A stretch of DNA of 64,000 bases, taken from assembly GCF_038595065.1 (NCBI RefSeq), contig NZ_CP152003.1, positions 1,902,001 through 1,966,000 on the forward strand, written 5' to 3'. Position 1 is the stretch's first letter; each line of letters starts with the position of its first letter. This document shows, piece by piece, positions 1 to 64,000 of the stretch. The position numbers and the translations under genes were made by a program. The notes beneath the pieces are model-generated. The model worked only from the letters and a program-made list of their open reading frames with translations. It had not been told where the DNA came from and made no database searches. The DNA comes from Sutcliffiella sp. FSL R7-0096 (lineage in GTDB: Bacteria > Bacillota > Bacilli > Bacillales > Bacillaceae_I).

Positions 1-805
1 AGAAAATCCAAAACTAGTCACTCCTTTTGGCGCAGATGGATCATTGACTCCACTTTATGTGTCCTCTTTCTGGATATTGGTCGGTGTAGGAGTGGTGGGT
101 CTACCACAGGTGGCGGTCAGGGCCATGTCTTATAAAAATGCAAAAGCAATGCATGCGGCCTTAATCATCGGCACCATTGTAGTGGGGTTCATTATGCTTG
201 GTATGCACTTGGCAGGTGTCTTTGGGCGAGTGGTGCTGCCGGGATTGGAAACTCCGGATACTGTGATGCCACTTCTGGCCTTGCATGTATTACCACCCTG
301 GCTTGCTGGTATTGTTTTGGCTGCCCCCATGGCTGCCATCATGTCAACGGTGGATTCCTTATTGTTGATTGTCAGTTCTTCCATCGTAAAAGATGTATAC
401 TTGAACTATATACGTCCGGATGCTTCTCAACAGAAGATAAAGAGGATAAGTATCGGGATCACGGCGGCAGTTGGAATATCTGTTTTCTTTTTGGCTATCA
501 ACCCTCCGGAATTTCTAATCACACTAAACCTATTTGCGTTCGGTGGATTGGAGGCAGCATTCATTTGGCCGGTTGTATTAGGGCTTTATTGGAAGCATGG
601 GAATGCTGATGGTGCATTAGCTTCCATTCTTGTAGGGGTGTTTTCCTATATTGGGATTACGCTATTTTTTCCAGACGCATTTGGCATGCACAGTGTGGTT
701 CTTCCGGTAGTGCTGTCCCTTTCTGCCTATATTCTATTCAGTCTTATTGGGCCAAGTCGAAGGAACTCAAAACAAGAAGATATCATCAATAATTATCTAA
801 TTTAG
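1..805 (+). CDS. panF: Sodium/pantothenate symporter, C-terminal part
   Basis: Sodium:solute symporter (SSS family), most like pantothenate permease PanF, which imports pantothenate for CoA synthesis with Na+. The reading frame is open from base 2, so the first codon in the window is internal and the gene starts upstream; 267 codons are visible. About seven hydrophobic membrane spans are present. The stretch LPQVAVRAMSYKNAKAMH followed by STVDSLLLIVSSSIVKDVY is typical of the family core (SSS signature area). The end is charged and cytoplasmic. A TTG at 44 is not a start. PanF versus a closely related SSS subfamily cannot be settled without the N-terminus. Confidence 0.8.
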   Translation, partial: ENPKLVTPFGADGSLTPLYVSSFWILVGVGVVGLPQVAVRAMSYKNAKAMHAALIIGTIVVGFIMLGMHLAGVFGRVVLPGLETPDTVMPLLALHVLPPWLAGIVLAAPMAAIMSTVDSLLLIVSSSIVKDVYLNYIRPDASQQKIKRISIGITAAVGISVFFLAINPPEFLITLNLFAFGGLEAAFIWPVVLGLYWKHGNADGALASILVGVFSYIGITLFFPDAFGMHSVVLPVVLSLSAYILFSLIGPSRRNSKQEDIINNYLI

Positions 806-849
806 ACACGAAAGAAATGATAGAAAATACAGATGACTAGGGGATTACA

Positions 850-3060
850 ATGAATAAGCTCAAAAACCTGTATTTCAAAAGCATAGAATTAGTTGTTGGC
901 TTTGTATCATCAAGCTGGAGATTTATTGTATTGGGCCTATTATTCTACATAACCGTCTTCATATTGTTTATGAGTCACTTCTTTTATTCAGGAGCGGGGA
1001 AATGGTTTGATATGGTTTTTGTTATAGCGACAGGGGCACTTGCTTTGGTGCTTGGGGTGTTACTGACCATTCTTCTGCTGAAAATGTTGGAGAGGTTACC
1101 GAGGTTTCTGGTAGCGGTCATCATTGGGGGGATTTGCGTTGTCTATAGCATAGGTACTTATATGGGCCCTTTCTTCCGGTTGATGGGGTTTACCGTTATC
1201 GTGCTAGGTGTCCTTATTGGTATAGCAGTATTTTTATATAAAAGAGGCGGGAGAGCCATTTTTCTTACTTTTTCTATTTTCACGTTAGTGGTGCACGGCA
1301 TTCTTATGTATTATACACTCACAGATGGAAATGAAGGCCCATGGTCGCTTGGTCTGTCGCAAGAAGAATCATCGCTAGAGAACCCTGCTAACAAAGGCAA
1401 CTACAACATTCAATATTTTACATATGGAAGTGGTGAAGATAAGCAAAGGGAAGAGTATACAGATGTTATGTTCAAAACCCATACAGTCAATATGTCCCCT
1501 TTTATTGTTCATCCTAAAGGATTGAATAAATGGTACAGGGAATGGTTCTGGGGGTTTAATCTCAAAAACGCTCCGTTGAATGGAAGAGTATGGATGCCAA
1601 AAAGCGAGGAAGAAGGAAAATTCCCTTTAGTACTTATTGTCCATGGAAACCATAACATGGCTGATTTTTCAGATGGGGGTTATTCCTATCTTGGAGAACT
1701 GCTTTCAAGCAAGGGTTATATAGTTGTTTCTGTAGATCAGAACTTCATTAATTCAGGAAAAACAGGTCATATCGGATGGGATAATGCTGGTAGGGCTTGG
1801 TTATTGTTGAAGCATTTGGAGCTGTGGCAAAACTGGAATACCGACAAGGCACATGCTCTTTTTAACAAAGTGGATATGGAAAATATTGCCCTGATTGGCC
1901 ATTCACGGGGAGGGGAAGCCATTAGCATTGCCTCAATGTTCAATGAATTGGACCGCTTTCCTAACAATGCAAAGGTCAGTATGAATTTTGATTTCTCTAT
2001 TAAATCCTTGATCGGTTTATCCCCAGGGGATGGACGCTTTAAGCCAGGTGACCAGCCGGTTGTTTTGGAAGATGTCAATTATCTCACCATTCATGGAGGA
2101 AATGATACGGACCACACCAGTTATTGGGGGATGAGGCAATTCCAGAGAGTGGAATTCTCAAATCAATTCGATGGTTTTAAAAGTAGCATTTACATAAATG
2201 GTGGAAACCATGGCCAATTCAATACAGATTGGGAAGTAGATCAGCCAAGCCCCTATTGGTGGTTTATGAATAGAAAAGAATTGATGGAACCAGAAATGCA
2301 AAGGGACATTACCAAGCTATATGTGTCGTCATTTCTTGATGCCACATTAAAAGAAAAAAGGGAATATCGAGCATTCTTTTCTGACAAACAGGCTATGGCG
2401 CCGTATCTCCCAGTGGATCCCCTAAGGATAAGATATGATGACAGTGACTTTCAGCCTATTGCTACATTTGAGGAAGATGTGGATGTGACAAGTACAACCC
2501 ATGAGGATGGCAGGCTACAAGGATACAATCTTCATGTATGGAAAGAAGTAAACTTGCTTCAAAGAAATAAAGAACACCAAGATAATCAAGTTGTCAAACT
2601 AGGGTGGAAAAATGGTAACAGTCGATATAGTGTGATTTTGCCGGAGGATTTATCAGCAGGGCTGAAAAAAGGAACAGTGTTAAGATTTGATGCGGTACAA
2701 GCGCATTCAACAAGATATGAGTTTTATCACTTACCGATTCCCAAAGGGTATGCGGATGCTGCCATCCCTATTACATTATCTGTCAAGCCAAAAGGAACGA
2801 ATAGGTTAGATAGTAGAATTAGGAAGACAGTATTTATTGAACCAACCTATACAACCAAGCTCTATCGTTTTGATTGGTGGAATGAGCGCATTGGCAATCA
2901 GTATGAACATATGCTGCAAACATACGAGGTGCCGCTGAATTTTCTTGAGGAAGCTTTTCCTGGATTGGATTATACGACCATTAATGAATTGACATTTGAA
3001 TTTAACCAAACGGAAAGTGGTTTACTATTTTTAGATAACATCGGCTTTCAAAATGAATAA
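850..3060 (+). CDS. Membrane-anchored alpha/beta hydrolase
   Basis: 736 aa. Residues about 20-155 form five hydrophobic spans, so the protein is anchored in the membrane. The rest is an alpha/beta-hydrolase: an oxyanion-hole HGNH motif near residue 264, the nucleophile elbow GHSRGG (Ser near 351) and a likely catalytic His in GGNHGQF near 451. Residues about 540-736 form a further beta-rich region with no motif I recognise. Substrate unknown; the BAAT/dienelactone-hydrolase-like arrangement suggests an ester or amide. Start ATG 850 is preceded by AGGGG. The next gene follows after a hairpin, with no clear terminator. Confidence 0.75.
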   Translation: MNKLKNLYFKSIELVVGFVSSSWRFIVLGLLFYITVFILFMSHFFYSGAGKWFDMVFVIATGALALVLGVLLTILLLKMLERLPRFLVAVIIGGICVVYSIGTYMGPFFRLMGFTVIVLGVLIGIAVFLYKRGGRAIFLTFSIFTLVVHGILMYYTLTDGNEGPWSLGLSQEESSLENPANKGNYNIQYFTYGSGEDKQREEYTDVMFKTHTVNMSPFIVHPKGLNKWYREWFWGFNLKNAPLNGRVWMPKSEEEGKFPLVLIVHGNHNMADFSDGGYSYLGELLSSKGYIVVSVDQNFINSGKTGHIGWDNAGRAWLLLKHLELWQNWNTDKAHALFNKVDMENIALIGHSRGGEAISIASMFNELDRFPNNAKVSMNFDFSIKSLIGLSPGDGRFKPGDQPVVLEDVNYLTIHGGNDTDHTSYWGMRQFQRVEFSNQFDGFKSSIYINGGNHGQFNTDWEVDQPSPYWWFMNRKELMEPEMQRDITKLYVSSFLDATLKEKREYRAFFSDKQAMAPYLPVDPLRIRYDDSDFQPIATFEEDVDVTSTTHEDGRLQGYNLHVWKEVNLLQRNKEHQDNQVVKLGWKNGNSRYSVILPEDLSAGLKKGTVLRFDAVQAHSTRYEFYHLPIPKGYADAAIPITLSVKPKGTNRLDSRIRKTVFIEPTYTTKLYRFDWWNERIGNQYEHMLQTYEVPLNFLEEAFPGLDYTTINELTFEFNQTESGLLFLDNIGFQNE

Positions 3061-3063
3061 ATT

Positions 3064-3120
3064 CCCCCACTCTCCCCCATAGTAATGGTAGTAACTAAAG
3101 ACTATAGGGGGAGAGTGGGT
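3064..3120 (+). promoter_or_regulatory. Hairpin covering the ribosome binding site of the next gene
   Basis: A 16-17 bp stem: CCCACTCTCCCCCATAG pairs with CTATAGGGGGAGAGTGGG (one bulged A), loop about 20 nt. The right arm contains the GGGGGAG that is the only plausible Shine-Dalgarno sequence for the ATG at 3126. No T-run follows, so it is a poor terminator; sequestration of the ribosome binding site is an inference. Confidence 0.6.
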
Positions 3121-3125
3121 AGAAT

Positions 3126-4391
3126 ATGAGAAAAATACAGCTCCTATTAATGATTGCAATTCTTTTATATCCTCTAAGTGCAGCAGAATCAAGTGTGCTG
3201 CCGACTCCTACTACAGTTCAGGTAAACAAACCATCCCGACATATTCTTTATGATATAGAAAAACCTAAAGCGAAGGAGGTAAAAGCACCTCTTCTTGTAC
3301 ACTTCATTGATGTTGGGCAAGGGGATGCCATCCTTTTACAAACGCCGAACGGGTCAAACATTTTGGTGGATACAGGTCCAAAAAAATCCGCTGCACAATT
3401 ATTAGCCTATTTAAAAGAAATTAAGGTCAACTCTATCGATCTTTTGGTGATAACACACCCGGACTTCGATCATATTGGAGGAATACCATCCTTATTGGAG
3501 AAAATCCCAGTAAAAAAAATCTTGGATAGTGGAAAGGCTCATACGACGTTAACATTTATCCAATACAAACAATACGTCTGGAACAATATCGTTCCTGTAC
3601 AATATGCTAAAGAAAAAATGAAGCTCCAGGTTGATCCGGACCTTAAGATAAAAGTCCTAAACAGTGGCTCGGAGGAAAAAGGGACCAACAATGCCTCTAT
3701 TGTCCTCCATCTCACCTATGGAGATATTCAATATCTGTTGATGGGCGATACGGAGGAAGAGGAAGAGAAAAGACTTAGCAGGAAATACAACCTTGAATCC
3801 ACTATCCTTAAAGTGGCACACCATGGATCAAACAGCTCTTCGACAGCTTCATTTTTAATGGATGTGCAACCGAAAATAGCCGTCATCTCTGCTGGGAAGA
3901 ATAATGATTTTCACCATCCACATCTTCCTGTCATTAGCAGATTGATTGAGAGTGGGGCGGATATCTATAATACAGCGGAATCCGGATCTATTGTTTTTTC
4001 AACAGATGGAAAGCTGTTGTATGTGAACAACCGCCCTTGGCTTTATGCTAACCAAAACAAAAAGGACTCTTCGAAATCCGTTGTCATCACGGATTTGGAT
4101 GTAAAAGGGGAAATGGTGACCATTGAAAATAAAAGCGATAAAACGGTTGATATGTCGTACTGGAAACTTGTAAGCAAAAAAGGCTACCAAACATATGATT
4201 TCCCGGTTGGTTACAAGCTTCAGTCAGGAGAAACAATTTATATTGCTTCTGGTGCACAGAAGCAACACTTTAAACGATATATACATTGGTTGAGTGATTA
4301 CTTATGGAACAACGATGGCGACAAGGCACAACTTTACGATGATAAAGGCGAACTGGTAGATGAATTTGAAGTGGTGGTGGAAGAAGAATAG
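3126..4391 (+). CDS. ComEC/Rec2-like metallo-beta-lactamase with C-terminal lamin-tail domain
   Basis: 421 aa, secreted or surface-bound. Residues 1-20 are a signal peptide. Residues about 55-310 are a metallo-beta-lactamase fold of the ComEC/Rec2 type: HFIDVGQGDA, the metal site THPDFDHIGG (near 109-118), MGDTE and VAHHGSNSS near 231. Residues about 315-415 look like a lamin-tail (LTD) beta sandwich (ITDLDVKGEMVTIENKSD... YWKLVS... LQSGETIYI). Free-standing proteins of this kind are thought to be extracellular nucleases or hydrolases; the LTD may bind DNA or cell surface. It lacks the membrane channel of true ComEC, so it is not itself the uptake pore. Confidence 0.8.
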   Translation: MRKIQLLLMIAILLYPLSAAESSVLPTPTTVQVNKPSRHILYDIEKPKAKEVKAPLLVHFIDVGQGDAILLQTPNGSNILVDTGPKKSAAQLLAYLKEIKVNSIDLLVITHPDFDHIGGIPSLLEKIPVKKILDSGKAHTTLTFIQYKQYVWNNIVPVQYAKEKMKLQVDPDLKIKVLNSGSEEKGTNNASIVLHLTYGDIQYLLMGDTEEEEEKRLSRKYNLESTILKVAHHGSNSSSTASFLMDVQPKIAVISAGKNNDFHHPHLPVISRLIESGADIYNTAESGSIVFSTDGKLLYVNNRPWLYANQNKKDSSKSVVITDLDVKGEMVTIENKSDKTVDMSYWKLVSKKGYQTYDFPVGYKLQSGETIYIASGAQKQHFKRYIHWLSDYLWNNDGDKAQLYDDKGELVDEFEVVVEEE

Positions 4392-4472
4392 GTTTCATTT
4401 CTCTCGATTTGTGTTAAATAAGATGGTAAGATACTTTTTATGTTTATCACTGAGAGAAAAAAATGAGGAGCC

Positions 4473-4961
4473 ATGACATTGAAAAAGCTAAAAAAACCTG
4501 TTCGTTTAGTGCTAGCCTTATTGATAAGTTTCGTTCTGTTTATTTCCTATATTCATTCAACCAAGGAAGAAGTAATTGCCTCTGCAGTTAAGGAGTCCAA
4601 TCAAAATGGCGTTTCATTAAGTTTGCAAAATCCATACATAATGCCTATAAAAATTTATAAGGCCTCCATGGTTGATGCCAACAAGAACGAACTGCCTATC
4701 ACCGTTTACAATATCCAGTTGAGTGGAGTTTATAGTGGCGGGAATTCTAGTGTTGACGAATCATTCATGTCAACCCAGACGGATGAATTCAAGGAATTGG
4801 ATGAAGTGACAATCCCTAGTGACGCCTCAAAATCTGATAAAATCTATAGTATCTATCTAAAGGATGCAAAGGGTGATGGAACGGTAAAAAATGCAGAAAA
4901 AGTAACAGTATCATTCAAAGTGTTTTCATTCCTCCCCTTTACCACCACCATTTCCATCTGA
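4473..4961 (+). CDS. Small membrane-anchored protein of unknown function
   Basis: 162 aa. One N-terminal hydrophobic span (about residues 11-27, LVLALLISFVLFISYIHS) after a basic start, without a lipobox, so it is probably a membrane-anchored extracytoplasmic protein. The remainder is Ser/Thr/Asn-rich with a beta-sandwich feel and no recognised motif. The start ATG 4473 has GAGGAG ten bases upstream. The gene follows the ComEC-like gene by 80 bp. Its terminator hairpin, starting one base after the stop, has been duplicated by the repeat element that follows. Confidence 0.6.
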   Translation: MTLKKLKKPVRLVLALLISFVLFISYIHSTKEEVIASAVKESNQNGVSLSLQNPYIMPIKIYKASMVDANKNELPITVYNIQLSGVYSGGNSSVDESFMSTQTDEFKELDEVTIPSDASKSDKIYSIYLKDAKGDGTVKNAEKVTVSFKVFSFLPFTTTISI

Positions 4962-4982
4962 TGCGCTGCTATATGCAGCGCT

Positions 4983-5192
4983 CAGACTGTTGACAAACTA
5001 TAAACTAATTAGGTTATCTGTTGGAAGAGTTGATCTTCGTTCCAGGAGCTTCGCTTTCCGCGGGCAGTCCGGAAGCCTCCTCGGGCTACGCCCTGCGGGG
5101 TCTTCCATGTCCTTTCCTCCCGCAGGAGTCTTCGCTCCTTCCACTGCGATCAACTAGAGTATTTCATTATTTTAAGCTTTGTCTACACACTG
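4983..5192 (-). mobile_element. Terminator-inserted repeat element (family 1), copy A
   Basis: 210 bp, non-coding, inverted relative to the other three copies. Ends are CAGACTGTTGACAAAC and, on the other side, the complement of CAGTGTGTAGACAAAG. A GC-rich core lies between GTTGATC (5029) and GATCAAC (to 5154). It is flanked by an exact 21-bp direct repeat, 4962-4982 and 5193-5213, which is a whole terminator hairpin (arms GCGCTGC/GCAGCGC, loop TATAT). Only the right copy is followed by a T-run (5213-5218). Confidence 0.9.
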
Positions 5193-5218
5193 TGCGCTGC
5201 TATATGCAGCGCTTTTTT
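5193..5218 (+). terminator. Rho-independent terminator, right-hand copy at element A
   Basis: Stem GCGCTGC/GCAGCGC, 5-nt loop, TTTTTT tail. It is the functional copy of the terminator for the gene ending at 4961; the left copy (4963-4981) has lost its T-run. Confidence 0.85.
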
Positions 5219-5349
5219 AGTTGGTAAAGATCTTAAAATCTTAGATTAAAATACCAAAGTCCGGGGAAATTAAGATAAGTTATGGCTAGGTATCGTAATC
5301 TTTATGAATTCATTAGTGTTTAAGGCGATAAAGAGAGGGAATGTACATA

Positions 5350-5865
5350 ATGGAGATTGTCAATTACGACTACATTAACAGTTGGATGGTTTTAGGCTCC
5401 ATGGCGGACCCGCGTTGGTGGCTGTTATTTGTGTCAATCTTTTTTCCTTGGGTAATTTGGTGGAAAGCAGTGGATAGATCAAGGCTGTTTGAGATACTAT
5501 CATTTGGACTTTTTTGGGCTGCAATGGCAACTTGGTTGGATTTGCTGGGCACGACCTATAATATGTGGAGCTATCCATTCAAGTTAAATGATCATACTAC
5601 AACGCTTCTTCCGGCAGACGTTTCGGTCATCCCGGTGATGTACATGCTACTTTATCAGTTCTCATCTACTTGGAAGGCTTATGTTTTAGGAAGTATCTTA
5701 ATTGCCGTGATATTATCCTTTATCTTCGAACCCTTGTTTATACTATTTCAGATGTTCGAACTAAAAACCTGGTCACATACGAAGTCTCTTGTTTCATTTT
5801 CTCTACTAGCAATCATCACTAGGGCAATCTTTTATTTGTTAAGTTCCATCAAGAAACAGAATTGA
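5350..5865 (+). CDS. CBO0543 family integral membrane protein
   Basis: About 171 aa with five hydrophobic spans. The segment WWKAVDRSRLFEILSFGLF, then TWLDLLGTTYNMWSYPF and PADVSVIPVMYMLLYQ, matches what I know of the CBO0543 family of Bacillales/Clostridia membrane proteins, whose function is not known. The GAGAGGGA site ends at 5340, immediately before an ATG at 5341, so the ATG at 5350 is better spaced and preferred; starting at 5341 would add three residues. It is a single-gene unit between a repeat element and the trehalose promoter. Confidence 0.65.
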   Translation: MEIVNYDYINSWMVLGSMADPRWWLLFVSIFFPWVIWWKAVDRSRLFEILSFGLFWAAMATWLDLLGTTYNMWSYPFKLNDHTTTLLPADVSVIPVMYMLLYQFSSTWKAYVLGSILIAVILSFIFEPLFILFQMFELKTWSHTKSLVSFSLLAIITRAIFYLLSSIKKQN

Positions 5866-5885
5866 TTTTGGGAGAAACTTTTTAG

Positions 5886-5914
5886 TTGACGAACATGTAT
5901 ATACAAGTTAGACT
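5886..5914 (+). promoter_or_regulatory. Sigma-A promoter of the trehalose operon
   Basis: TTGACG (5886-5891), 17-bp spacer, TAGACT (5909-5914). The first TreR-like operator lies entirely within the spacer, so a bound repressor would block RNA polymerase. Confidence 0.65.
5894..5907 (+). promoter_or_regulatory. TreR-like operator 1
   Basis: CATGTATATACAAG, close to the palindrome CTTGTATATACAAG. B. subtilis TreR binds TTGTATATACAA-type palindromes, and treR is the last gene of this operon. Confidence 0.75.
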
Positions 5915-5926
5915 TGTAATCGTTAG

Positions 5927-5940
5927 CATGTATATACAAG
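5927..5940 (+). promoter_or_regulatory. TreR-like operator 2
   Basis: An identical 14-mer (CATGTATATACAAG) 33 bp after operator 1, about three helical turns, downstream of the -10. Same-face spacing suggests cooperative binding or looping. Confidence 0.75.
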
Positions 5941-5952
5941 TTGGATGTGAAA

Positions 5953-5966
5953 TGTAAGCGTTTATT
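5953..5966 (+). promoter_or_regulatory. Degenerate cre box (CcpA site)
   Basis: TGTAAGCGTTTATT matches the cre consensus TGWAANCGNTNWCA at all but the last two positions. Its place downstream of the start of transcription fits roadblock-type repression by glucose. Confidence 0.5.
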
Positions 5967-6025
5967 AAATGGAGTGAAAAATATAAAAAAATTTGGTCAA
6001 TACAACATTACTGGAGGGATTTTAT

Positions 6026-6535
6026 ATGTTCAAAAAGTTATTTGGCATGAAAGATACAACGGAAACTCCCACTGAAGAAGTAATTCTAGCCCCACTAAGC
6101 GGAAGGGTTACAGAATTGAGCGAGGTTCCTGATCCTACATTTTCTCAAAAGATGATGGGGGACGGATTAGCGATTGTTCCAACCGAAGGAGAGGTGGTTT
6201 CCCCTGTTGATGGGGAGATTATACAGTTCTTCCACACGAAACATGCTATCGGTATCCGTTCTCAAAGCGGTGCGGAAATTTTAATACATGTGGGACTTGA
6301 AACAGTATCAATGAATGGTGAGGGTTTTGAGGGGCATGTCAGGGAGGGGGATAAAGTGAAAGCCGGTGATAAGCTTATCACTTTTGACCTCCATTTAATC
6401 AATGAAAAAGCTGCAAGTACCATTACTCCAATCGTCATTACTAACGGAGAAAAGGTGGAAAACTTAGACAAAAAACTTTCAGATCAAGCAGTTAAAGGTC
6501 AAACAGAGATATTCCATCTAAAAACAAAAGCATAA
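6026..6535 (+). CDS. PTS glucose-type EIIA protein, likely for trehalose
   Basis: 169 aa, soluble EIIA(Glc)-family phosphocarrier. It takes phosphate from HPr on His88 ([10 protein letters not shown]) and passes it to the EIIB domain; the partner His73 is in TKHAIG. Start ATG 6026 has GGAGGG upstream; an earlier in-frame start at 5993 lacks one. The following treP has only B and C domains, so this single-domain EIIA is the obvious phosphate donor. In B. subtilis, TreP borrows an EIIA from another transporter, so an operon-encoded EIIA is a small difference. A 122-bp gap separates it from treP. Confidence 0.85.
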
Positions 6536-6657
6536 GGAATGTCAGAGAAGGTTCCGCAGGTGCCCAGTGGAAAGCGAAGCCTTATGGGGAGATTACCAGC
6601 GGTGTTATGAGGAATTTATAAAGATATAGTAGAGTAGGCAAACAGGAGGATACAGAT

Positions 6658-8073
6658 ATGGACATAAGAAAACAGGCGGAAGAAATTGTCCAAGCTTTAG
6701 GGGGAAAAGAAAACGTAAGTGCAGCCACGCATTGTGTGACTCGTCTCCGTTTGGCTTTGCATGATGAAGGCAAAGTAGATCAAGATGCCTTGGATAATAT
6801 AGATGTGGTGAAAGGCTCATTCTCAACAAATGGCCAGTTTCAGGTCGTAATTGGACAAGGAACAGTCAATAAAGTGTATAAGGAATTTGTGGATATAACT
6901 GGGGTTGGAGAGGCTTCCAAGGATGAAGTGAAAAAAGCTGCGGAATCCAACTTGAATCCGATTCAACGTGCGATCAAGACACTTGCGGATATTTTCATTC
7001 CAATATTACCAGCCATTGTTACTGCCGGTTTGCTCATGGGTATTAACAATCTTCTGACGGGAGAAGGCATTTTCTATAATGGGCAATCTGTCATTGATGT
7101 ACATCCACAATGGGCTGATATTGCAAGTATCATCAATCTTATTGCAAATACTGCTTTCGTCTTTCTACCAGGATTGATTGGTTGGTCAGCAGCCAAACGG
7201 TTTGGTGGGAGCGAATTGCTGGGAATTGTGTTAGGACTCATGCTCGTCCATCCGGATTTGCTTAATGCCTGGGGATATGCTGAGGCGCAGGAGGATGGGG
7301 CCGTTGAAACTTGGAAGTTCTTCGGTTTGGAAATCGAGAAAGTAGGATATCAGGGACAAGTACTACCAGTTCTAGTAGCTGCTTATGTGTTAGCTAAAGT
7401 GGAGCAGTTCTTATCAAAGCGGGTAAGCGATGCATTTCACATGCTTATTGTCCCTCCGATTACATTATTGCTGACAGGCTTTGTAACCTTTGTTGCTATT
7501 GGACCAGTTACATTTGCGATTGGTAATTTCCTAACAAACGGATTTGTTAATATCTTTGATGCTGTCCCTGCACTTGGTGGTTTGATCTATGGAGGACTAT
7601 ATGCACCACTTGTCATCACGGGGATGCATCATACATTTCTTGCGGTAGATTTCCAACTGATTGCTACAATCGGTGGGACATTCTTATGGCCAATGGTTGC
7701 CTTGTCTAACATTGCTCAAGGTTCAGCTGCTTTTGCCATGATGTTGGCTACGAAGGATGAAAAGCTGAAAGGTTTAGCGTTAACATCGTCCATCTCCGCA
7801 TGGTTGGGGATTACAGAACCGGCTATGTTCGGGGTAAACTTACGTTTCCGCTACCCATTCTTTGCTGCAATGATTGGTTCAGCCATTGCAGGTATTATCA
7901 TTACATTGGCAGGAGTAAAAGCCCCATCCATTGGGGTTGGTGGGATTCCGGCATTCTTCTCAATTATGGCAGAATACTGGCCAATCTTCTTCCTTGGAAT
8001 GGGGATCGTACTTGTCGTTCCATTCGCGATCACCTTCTTAATAGCAAAAGTGAAAATGAGAAAAGAAGCTTAA
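6658..8073 (+). CDS. treP: PTS trehalose transporter EIIBC
   Basis: 471 aa. Takes up trehalose and phosphorylates it to trehalose-6-phosphate. Residues 1-80 are the EIIB domain with the phosphorylated Cys26 in THCVTRLRL; residues about 105-465 are the EIIC membrane domain (about ten spans) with the typical NPIQRAIKTLADIF entry, GLIYGGLYAPLVITGMHHT and ITEPAMFGVNLR motifs. There is no EIIA domain, supplied by the previous gene. RBS AGGAGG is well placed before ATG 6658. The intercistronic hairpin that follows probably lowers expression of the downstream hydrolases. Confidence 0.9.
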   Translation: MDIRKQAEEIVQALGGKENVSAATHCVTRLRLALHDEGKVDQDALDNIDVVKGSFSTNGQFQVVIGQGTVNKVYKEFVDITGVGEASKDEVKKAAESNLNPIQRAIKTLADIFIPILPAIVTAGLLMGINNLLTGEGIFYNGQSVIDVHPQWADIASIINLIANTAFVFLPGLIGWSAAKRFGGSELLGIVLGLMLVHPDLLNAWGYAEAQEDGAVETWKFFGLEIEKVGYQGQVLPVLVAAYVLAKVEQFLSKRVSDAFHMLIVPPITLLLTGFVTFVAIGPVTFAIGNFLTNGFVNIFDAVPALGGLIYGGLYAPLVITGMHHTFLAVDFQLIATIGGTFLWPMVALSNIAQGSAAFAMMLATKDEKLKGLALTSSISAWLGITEPAMFGVNLRFRYPFFAAMIGSAIAGIIITLAGVKAPSIGVGGIPAFFSIMAEYWPIFFLGMGIVLVVPFAITFLIAKVKMRKEA

Positions 8074-8080
8074 GAATTGT

Positions 8081-8103
8081 AAAAAGGGGGTTGCCCCCTT
8101 TTT
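8081..8103 (+). terminator. Intercistronic terminator-like hairpin after treP
   Basis: AAAAAGGGGG/CCCCCTTTTT with a TTG loop, just after the treP stop. The downstream genes continue in the same direction without an evident new promoter, so it likely acts as a partial terminator or 3'-end stabiliser. Confidence 0.7.
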
Positions 8104-8153
8104 GCAATTTTTTCAATTTTAATACCTTGCAAAAACTTGAAGGGAGAGGTTGA

Positions 8154-9839
8154 TTGATGAATCATTCCTGGTGGAAGGAAAGTGTTGTATATCAAATTTA
8201 TCCTCGCAGCTTTATGGATTCTAACGGAGATGGCATCGGTGATATTCAAGGCATCATTTTAAAATTGGACTATCTAAAGGAACTTGGTGTCGATACCATA
8301 TGGCTTTCACCTGTTTACGAATCTCCTAACGATGATAATGGCTACGATATCAGCAATTACCATAAGATTATGGTTGAATTCGGCACTATGGAAGATTGGG
8401 AAGAACTGTTACAACAGGTACATATGCGAGAAATGAAATTGATCATGGACTTGGTGGTAAACCATACCTCTGATGAACATGAATGGTTTGTTCAGGCCAA
8501 ATCCTCGAAAGATAATCCATACCGCGATTATTACATCTGGAGAGACCCTAAAGAAGATGGAAGCGAACCGAACAATTGGGCATCCAATTTTGGAGGATCG
8601 GCTTGGGAATATAATGAAAAGACCGAGGACTACTATTTGCATCTCTTTTCCAAAAAGCAGCCTGACTTAAATTGGGGAAATGAAAAACTCCGGGATGAAA
8701 TATATAGCATGATGAAATGGTGGCTTGATAAGGGAATCGATGGCTTCCGGATGGATGTGATCAATTTTATATCAAAAGCCGAAGGCCTTCCAGATGGGGA
8801 AATAAAGCCTGGTCGTCCTTATGCTTCGGGGAGTAAATACTATAGAAATGGTCCAAATATACACGAATATTTACGTGAAATGAATCAGCAGGTATTATCT
8901 CATTACGATGTCATGACGGTAGGAGAAATGCCCGGTGTGACACCTGAACAGGCAAAAGATTATACGGGGGAAGATCGGAACGAATTGAACATGGTCTTTC
9001 AATTCGAGCATGTTGGCCTTGACAATGGCCCCAAGGGTAAATGGGATTTGAAGCCTCTTGATTTGATGGAACTTAAACAAAGCCTTTCGCGGTGGCAATA
9101 TGCCCTAGGGGAAAATGGTTGGAATAGCCTTTATTTCAATAATCATGATCAACCGCGTTCCCTTTCAAGGTTTGGGGACGATGGAAAGTATCGTATGGAA
9201 TCAGCAAAAATGCTGGCCACTCTTCTTCACATGATGAAAGGTACCCCATATGTGTATCAAGGGGAAGAATTGGGAATGACCAATGTTGCATTTGAAACGA
9301 TTGACTCCTACAAGGATATTGAAACGCTTCAAGCATATACCGAATTGAAGGAACAGGGCTTTAGTGAAGAGGAAGTGATGCAGAGTATCCATGAAAAAAG
9401 CAGGGACAATGCCAGGACTCCCATGCAGTGGACTTCTGAGGAATATGCTGGTTTCTCCACCTCAGAGCCATGGTTAGCTGTTAATCCTAATTATACATCC
9501 ATAAATGCCGAAGCAGAGGTGGCTAATGAAGCTTCTATCTTCCATTATTACAAGCAGCTTATCCAACTTCGTAGACAAAATGACTTGATCGTTTACGGTG
9601 ACTATCAATTGATCCTTGAGGAAGATCCTGAAATTTTTGCTTATGTAAGAACGTATCAGGATAAGAAACTTCTTGTGATTTGCAACTTTTATGAGGAGGA
9701 GCCGATATTCAAGCTTCCGAGAGAAATAAACTTCATGACAAAGCAACTCCTTTTAAGTAACTACAAAGTCGATGAGCAGACAAGTATTTCAGAGTTTAGC
9801 ATGCAACCTTATGAAGCTAGAGTCTACTTATTAAATTAA
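8154..9839 (+). CDS. GH13 alpha-glucosidase (oligo-1,6-glucosidase type)
   Basis: 561 aa, cytoplasmic glycoside hydrolase family 13, subfamily of oligo-1,6-glucosidases (MalL-like). Shows WWKESVVYQIYPRSF, the nucleophile Asp in GFRMDVIN (about residue 200), the acid Glu in TVGEMPG (about 257) and the third Asp in FNNHDQPR (about 331). It is clearly related to the next gene but lacks the features shared by true phosphotrehalases there, so it more likely hydrolyses unphosphorylated alpha-glucosides. Its place between treP and treA is not the B. subtilis order (treP-treA-treR). Strong RBS (GGGAGAGG) before ATG 8157 or 8154. Confidence 0.8.
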   Translation: MMNHSWWKESVVYQIYPRSFMDSNGDGIGDIQGIILKLDYLKELGVDTIWLSPVYESPNDDNGYDISNYHKIMVEFGTMEDWEELLQQVHMREMKLIMDLVVNHTSDEHEWFVQAKSSKDNPYRDYYIWRDPKEDGSEPNNWASNFGGSAWEYNEKTEDYYLHLFSKKQPDLNWGNEKLRDEIYSMMKWWLDKGIDGFRMDVINFISKAEGLPDGEIKPGRPYASGSKYYRNGPNIHEYLREMNQQVLSHYDVMTVGEMPGVTPEQAKDYTGEDRNELNMVFQFEHVGLDNGPKGKWDLKPLDLMELKQSLSRWQYALGENGWNSLYFNNHDQPRSLSRFGDDGKYRMESAKMLATLLHMMKGTPYVYQGEELGMTNVAFETIDSYKDIETLQAYTELKEQGFSEEEVMQSIHEKSRDNARTPMQWTSEEYAGFSTSEPWLAVNPNYTSINAEAEVANEASIFHYYKQLIQLRRQNDLIVYGDYQLILEEDPEIFAYVRTYQDKKLLVICNFYEEEPIFKLPREINFMTKQLLLSNYKVDEQTSISEFSMQPYEARVYLLN

Positions 9840-9872
9840 TTTATTTTATCAAAATGAACAGAGGTGTTTTGA

Positions 9873-11573
9873 ATGACGAAAATGGAAAAAGAACCTTGGT
9901 GGAAGAGATCGGTCGTCTATCAGATCTATCCCAAGAGCTTTAATGATACAACAGGAAATGGTGTAGGGGATATTCAAGGAATCATTGAGAAATTGGATTA
10001 CTTGAAAGAGCTAGGTGTAGACGTCATCTGGTTGACTCCTATTTATAAGTCACCTCAAAAAGACAATGGCTACGATATCAGTGATTATTTCTCCATCCAC
10101 GAAGAATACGGAACGATGGAGGACTTCGATCAGCTTTTAACAGAAGCGCATAGTAAGGGCATAAAAGTGATCATGGATATTGTGGTAAACCACACCTCAA
10201 CAGAGCATGAATGGTTCCAAAAATCCAAAGTGGCGAAAGAAAATAACCCATATCGCGATTTTTACATCTGGAAGGATTCGAAGGAAGATGGAAGTGAACC
10301 GACGAACTGGGAGTCCAAATTTGGCGGGAATGCATGGCGGTATGATGAGAAAACAGGACAATGGTATCTTCATCTGTTTGATGTCACCCAAGCGGATCTG
10401 AACTGGGAAAATGAAAAGGTCCGCAATGAGGTTTATGACATGATGACCTTTTGGTTTGAAAAGGGAGTGGATGGTTTCAGGCTGGATGTCATTAATCTTA
10501 TCTCCAAAAATCAGGATTTTCCTGATGATGATGGCTCCGTGCCTCCTGGAGATGGACGGAAATTTTACACAGACGGACCTCGCGTCCATGAGTACATGAA
10601 TGAAATGTATGAAAAAGTGTTCTCGAAATATGACAGCATGACAGTAGGAGAGATGTCCTCCACTACGATCGACCATTGTATTAAATATACCCGTCCCGAC
10701 CGTAATGAACTTAGCATGACTTTCAATTTCCATCACCTGAAAGTAGATTACCCAAATGGCGAAAAGTGGTCTGTTGCAGACTTTGACTTTCAACAATTGA
10801 AAGATATCCTATCGACTTGGCAGATCGAAATGGAAAAGGGCGGTGGCTGGAATGCCCTTTTCTGGTGCAACCATGATCAGCCCCGTATTGTTTCCCGTTA
10901 TGGTGACGATAAAAATTATCACAACAAATCTGCCAAAATGCTGGGAACAAGCATGCACATGATGCGTGGAACTCCATATATCTATCAAGGGGAAGAATTC
11001 GGAATGACCAACCCTGGATTTGTGAAAATAAGTGACTATCGTGACGTGGAATCGTTAAACACCTTTGAGCTGAAAAAAGAAGCGGGTATGAGTGAGGAGG
11101 AGATCCTAGAAATCCTTCGTCATAAATCACGTGATAATTCTAGAACACCCGTACAATGGAATTCGGAAGAAAATGCTGGATTTACTAAAGGTACACCATG
11201 GATTGGTGTAGCAAGCAACTATCCTAAAATCAATGCGGAAGTTGCATTGAAAGACGAAGATTCGGTTTTCTACCACTATAAAAAATTGATTGATCTTCGC
11301 AAACAATATGATGTCGTTACACATGGTGATTTCCAACTGATTGAAGGTGACCATACGGAAATTTTTGCTTACATTCGAAACTGTGAAAATGAAAAGCTGC
11401 TTGTAGTCAGCAACTACTACGGTATAAACACGTCATTTGAATTACCGGAAGATATTGATGTTGAAGGCTACAGTGCGGAAATATTATTGAGCAATTATGG
11501 GGATTCTCCACAGGAATATAAAAAACTTTCCTTACGTCCATACGAATCCATCGTTTATCACCTGAAAAAGTAA
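9873..11573 (+). CDS. treA: Trehalose-6-phosphate hydrolase (phosphotrehalase)
   Basis: 566 aa, cytoplasmic GH13 enzyme that splits trehalose-6-phosphate into glucose and glucose-6-phosphate. The sequence follows B. subtilis TreA closely: WWKRSVVYQIYPKSFNDTTG, TPIYKSPQKDNGYDI, FHHLKVDYPNGEKW and GGGWNALFWCNHDQPR. Catalytic residues: Asp about 204 (GFRLDVIN), Glu about 259 (TVGEMSS) and Asp about 333. It is 34 bp after the alpha-glucosidase and 28 bp before treR, in one operon. Confidence 0.92.
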   Translation: MTKMEKEPWWKRSVVYQIYPKSFNDTTGNGVGDIQGIIEKLDYLKELGVDVIWLTPIYKSPQKDNGYDISDYFSIHEEYGTMEDFDQLLTEAHSKGIKVIMDIVVNHTSTEHEWFQKSKVAKENNPYRDFYIWKDSKEDGSEPTNWESKFGGNAWRYDEKTGQWYLHLFDVTQADLNWENEKVRNEVYDMMTFWFEKGVDGFRLDVINLISKNQDFPDDDGSVPPGDGRKFYTDGPRVHEYMNEMYEKVFSKYDSMTVGEMSSTTIDHCIKYTRPDRNELSMTFNFHHLKVDYPNGEKWSVADFDFQQLKDILSTWQIEMEKGGGWNALFWCNHDQPRIVSRYGDDKNYHNKSAKMLGTSMHMMRGTPYIYQGEEFGMTNPGFVKISDYRDVESLNTFELKKEAGMSEEEILEILRHKSRDNSRTPVQWNSEENAGFTKGTPWIGVASNYPKINAEVALKDEDSVFYHYKKLIDLRKQYDVVTHGDFQLIEGDHTEIFAYIRNCENEKLLVVSNYYGINTSFELPEDIDVEGYSAEILLSNYGDSPQEYKKLSLRPYESIVYHLKK

Positions 11574-11600
11574 TGCTACAATAGTTGTAGGTGGTAGAAA

Positions 11601-12308
11601 ATGAAAAATAATAAATATCAGGTAATTTATCAAAAGCTAGTCTCTAGAATAGAGCGGCACGAGCTTGTTGCCGGAGATAAACTTCCTTCTGAGCATGAAC
11701 TGTTAGAGCTTTTTGATACATCCAGAGAGACAGTTAGAAAAGCATTAAATCAGCTTGCTCAAAACGGTTATATTCAAAAAATCCGAGGTAAGGGATCTGT
11801 AGTCCTCGATCGAGGTAAGTTTGACTTTCCCATTTCCGGTTTGGTCAGCTTTAAGGAACTGGCGGAGAAAATGGGTAGACCTTGGGAAACCATTGTACAT
11901 GAACTGGAAACTGTGGTGGGATCATCTGATTTACAAAGTAAATTGGGGGAGATAGACCTTTGGAAAGTGATACGTTCACGGAAAGTGGATGGGGAAAGCA
12001 TCATTTTGGACAAGGATTACTTTATAAAAAGCCAGGTTCCTTATCTTAATCAAGAAATTTGCAGTCACTCCATCTATGAATATTTGGAAAAGGAAGTAGG
12101 ATTGCAAATAGCTTTTGCTGACAAAGAAGTAACGGTGGAAGAAGCGACAGAGGAAGATAGGGAAATCCTTGATTTGCAAGATTTGACACATGTCGTGGTC
12201 GTAAAGAGCATTGTACACCTGGATGATGCAAGCCCATTCCAATATACCGAGTCGCGCCATCGATTAGACAAGTTCCGATTTGTTGATTTTGCAAGAAGGA
12301 TGAAGTGA
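11601..12308 (+). CDS. treR: Trehalose operon repressor, GntR family
   Basis: 235 aa. N-terminal winged helix-turn-helix (about residues 5-70, LPSEHELLELFDTSRETVRKAL, here cited in parts: SEHELLELF and SRETVRKAL) and a C-terminal UTRA effector domain (about 90-235) that binds trehalose-6-phosphate in the family. The ends RHRLDKFRFVDFARR and GYIQKIRGKGSVVL are as in B. subtilis TreR. It should bind the two operators at 5894 and 5927. Last gene of the operon, closed by a strong terminator. Confidence 0.92.
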   Translation: MKNNKYQVIYQKLVSRIERHELVAGDKLPSEHELLELFDTSRETVRKALNQLAQNGYIQKIRGKGSVVLDRGKFDFPISGLVSFKELAEKMGRPWETIVHELETVVGSSDLQSKLGEIDLWKVIRSRKVDGESIILDKDYFIKSQVPYLNQEICSHSIYEYLEKEVGLQIAFADKEVTVEEATEEDREILDLQDLTHVVVVKSIVHLDDASPFQYTESRHRLDKFRFVDFARRMK

Positions 12309-12318
12309 ATAAAGTATT

Positions 12319-12356
12319 AAGCAGACACTATCTTTTTTGGGAGTGTCTGCTTTTTT
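12319..12356 (+). terminator. Terminator of the trehalose operon
   Basis: Perfect 11-bp stem AAGCAGACACT/AGTGTCTGCTT followed by a T-run. Confidence 0.92.
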
Positions 12357-12391
12357 CGTTTCAAATGCTTAGCTTTACTAAGTTGCCTTTT

Positions 12392-12493
12392 AGAAGGGTT
12401 CGCAATGCCCGAAGCACCTTCAGGAAAGGACAAAAGGTCCATAGAAGGGGTCTCAGTGCCCGAATCACCATTGCGAAAGGTTAAAAAGTAACA
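12392..12493. repeat. Two-unit tandem repeat, 51-bp period
   Basis: Two diverged units start with AGAAGGG at 12392 and 12443. They share AGAAGGG, TCNCARTGCCCGAA, CACC and GAAAGG. Lies between the trehalose terminator and the pepF promoter region; no coding potential. Confidence 0.65.
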
Positions 12494-12645
12494 GAATATC
12501 CATCACTCTCGTTTAGAACAATCGCGGTTACTTAAATGACGCAAACAACTTATTATAATTTTCTAAAAAATATACAAATAGAAACTCGGTTCGTTTATAA
12601 TAGAAAGTAATAATTCGATTTTCGAAATAAATGGAGGTAATAGAA

Positions 12646-14457
12646 ATGGTGCAAATGATGAAAGGTGCAGTGAAAAGAGAGGAAGTTCCATTGGATCAGA
12701 CTTGGAACTTAAGTGATTTATATGACTCCACAGAAGCATGGGAGAGGGAGATGGAAGCTGTACAAACGGACCTGTCAAATGTAACGCGTTATCGAGGCAG
12801 AGTGGTAGCTGATGCGACAACACTTCTTGCATGTCTTAAAGATAAGGATGCTTTAACAGAAAGAGTGGCAAGAGTAATGACTTATGCTTCCTTGAAACAA
12901 TCCGAGGATGGGACCAACCCTGAAAACCAGGCAAACTCAACGAGAGTTGGTGGAATGTTAGCTAAATTCAGTGCAAGCACATCATTCCTACAATCTGAAA
13001 TTCTCCTAATGGATGAGGATAAGATAAAAACCTTCATTGGTGAAGAGCCAGAGCTGATTGATTTCCAAAAGACCTTGTTAGACATATTGGAAACAAAGCC
13101 ACATAAACTTTCACCTGAAGCAGAGGAAGTACTTTCCGCCTTTAGTGAAGTCCATAATGCCCCATATATGATTTATCAAAGAAGCTTAATCTCTGATATG
13201 ACATTTTCCTCCTTTACAACTGATGATGGGAAAACATATCCTTTATCATTCAACTCCTTTCCGAATTACGAGGGATCGGCGAATACGGAACTGCGAAGAA
13301 AAGCCTATGATTCTTATATTGAAACATTAAAAAAGTACAAGCATACATATGCTGCCACTTATGCGACAGAAGTGAAGAAGCAGGTGGTGGAAGCAAAATT
13401 ACGAAACTATGATTCTGTAACAGATATGCTTCTTCATGATCAGCAAGTAACAAAAGAAATGTACAATAACCAATTAGATACCATTCAACGGGATTTGGCT
13501 CCGCATATGCGCAGATATGCAAAACTGAAACAGCGAGTATTAGGACTTGAAAAAATGCATTTTTGTGACTTGAAGGCTCCACTTGACCCAGACTTCAATC
13601 CGGAGATTACTTATGAGGAGGCTTCCAAACTCATTTTGGAATCACTTGAAGTAATGGGTCCTGAATATATGGAAATCATGGAGGAAGGCCTCAATAATCG
13701 ATGGGTCGACCTGGCGGATAATGTCGGGAAAGGATCCGGGGCATTCTGTTCAAGCCCATATGGTGTGCATCCATATATCCTGATGACGTGGAGTGACTCC
13801 ATGAGAAATGCCTATACCCTTGCACATGAATTAGGACATGCTGGTCATTTTCGTTTGGCAGGGCGTTATCAACGAATTTCTAACACCCGTCCATCCAGGT
13901 ATTTTGTAGAAGCACCATCTACCATGAATGAAATGTTATTGAGCCAGCATATCCTTTCTAAGCCAAATGATGAGAGGATGCGCCGCTGGGTAATTCTGCA
14001 ATCCCTTGGAACATACTATCATAATTTTGTGACACATATTTTGGAAGGGGAACTACAACGACGTATATATGAACTTGCAGACAAGGGAACTCCAATTACC
14101 GCTAATGTCCTTTGTGAGCAGAAGACAGATCTTTTAACTGATTTCTGGGGAGATTCGGTGGAATTGGACGAAGGTGCCGGGTTAACGTGGATGCGTCAGC
14201 CTCATTATTATATGGGTCTCTATCCATACACCTATTCAGCAGGGCTGACAGCTTCAACAGCGGCAGCCAAAAAGATAGAGAAGGAAGGAAAACCTGCAGT
14301 CGACGCTTGGCTGTCTGCATTGAAAGCCGGTGGTACATTAAAACCACAGGAGTTAATGCAGTTAGCAGGGGTAGACATGACAACCTCTGAACCAATCAAG
14401 GAAGCGGTAGCTTATGTCGGTTCGTTGGTGGATGAGTTGGAGAAAAGCTTCACTTAA
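12646..14457 (+). CDS. pepF: Oligoendopeptidase F
   Basis: 603 aa from the ATG at 12646. Cytoplasmic zinc metallopeptidase (M3 family) that cleaves short peptides. The active-site HELGH is near residue 393, within AHELGHAGHF, and the downstream glutamate ligand lies in the APSTMNEMLLSQ stretch. Full length for the family. The in-frame ATG at 12631 is itself part of the Shine-Dalgarno ATGGAGGT that serves the ATG at 12646. Stand-alone gene with its own terminator. Confidence 0.9.
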   Translation: MVQMMKGAVKREEVPLDQTWNLSDLYDSTEAWEREMEAVQTDLSNVTRYRGRVVADATTLLACLKDKDALTERVARVMTYASLKQSEDGTNPENQANSTRVGGMLAKFSASTSFLQSEILLMDEDKIKTFIGEEPELIDFQKTLLDILETKPHKLSPEAEEVLSAFSEVHNAPYMIYQRSLISDMTFSSFTTDDGKTYPLSFNSFPNYEGSANTELRRKAYDSYIETLKKYKHTYAATYATEVKKQVVEAKLRNYDSVTDMLLHDQQVTKEMYNNQLDTIQRDLAPHMRRYAKLKQRVLGLEKMHFCDLKAPLDPDFNPEITYEEASKLILESLEVMGPEYMEIMEEGLNNRWVDLADNVGKGSGAFCSSPYGVHPYILMTWSDSMRNAYTLAHELGHAGHFRLAGRYQRISNTRPSRYFVEAPSTMNEMLLSQHILSKPNDERMRRWVILQSLGTYYHNFVTHILEGELQRRIYELADKGTPITANVLCEQKTDLLTDFWGDSVELDEGAGLTWMRQPHYYMGLYPYTYSAGLTASTAAAKKIEKEGKPAVDAWLSALKAGGTLKPQELMQLAGVDMTTSEPIKEAVAYVGSLVDELEKSFT

Positions 14458-14463
14458 AACCCA

Positions 14464-14500
14464 GAAACACCTTTGCCTCATTGGCGAGGTGTTTCTTTTT
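14464..14500 (+). terminator. Terminator of pepF
   Basis: Stem GAAACACCTTTGCC/GGCGAGGTGTTTC with a 5-nt loop, followed by TTTTT. Confidence 0.88.
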
Positions 14501-14571
14501 GACTATCAACACTTATTATTTTCTTCCGATAATACTAGTAGAATAAGAATAGATATGAATGGAAGGGCGTA

Positions 14572-15480
14572 ATGTTTTTGGAAAATAAAAGTGAGATACT
14601 TCTAGATTCAGGTACTAATGAAGTTGAATTTTTAGAATTTTTGATAGGAGAGACTAGCTTCGGGATAAATGTCCTTAAGGTGAGGGAGATTATCAAGCCT
14701 CTAAATATAACAAAAATCCCACATTCCCACTCTAATGTCGAAGGAATTGTAGAGTTACGGGGTGAGGTTCTGGCTGTCATAAACTTAAGAAAGGCGTTAA
14801 ATATAGATGGTCCCAGCCAATATTCTGAACAGAAATTCATCGTTTCAGAATTTAATGGAATGAAGGTGATCTTAAGGGTGGATCATGTCACTCAAATCCA
14901 TCGGCTATCCTGGTCGGATATGGAAAAGCCAACCTCTTTCCAGAAAGGATTTGAAGATCATATAACGGGTGTAATCAAGCAGGAATCAAAAATGATTCTT
15001 CTTGTGGATGTGGAAAAAATACTGTTCGATATATATACGAACCTTGATAAGGAGACTATCCGAATCAGTAATAATATAAATCCTGCAAGACGGGAAAAAA
15101 GGATAATGATAGCAGAAGATTCTTCGATGCTAAGAAGGCTTCTCGAAGAGACGTTACATGCTGCAGGCTTTGAAAAGATTTTTTTCTTTGAAAATGGGAA
15201 AGAGGCATGGGAATATTTGGTGGAAGTAGTGAGGAACGGGCAGGAACGGATAGATCTTTTAATCACTGACATTGAAATGCCTCAGATGGATGGGCATCAT
15301 CTTACTAAAAGGATAAAAGATGATAGCTCCTTATCCGGAATTCCAGTCATCATCTTCTCCTCACTTATTACAGAGCACTTAAAGCATAAAGGGGAACAAG
15401 TTGGGGCGGATGCACAAATCAGCAAACCGCAATTGACGAAGTTGATAGATTTAATTGATTCGCATTTATTTATAACCTAG
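14572..15480 (+). CDS. cheV: Chemotaxis coupling protein CheV
   Basis: 302 aa. Residues about 15-155 are a CheW-like coupling domain (EFLIGETSFGINVLKVREII, ...VEGIVELRGEVLAVINLRKAL in parts); residues about 178-300 are a response-regulator receiver domain, with the acidic pair and the phosphorylated Asp in LLITDIEMP (about 232) and the Lys in ISKPQ. CheV links chemoreceptors to CheA and adapts signalling when phosphorylated. Start ATG 14572 has GGAAGGG upstream. Head-to-head by convergent terminator with ykyB, as in B. subtilis. Confidence 0.9.
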   Translation: MFLENKSEILLDSGTNEVEFLEFLIGETSFGINVLKVREIIKPLNITKIPHSHSNVEGIVELRGEVLAVINLRKALNIDGPSQYSEQKFIVSEFNGMKVILRVDHVTQIHRLSWSDMEKPTSFQKGFEDHITGVIKQESKMILLVDVEKILFDIYTNLDKETIRISNNINPARREKRIMIAEDSSMLRRLLEETLHAAGFEKIFFFENGKEAWEYLVEVVRNGQERIDLLITDIEMPQMDGHHLTKRIKDDSSLSGIPVIIFSSLITEHLKHKGEQVGADAQISKPQLTKLIDLIDSHLFIT

Positions 15481-15512
15481 AAAAGGAGCCCAATTGATTT
15501 ATTGGGCTCCTT
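15481..15512. terminator. Bidirectional terminator between cheV and ykyB
   Basis: Perfect stem AAGGAGCCCAAT/ATTGGGCTCCTT. It has T-rich flanks on both strands, serving the two convergent genes. Confidence 0.85.
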
Positions 15513-15522
15513 GTTATTCCTA

Positions 15523-16005
15523 TCAGAGATAGCTTTCTCCGAGTTTCTTGAATACCGGCTTTTGATACTGTCTCTTTGGAGGTTGCTTCTTACCATCTGT
15601 GGGATGGAAGTTTGTATACCGTTGAAGTAAATTCTTAGCGACAGACAGAGACATATTCGCTTTGGGATTACGATAATGGTCGTTTAATTCACCAAGGTGT
15701 GGAAGGTCCGCAAAGTCTTCCTTAGTAGGTGGAAGGTGAAAGAAATAATCTCCTGCCGATACAAGTACGTCGGATTGCTGTCTGCTGTTTTTGGGGTTTC
15801 TTGAAAAGTGTAAACCTTTTTTGGTCGCCTTTCCTTCTGTTAAAAGCTTCTCCAGTGCTTTTCTTTTAAGAGAGTAGAGAAACTTTGGGTCCGGCGCGGT
15901 TTTGGCATGCCGATTTACTGTAAAGATGGCGCGTGAGAGGTTTTCAATAGAAGATTCGATGGAGGAATCGTTTTTTCTTTGATTTGTATAACTTTGTTTA
16001 TGCAT
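15523..16005 (-). CDS. ykyB: YkyB-like protein
   Basis: 160 aa, soluble and basic. It resembles B. subtilis YkyB in length, in position next to cheV, and in the central HFSRNPKNSRQQSDVLVSAGDYFFH region. No catalytic motif is visible and the function of the family is not known. Start ATG with AAAGGAG in good position. Neighbours: cheV convergent on one side, the ykuD gene upstream in the same direction on the other; the B. subtilis ykuC that would lie between is absent. Confidence 0.8.
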   Translation of the reverse strand: MHKQSYTNQRKNDSSIESSIENLSRAIFTVNRHAKTAPDPKFLYSLKRKALEKLLTEGKATKKGLHFSRNPKNSRQQSDVLVSAGDYFFHLPPTKEDFADLPHLGELNDHYRNPKANMSLSVAKNLLQRYTNFHPTDGKKQPPKRQYQKPVFKKLGESYL

Positions 16006-16106
16006 AATAGTCTCCTTTCCTTTTCCTTATTATACTGTTCCTTTAATGAAAATGGAAGAGGAGCTCCAATTCAGCATATAGATTCTACTTCAGCTTCAGA
16101 TGCCTG

Positions 16107-16619
16107 CTATTGTGGGCGTATAAACACACGAGTCCCATTAGGTACGATGCTTGCCACCTCTAATACATCTTGATTATACATCCGTACACACCCCTTAGAT
16201 ACAGCATTGCCTATGGAACTTGGATCATTAGTTCCATGGATCCCATAGGATAACTTGGAAAGCGAAAGCCACATTGCGCCAAATGGACCGCCTGGATTAG
16301 CTTGGCGGTTTACGATGATGAAATCACCTACTGGTGTATCATATAACATTCTGCCAACAGCAATAGGGTATGTTTTTATGACAATCCCTTTATCTTTTAA
16401 TACAAGCCTTCTATTAGCTATGGAAATTTCAATTGTGTATGGGATAGTATTTGCATCAGGTAAGCCTGGAATTATAATCTGCTGGCCGGGGACAATGATA
16501 TTGGGATTAGGTAGACGATTGACGGCCAATACTTCCGCTAAAGTTCTTCTGTAATCCTTAGAAATTGAGCTCAATGTTTCTCCTGGCTTTACAATATGGA
16601 TGGCCAACCATTTCACCAC
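16107..16619 (-). CDS. ykuD: L,D-transpeptidase with LysM domain (YkuD)
   Basis: 170 aa. Residues about 5-50 are a LysM peptidoglycan-binding module ([32 protein letters not shown]); residues about 55-168 are the YkuD catalytic domain with His in YGIHGTN (about 126) and the nucleophile Cys in SKGCVRM (about 143). The enzyme makes or edits 3-3 or lipoprotein-like cross-links in peptidoglycan; in B. subtilis it is linked to spore maturation. No signal peptide, as in B. subtilis. The start is probably GTG 16619 (or the next GTG); the ribosome binding site is weak, so the start is uncertain by one codon. Confidence 0.88.
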
Positions 16620-16647
16620 TTTCTTATGAGAAAATATAGCCTTTAGT

Positions 16648-16681
16648 TAAAAAGCCGATGCAGGCGATGCTGCGGCTTTAT
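16648..16681 (-). terminator. Terminator of the proline/tyrosine-rich gene
   Basis: On the minus strand, AAAGCCGCAGCA pairs with TGCATCGGCTTT (one mismatch) and is followed by TT and A/T-rich sequence. Confidence 0.65.
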
Positions 16682-16692
16682 GTCCATTACCA

Positions 16693-16893
16693 TTATCTAT
16701 AATAATAAGGATATGGACGATAGGGTGGATAATATGGGTAAGGATATGGTGGTGGATAATAATATGGTCTCGGGGCCAACAAGGAGCCCACAGCTAATCC
16801 TCCCAAAAACGGAACGAAAGGAAAGCCGAAACCAAATCCTCCAATAAATCTGTTGTCTGGTACGTTTCTGTTAAGTGGAAAGTTTCGATTCAT
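16693..16893 (-). CDS. Small glycine/proline/tyrosine-rich protein
   Basis: 66 aa. The first third has NRN and GGFGFGFPF stretches; the last 25 residues are nearly all Pro, Tyr and Arg (YYYPPPYPYPYYPP). Such low-complexity Tyr-rich proteins in Bacillus are often spore-coat or surface components, but nothing here proves that. AAAGGAGG sits in ideal position before ATG 16893, and a terminator follows, so it is a genuine gene. Not part of the B. subtilis order. Confidence 0.7.
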   Translation of the reverse strand: MNRNFPLNRNVPDNRFIGGFGFGFPFVPFLGGLAVGSLLAPRPYYYPPPYPYPYYPPYRPYPYYYR

Positions 16894-16999
16894 AAGACAC
16901 TCGCCTCCTTTATAGGGTCACTATAATGTATGGAAAATAAGGAGGCTGTGCGCTTGTACCGAATAGCCCAAATGTAAGAGCTATCCATAGTGTCTGGGT

Positions 17000-17860
17000 C
17001 TATATTTTTGCTAGCGTGAAAAAGCTGATTTCAGGAGGAGCCAAAAAACGATAAGGCTGTCTGGTTGTCCCGAGGCCTTTGTTCACATAAAGCGTCAAAT
17101 CATCCAACTGATAAAATCCTTCATAAAACTTTGAACCGAGGGGTGGAGTGATCAGCGGGCCCAAAAATGGAACCTGTACTTGTCCGCCGTGCGAATGACC
17201 CGATAGCTGAAGGTTCACATGGAATTGCTCTGCAATGGAATCAGCTGCATCCCCCTCATGTGCCAACAGGATGGTGTATGCATCATCAGGGATATTACGC
17301 AGTGTTTCACGAAAGTCGGGTCGGCCAAGCATCAAATCATCAACACCTGCGATATAAATTTTGCTTCCATCTATTAACTCGACATACGTATTTTCATTTT
17401 TCAAAACGGTAAATTCAGATTTTTCCATGATTTCTTCATAAGTTTCTGTGCCGTATCCCCCATGGTCATGATTGCCGAAAATGGCAAACTTCCCTAAAGG
17501 CGCCTTAACCTTCCGTAGAATTTCTATAAGATTATAAGAACGGTCATATTCCAACGGATTGTCCATCAAATCTCCTGTAAAAACGACTATGTCAGGTTCC
17601 TCTTCGTTTATTTTACGTATCACTTTTTCCAGATCGGCTTTATCAAAATGATGCCCGATATGGGTATCGGAGAATTGAGCGATTTTTATACCAGAAAAAC
17701 TTTCAGGAATACTTGAGTGTGTAATAGTATGTTTTAATTTCTTCATCTGTTTGGGTTCAATGTACCTTGCGTAGTAATACCCAGCTCCACTCGTTAGAAG
17801 AGCGGTAAAGGCAAGTGTGAATATGCGTTTGAAAAAACCTCTTCTGGTTACTTTAGCCAT
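17000..17860 (-). CDS. ykuE: Tat-exported metallophosphoesterase (YkuE)
   Basis: 286 aa from ATG 17860. A twin-arginine signal (TRRGFFKR, then a hydrophobic stretch to about residue 27) precedes a calcineurin-like phosphoesterase domain: FSDTHIG, GDLMDN, GNHDHGG, LLAHEGD and GHSHGGQ give the binuclear metal ligands. B. subtilis YkuE is a known Tat substrate that stays in the cell wall. The substrate is not certain. Monocistronic on the minus strand, divergent from fadH. Confidence 0.88.
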   Translation of the reverse strand: MAKVTRRGFFKRIFTLAFTALLTSGAGYYYARYIEPKQMKKLKHTITHSSIPESFSGIKIAQFSDTHIGHHFDKADLEKVIRKINEEEPDIVVFTGDLMDNPLEYDRSYNLIEILRKVKAPLGKFAIFGNHDHGGYGTETYEEIMEKSEFTVLKNENTYVELIDGSKIYIAGVDDLMLGRPDFRETLRNIPDDAYTILLAHEGDAADSIAEQFHVNLQLSGHSHGGQVQVPFLGPLITPPLGSKFYEGFYQLDDLTLYVNKGLGTTRQPYRFLAPPEISFFTLAKI

Positions 17861-18064
17861 ATATATCAACCTATCTTTAATTTAATGATTGTTTGGTGTA
17901 TCTCTTATAAATGCATACTCATTATAGCATCATTTACATATAAATTTCTCATTCTATCATTCTACATTTGTTGGAAACATTTTATTGTCACTATAAAACA
18001 TTTTAATTATTTTGAAAATTAGGTTAAAATAGTATTGAGACATAGGAATGGGGGAGAATCCAAT

Positions 18065-18829
18065 ATGGAAAAAAAGGTTGTAATCATTACCGGTGGATCC
18101 AGCGGCATGGGGAAATATATGGCCATGAAGTTTGCTAAAGAGGACTATCATGTGGTCATAACGGGTCGGGACTTAGATCGGCTAGCACAAGCGAAGGAAG
18201 AAATTCAGTGTTTTGAGGATCAGGTAGTGACTATACAGATGGATGTCAGGGAACCGGAACATGTGGAACGAATGGTCAAACTAACGGACCAAGCTTTTGG
18301 AAGGATTGACGTCCTCGTAAATAATGCTGCCGGGAACTTTATATGTCCAGCCGAGAAATTATCGGTAAATGGATGGAAGTCAGTTATTGACATAGTCTTG
18401 AACGGGACATTCTATTGCAGCTCTGCAGTGGGTAACTACTGGATGGAGCGGAAAGTGAAAGGCAGTATGATCAATATGGTTGCGACCTATGCTTGGAATG
18501 CAGGGGCCGGGGTGGTTCATTCCGCTGCAGCAAAAGCGGGGGTACTTTCCCTTACAAGGACGCTTGCTGTTGAGTGGGGAACAAAATACGGAATTCGAGT
18601 GAATGCAATAGCTCCCGGTCCTATTGAAAGGACAGGTGGGGCAGATAAGTTGATGCAGTCCGAGGAGGAGGCCAAAAAGGTTGCCGAGAGTGTACCGTTG
18701 AAGCGATTTGGTACACCTGAGGAAATCGCGGAACTCGCATTTTTTCTAAGTTCGGATAAAGCTGCCTACATAAATGGGGAATGTGTCACCATGGATGGTG
18801 GCCAATGGCTTCAACCCTTTCCGTTTTAA
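18065..18829 (+). CDS. fadH: 2,4-dienoyl-CoA reductase (SDR family)
   Basis: 254 aa from ATG 18065 (GGGGGAG upstream). Short-chain dehydrogenase with the nucleotide motif GGSSGMG and NNAAGNFI. Like mammalian and B. subtilis dienoyl-CoA reductases, it lacks the usual YxxxK tyrosine: the segment reads VVHSAAAKAG, keeping only the lysine. It reduces dienoyl-CoA intermediates during beta-oxidation of unsaturated fatty acids, using NADPH. Same gene next to ykuE in B. subtilis (there also ykuF). Downstream is a truncated MITE and then the terminator. Confidence 0.88.
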   Translation: MEKKVVIITGGSSGMGKYMAMKFAKEDYHVVITGRDLDRLAQAKEEIQCFEDQVVTIQMDVREPEHVERMVKLTDQAFGRIDVLVNNAAGNFICPAEKLSVNGWKSVIDIVLNGTFYCSSAVGNYWMERKVKGSMINMVATYAWNAGAGVVHSAAAKAGVLSLTRTLAVEWGTKYGIRVNAIAPGPIERTGGADKLMQSEEEAKKVAESVPLKRFGTPEEIAELAFFLSSDKAAYINGECVTMDGGQWLQPFPF

Positions 18830-18834
18830 TTAAA

Positions 18835-18945
18835 GGCTGTTTTCGTATACTTTGCTGCTTTTTTGTATACTCAAATCACCCGTTATATTACTCACTATCG
18901 TGCTCTTTTCCCTGTTGGGATAAGAATACTACTTGAAAATTTAAG
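18835..18945 (-). mobile_element. Truncated MITE (family 2)
   Basis: Begins GGCTGTTTTCG like the intact copy 213 bp away and follows it through CACTATCGTGCTCTTTTCC to about 18945, where similarity stops. The other end and any target duplication are missing. It lies between fadH and its terminator. Confidence 0.7.
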
Positions 18946-18960
18946 CGCTGTCAAAAGTGT

Positions 18961-19009
18961 AAAGCTCATGTATTGCATCGTTATTAGGATGCCTTACATG
19001 AGCTTTTTC
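18961..19009 (+). terminator. Terminator of fadH
   Basis: Stem AAAGCTCATGTA/TACATGAGCTTT, 22-nt loop, then TT. It lies 130 bp after the gene because MITE sequence intervenes. Confidence 0.8.
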
Positions 19010-19047
19010 TCATACTTACATATAAGTTTTGTTCATACTAAGCAAAA

Positions 19048-19231
19048 GGCTGTTTTCGCAAACTTTGTTGCTTTTTCGTATAAATACACAGGCCGTTATT
19101 TTCCTCACTATCGTGCTCTTTTCCTTGCTGTATTTATAAAGCTACTTGCAATTTTCAGAGTAAGTGAGCAGTAAAAAGTCCAATTACCGACTTTTTACGA
19201 GTTAATAGGAACAATCTTTGAGAAAAGAGCC
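19048..19231 (-). mobile_element. MITE (family 2) with 8-bp target duplication
   Basis: 184 bp from GGCTGTTTTCG to GAGAAAAGAGCC. Inverted ends of about 25 bp are imperfect. Perfect 8-bp duplication AAGCAAAA at 19040-19047 and 19232-19239. An internal hairpin contains AAAAAGTC and GACTTTTT. It stops two bases before the next gene's Shine-Dalgarno. Confidence 0.9.
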
Positions 19232-19253
19232 AAGCAAAAAAGGAGGAAAACAT

Positions 19254-19826
19254 GTGAGCATTTTCTATAAGTATGAATGGGATGAAGAAAACAAGGAACT
19301 AACCGTTTTTATCAATCCGGCGGAAGCTTTCTATGAATTTGCGGCTGAATATGCCGCCAATGACCACCAAGTACCAAAAAGAAAAAACCTCTTGGATTCA
19401 GCAAGGAAATTTGCACAAAGTGTACTTCCTAAAGGGACGGTTGTAGGGAGTTATCGAGTGAAATTCCAACAATTTCTTGTCGCGGTTTTAGAAGAGAAAA
19501 ATGGGGCCACAAGAGAATTAATGGAAGGGCCTGCCCAGGCAAACTATTTAGTCAAAAGCGGTGAAACCCTCAAAGACATAGCTCAATTGCTTACTATCGA
19601 TGAAGCCTCCCTGAAAAAGGCCAATCAAATGACAGGGGATACTTTATTTGTAGGGATGAACTTAAAAGTACCCTGCTATCTTCATACTGTCGTTACGTCT
19701 GATAGCATCTTGAAAATTGCGCAAAGGTATGACATATCAAGGGATTCCATAAGAAAGCTGAACAGCCTACGTACAGATTGCCTAAAAATTGGACAGGAGC
19801 TGAAAATTCCGAAAAGGTTATATTGA
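19254..19826 (+). CDS. Two-LysM cell-wall-associated protein
   Basis: 190 aa from GTG 19254, which has AGGAGG at 19241-19246; an earlier in-frame start at 19218 lies inside the MITE and is rejected. The first 95 residues have no recognised domain. Residues about 97-140 (YLVKSGETLKDIAQLLTID) and 143-188 (HTVVTSDSILKIAQRYDIS) are two LysM peptidoglycan-binding modules. No signal peptide is visible, so export is unclear. The B. subtilis counterpart region carries ykuG/ykuH here; identity with either is not established. Confidence 0.75.
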   Translation: MSIFYKYEWDEENKELTVFINPAEAFYEFAAEYAANDHQVPKRKNLLDSARKFAQSVLPKGTVVGSYRVKFQQFLVAVLEEKNGATRELMEGPAQANYLVKSGETLKDIAQLLTIDEASLKKANQMTGDTLFVGMNLKVPCYLHTVVTSDSILKIAQRYDISRDSIRKLNSLRTDCLKIGQELKIPKRLY

Positions 19827-19930
19827 TTCACGACTTACCTTTCAAATTTTTGATCTATTATACGTGTGGCGTCATATTTTCTCATTTGTCATGGTATAAT
19901 CATTTCAAACAAAAGCAAAGGGGAGAGAAG

Positions 19931-21148
19931 ATGGATCCACTAGATATCATGACCAACTTAGAGAGGGTCACCCCCTATTATCAAGCTATATTCAGTGCAG
20001 AAGCCCAGGAAGTGGTCGGGTATGAAGTACTGGGGAGATACCTGACTGAGACTGGTGAAGTTATAAGTCTTGGACAGTTCTTCCGGGACACGACGGTTCC
20101 TGGCGAATACCATTTGGAAGTGGATAAGGTGCTGATCAACAAGGCACTGACTTACTATTTAGCCAATGATTGCGACCTGAAATTGTTTATTAACCAAAGT
20201 TCTGAACTTCTTCTGAAAGATCAAGGGGAATCCTTATTGGAACTTTTTCTCTCCTATGTTCCGAAAGGTTTAAAACTAGAGAATATTGTAATTGAAATGG
20301 ATGAACGGACTCCAAAAGAAGACAATGAATACCTGCAACATCTTTTTAACTACTATAAAACGTATGGCATTCAGATTTCTGTTACCAATATTGGAGATGC
20401 AGGTCTAAATATGGACAGAATCGGTCGCCTAAGTCCTAACATCCTGAAGGTGAACCTAGAAATTCTAAGACAGACTTATGAAGTGGCTGCCCATCAAGAT
20501 ATCCTGCACTCATTAGCAGTCCTTTCTAGAAAAATCGGTGCTGCACTTTTGTATGAAAATATGGAAACGTCCTTCCAGCTTCAGTATGCCTGGAGAAATG
20601 GAGGCAGATATTATCAGGGTTTCTATCTGCATAAACCTGGACCTACTTTTATTGAAATTGACCATGCAAAGGAAATACTTGTAGAAAAGTTCCAACAGTT
20701 TATTCGTTATGAGAAAAGGAAGTTGCATGCCATTCACCAATTTACATGGATGCTTCAAAATAGGCTTCAACCTCTCCTTTTGAAAGGGCATAACCTCAAA
20801 GAGTATGATGAATGGTTACACTCTATCGCCGACGAACTTACAAACATTAGCTTTCGTATGTATGTGTGTGATGAAAATGGATTCCAGCTTTCCTCAAATC
20901 TTTTGAGAGATAATGAGAAGTGGAGAGCGGATAGTAGTTATAATGGGAAAAACTGGAGTTGGAGACCTTACTTTCTTGAGCATGTCATGAAAATGAGCAT
21001 GGAGAAAAAAGGAATCTTATCGGACTTATATAATGATATTGAATCAGGTGAGAATGTCCGGACTTTTTCCTGTCTAATTACACAAAACCGGTTCCTATAT
21101 GTTGATATTTCTTATGAGTATTTATATGAAAACCAAGATCTTTTATAA
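19931..21148 (+). CDS. ykuI: EAL-domain protein YkuI, probably catalytically inactive
   Basis: 405 aa from ATG 19931 (GGGGAGAG upstream). N-terminal EAL fold (about residues 1-250) and C-terminal PAS-like YkuI_C domain (about 260-405). The signature EAL reads EVL (VGYEVLGRY); the normally essential DDFGTG loop reads NIGDAG and LKID reads LKVN, so metal and substrate ligands for c-di-GMP hydrolysis are missing. B. subtilis YkuI binds c-di-GMP without clear hydrolysis, which fits a receptor role. Position between fadH and ykuJ matches B. subtilis. Confidence 0.85.
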   Translation: MDPLDIMTNLERVTPYYQAIFSAEAQEVVGYEVLGRYLTETGEVISLGQFFRDTTVPGEYHLEVDKVLINKALTYYLANDCDLKLFINQSSELLLKDQGESLLELFLSYVPKGLKLENIVIEMDERTPKEDNEYLQHLFNYYKTYGIQISVTNIGDAGLNMDRIGRLSPNILKVNLEILRQTYEVAAHQDILHSLAVLSRKIGAALLYENMETSFQLQYAWRNGGRYYQGFYLHKPGPTFIEIDHAKEILVEKFQQFIRYEKRKLHAIHQFTWMLQNRLQPLLLKGHNLKEYDEWLHSIADELTNISFRMYVCDENGFQLSSNLLRDNEKWRADSSYNGKNWSWRPYFLEHVMKMSMEKKGILSDLYNDIESGENVRTFSCLITQNRFLYVDISYEYLYENQDLL

Positions 21149-21213
21149 GAAGTGAATAGAATTTATCCGTTTGTTTACCTTAATAGTATAGTTTGCTCGG
21201 TGAGGTGATTGAA

Positions 21214-21453
21214 ATGGGTTCTTTTGATTTTATTTTGGCAATCTTAGCATTAATTATTGTTGCTGGTGCGATGGTTTATACGTATAAAATTGGGCGGCAA
21301 ACAGATACACAGGCAACAACCCAAGACTCTTCCATTAGTGAAAAAGTTCAAGATCATCATGTGCTTAGGAATCCGGTTTTTTTAGCCTATTTAGTAGCAG
21401 CTGCATTAATATTGATGTATATCGTTTATGCTGCTCTTAATTCGAATTGGTAA
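21214..21453 (+). CDS. Small two-span membrane protein
   Basis: 79 aa from ATG 21214 (GAGGTGATT upstream). Two hydrophobic helices (about residues 5-25 and 54-75) separated by a hydrophilic, Thr/Gln/Ser-rich loop. No recognised family. It follows ykuI by 65 bp and is closed by a terminator. Could be co-transcribed with ykuI. Confidence 0.6.
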   Translation: MGSFDFILAILALIIVAGAMVYTYKIGRQTDTQATTQDSSISEKVQDHHVLRNPVFLAYLVAAALILMYIVYAALNSNW

Positions 21454-21498
21454 TACAACGTACGAGATTCAATCAACACTGTGATTTCTACACGGATA

Positions 21499-21530
21499 GA
21501 TCCTCTGACAAATTATCAGGGGGTCTTTTT
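21499..21530 (+). terminator. Terminator after the small membrane protein gene
   Basis: GATCCTCTGA pairs with TCAGGGGGTC (three G-T wobbles), followed by TTTTT. Confidence 0.75.
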
Positions 21531-21534
21531 GTTT

Positions 21535-21676
21535 GGCTATAAACTTTATTCCATGCTGTCGTGCTGTATTCCCTGCGATACTAAATATGCTATGTGCTTA
21601 CTTAGAGTAGGAACGTAGTAAAAAGTCCAATTGCCGACTTATTACTAGTAAGTAGCAACAATCTTTGAGAAAAGAT
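21535..21676 (-). mobile_element. Degenerate MITE (family 2)
   Basis: About 140 bp starting GGCTATAAACTTT, with TCGTGCTGTATTCCCTG, AAAAAGTCCAATTGCCGACTT and CAACAATCTTTGAGAAAAGA; internal part of the left arm deleted. No target duplication found. Immediately follows a terminator T-run. Confidence 0.65.
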
Positions 21677-21824
21677 TTTTTTTGTTTTGTGTTCCGGGAG
21701 AAGGGTAGTAGTAACTATAGTGAATAATTTGTCAGTTTTCCAATTAATTTTGCGAACGGTTTCAATCCCTGCCACCTGCGGTTCTTGATACAATTAGAAC
21801 ACATCATCTGAGGAGGAGAATTCC

Positions 21825-22508
21825 ATGCTGAAAAATTGGACGGGTATCATAGCCATCATAACTATTTTATTTATAGGTTCGAGTCCAGCATCTGCCCAAG
21901 AGCCGGCGGAGGAAGAAGTTTTTCCATTTTTACAAGAGGCGTTCGAGTCTCAGCTTTCTTTAGGGGAGAGTCATCACACGATGGGAGAAATCCAAGAAAT
22001 ATTAGACCCTTATTTTACAAAGGAATATCAGGACAATTTTCTAGAGGAACATCTCTTTGAAGAAAAGGAAGGATATATTACATATGGGACAGACTTTCCG
22101 GCATATTATATTCCTTTCTTTTCCTACACAGATGAAACAAAGATTGTCGAAGGTAAAGATGGTGTCCTGATAGTTTATGAATTTTTTCCGTCAGACGAGG
22201 ATATGCCAAGTCTTTATGATGATCACTATGAGTTTGTAAAGTTATTGCCAAATGAATCGGGATGGAAGGTTATGGAGTGGGGTTTTGACTATAATGAACC
22301 TGATTTTATTGAAGGGATGGTAAGCGTTAGTGAGGAGAAGGAAATGAACTTGGGAGTCATGAACCAGGAAGTGTTGATTTCTCGCATGCTTGCTTTCGGT
22401 GTAATTGTTGCGCCGTTCAATAATCATTCCTATAAATTTTATGCCCCTTTGAAGGCAGCTCGAATGCTTCAAGAAAAACATTACCAGTCTTTTTTGGTTG
22501 CTAGATAA
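21825..22508 (+). CDS. Secreted DUF3993-like protein
   Basis: 227 aa. Signal peptide at residues 1-24 (TILFIGSSPASAQ) then a soluble domain with FPFLQEAFESQLSLGE, ILDPYFTKEYQDNFLEEHLF and VYEFFPSDEDMPSLYDDHYEF. This resembles the DUF3993 proteins of Bacillus as I recall them; function unknown. RBS GAGGAGG before ATG 21825. Its terminator has been split and duplicated by element copy B. Confidence 0.65.
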   Translation: MLKNWTGIIAIITILFIGSSPASAQEPAEEEVFPFLQEAFESQLSLGESHHTMGEIQEILDPYFTKEYQDNFLEEHLFEEKEGYITYGTDFPAYYIPFFSYTDETKIVEGKDGVLIVYEFFPSDEDMPSLYDDHYEFVKLLPNESGWKVMEWGFDYNEPDFIEGMVSVSEEKEMNLGVMNQEVLISRMLAFGVIVAPFNNHSYKFYAPLKAARMLQEKHYQSFLVAR

Positions 22509-22539
22509 AATCAAAAAAAAAGAGCGCATGTCGCTCTTT

Positions 22540-22756
22540 CAGCTTGTAGAAAAAGTAATATATTTTCAGTATATGCAATTCCCTTGTTGATTGTAGTGAA
22601 AGGCGCTCAGACTCCTGCGGGAGGAAGGGACAGGGGAGACCCCGCAGGGCGTAGCCCGAGGAGGCTCCCGGACCGCCCGCTGAAAGCGAAGCGCCTGTAA
22701 CGGAGATCAACAAGTAAATGCAATCCTAAAGAATATTAGGGTTTGTCAGCAGACTG
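22540..22756 (+). mobile_element. Terminator-inserted repeat element (family 1), copy B
   Basis: 217 bp, from CAGCTTGTAGAAAAAG to GTTTGTCAGCAGACTG. Flanked by a 19-bp direct repeat (22521-22539 and 22757-22775, one mismatch), i.e. the terminator hairpin AGAGCG-loop-CGCTCT plus TT. Core from GTTGATT to GATCAAC as in the others. Only the right copy has the full T-run. Confidence 0.9.
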
Positions 22757-22779
22757 AGAGCGAATGTCGCTCTTTTTTT
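22757..22779 (+). terminator. Rho-independent terminator, right-hand copy at element B
   Basis: AGAGCG/CGCTCT with AATGT loop and seven T; the functional terminator for the gene ending at 22508 after element insertion. Confidence 0.85.
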
Positions 22780-22858
22780 GTTGGAACGATAAAAAAGCTT
22801 TCATCCCCGGTTAAATTAATGGTATGATGTATTCTCTTGCGAAAAGAGAGTTGGACCG

Positions 22859-23095
22859 TTATTCCTCTATGCCAAGAAGCTGTTGGAGCTGTTGAAGGTC
22901 AAATCCTTTTACAACCTGCTCATTCACTGTTACAGTAGGAGTGGAAAAAGACTGTAATTCATGCACTAAATAATCCCTTGCCTGAAGATCTTCGGTAATA
23001 TCAATTACTTTATAGGTGATATTATGGTGTGTTAAAAATTGTTTTACCACCTGGCATGGCGGACAGTCCGGCTGGGTATAGACGGTTATATTCAT
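22859..23095 (-). CDS. Glutaredoxin-like thiol oxidoreductase
   Basis: 78 aa from ATG 23095 (GAGGAG upstream). Small thioredoxin-fold protein of the glutaredoxin/NrdH type: YTQPDCPPCQ carries the CPPC active site near residue 10, and STPTVTV holds the cis-proline. Likely reduces disulfides in the cytoplasm using a thiol such as bacillithiol or thioredoxin reductase. Not part of the B. subtilis order. Confidence 0.8.
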   Translation of the reverse strand: MNITVYTQPDCPPCQVVKQFLTHHNITYKVIDITEDLQARDYLVHELQSFSTPTVTVNEQVVKGFDLQQLQQLLGIEE

Positions 23096-23309
23096 GGATA
23101 CTGCTCCTCGTAAGAAAAATTTCACAACTTCTTATGTTTTATGAGTCATTTTAGACTACAATAAAAGAGAAGTTATGTTCGAACACCATTATAAATGTAT
23201 TCCTATCTCTATTTTACCGGAAATTAAAAGGTTTTGTACAAAAATACGAATGGCCTTACATCTCAAGGTGAATGATATAGTTAGGAAGGAATAGAAGGAG
23301 AGTTGTTAC

Positions 23310-23549
23310 ATGTCACTATTAGTAGGGATTGTAAAAAGACTAAATGATTTAAAAGAAACATCTGAGGCTGGAAATGAGCCGGCACAACGCTTTTTCGAAG
23401 TAAATGGCGAAAAAGTATGCAGTGTGAAATTCTTTGATAAGACCCATACATATGAATTGGAAGTTTTCCTAAAAGGGGAGCAGCCTAAAACATATCAATT
23501 CGATAATATTGATATGATTGCTATTGAAATTTTTGACCTGATCCATTAA
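23310..23549 (+). CDS. ykuJ: YkuJ family protein
   Basis: 79 aa, full length for the YkuJ family. Small acidic protein with KRLNDLKETSEAG and RFFEVNGEKVCSVKFFD; the fold is alpha/beta and the function unknown. RBS AAGGAGAG before ATG 23310. Next to ykuI and ykuK in B. subtilis, here separated by the accessory genes described above. Followed by 45 bp to the DUF1694 gene. Confidence 0.88.
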   Translation: MSLLVGIVKRLNDLKETSEAGNEPAQRFFEVNGEKVCSVKFFDKTHTYELEVFLKGEQPKTYQFDNIDMIAIEIFDLIH

Positions 23550-23594
23550 GAAAAGCAGGAGAACCTGTCATTTCCATTGGGGAGGAAGAGTTAT

Positions 23595-23981
23595 ATGGGC
23601 AATAATATTGATGATTATATAGATAGGGGTTTGAAGGGAACACCGGAAACCAAACCTAGTGAGAGAAGGGAATACCTTTCTCAGTTGCGTGAGCGGATTA
23701 TCCTGGCATTAACCAATGGCCAAGTTATACAACAAAAGCCGTATAAACCAATCGGGGACCTGATGAAAAGATATCCGTCTTCACGATTGTACCTGGATGG
23801 GGATCTGGATTACATGCATCTATCTAAATATATCCGAATAGCAAATGATCATAAGATTCCTTTTACCATCGTGGATGACAAAGCATCCTCTACTAATATT
23901 GGGCTGGTGCTTGCAAATCCTACAGCGATAGATAAGGAAGATATATTTGTCAGCAAGGAAGAATTTCAAAGACATTTATAA
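23595..23981 (+). CDS. DUF1694 (YueI) family protein
   Basis: 128 aa from ATG 23595 (GGGGAGGA upstream). Conserved features of the YueI family: YIDRGLKGTPETKPSERREYL, cited here in parts as RGLKGTPE and ERREYLSQLRERI, then LYLDGDLDY and a terminal SKEEFQ. Cytoplasmic; function unknown, possibly RNA-binding by similarity of the fold. Likely co-transcribed with ykuJ and the small zinc-ribbon gene. Confidence 0.8.
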   Translation: MGNNIDDYIDRGLKGTPETKPSERREYLSQLRERIILALTNGQVIQQKPYKPIGDLMKRYPSSRLYLDGDLDYMHLSKYIRIANDHKIPFTIVDDKASSTNIGLVLANPTAIDKEDIFVSKEEFQRHL

Positions 23982-23996
23982 TTAGGAGTGGTTTAT

Positions 23997-24140
23997 ATGA
24001 TGCCAACAGTTCATTGTCCGAAGTGTAATAAGGATGAAGTGATGGATAAAGTGCTTACTGCACATTCCAATCAAAATGTTATGTATCGTTGCCCACATTG
24101 CGCCTATTCCAAATCTCAAATCCAAACAAGTAAAGGATAA
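23997..24140 (+). CDS. 47-aa zinc-ribbon protein
   Basis: Too short for routine ORF calling. ATG 23997 (or 24000) follows TAGGAGTG and comes 16 bp after the DUF1694 gene. The product has two metal-binding pairs, CPKC near residue 7 and CPHC near residue 32, with 21 residues between, typical of a zinc ribbon. It ends exactly at the first bases of the terminator stem. Function unknown; nucleic-acid or protein binding is likely. Confidence 0.75.
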   Translation: MMPTVHCPKCNKDEVMDKVLTAHSNQNVMYRCPHCAYSKSQIQTSKG

Positions 24141-24168
24141 CCAGGCTGAGCTTTAGCTTGGTTTTTTT
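24139..24168 (+). terminator. Terminator after the zinc-ribbon gene
   Basis: AACCAGGCT/AGCTTGGTT (one G-T pair) followed by a seven-T run. Confidence 0.85.
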
Positions 24169-24328
24169 GTGGGCAAAAATCCGTTTTGGAAGGTATAAAT
24201 CATTAAGAATCGAGACCATAATGTAGATATATTTGTCATTCAACCTAACAACAATGGAAGAAAATATTAATTTTTTTGGAGGAAGGGACATATAAGTATA
24301 TAGGAAGTACGGAAAAGGAAGTGGATAA

Positions 24329-24847
24329 ATGGATAACCCCAGTAAGTTTATAAATATTACCCACGGCTACCTTACTTTTGAACAAGCTTATGAAAAGATC
24401 CTTTTATTTATCCAAAAAGATGTAAGAGCACCTTACTTACTGTCCATCGGTACCGATTCCCATGTTCATCAACGGGAGACAAAGTTTATGACGGCTGTTC
24501 ACCTCCACAGAGTGGGCAAAGGCGCTTGGGGGTGCGTAAGACCCTATATCGTCAATAGGGCCATTAGAAGCCTTCATGAAAAGATATCGCTTGAGACTGC
24601 GTTAAGTCAGGAAATTGCGATGCAGTTCACAGTGGAGAAGCTCGAAAAGATACAGAACCTGTTACTGCCCCACTTGGAACACGGAGCTGATTTCCATTTT
24701 GAGATTCATTTAGACATAGGGCAAAAAGGTGCGACCAAAGATTTTATCCAAGAAATGACAGGCAGGATCACGGCCATGGGGCTCGATGCCAAAATAAAGC
24801 CGGATGCATACGCAGCCTTCTGTTATGCAAACCGTTATACAAAGTAA
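24329..24847 (+). CDS. ykuK: YkuK family protein (DUF458, RNase H-like fold)
   Basis: 172 aa. Recognised by LLSIGTDSHVH, TAVHLHRVGKG, FHFEIHLDIGQKGATKDFIQ and IKPDAYAAFCYANRY; the acidic Asp/Glu at strand ends are those expected of the RNase H-like DUF458 fold. Function unknown; stress-related in B. subtilis. GGAAGTGG precedes ATG 24329. Directly upstream of abbA as in B. subtilis. Confidence 0.88.
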   Translation: MDNPSKFINITHGYLTFEQAYEKILLFIQKDVRAPYLLSIGTDSHVHQRETKFMTAVHLHRVGKGAWGCVRPYIVNRAIRSLHEKISLETALSQEIAMQFTVEKLEKIQNLLLPHLEHGADFHFEIHLDIGQKGATKDFIQEMTGRITAMGLDAKIKPDAYAAFCYANRYTK

Positions 24848-24879
24848 AGCTTATCATGGAAAGGAGTTGTACAGTAGGA

Positions 24880-25050
24880 ATGGTGACTTTAACACAGGAG
24901 GAAAAAGAACTGCTAGTGACCTTATTGATATCAACAGATGTCGCCAAAGAATTGGTGATTAGTGAAATAAATGATATTGAGATAGGAGATAAGAAACTGG
25001 AAACAAAGACCTATCAGCAGCTTATCGAATTGTACGATAAAATATCATAA
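24880..25050 (+). CDS. abbA: AbbA, antirepressor of AbrB
   Basis: 56 aa from ATG 24880 (64 aa if the unsupported ATG at 24856 is used). Key match to B. subtilis AbbA: SEINDIE..., TYQQLIELYDK, all-helical. AbbA mimics DNA and titrates AbrB and Abh, relieving repression of post-exponential genes. AAAGGAG at 24860 is rather far (13 bp) from the ATG at 24880, so the start is not firm. Sits between ykuK and darB exactly as in B. subtilis. Confidence 0.8.
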   Translation: MVTLTQEEKELLVTLLISTDVAKELVISEINDIEIGDKKLETKTYQQLIELYDKIS

Positions 25051-25068
25051 TTATATAATTGAAACGAG

Positions 25069-25091
25069 CTGCCTCATAAGGCAGTTTTTTT
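25069..25091 (+). terminator. Terminator of abbA
   Basis: CTGCCT/AGGCAG, four-base loop, seven T. Confidence 0.88.
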
Positions 25092-25236
25092 ATGCGTAGA
25101 AACATGTCGAAGAAAGACGACAACTTCTTCTTTGTTAAAATTCGAGTCCAAGTCAAATGTATGCTACAATGATATTGGTCAATTGCATGATTTAGCATAT
25201 AGTATTAGAGAGTAAATAAAGAGAGGAAGAACATTT

Positions 25237-25698
25237 ATGATCAGCCTCCAAAGTAGCAAGGTTTTAGGAGCAACGATAAAAGATTTAATCATTCCCGCAG
25301 AACGTGTGGCACATGTACAGGTAAAAAATAATCTGGAACATGCATTATTGGTTCTTACAAAAACGGGCTATACTGCTGTACCGGTCTTAGATCCCAAGTA
25401 TAGATTGCATGGATTGGTCAGTACAACTCATATCATGGATTCCATATTGGGCTTGGAACGAATAGAGTTTGACAAATTGGAGCACATGCTAGTAGAGGAT
25501 GTAATGAATAAAGAGCTTCCGTGTTTAAATGTGAACGATACGGTCGAAAAAGGTTTGGAATTACTTGTAGACCACCCCTTTGTCTGTGTACAGGACGAGG
25601 ACAATTTGTTTGAAGGGATTTTGACTAGACGAACTATATTAGATCGTTTGCATACACACTTTCAGAAGAATAATAATGAAAAAGACCTTGAATTGTAA
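25237..25698 (+). CDS. darB: c-di-AMP-binding CBS protein DarB (YkuL)
   Basis: 153 aa, two CBS domains (about residues 10-72 and 82-140; TGYTAVPVLDPKYRLHG, and FVCVQDEDNLFEGILTRR in the second). In B. subtilis this protein (YkuL/DarB/CbpB) binds c-di-AMP and, when free, stimulates the (p)ppGpp synthetase Rel and pyruvate carboxylase, linking potassium status to metabolism. RBS AGAGAGGAAG before ATG 25237. Monocistronic with a terminator overlapping its stop codon. Confidence 0.88.
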   Translation: MISLQSSKVLGATIKDLIIPAERVAHVQVKNNLEHALLVLTKTGYTAVPVLDPKYRLHGLVSTTHIMDSILGLERIEFDKLEHMLVEDVMNKELPCLNVNDTVEKGLELLVDHPFVCVQDEDNLFEGILTRRTILDRLHTHFQKNNNEKDLEL

Positions 25699-25710
25699 GG
25701 TCTTTTTTTT
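25681..25710 (+). terminator. Terminator of darB
   Basis: AAAGACCTT/AAGGTCTTT, with the stop codon inside the structure, then a T-run. Confidence 0.85.
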
Positions 25711-25810
25711 ATGCCCACTAGCTGATGGTTGCAATATATTTGTTAATAGGTACAATTTACATAGAGGCACGAAATAGTTCGTTTGACTAATAAAGAGAGA
25801 AGGGGAAGAC

Positions 25811-27319
25811 ATGGGAACAGCAACATTAGAGAGACAAGTATTGGAACAAGCCTCTCCTAACAAAACAAAGAGGCCTTTTGTATTGGCAGCAATCATGCTC
25901 GCTATGTTCATGGCTGCCATTGAGGCTACCATCGTTTCTACAGCAATGCCTGCCATTGCAGCTGATTTAGGAGGTTTCTCATTATACAGCTGGGTATTCT
26001 CGTCCTATCTATTGATGAATGCTGTAACAGTTTTGATATATGGCAAGCTCTCCGATTTATTTGGAAGGAAGCCGATCCTTACTTTCGGTATCATCGTATT
26101 TTTAATTGGTTCACTATTATGCGGAATGGCGTCATCCATCGAGATGCTGATCGTCTTTCGGTTTATTCAAGGATTTGGTGCAGGGGCTGTCATGCCGATT
26201 GCCTCCACCATTGTCGGGGACATGTACACAAAGGAAGAAAGAGCAAAAATACAAGGGTATCTATCCAGCGTATGGGGGATCTCGGCGATACTTGGCCCTG
26301 CAATAGGGGGATTGCTGGTTCAATTTGTCAGCTGGAGATTTGTATTCTGGGTCAACATCCCACTTGGAATACTGGCAATCGTAGGATTATACTTATTTCT
26401 TCATGAGGGAGTGGAAAAGAAAAAGCACTCCATTGATTATGCAGGTGCGGGATTGTTGTTTCTGTCTGTGAGCTCATTTATGCTCGTGATGGTGGAAGGT
26501 GGGGTAAGATGGGCATGGACATCAGGCCCTGTCCTATCTCTTATCGCCCTATCTGCCGTGACCATCACCTTGTTTGTATTTCAGGAAAGAAGAGCGAAGG
26601 ATCCGATGATGCCGTTTGATATTTGGCAGGAACGGTCCATCCTAATTGCCAATACAACCTCTATGACGACAGGAGTCATGCTGATAGGGATTTCAAGCTT
26701 TCTTCCAGCTTTTGTACAAGGTGTAATGGAAAGGCCGCCGATTGTTGCAGGCTTTACACTTACAACCATGTCCATCGGTTGGCCGATTGCCGCGATGATA
26801 GCGGGCAGGCTTTTATTGAAAATAGGCTTCAGGACCACGTCCATAATTGGAGGAATAGCTTTGATTATGGGAAGCATCATATTTATGACACTCAGCCCTG
26901 ATGATGGGCCTGTGTGGGCGGCATTCGGTTCCTTTATGATTGGAATAGGAATGGGCTTTTCCACAACGGCATTTATCGTTTCCATCCAAAGTAATGTTCC
27001 ATGGCAGAAGCGTGGGGTGGCAACCGCTTCGAATATGTTTATGAGAACACTAGGAAGTACGATTGGTGCTGCATTACTTGGGGGAATATTAAATTCGCGC
27101 ATTCAGGAGCATTTGCGAGAGAATGGGGCGGTAGAACAATTTTCTCTTGATTCTACGACTCTGTTGTTAAACGAAGAACAACGAAATCAATTATCTGACT
27201 CCATGAAGGTCCTGCTGCAGGACGGGCTGACTTCAGCGCTGCATACGGTATATTTGGTTGTTGCAGGGTTTGCTGTCATAAGCTTTTTGTTGATTTTACT
27301 CCTGCCTAAAAAAGAATAA
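25811..27319 (+). CDS. MFS drug:H+ antiporter, DHA2 (14-span) type
   Basis: 502 aa with 14 hydrophobic spans, the EmrB/QacA type of multidrug exporter. Motif A reads GKLSDLFGRKP, motif C is in WGISAILGPAIGG, and the first span has the acidic AAIEATIVSTAMPAI (motif D1). Exports cationic or amphipathic compounds with proton exchange; substrate unknown. RBS AGGGGAAG before ATG 25811. Stand-alone with its own terminator; not part of the conserved B. subtilis order here. Confidence 0.85.
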   Translation: MGTATLERQVLEQASPNKTKRPFVLAAIMLAMFMAAIEATIVSTAMPAIAADLGGFSLYSWVFSSYLLMNAVTVLIYGKLSDLFGRKPILTFGIIVFLIGSLLCGMASSIEMLIVFRFIQGFGAGAVMPIASTIVGDMYTKEERAKIQGYLSSVWGISAILGPAIGGLLVQFVSWRFVFWVNIPLGILAIVGLYLFLHEGVEKKKHSIDYAGAGLLFLSVSSFMLVMVEGGVRWAWTSGPVLSLIALSAVTITLFVFQERRAKDPMMPFDIWQERSILIANTTSMTTGVMLIGISSFLPAFVQGVMERPPIVAGFTLTTMSIGWPIAAMIAGRLLLKIGFRTTSIIGGIALIMGSIIFMTLSPDDGPVWAAFGSFMIGIGMGFSTTAFIVSIQSNVPWQKRGVATASNMFMRTLGSTIGAALLGGILNSRIQEHLRENGAVEQFSLDSTTLLLNEEQRNQLSDSMKVLLQDGLTSALHTVYLVVAGFAVISFLLILLLPKKE

Positions 27320-27325
27320 TGGAGG

Positions 27326-27359
27326 TACCGGTATTCACTAGGAATATCGGTATTTTTTT
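27326..27359 (+). terminator. Terminator of the MFS gene
   Basis: TACCGGTATTC/GAATATCGGTA and seven T. Confidence 0.85.
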
Positions 27360-27380
27360 GGTAGATGCAAAACTTGATGG

Positions 27381-27685
27381 GATGAAGCCCTCAGTGGAGC
27401 GGAAATGGAGGGAGAGAGGTCCTCATGGGGGGATTGAAGACCTCAGAGGAGCGGAAATAGAGGGAGTGGGGTCCTCATAGGATGGATGAAGACCTCAGTG
27501 TAGCGGAAGTAGAAGGAGAGAGGTTTTCATAGTGGTGATGAAGACCTCAGTGTAGCGGAAGTAGAGGGAGAGAGGTCCTTATAGGATGGATGAAGACTTC
27601 AGTGTAGTGAAAGTAGAAGGGGAGAGGTCTTCATAGTGGTGATGAAGACCTCAGTGTAGCGGAAATAAAAGAAGAGAGGTTCACA
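27381..27685. repeat. Tandem array, six units of 52 bp
   Basis: Units start with GATGAAG (or GATTGAAG) at 27381, 27432, 27485, 27537, 27589 and 27641, spacing 51-53 bp. Each has GACCTCAG near its start and GAGAGGTC near its end, which can pair as a stem of up to 11 bp (ATGAAGACCTC with GAGGTCTTCAT) around a 22-nt purine-rich loop. A diverged half unit may follow to about 27770. Lies between convergent genes; no coding potential. Confidence 0.88.
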
Positions 27686-27799
27686 CCCGAGACCAAAAAC
27701 CTCCGCGACCTGGAAACTCAGCGAAAGAGGCCTTCATACAACTTATCAGACCTCTTTGAAGTGGAGCCATTTTTGGAGAGTAAAGCTGCGATAAACAAG

Positions 27800-28543
27800 T
27801 TAGATGATTAGTATTCTCACAATCAAGTATCCTAAAAGAAAAACGGAGAAACCACTAAGTATCTTTTTCCATGGAAGAAATGAGACCCTGTCCGCTAGTC
27901 GAACAGCTGTCTGAGCCCCCAGTAAAGACCCGGTGCCAAGAGCCAAACCAACCCTCCAATCAAAATGTCCCATTGAAAAGTAAACGATAAAGGAAACAAA
28001 ACAGCTTGAAAAGGTTTGTAGTCTGGTAAGCCCAATGCTAGTAAGGAAAGAGTATCCAGCATTTAAGAAGGAATGCATGAGCAGTGTGGCTTGCCCAGGA
28101 CCGAATAATCCGTCAAAAGCACCTATTCCAATATAGGTGGGGTAAAAGAGTTTTGGCGGGGAATCGTCATTTTTCTGAGGAGTAAGGCGTGACTTTAAGA
28201 TATTCAGGGATGTGGCTAGAAACATTAGTACCAAAGCAACCCTTAGAAGGATTTCCTCCGTCAAAAAGGATGCAAGCAAAGCACCCATTATTCCACCAAT
28301 AATAGTATAAGGTACAATTGATAAACCGAGCTTGACATTAACTTCTTTTCTTTTCCAAATTGTATAGAAGCTGGAGAATGAACTGAATGTGTTGGAAAAT
28401 TTGTTTGCAGCAATAGCGGTATGGATTGGAACTCCAAGCAGCAACATGGATGGCAGGTTGATTAGGCCGCCACCTCCTCCGAATGTACCGATGAATGTTG
28501 CAATAAAACCAATTACAATAAAAATATAAAAAGGCGTTTCCAT
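27800..28543 (-). CDS. TauE/SafE (TSUP) family anion permease
   Basis: 247 aa, about eight spans in two repeats, each beginning with a glycine-rich GTFGGGGGLINLPSMLLLG-type motif (GGGGGLINLP and GAFDGLFGPGQA). The family exports sulfite, sulfonates or sulfoacetate, or imports related anions. RBS GGAGGAG before ATG 28543. It is divergent from the LysR regulator ccpC, with 108 bp between; the LysR product here is recognisably CcpC, so a regulatory link is not implied. Confidence 0.82.
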   Translation of the reverse strand: METPFYIFIVIGFIATFIGTFGGGGGLINLPSMLLLGVPIHTAIAANKFSNTFSSFSSFYTIWKRKEVNVKLGLSIVPYTIIGGIMGALLASFLTEEILLRVALVLMFLATSLNILKSRLTPQKNDDSPPKLFYPTYIGIGAFDGLFGPGQATLLMHSFLNAGYSFLTSIGLTRLQTFSSCFVSFIVYFSMGHFDWRVGLALGTGSLLGAQTAVRLADRVSFLPWKKILSGFSVFLLGYLIVRILII

Positions 28544-28651
28544 TATTTTCTCCTCCTTCCCTCCTGCTTTATTGTATGGTTATTAAAGTCATAATGAAAT
28601 TACATAAATATTAAGATATACTATAAGAAAAACTTATATCGAGGTTATAGC

Positions 28652-29536
28652 ATGAATACATCAGAATTTCAGATCTTGGCCGTTCTAGCCAAAGAAAAGA
28701 ACATGAGAAAAGCAGCGGAGCGCCTATTTGTCTCTCAACCTGCACTCTCTCAGAGATTACAATCTATTGAGAAGACCTGGAATACCAAAATCTTTATCAG
28801 GACACAAAAAGGGTTGCTGATTACACCTGCAGGGGAGAAGATTGTAGAGTTTGCTGAAGAGGTGTTGGCAAAGAATGCAAAAGTAAGGGAAGAAATAACA
28901 TCCCTTGATAAAGAAGTGTATGGAACACTGAAGATTGCAGTTGCGACCATCATTGGCCAGTACTGGCTGCCAAAGGTTCTGAAAAGATTTATACAAAAAT
29001 ATCCAAATGCGAAAGTTTCCCTTGTAACAGGATGGAGTAGTGATATTGTAAAAAGTCTGTATGAAGATGAGGTGCATGTGGGGATTATTCGGGGAAATCC
29101 GGAATGGAAGGGTGTAAAAAAACATCTTCTTAAAGACAATTTATACCTGGTGGATACAGAGATTGAAGAGCTTTCAGAACTTGAGCATACAGAAAGGCCA
29201 TTTATTCAGTTCAAAAGTGATTCCACCTACTATCAAGAGATCCAGGTTTGGTGGCACAAAAAGTTTCAAGCGCCGCCTAAACGGACAATAGTGGTGGATC
29301 AAATTGAAACATGTAAGCAAATGGCTCTTAACGGGATTGGTTATGCGATATTACCTTCCATAACGTTGAAGGATGATTATGAGAACATCAAAAAAATTCC
29401 CCTTGAAGAAGATGATGTCTCCAACCTTCACCGAGATACCTGGCTGATCGGATATGAGTCTGCATTTAACCTGAAGCAGGTGCAAGCATTCATGGATATC
29501 GTAACGGAATACCAAATAGCAAACAATCAAGAATAG
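28652..29536 (+). CDS. ccpC: Catabolite control protein C, LysR family
   Basis: 294 aa. N-terminal winged helix (RKAAERLFVSQPALSQRL) and C-terminal inducer domain. Matches B. subtilis CcpC in VATIIGQYWLPKVLKRF, NPEWKGVKK and ERPFIQFKSDSTY. CcpC represses citB and citZ (TCA branch) and responds to citrate. In B. subtilis, ccpC follows ykuL directly; here an MFS gene, a tandem array and a permease lie between. Start ATG 28652, with GAGG upstream in ATCGAGGTTATAGC. Confidence 0.88.
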   Translation: MNTSEFQILAVLAKEKNMRKAAERLFVSQPALSQRLQSIEKTWNTKIFIRTQKGLLITPAGEKIVEFAEEVLAKNAKVREEITSLDKEVYGTLKIAVATIIGQYWLPKVLKRFIQKYPNAKVSLVTGWSSDIVKSLYEDEVHVGIIRGNPEWKGVKKHLLKDNLYLVDTEIEELSELEHTERPFIQFKSDSTYYQEIQVWWHKKFQAPPKRTIVVDQIETCKQMALNGIGYAILPSITLKDDYENIKKIPLEEDDVSNLHRDTWLIGYESAFNLKQVQAFMDIVTEYQIANNQE

Positions 29537-29618
29537 ATTTTATTGGATAATCCCTCCCACTAGTAGTAATATATAAACTTGAGAAACTAGACTGAAGATT
29601 AAGGTGGAACGATTTTAT

Positions 29619-30452
29619 ATGGAATGGAAGAATATTTATCGTGGTATTTTAATGGGAATCTGTGATGTAGTCCCTGGAGTGAGTGGTGGTACCATTGCTT
29701 TTATCCTTGGAATTTATGATCGGTTGATTGAGGCGATCAGTGGTTTTTTCAGTAAGGATTGGGCCAAACACCTTAAGTTCCTTATACCTTTAGGAATTGG
29801 GATTGTATCAGCACTGTTGCTTTTCAGTCATATCCTTGACTATTTATTGAAAACATACCCAGAACCTACTCATTTTTTATTTTTGGGATTGATCATTGGT
29901 GTATTGCCATTATTGGCAAAAGAGTCCGACATGAGGAATACCTTTACCGCAAGGCACTATATTGCATTAATAATTCCCCTTGTTTTGGTGGCATCCATGG
30001 CGTTTTTACAGGAATCCACCAGGCCTGTCATTGAAACATTGTCCCTCAGTTCTGCCATTAGTTTGTTTTTTGCTGGGTGGCTGGCAAGTATGAGTATGTT
30101 GCTTCCAGGGATAAGCGGATCACTTGTTCTATTGATTTTAGGATATTATGCGACAGCAATAGCTGCTTTGAAGGGGTTGAACTTGCCGATTATTCTTGTA
30201 ATCGGTGCAGGGGTTGCCATCGGGTTTATCGTATCAAGTAAAGTTATTAAGTATGTACTTCACCATTATCCTAAGATGACCTTTGCTGCGATTATCGGGC
30301 TTGTGATGGGTTCCACTGCAGTGGTGTACCAAGGCTTTTCATCAAGTATGCTTGTGAATGTTGTTTGCGTACTGACCTTCATTGCAGGTGTTATCATTGT
30401 CCAATTCATTGCCAGAACGAATGAAAGAATGGTACAAAAAAGAGAAGTTTAA
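29619..30452 (+). CDS. popT: DUF368 polyprenyl-phosphate transporter (PopT-like)
   Basis: 277 aa from ATG 29619, a polytopic membrane protein with two DUF368 repeats. Diagnostic: GICDVVPGVSGGTIAFILG near the start and SMLLPGISGSLVLLILG near the middle. Proteins of this family return undecaprenyl phosphate to the cytoplasmic face for wall polymer synthesis. AAGGTGG at 29600 is 12 bp from the ATG 29619; GTG 29604 is an alternative. The stop codon is embedded in the terminator stem duplicated by element copy C. Confidence 0.8.
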   Translation: MEWKNIYRGILMGICDVVPGVSGGTIAFILGIYDRLIEAISGFFSKDWAKHLKFLIPLGIGIVSALLLFSHILDYLLKTYPEPTHFLFLGLIIGVLPLLAKESDMRNTFTARHYIALIIPLVLVASMAFLQESTRPVIETLSLSSAISLFFAGWLASMSMLLPGISGSLVLLILGYYATAIAALKGLNLPIILVIGAGVAIGFIVSSKVIKYVLHHYPKMTFAAIIGLVMGSTAVVYQGFSSSMLVNVVCVLTFIAGVIIVQFIARTNERMVQKREV

Positions 30453-30462
30453 AAACTTCTCT

Positions 30463-30680
30463 CAGTGTGTAGACAAAGTTATTTAATCTTCAAGATATGC
30501 AAATATCATGTTGATCGTAGTGGAAGAAGCGCAGACTCCTGCGGGAGGAAGGGACATGGGAGACCCCGCAGGGCGTAGCCCGAGGAGGCTCCCGGACCGC
30601 CCGCGGAAAGCGAAGCGTCTGAAACGTAGATCAACAATTATATGCAATTCCAAAAATAAATTGGGTTTGTCAACAGTCTG
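30463..30680 (+). mobile_element. Terminator-inserted repeat element (family 1), copy C
   Basis: 218 bp from CAGTGTGTAGACAAAG to GTTTGTCAACAGTCTG. Flanked by an exact 22-bp direct repeat, 30441-30462 and 30681-30702: a terminator hairpin (AGAGAAGTTT/AAACTTCTCT, loop AA). The left copy contains the popT stop codon; only the right has the T-run (to 30709). The core lies between GTTGATC and GATCAAC. Best-preserved copy. Confidence 0.92.
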
Positions 30681-30709
30681 AGAGAAGTTTAAAAACTTCT
30701 CTTTTTTTT
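30681..30709 (+). terminator. Rho-independent terminator, right-hand copy at element C
   Basis: AGAGAAGTTT/AAACTTCTCT, two-base loop, eight T. Terminates popT transcripts after the inserted element. Confidence 0.88.
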
Positions 30710-30730
30710 GAGAGAGAAAGTATAAAATCC

Positions 30731-30795
30731 TGTCCCGTTCCAGGAGCTTCGCTTGCCTGCGGGCTTGCCGAGGAGACTCAAGGTCGCCCTCTAGA
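30731..30795 (-). repeat. Decayed core fragment of family 1
   Basis: CCCGTTCCAGGAGCTTCGCTT followed by CCTGCGGGC (shown here as separate words in the core of copy A), in the same orientation as copy A, then similarity is lost. No ends or direct repeats remain. Lies 20 bp after copy C's terminator. Confidence 0.65.
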
Positions 30796-30845
30796 TAAGT
30801 GTTGCCATTTGCGGAAAGGAACAGGGGCGATTAACCAACCAGTTT

Positions 30846-30890
30846 ATTACTCGGTTTTTTTACATGGAAATAAGTGAGTAATTTTTTTAC
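30846..30890 (+). promoter_or_regulatory. Inverted repeat with T-run upstream of dapH
   Basis: ATTACTC (30846-30852) and GAGTAAT (30876-30882) enclose 23 bases and are followed by a T-run, immediately before the dapH -35. Could be a weak terminator or an operator; unresolved. Confidence 0.35.
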
Positions 30891-30919
30891 TTGTCACACT
30901 TTTCTTTGTTTGATAGAGT
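30891..30919 (+). promoter_or_regulatory. Sigma-A promoter of dapH
   Basis: TTGTCA, 17-bp spacer, TAGAGT, 40 bp before the ATG. Confidence 0.55.
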
Positions 30920-30959
30920 AAAGGGATAAAGACTTTATTGTTTTAGGAGGATTACATAA

Positions 30960-31669
30960 TGAAAATGATGGACGCAAACGAGATTATTTCTTTTATTCAA
31001 AACAGTACTAAATCTACACCTGTAAAGGTTTATGTGAAAGGGGAGGTAGAAGGTATCGACTTTGGTGCTTCTTCCAAAACTTTCTTAAATGGCAATAGTG
31101 GAGTGATATTCGGTGAGTGGGCTGATATTGAAGCGGCACTGAAAGCAAACGAAACGAAGATTGAAGACTTTGTCGTGGAAAACGACCGTCGCAACTCTGC
31201 TATTCCTCTTTTGGACATGAAAGGGGTAAAAGCTCGTATCGAGCCTGGCGCAATCATTCGTGACCAAGTAGAAATCGGCGACAATGCTGTCATCATGATG
31301 GGAGCTTCTATCAATATCGGTTCCGTGGTTGGAGAAGGAACCATGATTGATATGAACGTAGTACTAGGAGGACGAGCTACAGTCGGCAAAAACTGCCACA
31401 TTGGTGCAGGGTCTGTACTTGCTGGAGTAATCGAGCCGCCTTCCGCAAAACCGGTTGTCATTGAAGACGACGTGGTAATCGGAGCAAACGCAGTAGTACT
31501 TGAGGGTGTAACGGTTGGAAAAGGCGCAGTTGTAGCAGCAGGTGCCATTGTTATTGACGATGTGGCACCATACACGGTGGTTGCCGGAACACCTGCAAAG
31601 AAAATCAAAGAAATTGATGAAAAGACGAAATCCAAAACAGAAATTAAACAAGAACTTCGTCAACTTTAA
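30960..31669 (+). CDS. dapH: Tetrahydrodipicolinate N-acetyltransferase
   Basis: 236 aa. Transfers acetyl from acetyl-CoA to tetrahydrodipicolinate in the acetylase branch of lysine/diaminopimelate synthesis. N-terminal DapH domain (about 1-90) then a left-handed beta helix of hexapeptide repeats ([22 protein letters not shown]; in short [24 protein letters not shown]) and the C-terminal [22 protein letters not shown] before ATG 30960. With the next gene it makes two consecutive steps; both are the ykuQ-ykuR pair of B. subtilis. Confidence 0.92.
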
Positions 31670-31734
31670 AATATCGATGAGGAAAGGCGTGGGTGATTAC
31701 TCCACGTCTTTTTCTTAGAAAGAGAGGTAGAATC

Positions 31735-32865
31735 GTGTCAAATTTGATCAATCCCTTCATTCAGATAAGAAGAGACTTACATCAAATTCCGGAAAAGGGA
31801 TTTCAGGAAACAAAAACGCAAGGATACTTGCTTCAATACATTCAGAATCTTCCCCAGGACCATATGGAAATAAAAATATGGGAGACTGGGATTTTTGTAA
31901 GAGTGAAGGGAACCAATTCTTCTAAAACCATCGGTTACAGAGCGGATATTGATGGCTTGCCAATCAACGAAGAGACAGAGTTATCTTTTCATTCGCTTCA
32001 CGAGGGGATGATGCATGCATGCGGTCATGATATGCATATGAGTATAGCTCTAGGGATCCTGACGCATTATTCTCAACATCCCCCTAAAGATAACCTGCTT
32101 TTCATGTTTCAGCCAGCTGAAGAGGGCCCGGGTGGGGCTCTGCCCATGATTCAATCTGATATCTTCAAAGCATGGAAGCCTGATATGATTGTTGCTCTCC
32201 ATATCGCTCCTGAATATCCGGTTGGGACGATCGCGACTAAACCAGGTTTACTATTTGCAAACACATCCGAATTATTCATTGATCTCAAAGGCCGGGGAGG
32301 TCATGCGGCTTACCCGCATCAAACAAATGATATGGTGGTTGCCGCGTGTTCATTAGTAACGCAATTACAGACTGTCATTGCACGAAATGTAGATCCGCTT
32401 GACAGCGCCGTAATAACTGTAGGGAAGATCACAGGCGGTACTGTACAAAATATCATAGCCGAACGTGCAAGACTGGAAGGTACCATACGTACACTTTCTG
32501 TTGAAAGCATGAAAAAGGTCAAGGAACGTATAGAAGCACTTGTCCATGGTGTAGAAGTCGGCTTTAACTGCGAAACATCCATCGACTATGGTAGCATGTA
32601 CCATCAAGTGGATAATGATCATGCCCTGACAGAAGAGTTCATGCAGTATGTTGTGAAAAACACCAATACAAATGTGGTGGAATGTAAGGAGGCCATGACA
32701 GGCGAAGATTACGGGTACATGATTGAAAATATTCCCGGATTTATGTTCTGGCTTGGGGCAGAATCTCCATATGGATTGCATCATTCAAAACTTAATCCGA
32801 ATGAAGATGCAATCGGTGTTGCCATCAGTACTATTATTTCCTACATTAATTTTAAAGCGAACTGA
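31735..32865 (+). CDS. ykuR: N-acetyldiaminopimelate deacetylase
   Basis: 376 aa from GTG 31735 (AGAGAGG upstream); the more distant ATG at 31693 overlaps nothing useful. M20 metallopeptidase-fold deacetylase that removes acetyl from N-acetyl-LL-diaminopimelate. Metal ligands in HACGHDMHM and PAEEGPGG, dimerisation domain about residues 175-290, later GEDYGYM and GLHHSKLNP. Operon partner of dapH; its product feeds lysine and peptidoglycan. Confidence 0.9.
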
Positions 32866-32936
32866 CAAAATCCATCTTCTCTTTAGTATAAAAAGGCGAA
32901 TTCAAGCCACATTAACAAAGAGGAGGTGGATTACAT

Positions 32937-33182
32937 ATGCCAAAAATCGGTGTAGAACAATCCTTGACAGATGTTCAAGAAGCTTTGCAGCAAAAAGGCT
33001 ACGATGTTGTTCAATTGACGAACGAAAACGATGCTAAGGGCTGTGACTGCTGTGTGGTAACAGGTATAGACAATAATGTAATGGGTATCTCCAATAGTGT
33101 CACGGCTGGTTCTGTAATTGAAGCCAGTGGAATGACAGCTGACCAGATTTGCCAACAGGTGGAAAGCAGAATCAACCATTAA
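32937..33182 (+). CDS. ykuS: UPF0180 protein YkuS
   Basis: 81 aa, acidic, with [19 protein letters not shown] and the cysteine cluster GCDCCVVTG near residue 35. Function unknown. RBS GAGGAGGTG before ATG 32937. It follows ykuR as in B. subtilis and is closed by a terminator, so probably the last gene of the dapH operon. Confidence 0.9.
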
Positions 33183-33183
33183 A

Positions 33184-33208
33184 AAAGAGCCGAGCTGGCT
33201 CTTTTTTT
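33184..33208 (+). terminator. Terminator of ykuS
   Basis: AAAGAGCC/GGCTCTTT, five-base loop, then T-run. Confidence 0.88.
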
Positions 33209-33331
33209 GTTGCTTCGACTTTGGTTTGGGACCTCTATTCATAGGGGGTCTATGATCAATGGAAGGATGAAGATATTTTTAATGAATAAAGTGGTTTCGG
33301 CATTTCTACTAATCAACGAGCTGCTGTAAGC

Positions 33332-33366
33332 AAAAAAAGTCCAGAGTGTGTGTGCGCTCTGGACTT
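33332..33366 (-). terminator. Terminator of the MscS gene
   Basis: On the minus strand, AAGTCCAGAG/CTCTGGACTT with a 9-base loop and a T-run (the A-run 33332-33338). Confidence 0.88.
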
Positions 33367-33378
33367 CCAATAAAAAAT

Positions 33379-34218
33379 TTAATCCTTTTTCTCAATATAG
33401 ACCTGATGAGGAAACGGAATGTCGATTCCATTTGCGTCAAGCGCTTCTTTAAGGGTTTTGCGCAACTTGCGCTCTACTGCCCATTGTTGCATGTTGTCCG
33501 TTTTGGCGATAATGCGGATGACTACATCAGAGTCACCGAGGCCTTGAACGCCTACAACGTTTGGTCCCTCAATGATTGTTTCATCTTCTGCAGCAACCTG
33601 GTCACACACGCTTTGCATAACTTGGATGGCAGTATCGATATTGTCATCATAAGAAATGCCTATATCGACAAGAGCCCGCATATTTCCTCTGGAATGATTG
33701 GTTAAATTGGATATTTCACGATTGGGTACATAATGTAGGGAACCATCAAAATCCCTGATTTTAGTCGTACGCAAACCAACCTCTTCCACAATTCCTGAAA
33801 AGCCTGCGGTTGTAACATAGTCATCCACATCGACCTGCTTTTCTAATAGTAGAAAGAACCCAGTCACGACATCACTGACGATGCCTTGAGCGCCGAATCC
33901 AATGGCAAGGCCTACAACCCCAGCCCCAGCCAAAATAGCAGTGGTTTCTACTGCAAATACGTTTTCGAGTACCATTATCACAAGGAAAAATATTAAAGCA
34001 TATGTAAAAATGTTTATCGTAAGTTTCTCAAGTGTCTTGGCTCTTCCTAGGGAAATTCCTTGTCTTTCTGTAGCTCTATTGAAGGTGCGGGAAATTATTT
34101 TAGTCCCAATAGACTTCACAATTGCATACACGATAAGGATTACTAGTAATTTGAGTAAGATAACCCCTGCGGCAATCAAGATAGCATAAATGTCAATGTT
34201 AGATAGATCAAATACCAT
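33379..34218 (-). CDS. ykuT: MscS family mechanosensitive channel (YkuT)
   Basis: 279 aa. Three N-terminal spans; the third (about residues 85-115) has the glycine/alanine-rich pore helix AGAGVVGLAIGFGAQGIVSD in parts (GAGVVGLAIG, GAQGIVSD), followed by the beta domain with GIVEEVGLRTTKIRD and VPNREISN, and a C-terminal alpha/beta vestibule. Opens under membrane tension during osmotic downshift. RBS GAAGGGAG before ATG 34218. Lies on the opposite strand to its neighbours. Confidence 0.9.
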   Translation of the reverse strand: MVFDLSNIDIYAILIAAGVILLKLLVILIVYAIVKSIGTKIISRTFNRATERQGISLGRAKTLEKLTINIFTYALIFFLVIMVLENVFAVETTAILAGAGVVGLAIGFGAQGIVSDVVTGFFLLLEKQVDVDDYVTTAGFSGIVEEVGLRTTKIRDFDGSLHYVPNREISNLTNHSRGNMRALVDIGISYDDNIDTAIQVMQSVCDQVAAEDETIIEGPNVVGVQGLGDSDVVIRIIAKTDNMQQWAVERKLRKTLKEALDANGIDIPFPHQVYIEKKD

Positions 34219-34498
34219 TAAACTTAAACTCCCTTCTCTGTTGTGGAAAAAATGATAATTAGTTCTAATAAGGCATTATAAAGTATTCAGGACTGAAAAC
34301 CAAATTATTTATAGGATGTGAACGGATAAGCTTTTTACTTTTTCCTAAAAGTAAAGAATGTTATTATAAGTATGGAGAAAAAATTCCCATTAAACTCTAA
34401 GGTTACATTTTTAATCTTAAGGGAATACCAACAAGGTGAAAATGGAGAAGGTTATATGATTTGCTTTTGGTCTAAATTAAATTAATTATCATTTAACA

Positions 34499-34527
34499 TT
34501 GACTAAAAATAAAGAGTGGTTTATAAT
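34499..34527 (+). promoter_or_regulatory. Sigma-A promoter of ykuU
   Basis: TTGACT, 17-bp spacer, perfect TATAAT. About 80 bp upstream of the ATG. Confidence 0.8.
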
Positions 34528-34549
34528 AGTTGATGTTGATTAAATAACT

Positions 34550-34580
34550 AAATGAGAATTATTGATTAATATTCTCATTT
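34550..34580 (+). promoter_or_regulatory. Palindrome in the ykuU leader
   Basis: Perfect 10-bp arms AAATGAGAAT and ATTCTCATTT with an 11-base A/T-rich centre, starting about 17 bases after the predicted transcription start. It could be a dyad operator of the Fur/PerR type (A/T-rich, TGAGAAT half-sites) or an mRNA hairpin before the Shine-Dalgarno GGAGGG. Not decided. Confidence 0.55.
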
Positions 34581-34607
34581 GAAATTACAACTTGGAGGGA
34601 TTTACAA

Positions 34608-35150
34608 ATGGCAGAACGCATGGTAGGTAAACAAGCTCCACGTTTTGAAATGGACGCTGTATTACCAAACAAAGAATTTGGAAAAGTAAGCTTAGAAGAA
34701 AACATGAAAAACGATAAGTGGACAGTACTTTTCTTCTACCCAATGGATTTCACGTTCGTTTGCCCGACTGAAATCACTGCAATGTCTGATCGCTACGAAG
34801 AGTTCGAAGACTTAGATGCAGAAATCATTGGAGTATCTACTGATACTATCCACACGCACTTAGCTTGGATCAATACAGATCGCAAAGACAACGGTCTTGG
34901 CGAATTAAGATATCCATTAGCTGCTGACACTAATCACGTTGTATCTCGCGACTACGGAGTTCTTATTGAAGATGAAGGTATCGCGCTTCGTGGATTATAC
35001 ATCATCAGCCCAGAAGGCGAATTACAATACCAAACAGTATTCCACAACAACATCGGCCGTGATGTAGAAGAAACACTACGTGTACTTCAAGCATTGCAAA
35101 CTGGTGGACTTTGCCCAGCGAACTGGAAGCCTGGACAAGCTACATTATAA
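34608..35150 (+). CDS. ykuU: 2-Cys peroxiredoxin (YkuU)
   Basis: 180 aa, typical 2-Cys peroxiredoxin. The peroxidatic Cys52 is in FTFVCPTE and the resolving Cys about 169 in GGLCPANW; GLYIISPEG and RDYGVLIEDEG are also conserved. Reduces H2O2 and organic peroxides. RBS GGAGGG before ATG 34608. Followed by a terminator, then ykuV, which has its own RBS and encodes a thioredoxin-fold protein likely to recycle or cooperate with it. Confidence 0.92.
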   Translation: MAERMVGKQAPRFEMDAVLPNKEFGKVSLEENMKNDKWTVLFFYPMDFTFVCPTEITAMSDRYEEFEDLDAEIIGVSTDTIHTHLAWINTDRKDNGLGELRYPLAADTNHVVSRDYGVLIEDEGIALRGLYIISPEGELQYQTVFHNNIGRDVEETLRVLQALQTGGLCPANWKPGQATL

Positions 35151-35168
35151 TTTGATGCAACCAAGAAT

Positions 35169-35198
35169 AAGGTCTAACGTTTTTCGTTAGGCCTTTTC
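35169..35198 (+). terminator. Terminator between ykuU and ykuV
   Basis: AAGGTCTAACG/CGTTAGGCCTT, five-base loop, then TTCTTT; interrupted T-run suggests partial read-through. Confidence 0.75.
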
Positions 35199-35234
35199 TT
35201 TGCACTACATAGATATAATAGGAGGTTTTAAAGA

Positions 35235-35684
35235 ATGAAATTACGCTCCCCGATGCCTGAATTGACTGGCGCGACAGAATGGTTGAACGGACAGGTAACC
35301 AAAGTGGACCTGATTGGCGAGAAGCCGACACTTATTCATTTCTGGTCCGTAAGCTGCCATCTATGTAAAGAAGCGATGCCACAAGTAAATGAGTTTCGAG
35401 ATAACTACAAGGACAAGTTAAACGTGATTGCAGTTCACATGCCACGCTCTGAGGACGACTTGAATCTCGATTCCATCAAGAAGACTGCAAGTGAGCATGA
35501 TATCACTCAGCCGATCTTCGTTGACAGTGAACATAAATTAACAGATGCATTTGAAAATCAATATGTACCTGCTTATTATGTATTTGATGCTGAAGGTAAT
35601 CTCCGCCACTTCCAGGCTGGCGGAAGTGGGATGAAAATGCTTGAAAAACGTGTAAATCGTGTATTGGGTGAAATGGAGAAATAA
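35235..35684 (+). CDS. ykuV: Thiol-disulfide oxidoreductase (YkuV)
   Basis: 149 aa, cytoplasmic thioredoxin-fold protein with the TlpA-like insert. Active-site CHLC (Cys41, Cys44) in FWSVSCHLCKE; cis-proline in YVPAYYVF. No signal peptide or anchor. In B. subtilis it is a thioredoxin-like reductant adjacent to the peroxiredoxin YkuU, as here. RBS AGGAGG before ATG 35235. Confidence 0.9.
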   Translation: MKLRSPMPELTGATEWLNGQVTKVDLIGEKPTLIHFWSVSCHLCKEAMPQVNEFRDNYKDKLNVIAVHMPRSEDDLNLDSIKKTASEHDITQPIFVDSEHKLTDAFENQYVPAYYVFDAEGNLRHFQAGGSGMKMLEKRVNRVLGEMEK

Positions 35685-35699
35685 GCTTTTATGAATGAA

Positions 35700-35733
35700 A
35701 AAAGGATTGCCTTAAAAAAGGTGATCCTTTTTT
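35700..35733 (+). terminator. Terminator of ykuV
   Basis: AAAAGGATTGCC/GGTGATCCTTTT followed by T. Confidence 0.82.
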
Positions 35734-35988
35734 CTATTCAGCGCAACCAACAACTGATTCTATTTAACAGACCAATTCTCATATACTCTAAAGTTGTTCT
35801 TTTCTCCGTCTAAAGATGTAGGGTAATTCCGTCTTTGTGTCACTTACAATGTCCCATGCAAAGAAATAAAATAATAGTATAAATAATTTAAATTTTTCAA
35901 AAAAAGACTGGATAAATATTTCGAAACTCGATATATTAGATACTATCTTATATTTTCCAGCATGAGTTAACAAAGGGAGGGAATACAT

Positions 35989-37743
35989 GTGGAGACTTTT
36001 AAGAAACTTAAAGAGTTTTATTGGCCTTATCGCAAAAATTTCTATATTTCCTTGATATTTTTGCTTTTAGTAACGGTCATCACCGTCATTTATCCTGTTA
36101 TTTTACAGGTGACGATTGATGAAATTATTGAAAAACAACAATTCCAATACGTACCATATATTGCAATTGGATTCATTGGAATCATGGCATTAAAGGGATT
36201 ATTTACCTATTACAATCAATTCTTAGGTGACCTTTTCGGGATCCGTTCGGTGTATCGCTTACGAAACGAATTGTATGAAAAGCTGCAATTCCTACCGTTT
36301 CGTTATTATGACAATGCGAAGACAGGGGATTTGATGTCAAGACTGACAGCAGATGTAGAAGGTTTCAGGTTTTTCCTATCATTTGGATTTGCCGAACTGA
36401 TACGGTTTGTCTTGTTAGTAACCATTAGTTTAAGTTTAATGTTCTATTATTCAGTGGCTTTAACCTTTGTCACATTGTTGGCTATGCCTTTTCTAGCCTT
36501 TGTCACCTATCGTTTTGATAAAAGGGTTCACCCTGCATTCCGTGGTATACGTAAATCATTCGGGAAATTGAATACGAATGTACAGGAGAATATTAGTGGC
36601 ATTAACACGGTTAAATCTTTATCTCGTGAAGATTATCAAATTAACAAATTCAATAATTCCAATGTAGATTACAAGGAAAAATATATTACTACATCTAATG
36701 TCTGGGCAAAATTCTTCCCGCTAATGGAATTCATCGGTAATGCATGTGTGGTGGGTTTGCTTGCATTTGGAGGTTATTTGGTAATCAATGGCCAATTGTC
36801 TGAAGGGGCACTAGTAGCATTCTTCAGTTTAGTCTGGTATATTGTTTGGCCGATTGCGAACTTAGGATTTGTCATCAATCAGTTCTCCCAAGCAAAAGCA
36901 TCCGGGGAACGATTACTGGAGATATTAGAGGCAGAAGAGGATATTCAAGACACACCAGATGCGAAGGATGTCCCAAATTTAAAAGGGCATGTAACGTTTG
37001 AGGATGTTACATTCCGTTATCCAAATGAGGATAAAACGGCCCTTGAAAATGTATCTTTTGAGGCACCTCCTGGAAAGCAGATTGGATTGATAGGTGCGAC
37101 AGGTTCTGGTAAAACAAGTATCACCCAACTTATTACAAGATTTTATGAGCCACAGTCCGGCCGTATTTTAATTGATGGGGAAGAAGTCAATAAATACTCG
37201 CTGTATTCCCTCCGAAACCAAATCGGTTTTGTACTACAGGAATCTTTCTTATTTTCTTCCACTATTAAATCAAACATTGCATATGGGCGACCAAATGCTT
37301 CAATGGAAGAAATTGTTCGTGCTGCGAAAATGGCACAGGCGCATGAATTTATAATGGAACTTCCTGACGGCTACGATACGATGCTTGGTGAACGCGGAAT
37401 GGGCCTTTCCGGAGGTCAGAAACAACGTATCGCCATCGCTCGTGCGTTAATCCTTGATCCAAGTATCTTAGTTTTGGATGATGCAACAAGTGCAGTAGAT
37501 ATGCAGACGGAGTTTAATATACAAAGAGAATTAAAGGCTGCATTGGCTGGAAGAACAACCTTTATCATCGCTCACCGTATTTCCTCTCTTAAACATGCGG
37601 ATGAAATCCTCGTATTAGAAGAAGGAAAAGTCGTAGAGCGCGGAACACATGACGAGCTTGTCCAAAAGAATGGGGCATATCGTAGAATCTATGATATCCA
37701 GTACAAGGACCAAAAAACGGTTTTGGAAGCTCAGACTAACTAA
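35989..37743 (+). CDS. yknU: ABC exporter half, degenerate-site subunit (YknU-like)
   Basis: 584 aa. N-terminal membrane domain (six spans, residues about 15-320) and C-terminal nucleotide-binding domain. Walker A GATGSGKTS (about 368), signature LSGGQ (about 473) and Walker B LVLDDATS, where the catalytic Glu is replaced by Asp (about 497). With yknV it should form a heterodimeric multidrug/lipid-type exporter; this subunit contributes the Asp of the non-hydrolysing site. Start GTG 35989 with GGGAGGG upstream. 17 bp before yknV. Confidence 0.88.
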   Translation: METFKKLKEFYWPYRKNFYISLIFLLLVTVITVIYPVILQVTIDEIIEKQQFQYVPYIAIGFIGIMALKGLFTYYNQFLGDLFGIRSVYRLRNELYEKLQFLPFRYYDNAKTGDLMSRLTADVEGFRFFLSFGFAELIRFVLLVTISLSLMFYYSVALTFVTLLAMPFLAFVTYRFDKRVHPAFRGIRKSFGKLNTNVQENISGINTVKSLSREDYQINKFNNSNVDYKEKYITTSNVWAKFFPLMEFIGNACVVGLLAFGGYLVINGQLSEGALVAFFSLVWYIVWPIANLGFVINQFSQAKASGERLLEILEAEEDIQDTPDAKDVPNLKGHVTFEDVTFRYPNEDKTALENVSFEAPPGKQIGLIGATGSGKTSITQLITRFYEPQSGRILIDGEEVNKYSLYSLRNQIGFVLQESFLFSSTIKSNIAYGRPNASMEEIVRAAKMAQAHEFIMELPDGYDTMLGERGMGLSGGQKQRIAIARALILDPSILVLDDATSAVDMQTEFNIQRELKAALAGRTTFIIAHRISSLKHADEILVLEEGKVVERGTHDELVQKNGAYRRIYDIQYKDQKTVLEAQTN

Positions 37744-37760
37744 AAGGCAGGTGAAACAAA

Positions 37761-39608
37761 GTGCGCAAAAAACAGAAAATTGAATTGAATGACAATGTAA
37801 AAAAGAGATTCTACTATTCTACTGACCAGGCGATCGAAAAACCGTTCAACTGGCAACAGATGTGGAGACTGTTCTCTTATATGAAACCATACTCCAAGAC
37901 CTTGCTGCCGCTAGCAATCATAACGATGCTAATTGCAACTGCTGTAAGGTTGGCAATACCAATCATAATCGGTAAATACCTATACGATGTTGCTATAAAA
38001 CAAAAAGATATGGATATGCTTGTACAACTGGCGGTGATTGTTTCCGTTTTATATGTCATATCTTATGTGGCGAATGCATTGAGGATCCGATGGATGAACA
38101 TGCTTGGACAAAATGTCATCTATGATTTAAGGAAGCACCTTTTCACACATGTACAAGGTCTGTCCCACCGCTTTTTCGATCAACGTTCGGCTGGTTCTAT
38201 CCTTGTTCGTATCATGAATGATATCAACTCTTTGCAGGAATTGTTTACAAACGGTGTTATCAATCTGCTTATGGATTTTATTTTATTGATTGGTATCGTG
38301 GTCATTCTATTTACTTTAAGTCCGGAATTGGCAACAGCCATCTTGGTTATCCTTCCGATCATGTTTTTCATTTCTACAAGCTTGCGTAGAAAGATCAGAA
38401 GAGCATGGCAGGATGTTCGTATTAAGCAATCGATGCTGAACTCCCATTTAAATGAAAGTATCCAAGGTGTCCGGGTTACACAATCCTTTACGCAAGAAAG
38501 AGAGAACATGGGATTCTTTGACCGCATCAATACGGAAAACTTTGAATCCTGGAAAAATGCGACTAGACAGAATGCCATTTTCCGTCCATTTGTTGAAATG
38601 ACCAATGCGGTTGGAACAGCCATTCTTATCTGGTTTGGAGCCTACCTTATCCAACTAAGTATGACGGGTGGTTCCAGTACTCTAACGGTCGGGATCTTCA
38701 TTTCCTTTGCATTCTATTTAGGAATGTTCTGGGAGCCGATTTCACGATTGGGTCAACTTTACAATATGCTTCTTGTCGGGATGGCTTCTTCCGAACGTAT
38801 TTTTGAATTTTTGGATGAAAAACCGATAGTTGATGAGAAGGATAATGCAGTCAATCTGGAAACAATCCGCGGAGAGATTGAATTTAAAAATGTGGAGTTT
38901 TCTTATGACAGTAAGCGCACGGCGTTGAACCAGATTTCATTGAAAATGGAAGCAGGGCAAACTGTCGCATTGGTGGGGCATACGGGTTCTGGTAAAACTA
39001 CCATCGCTAACTTGATTTCACGATTCTATGATGCAACAGGCGGAGAAGTGAAAATTGATGGTTACAATATTCGCGACATTTCCCTTCAAAGCTTACGTTC
39101 ACAAATCAGTGTGGTCTTACAGGATACCTTTATTTTCTCAGGGACTATCAATGATAATATCCGCTTCGGTCGCCCTACTGCCACCGACGAAGAGGTAAGG
39201 GCTGCTGCTGAAGCGGTCGGCGCAAACGAGTTTATCGAGCGCTTGAAAAATGGGTATGATACAGAAGTTGAGGAAAGGGGAAATGTCCTTTCTGTCGGAG
39301 AAAGACAATTGATTTCCTTTGCACGTGCGTTACTAGCCGATCCTAGCATCATTATTTTAGATGAAGCAACAGCTAGTATTGATACGGAAACGGAAGTGAA
39401 GATACAGACTGCACTTAAACAGCTTTTGAAAGGTCGGACGGCTATCATTATCGCTCACCGTCTATCTACTATTCGCGAGGCAGATAACATCATTGTCCTT
39501 GATCATGGGAATATCATGGAGCAGGGCAATCATGGTGAGTTGATGGAGCATGGCGGTATCTATTATCACTTAGTAAAAGCACAATTTACGATGCAGGATG
39601 TAAGCTGA
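37761..39608 (+). CDS. yknV: ABC exporter half, catalytic subunit (YknV-like)
   Basis: 615 aa, same architecture as its partner with a longer N-terminus. Walker A GHTGSGKTT (about 404), Walker B ILDEATAS with the catalytic Glu (about 534), and a non-canonical signature LSVGE (about 510) instead of LSGGQ. The complementary defects of the two subunits make one consensus and one degenerate ATP site. Start GTG 37761, RBS AGGTGA. Substrate unknown. The terminator after it is duplicated by element copy D. Confidence 0.88.
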   Translation: MRKKQKIELNDNVKKRFYYSTDQAIEKPFNWQQMWRLFSYMKPYSKTLLPLAIITMLIATAVRLAIPIIIGKYLYDVAIKQKDMDMLVQLAVIVSVLYVISYVANALRIRWMNMLGQNVIYDLRKHLFTHVQGLSHRFFDQRSAGSILVRIMNDINSLQELFTNGVINLLMDFILLIGIVVILFTLSPELATAILVILPIMFFISTSLRRKIRRAWQDVRIKQSMLNSHLNESIQGVRVTQSFTQERENMGFFDRINTENFESWKNATRQNAIFRPFVEMTNAVGTAILIWFGAYLIQLSMTGGSSTLTVGIFISFAFYLGMFWEPISRLGQLYNMLLVGMASSERIFEFLDEKPIVDEKDNAVNLETIRGEIEFKNVEFSYDSKRTALNQISLKMEAGQTVALVGHTGSGKTTIANLISRFYDATGGEVKIDGYNIRDISLQSLRSQISVVLQDTFIFSGTINDNIRFGRPTATDEEVRAAAEAVGANEFIERLKNGYDTEVEERGNVLSVGERQLISFARALLADPSIIILDEATASIDTETEVKIQTALKQLLKGRTAIIIAHRLSTIREADNIIVLDHGNIMEQGNHGELMEHGGIYYHLVKAQFTMQDVS

Positions 39609-39644
39609 GAATAAAAGGAGACATCGGTTTTTGGGCCGATGTCT

Positions 39645-39852
39645 CAGTGTTTAAACAAAGTAAATTTCATAAAGTTTTCAAGTTGATTGTAGTGGAATGC
39701 GCGCAGACTCCTGAGGGAGGAAGGGACAAGGGAGACCCCGCAGGGCGCAGCCTGAGGAGGCTCCCGGACCGCCCGCGGAAAGCGAAGCGGCTGTAACGGA
39801 GATCAACGAGTAAATGAAAATCTAAAGATTATTAGGGTTTGTCAACAGTCTG
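39645..39852 (+). mobile_element. Terminator-inserted repeat element (family 1), copy D
   Basis: 208 bp from CAGTGTTTAAACAAAG to GTTTGTCAACAGTCTG. Flanked by a 26-bp direct repeat with two differences, 39619-39644 and 39853-39878, again a full terminator hairpin (arms AGACATCG/CGATGTCT). Only the right copy carries the T-run. Confidence 0.9.
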
Positions 39853-39884
39853 AGACATCGTTTTTTTGGCCGATGTCTTTTTTG
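39853..39884 (+). terminator. Rho-independent terminator, right-hand copy at element D
   Basis: AGACATCG... CGATGTCT, 10-nt loop, six T. Ends the yknUV transcript. Confidence 0.85.
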
Positions 39885-39903
39885 TATGTAATAAAAGGCA
39901 ATA

Positions 39904-40269
39904 TCATCTTTTCTTGATATCCGGAGGAGCATCTTCAAGGTGATGGTACAATTCATCAGGAGTGCTTCCAGAAAGACCTTCTTGAGTAACTTCACCATTA
40001 GAATAACGATAATAATAAATTGCCTCAGGTTCATCTTCATAGATAACAGAAATAACCCATGGCTCATAGGAAAGAACCAAACATGAAAAGCAATAATTCA
40101 CATCTATGTTTATGGTGTCATTTTGGTGATATCCCTGCTCTAACATCAAATGCTCCGATATTGCCGTATATCTTGTTTGTTCCCCAGCTATCACATATGC
40201 CTTAAAACTTCCAATAGACAGCAGAAAAATCAAAAGAAGGATTAGAAAGATTAGGATTTTTTTACTCAC
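39904..40269 (-). CDS. Small membrane-anchored protein, DUF3139-like
   Basis: 121 aa from GTG 40269 (GGGAGG upstream). One N-terminal span (residues 4-22) and an extracytoplasmic domain with EQGYHQNDTINIDVNY and PEAIYYYRYSNGEVTQEG, reminiscent of DUF3139 proteins of Firmicutes; assignment from memory. Function unknown. Probably the last gene of a three-gene unit with the XRE regulator and the 29-aa ORF. Confidence 0.5.
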   Translation of the reverse strand: MSKKILIFLILLLIFLLSIGSFKAYVIAGEQTRYTAISEHLMLEQGYHQNDTINIDVNYCFSCLVLSYEPWVISVIYEDEPEAIYYYRYSNGEVTQEGLSGSTPDELYHHLEDAPPDIKKR

Positions 40270-40293
40270 CGCTTTAACCTCCCACCTTTTGAA

Positions 40294-40383
40294 TTAGTAA
40301 TAATCAAGCTTTTCCGTTATATAGCAGGCAACCAGAAAAATGGGACATAGTATAGTGATCAGAAAGACAATATTGACATCCAT
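40294..40383 (-). CDS. Possible 29-aa single-span membrane protein
   Basis: Too short for ORF calling. ATG 40383 is placed 4 bases after the TGA of the XRE regulator and is preceded by GGGGAG (40391-40396). The product begins MDVNIVFLITILCPIFLVAC and is one hydrophobic helix with a short charged tail. The next gene's Shine-Dalgarno follows the stop. Coupling suggests translation; existence needs proof. Confidence 0.45.
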   Translation of the reverse strand: MDVNIVFLITILCPIFLVACYITEKLDYY

Positions 40384-40387
40384 TTAC

Positions 40388-40855
40388 TCATTCTCCCCTC
40401 TTTTGTCTTGATAGCTCTTCCAACTTTTGTAACGCATCCGCTTTTTCAAAAGAGCTGTACCACCGGAAATCCATTTCATCCAAAATTCGATAGTGCTGAC
40501 TGATGACATTTTGCTGAAGACGGAAAGAGCCCAGCATTTTTATCTCTTTCCACCAGACTTTTCCGCCCAATGTCTTATCCTTAGGTGCATCAATTTTCTC
40601 GTGCGCGATTGTTTCTATGACTTCTAATGGGTCAGCACCGAGTACAGAGGCTAGTACTTGACTCTCCCTAAACAGGGCACAGGTGGCTGCACAAACGGTC
40701 CAGCCGGCTTGGTTCCTTCCTTTTTCGATCTGTACCAATGTTTTCTTGGAAATCCCCAAGATTTCCGCCATTTTATCTTGAGTGTAATCAAATTCCGTAC
40801 GAATGAGCTTAATTTTACTTGATATCAAGGAAATAGCTTCTGATTGATTCATCAT
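40388..40855 (-). CDS. XRE family transcriptional regulator
   Basis: 155 aa from ATG 40855 (AAAAGGAG upstream). Residues about 10-70 are a Cro/CI-type helix-turn-helix (LIRTEFDYTQDKMAEILGI, SKKTLVQIEKGRN); the C-terminal 90 residues have no recognised domain. It is divergent from ktrC with 170 bp between. A symmetric site over its own promoter suggests autoregulation. It probably controls the small membrane genes that follow it. Confidence 0.8.
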   Translation of the reverse strand: MMNQSEAISLISSKIKLIRTEFDYTQDKMAEILGISKKTLVQIEKGRNQAGWTVCAATCALFRESQVLASVLGADPLEVIETIAHEKIDAPKDKTLGGKVWWKEIKMLGSFRLQQNVISQHYRILDEMDFRWYSSFEKADALQKLEELSRQKRGE

Positions 40856-40885
40856 ATAGTTAAAGTGCTCCTTTTTATAATATAT

Positions 40886-40919
40886 GTGTAATTTTACACT
40901 TTTAATTACAGTTGTACAA
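40886..40919 (-). promoter_or_regulatory. Promoter and dyad operator of the XRE gene
   Basis: Minus strand: TTGTAC (40914-40919), 17-bp spacer, TAAAAT (40891-40896). The dyad GTGTAA-TT-TTACAC (40886-40899) contains the whole -10, a natural place for autorepression. Confidence 0.7.
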
Positions 40920-41025
40920 TGGTTTTCATAAAATATGATTAGAAGAATAAATTTTCGATATAGGGAAAATAGGTTTATGATACAATAGTATTTATACATA
41001 ACCTTGATAAATGGGGGAAGAATCG

Positions 41026-41691
41026 TTGAAGAAAAAAGAATTTGCCGTAATAGGCCTAGGGCGTTTTGGGGGAAGTATGGTAAAGGCATTAAGTGACGAG
41101 GGAGTAGAAGTCCTCGCGATTGATAATGATGAAGAAAAAGTGAACCAGTTCGCTAATATAGCCTCACATGCGGTGGTTGGCGATACTACGGATGAGGCTG
41201 TGCTCAAAAGTATCGGTATCCGTAATTTTGATCATGTAATCGTTGCCATTGGAGACAACATCCAAGCGAGTATTTTGACGACCCTGATTTTGAAGGAACT
41301 TGGCGTTAAACATATAACGGTCAAGGCGACCAATGACTATCATGAAAAAGTATTGAGTCGTATTGGCGCCGACCAAGTTGTCCATCCTGAAAGGGATATG
41401 GGAAGGCGTATAGCCCATAATATAGTGTCCAATAACGTTCTAGATTATCTGGAGCTATCTGATGAGCATAGTATTGTGGAGATTGTCGCTAGTCGACGTC
41501 TGGATGGTAATACGTTAATTGATCTAGACATACGCGCTAAATATGGAATCAACATTGTTGCCATTAAACGAGGGAAGGATATCATCGTTTCTCCTCAGGC
41601 GACAGATGCGATCAGGCAAGGGGATATCTTGATTGTCATCGGGGCAGATACGGATATTACCCGATTTGAGAAGAATGTTGTGGAAGAATGA
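41026..41691 (+). CDS. ktrC: Potassium uptake regulatory subunit KtrC
   Basis: 221 aa from TTG 41026, which has GGGGGAAGA upstream; ATG 41011 has no RBS. RCK domain with the nucleotide loop VIGLGRFGG, then a C-terminal RCK_C domain (about 140-221) that in B. subtilis KtrC binds c-di-AMP and closes the channel. Highly similar to B. subtilis KtrC (DHVIVAIG, ASILTTLILKELG, HPERDMGRRIAHN). It gates a KtrB/KtrD-type membrane subunit not present here. Confidence 0.9.
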   Translation: MKKKEFAVIGLGRFGGSMVKALSDEGVEVLAIDNDEEKVNQFANIASHAVVGDTTDEAVLKSIGIRNFDHVIVAIGDNIQASILTTLILKELGVKHITVKATNDYHEKVLSRIGADQVVHPERDMGRRIAHNIVSNNVLDYLELSDEHSIVEIVASRRLDGNTLIDLDIRAKYGINIVAIKRGKDIIVSPQATDAIRQGDILIVIGADTDITRFEKNVVEE

Positions 41692-41716
41692 TGAGTGATT
41701 TTTAATTTTTTGTATG

Positions 41717-41748
41717 GACCAGCAAGGTGAGGCCTTTGCTGGTTTTTT
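41717..41748 (+). terminator. Terminator of ktrC
   Basis: ACCAGCAAGG paired with CCTTTGCTGGT (one bulge), six T. Confidence 0.8.
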
Positions 41749-41823
41749 CGTCTGTTTGTGAAATGGAATGAAGGTGCATGTTGATGGCGGTCTGGTGTAC
41801 GCTAATCTAGCGGAATCCGAAAT

Positions 41824-41928
41824 ATCACAATAATGAGTGAAAAAGTCACAATAACTTTAAAAATAGTCACAATCAAGCTGGAAAAAGTCACAATAATCCT
41901 GCTGAATGTCACAATCAAAGTATATACA
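41824..41928. repeat. Tandem array, five units of 21 bp
   Basis: Five successive 21-bp units each start (G)TCACAAT: 41824, 41845, 41866, 41887 and 41908. The GTCACAATMA box is constant, the remaining 11 bases vary. Period of two helical turns. It lies between ktrC and the rnjA terminator; translation in one frame gives a VTI every seven residues but that ORF is not a gene. Confidence 0.88.
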
Positions 41929-42017
41929 GTGATAAAGAATCCTTTAGAGTCCAACATATTCTACTTTTTGGGTACTGTTACCACCAGATTCACCGATAGA
42001 TCATTCAATATCCACCG

Positions 42018-42052
42018 AAAAAACGCCCCCGACCAAAAAGTCGGGGGCGTTT
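42018..42052 (-). terminator. Terminator of rnjA
   Basis: Very stable AAACGCCCCCGAC/GTCGGGGGCGTTT stem with a six-base loop and a T-run on the minus strand. Confidence 0.92.
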
Positions 42053-42065
42053 CAGTTTGTCACCA

Positions 42066-43733
42066 TCAAACTTCCATGATAATAGGAAGAATCATCGGAC
42101 GGCGTTTTGTTTTTTCATATAAGAATGGAGCAAGAGTATCTGTAATTTCATTCTTGATTTCGGACCATTGTGTGGTGCGGCGCTCCATGATCTTATTAAG
42201 GTGTTTGGAGATCAGGGATTGTGCGTCATTGATCAGGTCACCGGATTCTCTCATATAAACGAAGCCACGTGAGATGATGTCCGGACCAGAAGCAATGCGG
42301 AAGTCCTTCATGTTAATACTTACAACCACAACTACAAGACCTTCTTCAGAAAGGATGCGGCGGTCACGTAACACAATGTTTCCGATGTCTCCGATACCAT
42401 TTCCATCAATGTAAACATTGCCGGATGGGATTTTTCCTGCTACTGATGCTTCGTCTTCACCAAGTGCAAGTACTTCACCGTTGTCCATGATAAAACAGTT
42501 TTCTTCAGGTACGCCACAATCAATCGCAAGTTGCTTGTGTGTAATCTGCATGCGGTATTCACCGTGAATCGGCATGAAGTATTTAGGCTTTATTAAGCGA
42601 AGCATGAGCTTTTGCTCTTGTTGACCACCATGACCAGAAGTATGGATGTCGCTTAATGAACCGTGGATTACATCAGCGCCTGCGCGGAACAACATGTTGA
42701 TCGTACGGTTTACGCTTAATGTGTTTCCTGGGATAGGGGAAGAAGAAAATACAACCGTGTCTCCAGGAATGATTTGAATTTGGCGGTGAGTACCGTTTGC
42801 GATTCTGGATAGTGCGGCCATAGGTTCCCCTTGGCTACCAGTACAAAGGATAGTGACTTTGTTAGCCGGCATACGATTAATCTGGTTTGTTTCAATAAAT
42901 GTATCTTTAGGCGCTTGGATATAGCCGAGATCTTGACCGATATTGATGGCAGCTTCCATGCTTCGACCAAATACTGCAACCTTTCTGCCATGTGCTACAG
43001 CTGCTTCTACCACTTGTTGTAGACGGTGGATGTTGGATGCGAATGTAGCGAAGATCACACGGCCATCAACTTTGCGGAAGATGTCTTGGATGCTCTCACC
43101 AACACGGCGTTCTGACATTGTAAAGTCAGGAATTTCACTGTTTGTGCTGTCAGATAATAGGCAAAGGACACCTTCTTTTCCGATTTCAGCCATTTTTGTT
43201 AAGTTAGCTGGCTCACCCACTGGAGTGAAGTCAAACTTGAAGTCACCAGTGTGAACAATATTCCCTTGAGGTGTTTTGACAACAACTCCGTAAGAATCCG
43301 GGATACTGTGGGTGGTGCGGAAGAATGTTACCGATGTTTTACGGAACTTGATAATATCATCTTCCTGAATTTCAATTAATTTTGCTTTTCGTAACAAACC
43401 ATGCTCTTCCAACTTGTTTTTGATCAGGCCTAATGCGAGCTTGCCGCCGTAAACGGGAATGTCCACTTCGCGAAGAAGGTATGGAATACCCCCAATATGG
43501 TCTTCATGTCCGTGAGTGACGAAAAGACCTTTGATTTTTTCTTGGTTTTTCACAAGATACGTATAGTCAGGTATAACATAGTCGATTCCAAGTAGTTCGT
43601 CTTCAGGAAACTTGATTCCAGCATCAATCAGGATAATCTCATCCTGGAACTGGACGGCATAGGTGTTTTTCCCGATCTCACCCAGCCCGCCTAAAGCGAA
43701 TACCGCTGCTTGATTGTTTTTTACAAATTTCAT
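42066..43733 (-). CDS. rnjA: Ribonuclease J1
   Basis: 555 aa, full length. Metallo-beta-lactamase/beta-CASP ribonuclease with endo- and 5'-3' exonuclease activity, central to mRNA turnover and 16S maturation. Metal site THGHEDH (His74, His76, Asp78, His79), later motifs GDFKFDF and the CASP block GRSMEAA. Start ATG 43733 with GGAGAT overlapping the end of rpoY. Translationally close to rpoY (7 bp apart), the conserved Bacillus pair. Confidence 0.95.
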
Positions 43734-43739
43734 TGTCTA

Positions 43740-43949
43740 TCAGATCTCCAATACTTTAAAGTTTTCAGATTGCTTTTCATACTCATAGAAGTCTCCGGAT
43801 ACTGCCTGGATGAATTCTATGTTATACGGCTTGTCCTTCAGTTTTCTACGGACCTCAAAGACTGCAGAAGCTTCTACATAAAGAGACTCCGTTTTTTCTC
43901 TAACTGGTGCTTCTGCAACGTCTTCTTGGTAATACACTTTAAATAACAT
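43740..43949 (-). CDS. rpoY: RNA polymerase epsilon subunit
   Basis: 69 aa. [21 protein letters not shown] N-terminus and [18 protein letters not shown] match RpoY (YkzG), a small Firmicutes subunit bound to the jaw of RNA polymerase, possibly protecting against phage or aiding recycling. RBS GGAGAGATAG before ATG 43949. Upstream of rnjA in one operon. Confidence 0.93.
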
Positions 43950-44226
43950 TCCTATCTCTCCTTATTAAAGTTTCTGCCCATCAATCCGCTACTCTTGTAT
44001 AGCAGTGAATAATGGTATATATAGTTATTTAATGCAAGGGAAGGGCGCGGAAGTGTCCGTCGACCCACAATCTTGTGTCAAGCTACAATGCTCTTCTCCT
44101 TACAAAAAGACAACGCGTTACTAAATAATGCTTTCCTAGAAATATCTATATAGCCGGTCATTGGCTAAAAAGCCATTATTAACCTATATTATATACGATA
44201 TTAAAGAAGATTTCATGTTTTTCTAA

Positions 44227-44409
44227 GGCTCTTTTCACAAAGATTGTTGCTATTTACTAGTAAAAAGTCGGCAATTGGACTTTTTACTGCGTACTAACTC
44301 TTGCTATGCACGTAGCAAATTTAGTATTACAGGGAAAAGAGTACGACAGTAAAGAATATAACGGTCGGAATAAAAATACGTAAAAGCAACAAAGTTTACG
44401 AGAATAGAC
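44227..44409 (+). mobile_element. MITE (family 2) with 8-bp target duplication
   Basis: 183 bp, from GGCTCTTTTCAC to GAGAATAGAC. Perfect duplication TTTTCTAA at 44219-44226 and 44410-44417. Internal hairpin AAAAAGTC/GACTTTTT. Lies in the 1-kb gap between rpoY and the EamA transporter gene. Confidence 0.9.
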
Positions 44410-44594
44410 TTTTCTAAAAAGAGGCTTTTTCTATCTTCTCCAATTGAAAATGAATTTAAAAGCAGTAGTATTTATGTAGAGAATTCACGAAAGCTTATTC
44501 CTATTATAGTTACCAATGTTTTCTTTGTAAAATTTAATCGTCGATAAAATATGTAAGAGCCCTTCAAAGTAGAAGGACTCATCAACGGAATGGA

Positions 44595-44672
44595 CTAAGC
44601 AATCGTTTTTCGTTTGAGAATATTGTTCATTCTACGCAGTATTTTCTTTCTCAGTCTTCTTAACATAAGCAT
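44595..44672 (-). CDS. Possible 25-aa strongly basic peptide
   Basis: ATG 44672 follows AAGGAGTGA (44674-44682) at ideal spacing; 25 codons. Eleven of 25 residues are Arg or Lys, arranged with Leu/Ile (LRRLRKKILRRM) so that it could form an amphipathic helix. A hairpin (GAGTCCTTC/GAAGGGCTC) follows about 15 bases after the stop. Resembles no family I know; small basic proteins such as FbpC exist in Bacillus. Real or chance is open. Confidence 0.4.
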   Translation of the reverse strand: MLMLRRLRKKILRRMNNILKRKTIA

Positions 44673-44902
44673 TCACTCCTTGTACTCAAGGTACGATCTG
44701 TTTGTTACTAGTTAATATGTGTCAAACAGATAAAATTGTTGCTGGTAAATATACGAAATTTCAGTACATAAGGAATGGCTTTTCACTTCTGAACAATGTA
44801 CGCAGAATCAAGTATGGTTACTATCAGATTAACATATAAATGCTTTGTTGGGAATAAGTCGTTTGGTGCAATTGAAATTGAAATCGAAGCGTGAAATTTT
44901 CA

Positions 44903-44932
44903 TTGACAGAAAACGCTTTCTTCATGTATTAT
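44903..44932 (+). promoter_or_regulatory. Promoter of the EamA gene with cre box in the spacer
   Basis: TTGACA, 18 bp, TATTAT. Between them AGAAAACGCTTTCT (44908-44921) matches the cre consensus at 12 of 14 positions, so CcpA would block the promoter when glucose is present. Confidence 0.7.
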
Positions 44933-44966
44933 TTCGATACCCTAAGAATGCAAGGTGGTAAACGAG

Positions 44967-45872
44967 ATGAAGCGTCTGTATTTGGCATTATTGACACTAA
45001 GTTTGATATGGGGAATGTCTTTTTTATTTATTAAATTGCTTGTGGTGGACCTTGGGGTTTGGGGTGTCGTTTTCTGGAGATGTGCCTTTGGAGCGGGTAC
45101 ACTACTTGTAATACTCCTAGTTCAGCGAAAACTTAATACGTTAAGAAAGCTCCCGCTAATCCCTATACTTTTCATTGCGCTACTAAATAATGCACTTCCA
45201 TGGGCGCTGATTGCTGTTAGCGAAACGACGATCAGTAGCAGCATGGCATCTGTTGTCAACGCAACTACACCGATATGGACCATTTTAATCGGATTTACAA
45301 TCTTTGCAAGCCAAATGAAAAAAATGCAGTGGATAGGTGTAGGTGTTGGCTTTTTTGGAATAATGGTCCTCTTGGAATTAAATTTGTTCCAGCTATTTCA
45401 CGATAACCTCTTAGGTGTAGGAACGATGCTAGGGGCGACCATATGTTATGGATTTGGAGCGCATCTCAGTAAAAGATACCTACAGAACATACCTATAGCA
45501 GTGATATCCTTTAGCACTCTAGCTATGGCAGGTGTGATTTCAGGGCTGATGATGGCAATTATCCAACCCTCTGGTTTTATGGCAGTGGGCAGCATGGATA
45601 TCCTCCTTTCTTTAATAGGATTGGGTGTATTTGGATCAGGTTTTGCCTACCTTCTATATTATTACATGGTAAAAGAAGGGAGTGCGGAATTTGCTTCTTT
45701 GGTGACATATTTAGTCCCTATCACTGCCATGATATGGGGAAGTCTCTTATTGGGAGAGAGAATAACGCTTCATATGCTTTTCGGTTTGATTCTCATCTTC
45801 AGTGGTGTATATTTGTCTTCGTACAAAACAAAAGCAAGTAAACATAAAATGGCTAAAAAGATTGCAGTCTAA
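44967..45872 (+). CDS. EamA/DMT family transporter
   Basis: 301 aa from ATG 44967 (AAGGTGG at 44952); ten hydrophobic spans in two EamA repeats. Diagnostic SLIWGMSFLFIKLLV at the first span and GAHLSKRYLQN at the mid-loop, SFVTYLVPITAMIWG-type motif near the end (ASLVTYLVPITAMIWG). Exports or imports small metabolites; substrate unknown. The cre box suggests it serves when carbon is poor. Followed directly by ykrA, whose gene begins within 20 bp. Confidence 0.85.
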   Translation: MKRLYLALLTLSLIWGMSFLFIKLLVVDLGVWGVVFWRCAFGAGTLLVILLVQRKLNTLRKLPLIPILFIALLNNALPWALIAVSETTISSSMASVVNATTPIWTILIGFTIFASQMKKMQWIGVGVGFFGIMVLLELNLFQLFHDNLLGVGTMLGATICYGFGAHLSKRYLQNIPIAVISFSTLAMAGVISGLMMAIIQPSGFMAVGSMDILLSLIGLGVFGSGFAYLLYYYMVKEGSAEFASLVTYLVPITAMIWGSLLLGERITLHMLFGLILIFSGVYLSSYKTKASKHKMAKKIAV

Positions 45873-45891
45873 AAAGAGTAAGGTGGTTAAG

Positions 45892-46689
45892 ATGGAAAGA
45901 AACGATAAGATAGTATTTTTTGATATAGACGGTACACTACTCGACCATCAAAAGGAATTGCCTGAATCAACAAAGAGGGCTGTTAAAGAGTTAAAGGAAA
46001 GTGGCGTATATGTGGCGATTGCAACAGGAAGGGCCCCTTTTATGTTCGAGGATTTACGCAAAGAGTTGGATATCAATACATTTGTAAGTTTTAACGGGCA
46101 ATATGTTGTCTTTGAAGGGGAAGTCATTTACAAAAACCCACTTAATAACGAAAAAATGCATGAGCTCCGTATTAATGCGGACAAATTGGCTCATCCCCTT
46201 GTTTATTTAAATCATGAGAAGATGAAGGCGAATGTAGAGGATCATCCTTTCATTCAAAAAAGCATGGAAAGCTTGAAGTTTACACATCCGGAATTTGGAC
46301 CTTCATTCCTTGATGAAACGGAAATTTATCAGGCATTATTATTTATTGAAGATACGGAGCAACAAAGCTACGTGGATTCCTATAATGATTTTCACTTTAT
46401 CAGGTGGCACCAATATTCCACTGATATCTTGCCTAGGGGTGGCTCAAAGGCAATCGGTATCCAAAGGATGCTAGAGAGGCTTCCTTTTAAAAAGGAAAAT
46501 GTGTTCGCCTTTGGGGATGGCTTGAATGATGTGGAAATGATTGACTACGTCGGAACGGGTGTTGCGATGGGGAATGCCCATCCAGAGTTACTGAAAGTGG
46601 CCAACCATGTTACGAAGGATGTAGCAGAAGATGGGATTATACATGGTCTTGAGCTTGTGGGACTTCTGAACAAGTCAGTTATATCATAG
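45892..46689 (+). CDS. ykrA: HAD family hydrolase, Cof type (YkrA)
   Basis: 265 aa from ATG 45892 (AAGGTGG upstream). Haloacid-dehalogenase phosphatase: motif I FDIDGTLLD, motif II in IATGRAPF, motif III Lys in GGSKAIG, motif IV FGDGLNDVEMI. Cof-type cap. Likely dephosphorylates a sugar phosphate or cofactor; exact substrate unknown. Convergent with def through a shared terminator. Confidence 0.88.
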   Translation: MERNDKIVFFDIDGTLLDHQKELPESTKRAVKELKESGVYVAIATGRAPFMFEDLRKELDINTFVSFNGQYVVFEGEVIYKNPLNNEKMHELRINADKLAHPLVYLNHEKMKANVEDHPFIQKSMESLKFTHPEFGPSFLDETEIYQALLFIEDTEQQSYVDSYNDFHFIRWHQYSTDILPRGGSKAIGIQRMLERLPFKKENVFAFGDGLNDVEMIDYVGTGVAMGNAHPELLKVANHVTKDVAEDGIIHGLELVGLLNKSVIS

Positions 46690-46788
46690 TAATGTCGTTA
46701 CAGCCTATATGAGTGAGTGTTATTAGGACTTAAAGAAGAACGCCTTGATCTTGATCGGAAATCCGCTGCGATTTGCAATATGCAAAAT

Positions 46789-46827
46789 AAAAGCCTGATC
46801 GGTAAAATCGATCAGGCTTTTATTTTT
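46789..46827. terminator. Bidirectional terminator between ykrA and def
   Basis: AAAAGCCTGATCG/CGATCAGGCTTTT, seven-base loop, T-rich on both strands. Confidence 0.88.
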
Positions 46828-46831
46828 GCTT

Positions 46832-47386
46832 TTACCGTTCAATAGGCAAAGCGCCCTCAGGTGGCTGGAATGGATTCTCCTTGTTTATATGATCATAGAA
46901 CATGACCCCCTGCAAATGATCAATTTCGTGCTGAAAAACGATGGCTACCAAGCCTTTAAGTCGGAGCTTCAATTCTTCGCCTTGCAAATTGGTTGCTTTC
47001 ACCGTGACTCTTGCATATCTAGGTACAAGCCCTGGAACGTCCCTTTCCACTGAAAGGCACCCTTCTCCAGAAGTCAGGTAGCTTTTTTCTACTGAATGGC
47101 TGATGATCCTCGGGTTGAAGAGTGCATAGCTATGTAATTTCCCTGTTTCATCTGTAATATGAACAGCAATCATTTTTTTTGCAATATTGATTTGCGGGGC
47201 TGCCAATCCTACTCCTGGACGTAAGTTGTGCTGCAAGGAAACTTCCGGGTTTTGGCTATTTTGGAGATATTCCATCATTTTTGCAAGTATAGCGACATCT
47301 TCCTGTGATGGGGGAAGTGCGACATCACTCGCTACAGTCCGTAATGTAGGGTGTCCTTCTTTTATAATATCATTGGTTGTAAGCAT
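46832..47386 (-). CDS. def: Peptide deformylase
   Basis: 184 aa, removes the formyl group from nascent proteins. Three signature motifs: GVGLAAPQ, EGCLSVE and HEIDHLQG (metal His and catalytic Glu). The inserts make it the long Gram-positive (type II) form, like B. subtilis YkrB (DefB). RBS TAGGAGTG before ATG 47386. Next to ykrA in B. subtilis as well. Confidence 0.93.
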   Translation of the reverse strand: MLTTNDIIKEGHPTLRTVASDVALPPSQEDVAILAKMMEYLQNSQNPEVSLQHNLRPGVGLAAPQINIAKKMIAVHITDETGKLHSYALFNPRIISHSVEKSYLTSGEGCLSVERDVPGLVPRYARVTVKATNLQGEELKLRLKGLVAIVFQHEIDHLQGVMFYDHINKENPFQPPEGALPIER

Positions 47387-47596
47387 GACTTCACTCCTAT
47401 CCTTAATACATATAATATACTCTATACATCAGTATATATGGTAACTAATATGAATCATGATATATTTTATCAAAAGCATAGATGGAGATAAAACATTTCA
47501 GATGATCAAGGTTATTTTATTCTATATCAATTTAATATTGTAAAAATTAGCAATAAAATTTATAGTTAAAGAGAAGAAATGTAAGGGGGATTTAAA

Positions 47597-48262
47597 TTGC
47601 GTTTGTGGAAAAGTAGTATATGTTCTGGTGCTCTTGCTTTTTCACTACTATTATCAGGATGTTCGAATGGGGAATCTCCAGAGCAGGAGATCTTTGAGAC
47701 ATTGGAAAAGGTAGTGGAGCTAGAGGCAAGCTTTGAAGAACAACAAGAACCTTTATTGGAATTGGAAAAAAAGGAATCTGCCATTTATGAAGAGATCTTA
47801 AGCCTTGGCATGAAAGAATTTGATCAGATTGTCAAACTTTCACAAGAAGGACTTGGATTGGTAGAGGAAAAAGAAGCCGCAATGGAAGAAGAGAAAAAGA
47901 GCATTGAGGCAGCACGTGAACAATTTGAAGAAGTGAAGGCTTCCATGGAGTCGTTGGAGGACGAAGAGCTTAAAAAAGAAGCTCAGTCCTTATATCAACT
48001 TATGGAGCAACGTTATGAAGCTTATATGACGTTATGGAATCACTATAAGGAATCGATGGTAATTGAGAAGGATATGTATGAGCTTTTTCAGACAGAAGAC
48101 CTTACATTGGAAGAACTGCAAATGCAAATCAATAATCTAAATGAAAAATACGATAAGATCAATGAAGCAAATGATTCTTTCAATGATTATACTGTGCAAT
48201 ATAATGAAGCCAAACTAGAATTTTACAAAAAAGCAGGTTTGGATGTTACCTATAACAATTAG
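47597..48262 (+). CDS. ykyA: Putative cell-wall-binding lipoprotein YkyA
   Basis: 221 aa from TTG 47597 (AAGGGGG upstream). Type II signal with lipobox LLLSGC (Cys about 22), then a long, glutamate-rich region predicted to be alpha-helical coiled coil (residues about 35-205). Lipid-anchored on the outer face of the membrane. Function unknown. Directly upstream of the pdh operon as in B. subtilis. Confidence 0.82.
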   Translation: MRLWKSSICSGALAFSLLLSGCSNGESPEQEIFETLEKVVELEASFEEQQEPLLELEKKESAIYEEILSLGMKEFDQIVKLSQEGLGLVEEKEAAMEEEKKSIEAAREQFEEVKASMESLEDEELKKEAQSLYQLMEQRYEAYMTLWNHYKESMVIEKDMYELFQTEDLTLEELQMQINNLNEKYDKINEANDSFNDYTVQYNEAKLEFYKKAGLDVTYNN

Positions 48263-48277
48263 GATCTCTACCAGAGT

Positions 48278-48313
48278 AACCCATGGGGGCGTCAATGCTT
48301 CTGTGGGTTTTTC
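48278..48313 (+). terminator. Terminator of ykyA
   Basis: AACCCA/TGGGTT with a long (~19-base) loop and a T-run; modest. Confidence 0.65.
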
Positions 48314-48622
48314 TATTGTACGTAATGCATATTGCCTAAAATTGTTTTATAACAACAAGGGCAAAATGTACTGATATTTATATGGCAGAATAGTCATTTC
48401 CCTATCAATGGTTAAGCTTAAACGATAGTGGGAAAGGAATATATAGTATCAATTTATTATTAAAAGATAATATGGTGTTTCTAGAGGGGGTTGGAATATA
48501 ATACAGTTGTTCTGATTGTATTAGTACAGATGCGCTATCTATAATCGAATATTACATTTATTGGGGAATGAAAACTGGATGTAAGCAAAGAGATTGACGG
48601 GATTGTTGAGATTGTTGTAAAC

Positions 48623-48651
48623 TTGACCTTGGTTAAAAGTTGTATTAATAT
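48623..48651 (+). promoter_or_regulatory. Sigma-A promoter of the pdh operon
   Basis: TTGACC, 17-bp spacer, TAATAT. Gives a leader of about 185 nt before pdhA. Confidence 0.72.
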
Positions 48652-48683
48652 TTTTCTTGGAAACATTAATACAGGATATTTTT

Positions 48684-48707
48684 TGCTTGCTAGTAAAATT
48701 ACTGGCA
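48684..48707 (+). promoter_or_regulatory. Leader hairpin upstream of pdhA
   Basis: CTTGCTAGTAA and TTACTGGCAAG pair over 11 bp (one G-T pair) with a two-base loop; no T-run follows, so it is not a terminator. Confidence 0.55.
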
Positions 48708-48843
48708 AGTTGCTGAAGAGGAAAGATACGTTTTTGCATCACAAACAGAAAAATGTCTTTTAAAACATGTTTTTGGGTAACCTATTTTTGTATGTAATGA
48801 TGTATTAAATAGTTCTCTTAATAGAAAGGAAGAGGTGACGTAG

Positions 48844-49959
<1,116 letters not shown>

Positions 49960-49962
49960 GCC

Positions 49963-50940
49963 ATGGCGCAAATGACTATGATTCAAGCAATCACTGATGC
50001 GTTACGCACAGAATTGAAAAATGACGAAAACGTCTTGCTTTTCGGTGAAGACGTTGGTCAAAACGGTGGGGTTTTCCGTGCAACTGAAGGCCTTCAAGCT
50101 GAATTCGGAGAAGACCGCGTGTTTGACACGCCACTTGCAGAATCAGGAATCGGTGGACTTGCTGTCGGCTTTGGCGTAACTGGCTTCCGTCCGGTAATGG
50201 AAATTCAATTTTTCGGTTTCGTATACGAAGTAATGGATTCTGTTAGTGGACAGCTGGCTCGTATGCGTTACCGTACAGGTGGACGCTGGACTGCACCAGT
50301 TACTATCCGCTCCCCATTCGGTGGAGGGGTTCACACACCTGAACTTCATGCAGACAGCTTAGAAGGACTTATGGCACAACAACCAGGTCTTAAAGTAGTT
50401 ATTCCTGCAACTCCATATGATGCGAAAGGTCTTTTAATTTCTGCAATCCGTGATAACGACCCAGTTGTCTTCTTGGAGCACATGAAATTATATCGTTCTT
50501 TCCGTCAAGAGGTACCGGAAGAAGAGTACACAATCGAAATCGGTAAAGCAGACGTTAAACGTGAAGGTTCCGACATCACAATGATCACTTATGGAGCAAT
50601 GGTTCATGAGTGCTTAAAAGCTGCTGACCAGCTTGAAAAGGACGGCGTTTCTGCTGAAGTGATCGACATACGTACAATCAGCCCATTGGACATCGACACA
50701 ATTATTGCATCTGTTGAAAAGACAGGCCGTGCGATTGTGGTTCAAGAAGCACAAAAACAAGCTGGTATCGGTGCAAGCATCGTAGCGGAAATTAACGACC
50801 GTGCGATCCTTAGCCTAGAAGCTCCAGTATTGCGTGTAGCTGCTCCTGATACGGTATTCCCATTCTCTCAAGCAGAGAGCGTATGGTTGCCAAATCACAA
50901 AGATGTATTGGAAACAGCTAAAAAAGTTCTTAACTTCTAA
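49963..50940 (+). CDS. pdhB: Pyruvate dehydrogenase E1 beta subunit
   Basis: 325 aa, 3 bp after pdhA, with AAGGAG in the end of pdhA. Catalytic ThDP-activating Glu in the [20 protein letters not shown] region ([17 protein letters not shown] in part), then MEIQFFGF and [18 protein letters not shown]. Completes the E1 heterotetramer. Confidence 0.96.
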
Positions 50941-50951
50941 TTAAATATATA

Positions 50952-51045
50952 CAAAATCGGCAAGGTCCGATTTAAATCACGAGAAGTCCATTCTTAGCCT
51001 TGCAAAGAGTGGGCTCTCCAATTTATCGGTAAATAGGAAAACAAG
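50952..51045 (+). promoter_or_regulatory. Intercistronic leader before pdhC
   Basis: The 131-bp pdhB-pdhC gap has a small stem AAATCGG/CCGATTT (50952-50972) but no T-run. In B. subtilis, pdhC has an additional promoter; a clear -35/-10 pair is not seen here. Possibly mRNA processing or stabilisation. Confidence 0.4.
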
Positions 51046-51071
51046 CTATCTATCATAGGAGGTTGAAAACT

Positions 51072-52448
51072 GTGTCATTCGAATTTAAACTGCCAGATAT
51101 CGGTGAAGGTATCCATGAAGGTGAAATCGTAAAGTGGTTCGTAAAACCAGGTGACGAAATCGAAGAAGATGATGTACTTTGTGAAGTACAAAACGATAAA
51201 GCAGTCGTAGAGATTCCATCTCCTGTAAAAGGGAAAGTTACGGAATTGAAAGTGGATGAAGGTACAGTTGCTACTGTAGGACAAACTATCATCACGCTTG
51301 ACGCTCCAGGTTATGAAGACCTTAAGTTCAAAGGTGACGACCACGGCAGCGATGATGAAAAATCGGAAACGAAAGCTGATGAAAAAACAGAAGGACAAGT
51401 TCAAGCAACTGCTGAAGCTGGTCAAGATGTGAAAAAAGAAGAAGTTCCAAAAGAAGAGCCAAAAGCCGAAACAGGCGCAGGCGCTCAAGAGCAAGTAGAA
51501 GTAGATCCTAACAAACGTGTAATTGCAATGCCATCTGTACGTAAATATGCTCGTGAAAAAGGCGTTGAAATCCGTCAAGTAGCTGGTTCCGGCGACAACG
51601 GACGTGTTTTAAAGAGCGATATTGACGCATTCTTAAGCGGAGGCGGCGCTAAAGCAGAAGAAACTACTACTGAAGCGGCTCCTGCAGCTAAAGAAGAAAC
51701 AAAAGCGGAAGCAAAACAAGAGAAACAAGCAATTCCTGCTGGTCAATACCCAGAGACTCGTGAGAAAATGAGTGGTATGCGTCGTGCGATCGCAAAAGCG
51801 ATGGTTAACTCCAAGCACACTGCACCTCACGTAACATTGATGGATGAGATCGATGTGACAGAACTTGTTGCTCACCGTAAGAAATTCAAATCAGTTGCAG
51901 CAGACAAAGGTATTAAGTTAACATTCTTACCATACGTAGTTAAAGCACTTACATCTGCTTTACGTGAGTACCCTGTACTTAATACATCTCTTGATGATGC
52001 AACAGATGAGATTGTTCACAAGCACTATTACAACATCGGAATCGCTGCTGACACAGAGAAGGGCTTATTGGTTCCTGTTGTGAAAGATGCAGACAGAAAG
52101 TCTATCTTCTCCATTTCCAACGAGATCAACGAGCTTGCTGGAAAAGCACGTGACGGTAAATTGGCGTCTGATGAAATGAAAGGTGCATCTTGCACAATCA
52201 CAAACATCGGTTCTGCTGGTGGACAATGGTTCACACCGGTTATTAACCATCCAGAGGTTGCGATTCTAGGTATTGGCCGTATCGCAGAAAAACCTGTAGT
52301 GAAAGACGGAGAAATTGTAGTGGCTCCAGTTCTTGCATTATCACTAAGCTTTGACCATCGTATGATTGATGGCGCTACTGCTCAAAATGCGCTTAACCAT
52401 ATCAAGCGCCTATTGAACGATCCACAATTATTGTTAATGGAGGGTTAA
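51072..52448 (+). CDS. pdhC: Dihydrolipoamide acetyltransferase (E2)
   Basis: 458 aa from GTG 51072, with AGGAGG ending nine bases before; TTG 51063 is too close to the RBS. Order: lipoyl domain (about 1-78, lysine in [11 protein letters not shown]), Glu/Lys/Ala-rich linker, peripheral-subunit-binding domain (about 145-185, [14 protein letters not shown]), Ala/Glu linker and acetyltransferase core (about 225-458) with the active site SFDHRMIDG. Core of the complex, linking E1 and E3. Confidence 0.96.
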
Positions 52449-52451
52449 TAA

Positions 52452-53864
52452 ATGGTAGTAGGAGATTTCGCAATTGATGTAGATACGCTTGTCATCGGTT
52501 CGGGCCCTGGCGGATATGTTGCTGCAATCCGCGCGGCTCAACTGGGACAAAAAGTAACAATCGTAGAAAAAAACACTCTTGGAGGAGTATGTCTTAATGT
52601 TGGATGTATCCCTTCCAAAGCGTTAATTTCTGCAGGTCACCGCTTTGAAACAGCTAAACATTCTGATGATATGGGGATCACTGCTGAGAACGTAACTGTT
52701 GATTTCTCTAAAGTTCAAGAATGGAAAGCTGGAGTAGTAAAAAAATTGACTGGCGGAGTAGAAGGTCTACTTAAGGGGAACAAAGTTGACATCGTTTCAG
52801 GGGAAGCATACTTCGTAGACGGTAACACTGTTCGTATCATGGACGATAATTCTGCACAAACATACAAGTTCAATAACTGTATCATTGCAACAGGCTCTCG
52901 TCCAATCGAAATCCCGACTTTCAAGTATTCCAAGCGTGTACTTGATTCTACAGGTGCGTTGGCGCTTAAAGATATTCCTAAAAAATTGGTTGTAATCGGT
53001 GGAGGTTACATCGGTACTGAGCTTGGTACAGCTTATGCCAACTTTGGTACGGAAGTTGTCATTGTGGAAGCTGCAGATGAGATCTTGGCTGGATTCGAAA
53101 AGCAAATGAGCTCACTTGTAAAGCGTAACCTGAAGAAAAAAGGAAACGTGGAAATTTTCACAAAAGCAATGGCTAAAGGTGTAGAAGAGACAGAAGATGG
53201 CGTAAAAGTAACAATCGAAGTAAAAGGCGAAGAGCAAACAATCGACGCTGATTACGTATTGGTTACTGTAGGTCGTCGTCCGAACACAGATGAGCTAGGC
53301 CTTGAGCAAGTTGGTGTAGAAATGACAGACCGTGGCGTTGTCAAAATCGACAAGCAGTGCCGCACCAGCGTTTCTAATATCTATGCTATTGGTGACATCG
53401 TTGATGGACCTCCTCTTGCACATAAAGCATCTTACGAAGGTAAGATTGCTGCAGAAGCGATTGCTGGTGAGCCTGCTGAGATCGACTATTTAGGAATTCC
53501 TGCAGTAGTATTCTCCGAGCCAGAACTTGCATCTGTAGGGTACACAGAGACTCAAGCAAAAGAAGAAGGAATCGAAGTAACAGCTGCCAAGTTCCCATTT
53601 GCTGCGAACGGCCGTGCATTGGCTTTGAACGCAACAGACGGATTCTTGAAGCTTGTAACTCGTAAAGAAGATGGATTAATCATCGGTGCTCAAATTGCAG
53701 GTTCAAGCGCATCTGACATGATCGCTGAACTTGGTCTTGCAATTGAAGCTGGCATGACAGCGGAAGATATCGCAATGACTATCCACGCGCATCCAACATT
53801 GGGAGAAATCACAATGGAAGCTGCAGAAGTGGCAATGGGAAGCCCAATTCACATTGTAAAATAA
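52452..53864 (+). CDS. pdhD: Dihydrolipoamide dehydrogenase (E3)
   Basis: 470 aa, FAD flavoprotein. N-terminal [17 protein letters not shown], redox disulfide in [18 protein letters not shown] site [13 protein letters not shown] and the terminal HAHPTLGE active-site His-Glu pair. RBS GGAGGG overlaps the pdhC stop. Shared in most Bacillus by other 2-oxoacid dehydrogenases. Last gene of the operon. Confidence 0.97.
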
Positions 53865-53875
53865 AGGATCGACTA

Positions 53876-53907
53876 AAAAGCCTCCGAACATTTCGGAGGC
53901 TTTTTTT
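53876..53907 (+). terminator. Terminator of the pdh operon
   Basis: GCCTCCGAA/TTCGGAGGC, three-base loop, seven T. Confidence 0.93.
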
Positions 53908-53932
53908 ATTGAAAAGTATAAAATTCTCTGGA

Positions 53933-53998
53933 TTTCCATTCCACAAGCGCTTCGCTTGCCTGCGGGCGTCTGCGCGCCTTCCACTCCAATCAACAAGG
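53933..53998 (-). repeat. Decayed core fragment of family 1
   Basis: GCTTCGCTT, GCCTGCGGGC and CTTCCACTCCAATCAAC are recognisable in copy A orientation with a large internal deletion. Ends and direct repeats are gone. Sits 25 bp after the pdh terminator, i.e. again at a terminator. Beyond it to 54190 I see no gene. Confidence 0.65.
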
Positions 53999-54194
53999 AA
54001 TTTCCCATTCACCAAAAGAAGAATGAAAAACCTTTAAACGTAAAGGGATTGAAATAACAGTTAACCTAGATTACCTAAGATTCTAGCTGTGGAAAGGAGC
54101 AGCGGGGATATAGTAGTTATCATCTTTAATAAGTAATTATTCATCTTTATAAGGACCGGGTGGTTTGCACGGATTCATTGGTGGAATAACAAAA

Positions 54195-54236
54195 ATGCAG
54201 GCAACCCACACCTTAATAAGTGGAATCACCTGCATC
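54195..54236 (-). terminator. Terminator of the thioredoxin-fold lipoprotein gene
   Basis: Minus strand: ATGCAGG/CCTGCAT extended by further imperfect pairing, followed by TTTTT. Confidence 0.75.
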
Positions 54237-54605
54237 GTTAAGAGCTTGTTCAATGGATACGACAATGTCTTCTTTTTGTTTGGACCCTTCCACCTGTGTA
54301 ACTACTTCATTATGATGGACAACAATTAAAGACGGGGTCGATTTGACATTAAACTGCTTATATAAAATTTTCTCATTCTCAGAGTGAACCACTTTCAAGT
54401 TAGCCACTTCATTTGGAAATGAATTTCTCAAATCAATGATAGCGTCATAATATGTATGTTCATCTTGTAAGTTAGATTCGTCTGAAAAGAATACAAGTGT
54501 GTGGGCATCTTCCGGAAATTGAACGTGAGTAATCGATTGATTTTCTTGGCAAGAAGACAAAATGAAAAAAGACAAAGTGAAAAAAATGACAGAGCCTCTA
54601 ATCAT
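54213..54605 (-). CDS. Lipoprotein with thioredoxin-like fold, no active-site cysteines
   Basis: 130 aa from ATG 54605, with GTGAGGATT upstream. Signal peptide with lipobox FILSSC. The rest looks like a thioredoxin fold: HTLVFFSDESN (where a CXXC would be), then VHSENEKILYKQFNVKSTPSLIVV with the cis-proline TPS. No Cys pair, so it cannot be a redox enzyme; perhaps a binding or chaperone relative of extracytoplasmic thioredoxins. Confidence 0.6.
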   Translation of the reverse strand: MIRGSVIFFTLSFFILSSCQENQSITHVQFPEDAHTLVFFSDESNLQDEHTYYDAIIDLRNSFPNEVANLKVVHSENEKILYKQFNVKSTPSLIVVHHNEVVTQVEGSKQKEDIVVSIEQALNDAGDSTY

Positions 54606-54833
54606 GGCAATCCTCACTTTCTGTTAAACATATATACTTGGGAAGTTATTTATTAAAATCTGTTTTACTATTTGGTGCTATTCTACCACTAAAAATAATG
54701 TTAACTGTGCTTGTCATCGAAATGTTACAAAATTGAAAAATAGAATGCTCCTTCCCGGCATATTTATTACAAAGGTTTTCTTTTGCGATAAAACGGATAC
54801 ATAAATAGAAATATGCAGTAAGGAGCTGCTTTT

Positions 54834-55079
54834 ATGAAAAATTATGTGGTGTTTTTAATACAGAATATCTTTTGGGGGACATATAGTCTGATTGAATGGT
54901 TTTCTGCCAGGGACAAGATGCAGGCCAAAGTAATCCTCTTGGGTATTTTTATCTATCTTTGTTATACACTAGCCATGTCAATTATTCATAAAAAAAAGCA
55001 AGCTGCATTGACTACAGCGATTAGTTTTATTTTCTACTTTAGTTTCCAGAGTCTATTTTACTATCTGGTCTTTAGTTAG
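54834..55079 (+). CDS. Small membrane protein, three spans
   Basis: 81 aa. Hydrophobic spans at about residues 3-20, 32-50 and 58-78. No family recognised. GTAAGGAG before ATG 54834; no terminator seen after it. Neighbours differ from B. subtilis, so it is accessory. Confidence 0.5.
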   Translation: MKNYVVFLIQNIFWGTYSLIEWFSARDKMQAKVILLGIFIYLCYTLAMSIIHKKKQAALTTAISFIFYFSFQSLFYYLVFS

Positions 55080-55209
55080 TTGCAGGGCAGAATATCCTAT
55101 TACGAAAGCATCGCCACTGATGCTTAACTTAAATATAATGAAAAACATTGCCTTCATATACTGATTGCTAGTATGATTAAAGGTGAACCTTACATATGGA
55201 GGAAAGAAT

Positions 55210-56142
55210 ATGAAAAAATGGGTACTATCTGCATTGTTATTGCTCCTCCTTGTAGCTTGCGGGCAAACTGGACAAGTAAATGAAGAGCAAGGATCTGATG
55301 CAGTAGATAGTCAAACAGAAGAAAATGAATCTACTGAAGATAAAGTAGATGATGAAGAAGAGGTACCTGCTACAGTACAGGAAGATTCAGCTGAAGAACA
55401 GGAACCTGGTGCAGATAAATCTGAGGATAGTGGGGAAGCGGAAGAACACCAAGATACCACTAACGAAGATCAAACCAAAGAGCCTCAAGAACCCCAATAC
55501 ATAGTGAATGAGAGTAATTGGACATTAGAACCGATCAATGATGCAAACCCTGATGTTGTATTATTGACAATAGATGATGCTCCCGATAGATATGCATTGG
55601 AAATGGCTACTATTCTTAAGGAACTAAACGTAAAAGCCATATTCTTTGTGAACGGTCATTTCTTGGAAACGGAACAAGAACGGAACACCCTAAAGCAAAT
55701 CTATGACATGGGATTTCCGATTGGAAACCACACAATGACGCATAAGTCTTTAAGACAGTTAACGGAGGAAGAACAGTATGAAGAAATTGTTCCTTTAAAT
55801 GACAGGGTGGAGGAAATCACAGGGGAACGTCCTCGTTTCTTCCGTGCCCCATTTGGTACGAATACTGATTATGCCAAAGAGCTCGTCAAACAAGAAGGAA
55901 TGATCCTTATGAATTGGACTTATGGGTATGATTGGGAGACCGAATACATGGATGCTGAGGCACTTGCAGATATTATGGTTAATACAGAATTTCTAAGTAG
56001 TGGCAGCAACCTTCTTATGCATGATAGAGAATGGACGAAAGATGCATTGGCCGATATTGTAAAGGGTTTACAGGCAAAGAACTTTGACATCATGGACCCG
56101 GCTCTTATCGGTACAGAAGAGCAAGAAATTGAGTCAGAGTAA
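55210..56142 (+). CDS. Lipoprotein polysaccharide deacetylase
   Basis: 310 aa from ATG 55210 (GGAGGAAA upstream). Lipobox LLVAC near residue 16, then about 80 acidic low-complexity residues (Glu/Asp/Gln spacer), then a NodB-type carbohydrate esterase 4 domain (about 110-300): TIDDAP with the catalytic Asp and metal Asp, metal pair HTMTH in GNHTMTH, RAPFG. Spacer could cross the wall. Likely deacetylates peptidoglycan or another surface polymer. Confidence 0.82.
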   Translation: MKKWVLSALLLLLLVACGQTGQVNEEQGSDAVDSQTEENESTEDKVDDEEEVPATVQEDSAEEQEPGADKSEDSGEAEEHQDTTNEDQTKEPQEPQYIVNESNWTLEPINDANPDVVLLTIDDAPDRYALEMATILKELNVKAIFFVNGHFLETEQERNTLKQIYDMGFPIGNHTMTHKSLRQLTEEEQYEEIVPLNDRVEEITGERPRFFRAPFGTNTDYAKELVKQEGMILMNWTYGYDWETEYMDAEALADIMVNTEFLSSGSNLLMHDREWTKDALADIVKGLQAKNFDIMDPALIGTEEQEIESE

Positions 56143-56146
56143 CAGA

Positions 56147-56178
56147 AAAGCCCGCTATCTCCTGATAGTGGGCTTTCG
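56147..56178 (+). terminator. Terminator of the deacetylase gene
   Basis: AAAGCCCGCTATC/GATAGTGGGCTTT with four-base loop; faces the end of a convergent gene at 56186. Confidence 0.82.
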
Positions 56179-56185
56179 TTTGTAG

Positions 56186-56611
56186 TTAGCGCTTATAATA
56201 ATACATGATGCTCCCGGTAAAAAGCTTTAACTCTGCTTCAAGTTTCTTGGCAAGGAATTTACAGATCTCGTTTGCTTTTGCTTTGTCCCCATGGGTACTC
56301 TGGTCGTGCAGGGTGACTTGTATGTATGGAAGTGGGTCTGTTCCTTCTGTGTTTTCAGGTTGGGTTCCAACTCCGATCAGTATCATTTTATAGCGGTCTT
56401 CCGTCCCTTTTAGGTAAAACCATTGTCCTTTTCCTTCTGGTTTTTCTTTGATTTCATATGGGAAGGCTGCCTCACTGTATTCCCATCCTAACTGTTTACC
56501 TGTTTTGGCAGTTATTTCTTTATAGTAGTGTAATAAATTCATTACATCTTCAGTGGTAAGCGTTTTCTCTTTTGATTTGGAGACAAGGTTGATGTAAGCG
56601 CTACTGGCCAT
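56186..56611 (-). CDS. DUF1885 family protein
   Basis: 141 aa from ATG 56611 (TAGGAGTG upstream). MASSAYINLV, HYYKEITAKTGKQLGWEYSEAAFPYEI (in part: YKEITAKTGKQLGWEY) and WFYLKGTEDRY fit the DUF1885 family of Bacillus, structure known, function unknown. Cytoplasmic. The C-terminal half contains KANEICKFLAKKLEAEL. Confidence 0.75.
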   Translation of the reverse strand: MASSAYINLVSKSKEKTLTTEDVMNLLHYYKEITAKTGKQLGWEYSEAAFPYEIKEKPEGKGQWFYLKGTEDRYKMILIGVGTQPENTEGTDPLPYIQVTLHDQSTHGDKAKANEICKFLAKKLEAELKLFTGSIMYYYKR

Positions 56612-56765
56612 TAGATTCACTCCTAAATATGACAATTTCATCTAATACTATTCTAGCATTAGGGTAAAACAACTTACAATCACTAAGTGAAAATTCTTGC
56701 AAATCAGCTTTGCTATAAGTTATAATAATATTCTGAATAACCAAAAAATAAAAAGGAGGTACCTT

Positions 56766-57065
56766 ATGAACTTATTTGACAAGCTTTATGATAACAATGA
56801 GAATGTCCCTGTTCGATTTGTTGGTTTTACGACTAAAGATGTTAGATATGATTTTGGTATTGTTTACACGAATATGTTTTTTGGTAAGCCTCTCGTCATC
56901 TGTATGCAAACCGGCCGTTCCACACTCCTCGACCCTAAAGACATTACTGACTTAAACCACCTTCAACATGTATTCCGAATTGATTCTCAAGAACAGGCAG
57001 AAGATCTTGCGGAATTCTTTACAGAAGCCATCCCTTCCAGTCCATTTCAAGAACAATATGAATAG
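56766..57065 (+). CDS. DUF3055 family protein
   Basis: 99 aa from ATG 56766 (AAAGGAGGT upstream). NVPVRFVGFTTKDVRYDFG, YTNMFFGKPLVICMQTGRS are hallmark segments of DUF3055 (SAV0927-like) proteins. Small, soluble, conserved in Firmicutes; function unknown. Has its own terminator and no evident operon partner. Confidence 0.85.
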   Translation: MNLFDKLYDNNENVPVRFVGFTTKDVRYDFGIVYTNMFFGKPLVICMQTGRSTLLDPKDITDLNHLQHVFRIDSQEQAEDLAEFFTEAIPSSPFQEQYE

Positions 57066-57083
57066 AAACTAATTGTATGTTAG

Positions 57084-57118
57084 AGGTCATCGTCTAGTTA
57101 TTGGACGGTGACCTTTTA
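57084..57118 (+). terminator. Terminator of the DUF3055 gene
   Basis: AGGTCATCGTC/GACGGTGACCTT (one wobble), nine-base loop, TTTT. Confidence 0.82.
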
Positions 57119-57190
57119 CCTGTCATTAATTAGGTAAGCGTAAGGAACTTTTTTGGATGTGCTTATCATTTATATCACTATAAAAATAAA

Positions 57191-57201
57191 TGTGTTATAC
57201 A
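57191..57201 (+). promoter_or_regulatory. CcpN operator upstream of sr1
   Basis: TGTGTTATACA fits the B. subtilis CcpN consensus TRTGHYATAYW at all positions. A second, weaker inverted copy (AAATGTGTTAT on the minus strand, 57217-57227) follows the -35. Together they form a perfect 11-bp inverted repeat around the -35. Confidence 0.75.
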
Positions 57202-57210
57202 ATTTAGTTA

Positions 57211-57239
57211 TTGACATAACACATTTAAAGGTTTATGAT
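57211..57239 (+). promoter_or_regulatory. Sigma-A promoter of sr1
   Basis: TTGACA, 17-bp spacer, TATGAT. Predicted start about 57246. Confidence 0.82.
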
Positions 57240-57251
57240 GTATTTAACAAC

Positions 57252-57265
57252 ATAAAGCGCTTTCA
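57252..57265 (+). promoter_or_regulatory. cre box in the sr1 leader
   Basis: ATAAAGCGCTTTCA, 12 of 14 consensus positions, just after the transcription start. CcpA repression of sr1 is known in B. subtilis as a weak effect beside CcpN. Confidence 0.55.
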
Positions 57266-57317
57266 TTTTATGGCGACTTTGCATTAAAAATTTCTTTATG
57301 GAAAGAGGTTGAAGGGT

Positions 57318-57443
57318 ATGGGTACAATCATTTGTCAAACTTGTAACAGCGCGGTAGATCACTTTGAGGATGAAAAAGTTACGACTTACTATGCAAAATG
57401 TGCAGATTGCCAGTGCTCTGAAAAAAGTGAAGATTTAGCCTAG
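57318..57443 (+). CDS. sr1P: SR1P, GapA-binding peptide encoded by SR1
   Basis: 41 aa, from ATG 57318 (GAAGGG upstream, GAAAGAGG earlier). MGTIICQTCN, HFEDEKVTTYYAKC and CADC are the SR1P hallmarks; two Cys pairs could bind zinc. In B. subtilis, SR1P binds GapA and enhances the RNase J1-GapA interaction, and rnjA is also in this window. Under CcpN/gluconeogenic control. Confidence 0.85.
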   Translation: MGTIICQTCNSAVDHFEDEKVTTYYAKCADCQCSEKSEDLA

Positions 57444-57470
57444 AATCATAGATTGATAGAAGATAAAAGG

Positions 57471-57515
57471 AAAAGAGCAGGTTCCCGGCCAGAGGGACCT
57501 GCTCTTTTCTTTTAT
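57471..57515. terminator. Shared terminator of sr1 and speA
   Basis: 15-bp stem, T-rich on both sides. The speA stop codon at 57512 lies within its 3' flank, so both genes end in the same hairpin. Confidence 0.88.
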
Positions 57516-58993
57516 TGAATGGCTTTATGTTCTTTAATTACTCTCAAGGTTTTCAATTCATAATCTTCCGGTCCTTGAACGGGAAGCCCAACTTCCAAAG
57601 TTTTGGTGATATAAGCCAGGTTGTCTTCCGTAATGATCTCACCAGGAGTGAAAATTGGGATGCCTGGAGGATAGACCATAATAAATTCAGCGATGATACG
57701 ACCTGCAGATTCTTCGAAGGGAACGATTTCCGTTTCAGAATAAAATGCTTCACGTGGTGCGATGGCAAGGACAGGAATATCAGGAAGTAGTACTTTAACT
57801 TCATTCTCCGAATCCCCCGCCTTGTGTTTGAACTCCTCTGAAAGCTCTTTTAATGCTTGTAATAGGGTTCCGGTTTCCACCTCTGAGTCACCAGGTGTGA
57901 TGATGCAGAGAATATTGTAAAGGTCAGATAATTCCACTTCAATGTTATACTTTTGTCGAAGCCATTTCTCCACATCATATCCGGTCAGGTTGAGCTTTTT
58001 AACTGAAATGATCAACTTGGTCGGATCATAATCGAAGGTCGCTTTTCTTCCAAGGATTTCAGGACCTATGCAATGAAGATACTCGATTTCATTTATTGCA
58101 TTTCTCGTTTTGTTGGCCAATTGAATCGTTTTTTCGATGAGCATATGTCCTTCCGTAGCTAGACGCTTACGTGCCACATCCAATGAGGCAAGAAGAAGGT
58201 AGGATGTGGATGTGGTTGTCAACATACTCAGAATTCCTTGAATTCGGTTCACATTCACAAGACCTTCGCGGACGTTCAAGATGGAACTCTGGGTCATGGA
58301 GCCGCCAAGTTTATGCACACTTGTTGCAGCCATATCTGCACCAGCTTGCATGGCAGACAAAGGAAGTTCCTCGTGGAAATGGATATGCACTCCATGTGCT
58401 TCATCGACAAGTACCGGTACATTAAAGGAATGAGCTATTTCTACAATCTGACTCAAATCGGCTGAAATTCCGAAATAAGTGGGATTAATCACAAGTACAC
58501 CCTTTGCGTCAGGGTGCTGTTTCAAAGCTTTCTCTACAGAATCTGTGGTAATGCCATGTGAGATCCCAAGTTCTTTATCCACCTCGGGGTGAATGAAAAT
58601 AGGCACGGCACCGGAAAAAACGATGGCCGACATGACGGATTTGTGCACATTCCTAGGCACGATGATTTTTTCCCCAGGCCCGCAAACAGCCATCACCATG
58701 GTCATGATTGCTCCACTGGTACCCTGAACGGAAAAGAAAGTGTGATCCGCACCGAAGGCTTTGGCAGCGAGGTCCTGTGCTTCTTTAATCATCCCTTTAG
58801 GTTGATGGAGGTCATCTAGTGGCCCAATATTAATTAAATCGATGGAAAGGGCATTCTCGCCGATGAATTCTCGAAATTCTGGATCGATTCCAGCCCCTTT
58901 TTTATGACCAGGAATATGGAATTGTATTGGATTTTTTTTAGCATGATTCAGTAGTCCGGTAAACAATGGTGTATCAATTTGAGAATATGTCAA
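57512..58993 (-). CDS. speA: Arginine decarboxylase (PLP fold I)
   Basis: 493 aa. Makes agmatine for polyamine synthesis. Fold-type I PLP enzyme of the Orn/Lys/Arg decarboxylase family: HIPGHKKGAG, active Lys in SVHKLGGSMTQSS (about 229), C-terminal domain with TPGE and FIMVYPPGIPIFTPGE (in part). Closely similar to B. subtilis SpeA. Start TTG 58993 with AGAGGTG upstream. Convergent with sr1. Confidence 0.9.
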   Translation of the reverse strand: MTYSQIDTPLFTGLLNHAKKNPIQFHIPGHKKGAGIDPEFREFIGENALSIDLINIGPLDDLHQPKGMIKEAQDLAAKAFGADHTFFSVQGTSGAIMTMVMAVCGPGEKIIVPRNVHKSVMSAIVFSGAVPIFIHPEVDKELGISHGITTDSVEKALKQHPDAKGVLVINPTYFGISADLSQIVEIAHSFNVPVLVDEAHGVHIHFHEELPLSAMQAGADMAATSVHKLGGSMTQSSILNVREGLVNVNRIQGILSMLTTTSTSYLLLASLDVARKRLATEGHMLIEKTIQLANKTRNAINEIEYLHCIGPEILGRKATFDYDPTKLIISVKKLNLTGYDVEKWLRQKYNIEVELSDLYNILCIITPGDSEVETGTLLQALKELSEEFKHKAGDSENEVKVLLPDIPVLAIAPREAFYSETEIVPFEESAGRIIAEFIMVYPPGIPIFTPGEIITEDNLAYITKTLEVGLPVQGPEDYELKTLRVIKEHKAIQ

Positions 58994-59072
58994 CTTACTT
59001 ATGCACCTCTTTAATTAAACTTGGTTTCGTTTATCTTAACGCATGTAGAAACGCAGTACAAACATTCACATA

Positions 59073-59252
59073 GGCTCTTTCTCAAAAATTGTAGCTATTC
59101 ACTAACAAAAAGTCGGCAATTGGACTTTTTGTCGTATACATACTCTAAAGTGTGCATGTAGTATTTAATATTGCAGTGAAAAGAGCGCGACAGTTAAGAA
59201 TATATCGGTCTGTTTTATATACGCAAAGGCAACAAAGTTTACGGAAATAGCC
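59073..59252 (+). mobile_element. MITE (family 2) with 8-bp target duplication
   Basis: 180 bp from GGCTCTTTCTC to GGAAATAGCC. Duplication TTCACATA/TTCCCATA (59065-59072 and 59253-59260, one difference). Internal hairpin AAAAAGTC/GACTTTTT. Between the start of speA and the nitronate monooxygenase gene. Confidence 0.9.
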
Positions 59253-59392
59253 TTCCCATAAAACAAATGAAATTATAGCATTTATCTTCATGATTGCATA
59301 GATTTTTCTTTTAGATATTTTGTTGAAAAAAACAGGAGTTTGTCAACGAAGAAAGAAACATTTAAAGAGAAGAAGAAAGGGGAAGGATATAG

Positions 59393-60352
59393 ATGAATTG
59401 GAATACAAAAGTAACAGAACTTCTAAATATTAAATACCCGATTATTCAAGGAGGGTTAGCATATCTTGCTTTTGCAGATCTTGCGGCGGCAGTCTCCAAT
59501 GCAGGAGGCCTCGGGCAGATTACGGCAATGAGCCTGGATACTCCTGAACGGTTAAGAGAGGAGATCAGGAAAGTCAGGACGATGACAGAAAACCCCTTTG
59601 GTGTGAACTATGCCATCGGTCAACATGGAAGACCATTTGAGCATATGCTCGATGTCGCTTTGGAGGAGAATGTTCCAGTCATCTCCATGACAGGAGGTAA
59701 CCCGGCTCCCATTTTCAAAAAGCTTGAAGGGACAAGTTGCAAGAAGTTGGTGTTAGTAGCAGCTCGAAGGCAAGCGGAAAAGGCGGAACAACTCGGTGCT
59801 GATGCAGTAATGGTCGTTGGGCAAGAAGGAGGGGGGCATCTAGGCAAAAATGACTTGGGAACCATGGTCCTCGTGCCAAAAGTTGTGGATGCCTTAAGCA
59901 TACCCGTAATCGCTTCAGGTGGGATAGGGGATGGCCGTGGATTGATGGCAGCTTTAGCCCTGGGAGCGGAAGGGATAGAAATGGGAACGAGGTTTATTGC
60001 AACAAAGGAATGTTTCCAAGCTCATCCTATTTATAAAGAATTGCTTGTTAATGGAACGGAGAATGATACAGTTGTTATTAAAAGAAGTTTAGGGTCTCCT
60101 GCAAGGGCCATTCATAATTCCTGGACCGAAAAGATATTGAAGTTGGAACAGGAAGCTAGGGGATACGAAGAACTAAAGGACTTTATTGCTGGCACCGCCA
60201 ATAAGCGGTTTATTTACGACGGAAAAACAGATGCAGGATATGCATGGGCAGGGCAGGTGATGGGATTAATAAATGATGTTCCCACGGTTGATGAGCTCTT
60301 TTCAAGAATGATAAGTGATGGGGAAAAAATAAGAAGCAAGTGGACAAACTAG
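59393..60352 (+). CDS. Nitronate monooxygenase / enoyl-reductase-like FMN protein
   Basis: 319 aa, TIM-barrel FMN protein of the NPD/FabK type. PIIQGGLAYLAFADLAAAVS at the start, GGHLGK (catalytic His in GQEGGGHLG) and ASGGIGDGRGLMAALALGA in FMN/phosphate binding (in part). Oxidises alkyl nitronates or nitropropionate, a detoxification function; FabK-like enoyl-ACP reductase is the alternative and the two cannot be separated by motif here. RBS AAAGGGGAAGG before ATG 59393. Confidence 0.82.
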   Translation: MNWNTKVTELLNIKYPIIQGGLAYLAFADLAAAVSNAGGLGQITAMSLDTPERLREEIRKVRTMTENPFGVNYAIGQHGRPFEHMLDVALEENVPVISMTGGNPAPIFKKLEGTSCKKLVLVAARRQAEKAEQLGADAVMVVGQEGGGHLGKNDLGTMVLVPKVVDALSIPVIASGGIGDGRGLMAALALGAEGIEMGTRFIATKECFQAHPIYKELLVNGTENDTVVIKRSLGSPARAIHNSWTEKILKLEQEARGYEELKDFIAGTANKRFIYDGKTDAGYAWAGQVMGLINDVPTVDELFSRMISDGEKIRSKWTN

Positions 60353-60378
60353 ACGGAGAAAGTGATATACTTTACTTT

Positions 60379-60520
60379 GGCTGTTATCGTAATTTTTAAA
60401 TCAACCCTTATATCACTTACTGTGGCTCTTTTCTATGCTGTACTGAAAATACTACTTGTTTTGGAGTCTGTAATCAGAAAAAAGTCCAATTGCCGACTTT
60501 TACTAGTTAAAACAACAACC
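60379..60520 (-). mobile_element. Internally deleted MITE (family 2)
   Basis: Starts GGCTGTTATCG and ends AACAACAACC, lacking about 15 bases near the right end. TTTACTTT before and CTTACTTT after (7 of 8) look like its target duplication. Contains AAAAAGTCCAATTGCCGACTTTT in pieces. Confidence 0.65.
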
Positions 60521-60556
60521 TTACTTTTCCAATCTACATATTAAAGAGGTGAACAA

Positions 60557-60832
60557 ATGGACTTCTCTTACCCTATATCTTATGAATGGTCCACAGATGA
60601 AATAGTCGATGTGATCGCGTTGTATGAGGCAGTGGAGCTCACCTACAACAAAGGCGTGGAACGTGAAAGGCTATTAGCAGCTTATCGGCGCTTCAAAGAA
60701 ATAGTCCCAGGCAAAGCGGAAGAACGAAATTTGGCAAACGAATACGAAGAATTAAGTGGATTCTCTGTATATCGAACGATCAAAAAAGCAAAAGACATGC
60801 AACCTGGCGAACGGGTGATGATGTCGAAGTAA
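60557..60832 (+). CDS. yktA: UPF0223 protein YktA
   Basis: 91 aa: FSYPISYEWSTDEIVDVIALY and YRRFKEIVPGKAEE are the family landmarks. Cytoplasmic, helical, function unknown. RBS AAAGAGGTG before ATG 60557. Convergent with yktB through a strong shared terminator, as in B. subtilis. Confidence 0.9.
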   Translation: MDFSYPISYEWSTDEIVDVIALYEAVELTYNKGVERERLLAAYRRFKEIVPGKAEERNLANEYEELSGFSVYRTIKKAKDMQPGERVMMSK

Positions 60833-60837
60833 GCTTA

Positions 60838-60890
60838 ATGCGCATCAAAAAACCCAGAGTCAACATGACAATGGGTTTTTTGATGCGCAT
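60838..60890. terminator. Bidirectional terminator between yktA and yktB
   Basis: 19-bp perfect stem ATGCGCATCAAAAAACCCA with its complement and a 15-base loop. Confidence 0.88.
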
Positions 60891-60898
60891 TCGTCTTC

Positions 60899-61540
60899 TT
60901 ATACGGCTTGTTTAGAAAGATCATATAGTCTTCTCAGCGTTTGAAACGCTTCTTCGATCCTAGCGATAGTTTCATCTCCCGAGAGCTTGATTGCTTCCTC
61001 TTTCGGAATTTGAATGCCACATAGTATTTCTGCCTTTTTCACATTGATCAAGCGTTCAAAGAGCTCCCGGTGGACTTCCTCTGTCAGGTCGCTTTGGCGA
61101 ATCACCCCAGGTTTGGTATGGTCTTTGGACCAAACATAATCGGTTGGAATCTCTTTCCGGATTGCTTTAACATCCTTTAACAATGTTTCCCCGAAAGCTT
61201 CCTTCATTGGTGCTTCATAAATTACCGCAAACCATACAAATACATGCGTTTCCCATAAACCGATTTGGAAATGTGGGATCATCTTATATCCTCTAGGGTT
61301 GCTCCCGAATGCCACCCAGGAATCCTTTGGTGGGTTCTTGGTTCTTCTTGCGTGCTTGGCAACATGGTAATGTATCTCTTCCCCTGTCATTGCTGTCAAA
61401 GAGGGAGCAAAATGCTGACCGAGCTGTTCGAACTTTGGCTGGATTTGATTTTTCAATCCTTCCATTCTTTCTTCTAGTCCATCTATCGTGAAAACTTGAA
61501 AGTCTTTTTTCTTAAAGCCGGTGAATTTCTCATTAGCCAT
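60899..61540 (-). CDS. yktB: UPF0637 protein YktB
   Basis: 213 aa (DUF1054). Landmarks FKKKDFQVFTIDGLEERM, AKHARRTKNPPKDSWVAF and FQIGLWETHVFVWFAVIYE (in part). Soluble alpha/beta protein; function unknown. RBS ACGGAG before ATG 61540. Position next to yktA supports the call. Confidence 0.9.
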   Translation of the reverse strand: MANEKFTGFKKKDFQVFTIDGLEERMEGLKNQIQPKFEQLGQHFAPSLTAMTGEEIHYHVAKHARRTKNPPKDSWVAFGSNPRGYKMIPHFQIGLWETHVFVWFAVIYEAPMKEAFGETLLKDVKAIRKEIPTDYVWSKDHTKPGVIRQSDLTEEVHRELFERLINVKKAEILCGIQIPKEEAIKLSGDETIARIEEAFQTLRRLYDLSKQAV

Positions 61541-61757
61541 GAAATCGCTCCGTTTCTCGTATGTGTGGTTTTAATGATTCTTCTAATTTTATCATAGCCA
61601 TTTTTCCATGCCAAAACATTAGATTAATAGCACTAGTTTTCTTTTTGGGTAACTGCACATTTTAGTTACCAACTTTCATTACCTTCATATGATATAGCAA
61701 CCATTTAATATTGAACCTTTTGGAAACGAGAAACTTAGATTGAGGGAGGGAAATAGG

Positions 61758-61946
61758 ATGAAACAAGTGGCGACACCGTGGAAAAAGAAAAAAGAAGAAA
61801 ATCAACGTGCGGTTTTGCGAATGGAAATCGACTATGAACTGGCGGTCTTGTATGAAGCGATACAAGAAAGCGACCAGGATAAAATTAAAAAATCAAAGTC
61901 CAAGTTAGAGCAATTTCGTAAAGAAATGTTAAGTCTAGAGGTTTAG
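61758..61946 (+). CDS. ykzI: YkzI-like small protein
   Basis: 62 aa from ATG 61758 (GGGAGGG upstream); 68 aa if the earlier in-frame ATG is used. Basic start TPWKKKKEENQ, then an alpha-helical segment IDYELAVLYEAIQESDQDKI (20 residues). Matches B. subtilis YkzI in size and location between yktB and yktC (suhB). Function unknown. Confidence 0.75.
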   Translation: MKQVATPWKKKKEENQRAVLRMEIDYELAVLYEAIQESDQDKIKKSKSKLEQFRKEMLSLEV

Positions 61947-61962
61947 TGGCACATGCTACCCG

Positions 61963-61988
61963 ACGAACCTGTATGAGGTTCGTTTTTC
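61963..61988 (+). terminator. Terminator of ykzI
   Basis: ACGAACCT/AGGTTCGT, five-base loop, T-run. Confidence 0.85.
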
Positions 61989-62100
61989 TATGCTTCGGAT
62001 TACTTGCTTTTACCGGACCGTTTCAGTAATCTAAGACATACATAACTCGAATTTCAGTTGAAATGGGAAATTTAATTGGTGCAGAAGGGCAGGAGACGAC

Positions 62101-62898
62101 ATGAAGTGGCGGGAAATAGATGAAAACGCAAAAAAATGGACAAGAGAAGCTGGTGAAAGGATCCGTGCTTCGTTCAGCAACGAGCTGATGATAGATACGA
62201 AAAGCTCTGCTGACGATCTTGTAACCAATATTGATCGAGAAACAGAGCAATTTTTTATAGAGCGCATCAGGGAGACATATCCAGAACATCAGATTCTTGG
62301 AGAAGAAGGATTCGGCGATGAATTGGATAAACTAGATGGCACAGTATGGATTATCGATCCAATTGATGGGACCATGAACTTTGTTCATCAACAGCGCAAC
62401 TTTGCTATTTCCGTTGCCGTTTACGAAGACGGTGTCGGGAAGGTTGGCTTGATTTATGATGTGGTACATGACGAACTTTATCATGCTAAGTTGGGAGAAG
62501 GCGCCTATCTTAATGATACAAAACTGCCTGACTTGGAAGAGGTCACGGTGGAGCGTGCTGTCATCGCATTGAATGCTACCTGGATTACGGAGAATAAACG
62601 CATAGATCCTACCATTTTGGCTCCCCTCGTGAAAAAAGTAAGAGGAACTCGCTCTTATGGATCTGCGGCACTTGAGATGGCTTATGTGGCAACGGGGCGT
62701 ATAGATGCATATATTACTCTGAGACTTTCCCCATGGGATTTTGCAGCGGGACTAATACTTGTAAACGAGCTTGGAGGAAAAGTAACGACACTTCATGGCG
62801 AACCTTTGGATTTGCTGGGACAGAACAGTGTGTTTGTCAGTAAACCGGGTTTGCATGAAGTTATCATGAATGACTATTTATATAAGTTGAAAAAATGA
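62101..62898 (+). CDS. suhB: Inositol monophosphatase family protein (SuhB/YktC)
   Basis: 265 aa, Mg-dependent, Li-sensitive phosphatase family. Metal motifs GEEGFG, WIIDPIDGTMNFVH and PWDFAAGLILVNELGG. Hydrolyses inositol-1-phosphate or related phosphates; the natural substrate in Bacillus is uncertain. The RBS CAGGAGACG is next to ATG 62101. Confidence 0.92.
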   Translation: MKWREIDENAKKWTREAGERIRASFSNELMIDTKSSADDLVTNIDRETEQFFIERIRETYPEHQILGEEGFGDELDKLDGTVWIIDPIDGTMNFVHQQRNFAISVAVYEDGVGKVGLIYDVVHDELYHAKLGEGAYLNDTKLPDLEEVTVERAVIALNATWITENKRIDPTILAPLVKKVRGTRSYGSAALEMAYVATGRIDAYITLRLSPWDFAAGLILVNELGGKVTTLHGEPLDLLGQNSVFVSKPGLHEVIMNDYLYKLKK

Positions 62899-62900
62899 GT

Positions 62901-62935
62901 AAAAACCCACGGATTTCATGTAGCCGTGGGTTTTT
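62901..62935 (+). terminator. Terminator of suhB
   Basis: AAAAACCCACGG/CCGTGGGTTTTT, 11-base loop, T-run. Confidence 0.88.
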
Positions 62936-63048
62936 GCAATTTAGGTGTGATATTGTTTTGATTTTCCTGTAGATTTCCCTTCCAGGGTATCGCTTGTCCT
63001 AAGGATGTAGTAATAAAAGGTAAATTATAGCAATATCATGTCTTTTGT

Positions 63049-63234
63049 TTATAATTGGCCATTTTCACGCATTTTTCTTTTTGTTTTGAATCCAAGTCCC
63101 ATTACGACCCCGAATAAAACAAACGCCAATACCATACCCATGGTGTTTCGCTCTCCAATGGCAATTCCGACCAAGCCCAAAGAAACCGCTGCCAAAATGG
63201 CATATACCATAAAAATCCACTTGATATTTTTCAT
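63049..63234 (-). CDS. ylaF: YlaF family small membrane protein
   Basis: 61 aa, two hydrophobic spans (about 5-26 and 32-50) then basic KTKRKMRENG. Matches B. subtilis YlaF, encoded beside typA there. Function unknown. RBS AGGAGGAG before ATG 63234. Divergent from typA. Confidence 0.85.
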   Translation of the reverse strand: MKNIKWIFMVYAILAAVSLGLVGIAIGERNTMGMVLAFVLFGVVMGLGFKTKRKMRENGQL

Positions 63235-63314
63235 AAAATCAACTCCTCCTGATGAAGCTAAGAACGTATAACTTATATTTTACATAAGTCCCTTTCTCTT
63301 TTCTACCATGTTTG

Positions 63315-63323
63315 TGGTATAAT
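63315..63323 (+). promoter_or_regulatory. Extended -10 promoter of typA
   Basis: TGGTATAAT, with a perfect TATAAT and the TGN extension; no good -35 at 17 bp. About 40 bp before the GTG. Confidence 0.65.
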
Positions 63324-63362
63324 ACTAAAGTTATTAAGTTGTATAATTAGGGAGATGAAATA

Positions 63363-64000
63363 GTGAACATCCGCAATGATATTAGAAACATCGCAATTAT
63401 CGCTCACGTTGACCATGGTAAAACGACGTTAGTTGACAAGTTGCTACACCAAGCTGGGACGTTTAGAACGAACGAGCAGGTAGCAGAACGTGCCATGGAC
63501 TCCAATGATTTAGAAAGAGAACGTGGGATTACCATATTAGCTAAAAATACGGCAATTAACTATAAAGATACGCGCATCAACATCATGGACACACCTGGAC
63601 ATGCCGACTTTGGTGGAGAAGTGGAACGTATTATGAAAATGGTTGATGGTGTACTTTTAGTAGTAGATGCTTATGAAGGCTGTATGCCTCAAACACGCTT
63701 TGTATTGAAAAAAGCGTTAGAGCAAAACCTGACACCGATTGTCGTTGTTAACAAAATTGACCGTGACTTTGCTCGTCCGACAGAAGTAGTCGACGAAGTA
63801 ATCGATCTATTCATTGAATTGGGTGCAAATGAAGAACAATTGGAATTCCCGGTTGTATATGCATCTGCAATCAACGGGACAGCAAGTACTGATCCTGAAA
63901 AGCAAGATGAGAACATGGAAGCAATTTATGAGTCCATTGTAGAACATATCCCAGCACCAGTTGATAATAGTGACGAGCCGCTTCAATTCCAAGTAGCCCT
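63363..64000 (+). CDS. typA: Ribosome-associated GTPase TypA/BipA, 5' part
   Basis: The gene runs off the window; 212 codons are visible, about one third. Start GTG 63363 with AGGGAGATG upstream. Translational GTPase: G1 [10 protein letters not shown], switch I region [11 protein letters not shown]3 DTPGHAD, G4 NKID, effector part [10 protein letters not shown]. BipA aids ribosome assembly, cold growth and stress translation. In B. subtilis this is ylaG next to ylaF. Confidence 0.93.

Follow-up and report, generated by a model that had tools for sequence, protein, structure and literature searches.

Repeats and hairpins in the window

The window, meaning the whole 64,000-nucleotide stretch of Sutcliffiella sp. 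FSL R7-0096 DNA analyzed in this study, contains four copies of a repeat, each enclosing a structured core and lying between two copies of a hairpin (Table 1). These repeats are multicopy MITEs of 208-218 bp that contain no transposase gene and are bordered by a target duplication. The sequence CAGNNTGTNGACAAA is found at both termini with no more than one mismatch in three of the four window copies and no more than two mismatches in copy 4, and copy 1 is oriented opposite to copies 2, 3 and 4. The element coordinates and CAG...CTG ends reported in the first-pass annotation were exact at all four copies, as was its description of the flanking duplications (exact over 21 bp and 22 bp at two copies, with one mismatch at another and two mismatches at the last). 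The gene bordering copy 3 is VCA0040-like (undecaprenyl phosphate translocase-like). At copy 1, the terminator of the gene at 4473-4961 presumably can still be used through the right hairpin and its T-run.

Table 1. Positions of the MITE copies, structured cores and flanking hairpins within the window.
Feature	Position	Strand	Length	Remarks
Copy 1 left hairpin	4962-4982	.	21 bp	Identical to 5193-5213 (row L037)
MITE copy 1	4983-5192	-	210 bp	Ends CAGACTGTTGACAAA / TTTGTCTACACACTG
Copy 1 structured core	5029-5154	-		135.4 bits, model R1
Copy 1 right hairpin	5193-5213	+		T-run next
Copy 2 left hairpin	22521-22539	.	19 bp	3' of DUF3993 gene 21825-22508 (row L014)
MITE copy 2	22540-22756	+	217 bp	
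Copy 2 structured core	22586-22711	+		129.4 bits; opposite strand 23.6 bits
Copy 2 right hairpin	22757-22775	+		1 mismatch to left hairpin; T-run
Copy 3 left hairpin	30441-30462	.	22 bp	Overlaps 3' end of gene 29604-30452 (row L006)
MITE copy 3	30463-30680	+	218 bp	
Copy 3 structured core	30510-30635	+		132 bits
Copy 3 right hairpin	30681-30702	+	22 bp	Exact match to left hairpin; T-run
Copy 4 left hairpin	39619-39644	.	26 bp	3' of ABC transporter gene 37761-39608 (row L016)
MITE copy 4	39645-39852	+	208 bp	
Copy 4 structured core	39682-39807	+		118.3 bits
Copy 4 right hairpin	39853-39878	+		2 mismatches to left hairpin; T-run

Flanking duplications across the host genome

Of 57 copies sampled from the host genome, each with at least one recognizable end, 52 are bordered on both sides by the local hairpin, so in the genome-wide tally proposed with the first-pass annotation most of the copies examined do have a flanking duplication. 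A first sample of 40 loci was scored from the 271 candidates of a whole-genome DNA search, using 4000 mispaired left and right flank pairs as the control (maximum score 6). At 36 of the 40 loci the flanking direct repeat scored above every control, with 19 repeats being exact, which rules out the chance co-occurrence of element and paired hairpins that had already been judged very unlikely from the window. Among the loci without a scoring duplication, L010 has lost its right end, while two diverged hairpins are still visible at L011, L012 and L015. The second sample consisted of 40 core copies (20 high and 20 lower scorers) selected by the author of this study from the list of a covariance-model search, none of which had been retrieved before. 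Both terminal repeats, with no more than two mismatches each, were present in 17 of these, and 16 of the 17 exceeded the same control threshold, with L314 equaling it. The other 23 of the 40 copies have a core without IS1182 ends, and 22 of them lack any flanking repeat beyond the mispaired control maximum of 10; the exception, L323, has a 19-nt hairpin repeat at its flanks and may be a decayed MITE copy.

The duplicated hairpin varies in sequence from site to site, and a T-run or A-run lies beside it in 35 of 36 scored MITE cases and 60 of 61 insertion sequence (IS) cases, versus 1736 of 9135 random window positions (19%). By its GC-rich stem-loop and T-run, the target is a predicted intrinsic terminator, and the flanking repeats were correctly described as terminator stem-loops of the local genes that are unrelated among sites. 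The duplication varies in length with the hairpin. Among the 78 exact duplications, 74 are exactly symmetric about the hairpin center, with 0-3 outer A or T residues. Such centering would be expected of an element that becomes attached at the 5' foot of each cruciform arm.

Insertion sequences with the same ends

The sequence comparison supports a clade of IS1182-family elements with the same ends, CAGNNTGTNGACAAA, as the likely parent of the MITE. Terminal inverted repeats (no more than two mismatches over 11 fixed positions at each end) were identified at both ends of 72 of the 80 IS loci from named genomes, a count that includes poorly matching and possibly false left ends at L092 and L093, with the remaining eight lacking one or both repeats. 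After five ISs were dropped for too short a flank, 67 of the 72 were testable, and 61 of these, from 31 named genomes, have a duplication of the whole hairpin (19-42 nt; 59 exact). The six without a duplication are L092, L093, L113, L145, L146 and L149, and the flank of L113 runs into Ns. The three transposases scored all matched NF033551 (NCBIfam IS1182) at 474-483 bits, above the cut-off of 270, and also exceeded the cut-offs of PF13751, PF05598 and PF01609, with DUF772 and DDE_Tnp_1_6 domains. The IS1182-type parent suggested in the first-pass annotation is therefore upheld by the shared terminal repeats, the same hairpin duplication and these transposase scores. Profile searches of the host genome with PF13751 and PF01609 did not find a transposase of matching type.

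What the MITE and the ISs have in common is limited to the terminal repeats and the core, in a comparison whose model search took in 56 of 110 loci; the spacers differ, and the MITE lacks the hairpin that adjoins each IS terminus. Derivation of the MITE from one of the sampled ISs by simple internal deletion is thus at most a candidate origin. A second IS1182-type group in the genus (L047 and L048, with ends GAGGCTGGGACA) has no flanking duplication, as judged from two copies. Querying plasmids with a portion of the L047 transposase returned 487 records, and several among the matches listed are labeled IS1182 family.

The structured core

The 126-nt core forms a covarying module of its own. 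The covariance-model search found at least 150 copies in the host genome, and 45 of 200 genomes from the class Bacilli contain matches. It is not peculiar to the MITE, but is a module carried by the MITE and by other mobile elements. None of 84 core loci tested from outside the genus had both IS1182 ends. Other ends of the core were sought by automatic detection of inverted repeats, which gave little information for the most part, and subsequently by reading the flanks.

An Rfam 15 scan of the window core returned no family at the gathering score. Only one known family resembles the core: the S. aureus small RNA tsr24 (RF02577), whose match covers the whole model and aligns the motifs AGACUCC..GGGAG and GGAAAGCGAAGC on the same strand, but at 26.1 and 23.9 bits compared to a gathering score of 50. 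Among the papers listed in a literature search, judged at the level of titles and abstract openings, there was no mention of tsr24. Other weak matches (Phe_leader, mir-81, SNORA77 and others) were traced to terminators and long hairpins.

Empty sites and alternative explanations

At three of the four sites in the window, relatives have the single hairpin expected of an orthologous terminator without the insertion. One matching hairpin and no terminal inverted repeat were found in 10 of 15 relatives at the site of copy 2, at least 10 of 14 at that of copy 3 and 10 of 15 at that of copy 4. The comparison for copy 1, which took in 12 of 16 rows (11 relatives), yielded no clean empty site, and the closest relative also carries an insertion. 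Together with the duplication shared with full-length ISs, the single-hairpin sites sustain the original view of a mobile element that is non-autonomous and directed at terminators.

There are several potential alternatives to the duplication of a single hairpin. A tandem terminator could have predated the element, which would then prefer the position between both hairpins; tandem terminators exist in general, but the reading is contradicted by the single same-stem hairpin in relatives at the sites of copies 2, 3 and 4 and by left and right copies that agree far better than mispaired flanks, leaving it next to no probability. It is also very improbable that the repeat spreads as an RNA, entering terminators through reverse transcription like a group IIC intron, with its IS1182 ends being incidental. 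While the core covaries like a structured RNA and group IIC introns favor terminator stem-loops, ISs that share these ends and encode proteins produce the same duplications, and the duplication is missing from 22 of the 23 core copies without these ends. Alternatively, the element could replace stem-loops in the style of IS1272, with the flanking hairpins having another origin. IS1272, the best-known member of the family, and TnSha1, which belongs to it as well, are described in PMC5678879 and PMC4923244 as replacing or partly deleting hairpins, and the L047/L048 group lacks a flanking duplication in the two copies compared; however, 52 of the 57 MITE copies and 61 of the 67 ISs have a complete hairpin on each side, making replacement highly unlikely.

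The core may also be mere filler or a DNA-level fold-back, in which case its pairing would be a by-product of the inverted repeat and not an RNA function. The entire element folds back on itself, long hairpins yield weak matches to unrelated Rfam families, and the greater number of G-U than A-C cells in the core (28 to 4) is a partly circular argument. Compensatory changes on both sides of 16 of 32 pairs argue against this explanation, as do conserved unpaired motifs and a consensus fold that is better on the modeled strand than on the reverse strand (-40.8 versus -24.8 kcal/mol), and it is considered improbable. In the alignment, which used 49 of 151 candidate cores, 98.4% of cells are paired, versus 31-54% in slid controls. 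The assignment of the core strand from G-U counts was weakened, as the reverse-strand fold shows an excess on its own pairs as well (142 G-U to 16 A-C). The core may act as an RNA and is possibly a new RNA family. A further proposal, that the Bacilli harbor in it a new structured RNA family with a regulatory role, present in more than 100 copies in the host and riding different mobile elements, is tentative and rather unlikely. If true, each insertion of the IS1182-derived version would deliver the core RNA to the 3' UTR of a functioning gene with its terminator kept, and the host would gain a dispersed set of co-regulated 3' UTRs.

Proposed mechanism and implications

It is highly probable that the window repeats are MITEs of an IS1182-family DDE transposase that selects target sites for their shape and would mobilize the repeats in trans. 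MITE and IS alike sit flush against a terminator hairpin, with one full copy on each side. We infer that the transposase acting in trans would meet a terminator palindrome that is extruded into a cruciform or opened in the course of transcription, and would, on each strand, link a 3' end of the element to the hairpin's 5' foot, after which gap repair would copy the entire hairpin. The first hairpin would thereby lose its U-tract, and a full hairpin with a U-tract would stand 3' of the element. Since the hairpin and U-tract are rebuilt past the element, the insertion should cost the gene little, and it would add the structured core of the element to the 3' UTR.

The 52 MITEs and 61 ISs supply 113 natural examples of insertion directed by structure, the target duplication in each being the whole hairpin, an outcome that a published model had listed only as a possibility. 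They raise the testable questions of whether a DDE transposase recognizes DNA shape and whether the foot of the cruciform sets the cut. The finding also accounts for a dispersed intergenic repeat of Bacillus, suggests a way in which a mobile element could do less damage, by restoring the terminator that it enters, and draws attention to a widespread structured module with no Rfam 15 match at the gathering score.

Comparison with known systems

Terminator targeting by an IS1182-family member has been published before for IS1272/TnSha1 of staphylococci, with removal of the hairpin; these papers describe the targets as inverted repeats without a sequence consensus, several being confirmed gene terminators, and credit Siguier et al. 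with reporting palindrome targeting by some IS1182 members (PMC4923244, PMC5678879). IS1272/TnSha1 and the present clade have their transposase family in common, but the former replaces or partly deletes the hairpin without duplication while the latter duplicates it whole. Hairpin duplication does appear as the outcome of pathway b in Figure 13 of PMC5678879, a hypothetical alternative for IS1272. The 4-bp direct repeats tabulated for ISCaa15 (IS1182) of A. asiaticus in PMC3196728 imply that not every member of the family duplicates a whole hairpin. Searches of titles and abstract openings, a scope outside which most subscription papers and ISfinder lie, found neither an IS1182-type MITE in Bacillus nor whole-hairpin duplication as an observed outcome. 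A search at the same level for the bcr4/bcr5 repeats of the B. cereus group gave no usable match.

Bacterial MITEs such as RUP and Correia/NEMIS are short, non-coding, high-copy elements with terminal inverted repeats, a target duplication and presumed mobilization in trans. The window element has all of these traits, but differs in duplicating a whole terminator hairpin of variable length and in carrying a covarying core. Group IIC introns prefer terminator stem-loops, as does the window element, whose ends and duplication are instead shared with DDE insertion sequences.

Hairpin duplications in the window and across the host genome

The window (1,902,001-1,966,000 of a single-contig 4.9-Mb genome) contains four MITEs, short non-autonomous elements with IS1182-type terminal repeats, with copy 1 oriented opposite to copies 2-4. 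The first-pass annotation placed each of them between direct repeats of the local hairpin, two exact, one with one mismatch and one with two, and both the positions and the measured duplications agree with this description (see table).

Features of the window, with the hairpin duplications flanking the four MITEs
Feature	Position in window	Strand	Details
MITE copy 1	4983-5192		duplication 21 bp, exact
MITE copy 2	22540-22756		duplication 19 bp, one mismatch
MITE copy 3	30463-30680		duplication 22 bp, exact
MITE copy 4	39645-39852		duplication 26 bp, two mismatches
Core, degenerate or deleted	53928-53994	minus	38 bits
Tandem array	27379-27680		52-bp unit, 5.8 copies, ~80% matches
Second dispersed repeat family	19157, 21604, 44233, 59078, 60460		motif near AAAAAGTCNGCAATTGGACTTTTT
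SR1 sRNA	57272-57511		Rfam RF02376, 52.9 bits vs 45

The same arrangement, which the annotation had proposed looking for at other copies, recurs throughout the host genome. In a first sample of 40 loci, scored from 271 candidates of a DNA search and taken with their flanks, the flank repeat at the element boundary exceeded all 4000 mispaired left/right flank combinations in 36 loci (19 exact); three of the remaining four showed two diverged hairpins, and the last (L010) has lost its right end. A second sample comprised 40 copies of the core, a 126-nt structured segment (GTTGATC...GATCAAC) in the middle of the element, drawn from a covariance-model list with the ends no selection criterion; 17 had a terminal repeat at each end, and all but one of these (16) were flanked by the duplication. 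Among the 23 copies without IS1182 ends, 22 showed no direct repeat above the mispaired control, the sole duplicated hairpin (19 nt) belonging to L323, perhaps a decayed copy. With up to one mismatch allowed, the terminal-repeat pattern matched 168 times, compared with 34 for the reversed pattern. Four near-identical copies (L021-L024) suggest activity in the recent past. At L025 (2715000-2715700), two core-bearing copies adjoin; the hairpin that the first one duplicated lies next to the second.

Terminators as targets and empty sites

Intrinsic terminators, acting in one or both directions, are marked by a T-run on one side of the hairpin or an A-run on the opposite side; this feature was present in 35 of 36 cases compared with 1736 of 9135 random window positions, bearing out the proposal that terminators are the targets. 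After insertion, CAG replaces the U-tract following the first hairpin while the second hairpin keeps its own, and termination is predicted to occur at the second.

Orthologous genes of up to 15 relatives within the genus were compared at each site. The expected single hairpin in element-free relatives was seen for copies 2, 3 and 4. For copy 4, the site lacks the terminal repeat in 10 of 15 relatives and shows one hairpin whose stem is the same apart from small changes (GACATCGG...CCGATGTC). The copy 3 site has a single GAGAG...CTCTC hairpin in at least 10 of 14 relatives, five of which (G007, G009, G013, G015, G016) are found with a core-like repeat, without MITE ends, about 50 bases beyond the hairpin. 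At the copy 2 site a single AAAGAGCG...CGCTCTTT-like hairpin occurs in 10 of 15 relatives, four relatives giving merely partial protein matches. The closest relative, G011, carries beside this terminator an element (L221) whose different left end suggests an independent insertion at the same terminator. No clean empty site emerged for copy 1: G011 has an insertion there too, and among 11 relatives compared, three (G007, G012, G015) each have a single hairpin whose sequence differs.

Parent insertion sequences

No PF13751 or PF01609 match was found in the host genome. PF13751 is present in 9 of 18 genomes of the family, and of 30 loci examined from the family, 7 are bounded at both ends by the MITE terminal repeats, with no more than one mismatch, and have hairpins next to these repeats. 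One such transposase was used to scan GTDB genomes, and the best 80 of 463 loci, all from named Bacillaceae and relatives, were analyzed. Among these, 72 have both terminal repeats, and 61 of the 67 with enough flank are duplicated (59 exactly, 19-42 nt), the 61 coming from 31 genomes by record titles. All three transposases tested belong to the IS1182 family by NCBIfam. Complete ISs of one clade therefore duplicate hairpins, and the window elements look like non-autonomous relatives of that clade, in line with the IS1182-type parent suggested as possible in the first-pass annotation. By eye, the ends of full ISs are terminator-like, a hairpin followed by a T-run (L101, L124, L128, L135, L152, L153 and others), and the left-end hairpin is formed by the terminal repeat together with its inverted copy farther inside the IS.

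A core shared among element types

The core was found in 98 of 150 genomes of the order (DNA search) and, under stricter filters, in 45 of 200 genomes of the class (covariance model); the host genome has at least 150 copies (150 of 1305 candidates scored, all matching). Among 35 full ISs of at least 1700 bp, 33 have a core in the stretch separating the left end from the transposase gene, where it lies on the opposite strand (BLAST detected 22 and the model a further 11); the exceptions are L078 and L092, where neither method detected it. Three of these ISs (L121, L126, L134) have a second copy close to the right end; BLAST found none in 37 shorter ISs. None of 84 core loci tested outside the genus had both IS1182 ends. 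In G033 and G066 (L292-L301) the core lies between GGCTNTGTTAAA-like ends (GGCTNTGTTAAA / TTTAACAGAGCC) that are unrelated to those of IS1182, and L294 and L296 show exact 8-bp repeats; similar ends occur in the host genome (L345, L349), and G106 has the core near GGCTGTTTTCGTA-like ends (L252-L254). Since it occurs both in full ISs and between unrelated ends, the core is a shared module, common to several MITE types.

In an alignment of 49 diverse copies, the core fold comprises 32 pairs; in 16 of them both partners vary, and 98.4% of cells are paired, compared with 31-54% for slid structures; none of 500 shuffles matched the observed values. The consensus folds better on the element's plus strand (-40.8 vs -24.8 kcal/mol), where G-U cells also outnumber A-C cells (28 to 4), a count partly circular as strand evidence. 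Within Rfam, only the S. aureus family tsr24 resembles the core; the match scores below threshold, lies on the same strand and covers conserved motifs. The core is perhaps an RNA. A different IS1182-type IS (ends GAGGCCACTGAAAAAG, 1864 bp) lies inside core repeats at two loci of G008 (L053, L065), in small hairpin regions with duplications of 8 and 9 bp; core copies themselves can therefore serve as targets of such ISs.

Mechanism and comparison with published IS1182 members

The duplication is centered on the hairpin in 74 of 78 exact cases, with variable length, and centered duplications reach 0-3 A or T beyond the remainder of the stem. Such variable-length, hairpin-centered duplications are not what a fixed stagger would give, but are expected if the feet of the hairpin set the cuts. 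A second IS1182-type group in the genus (ends GAGGCTGGGACA) showed no flanking duplication in the two copies examined. Wan et al. 2017 (PMC5678879) show that IS1272 replaces the stem-loop, and they draw as an alternative a pathway b that would leave the stem-loop duplicated by joining the element to its 5' feet. Judging from sequence, the MITE/IS clade found here appears to act as that pathway b, duplicating the stem-loop that IS1272 replaces. Furi et al. 2016 (PMC4923244) describe TnSha1 as targeting hairpins, several of them confirmed terminators, and deleting part of the target hairpin, whereas the clade described here duplicates the whole hairpin.
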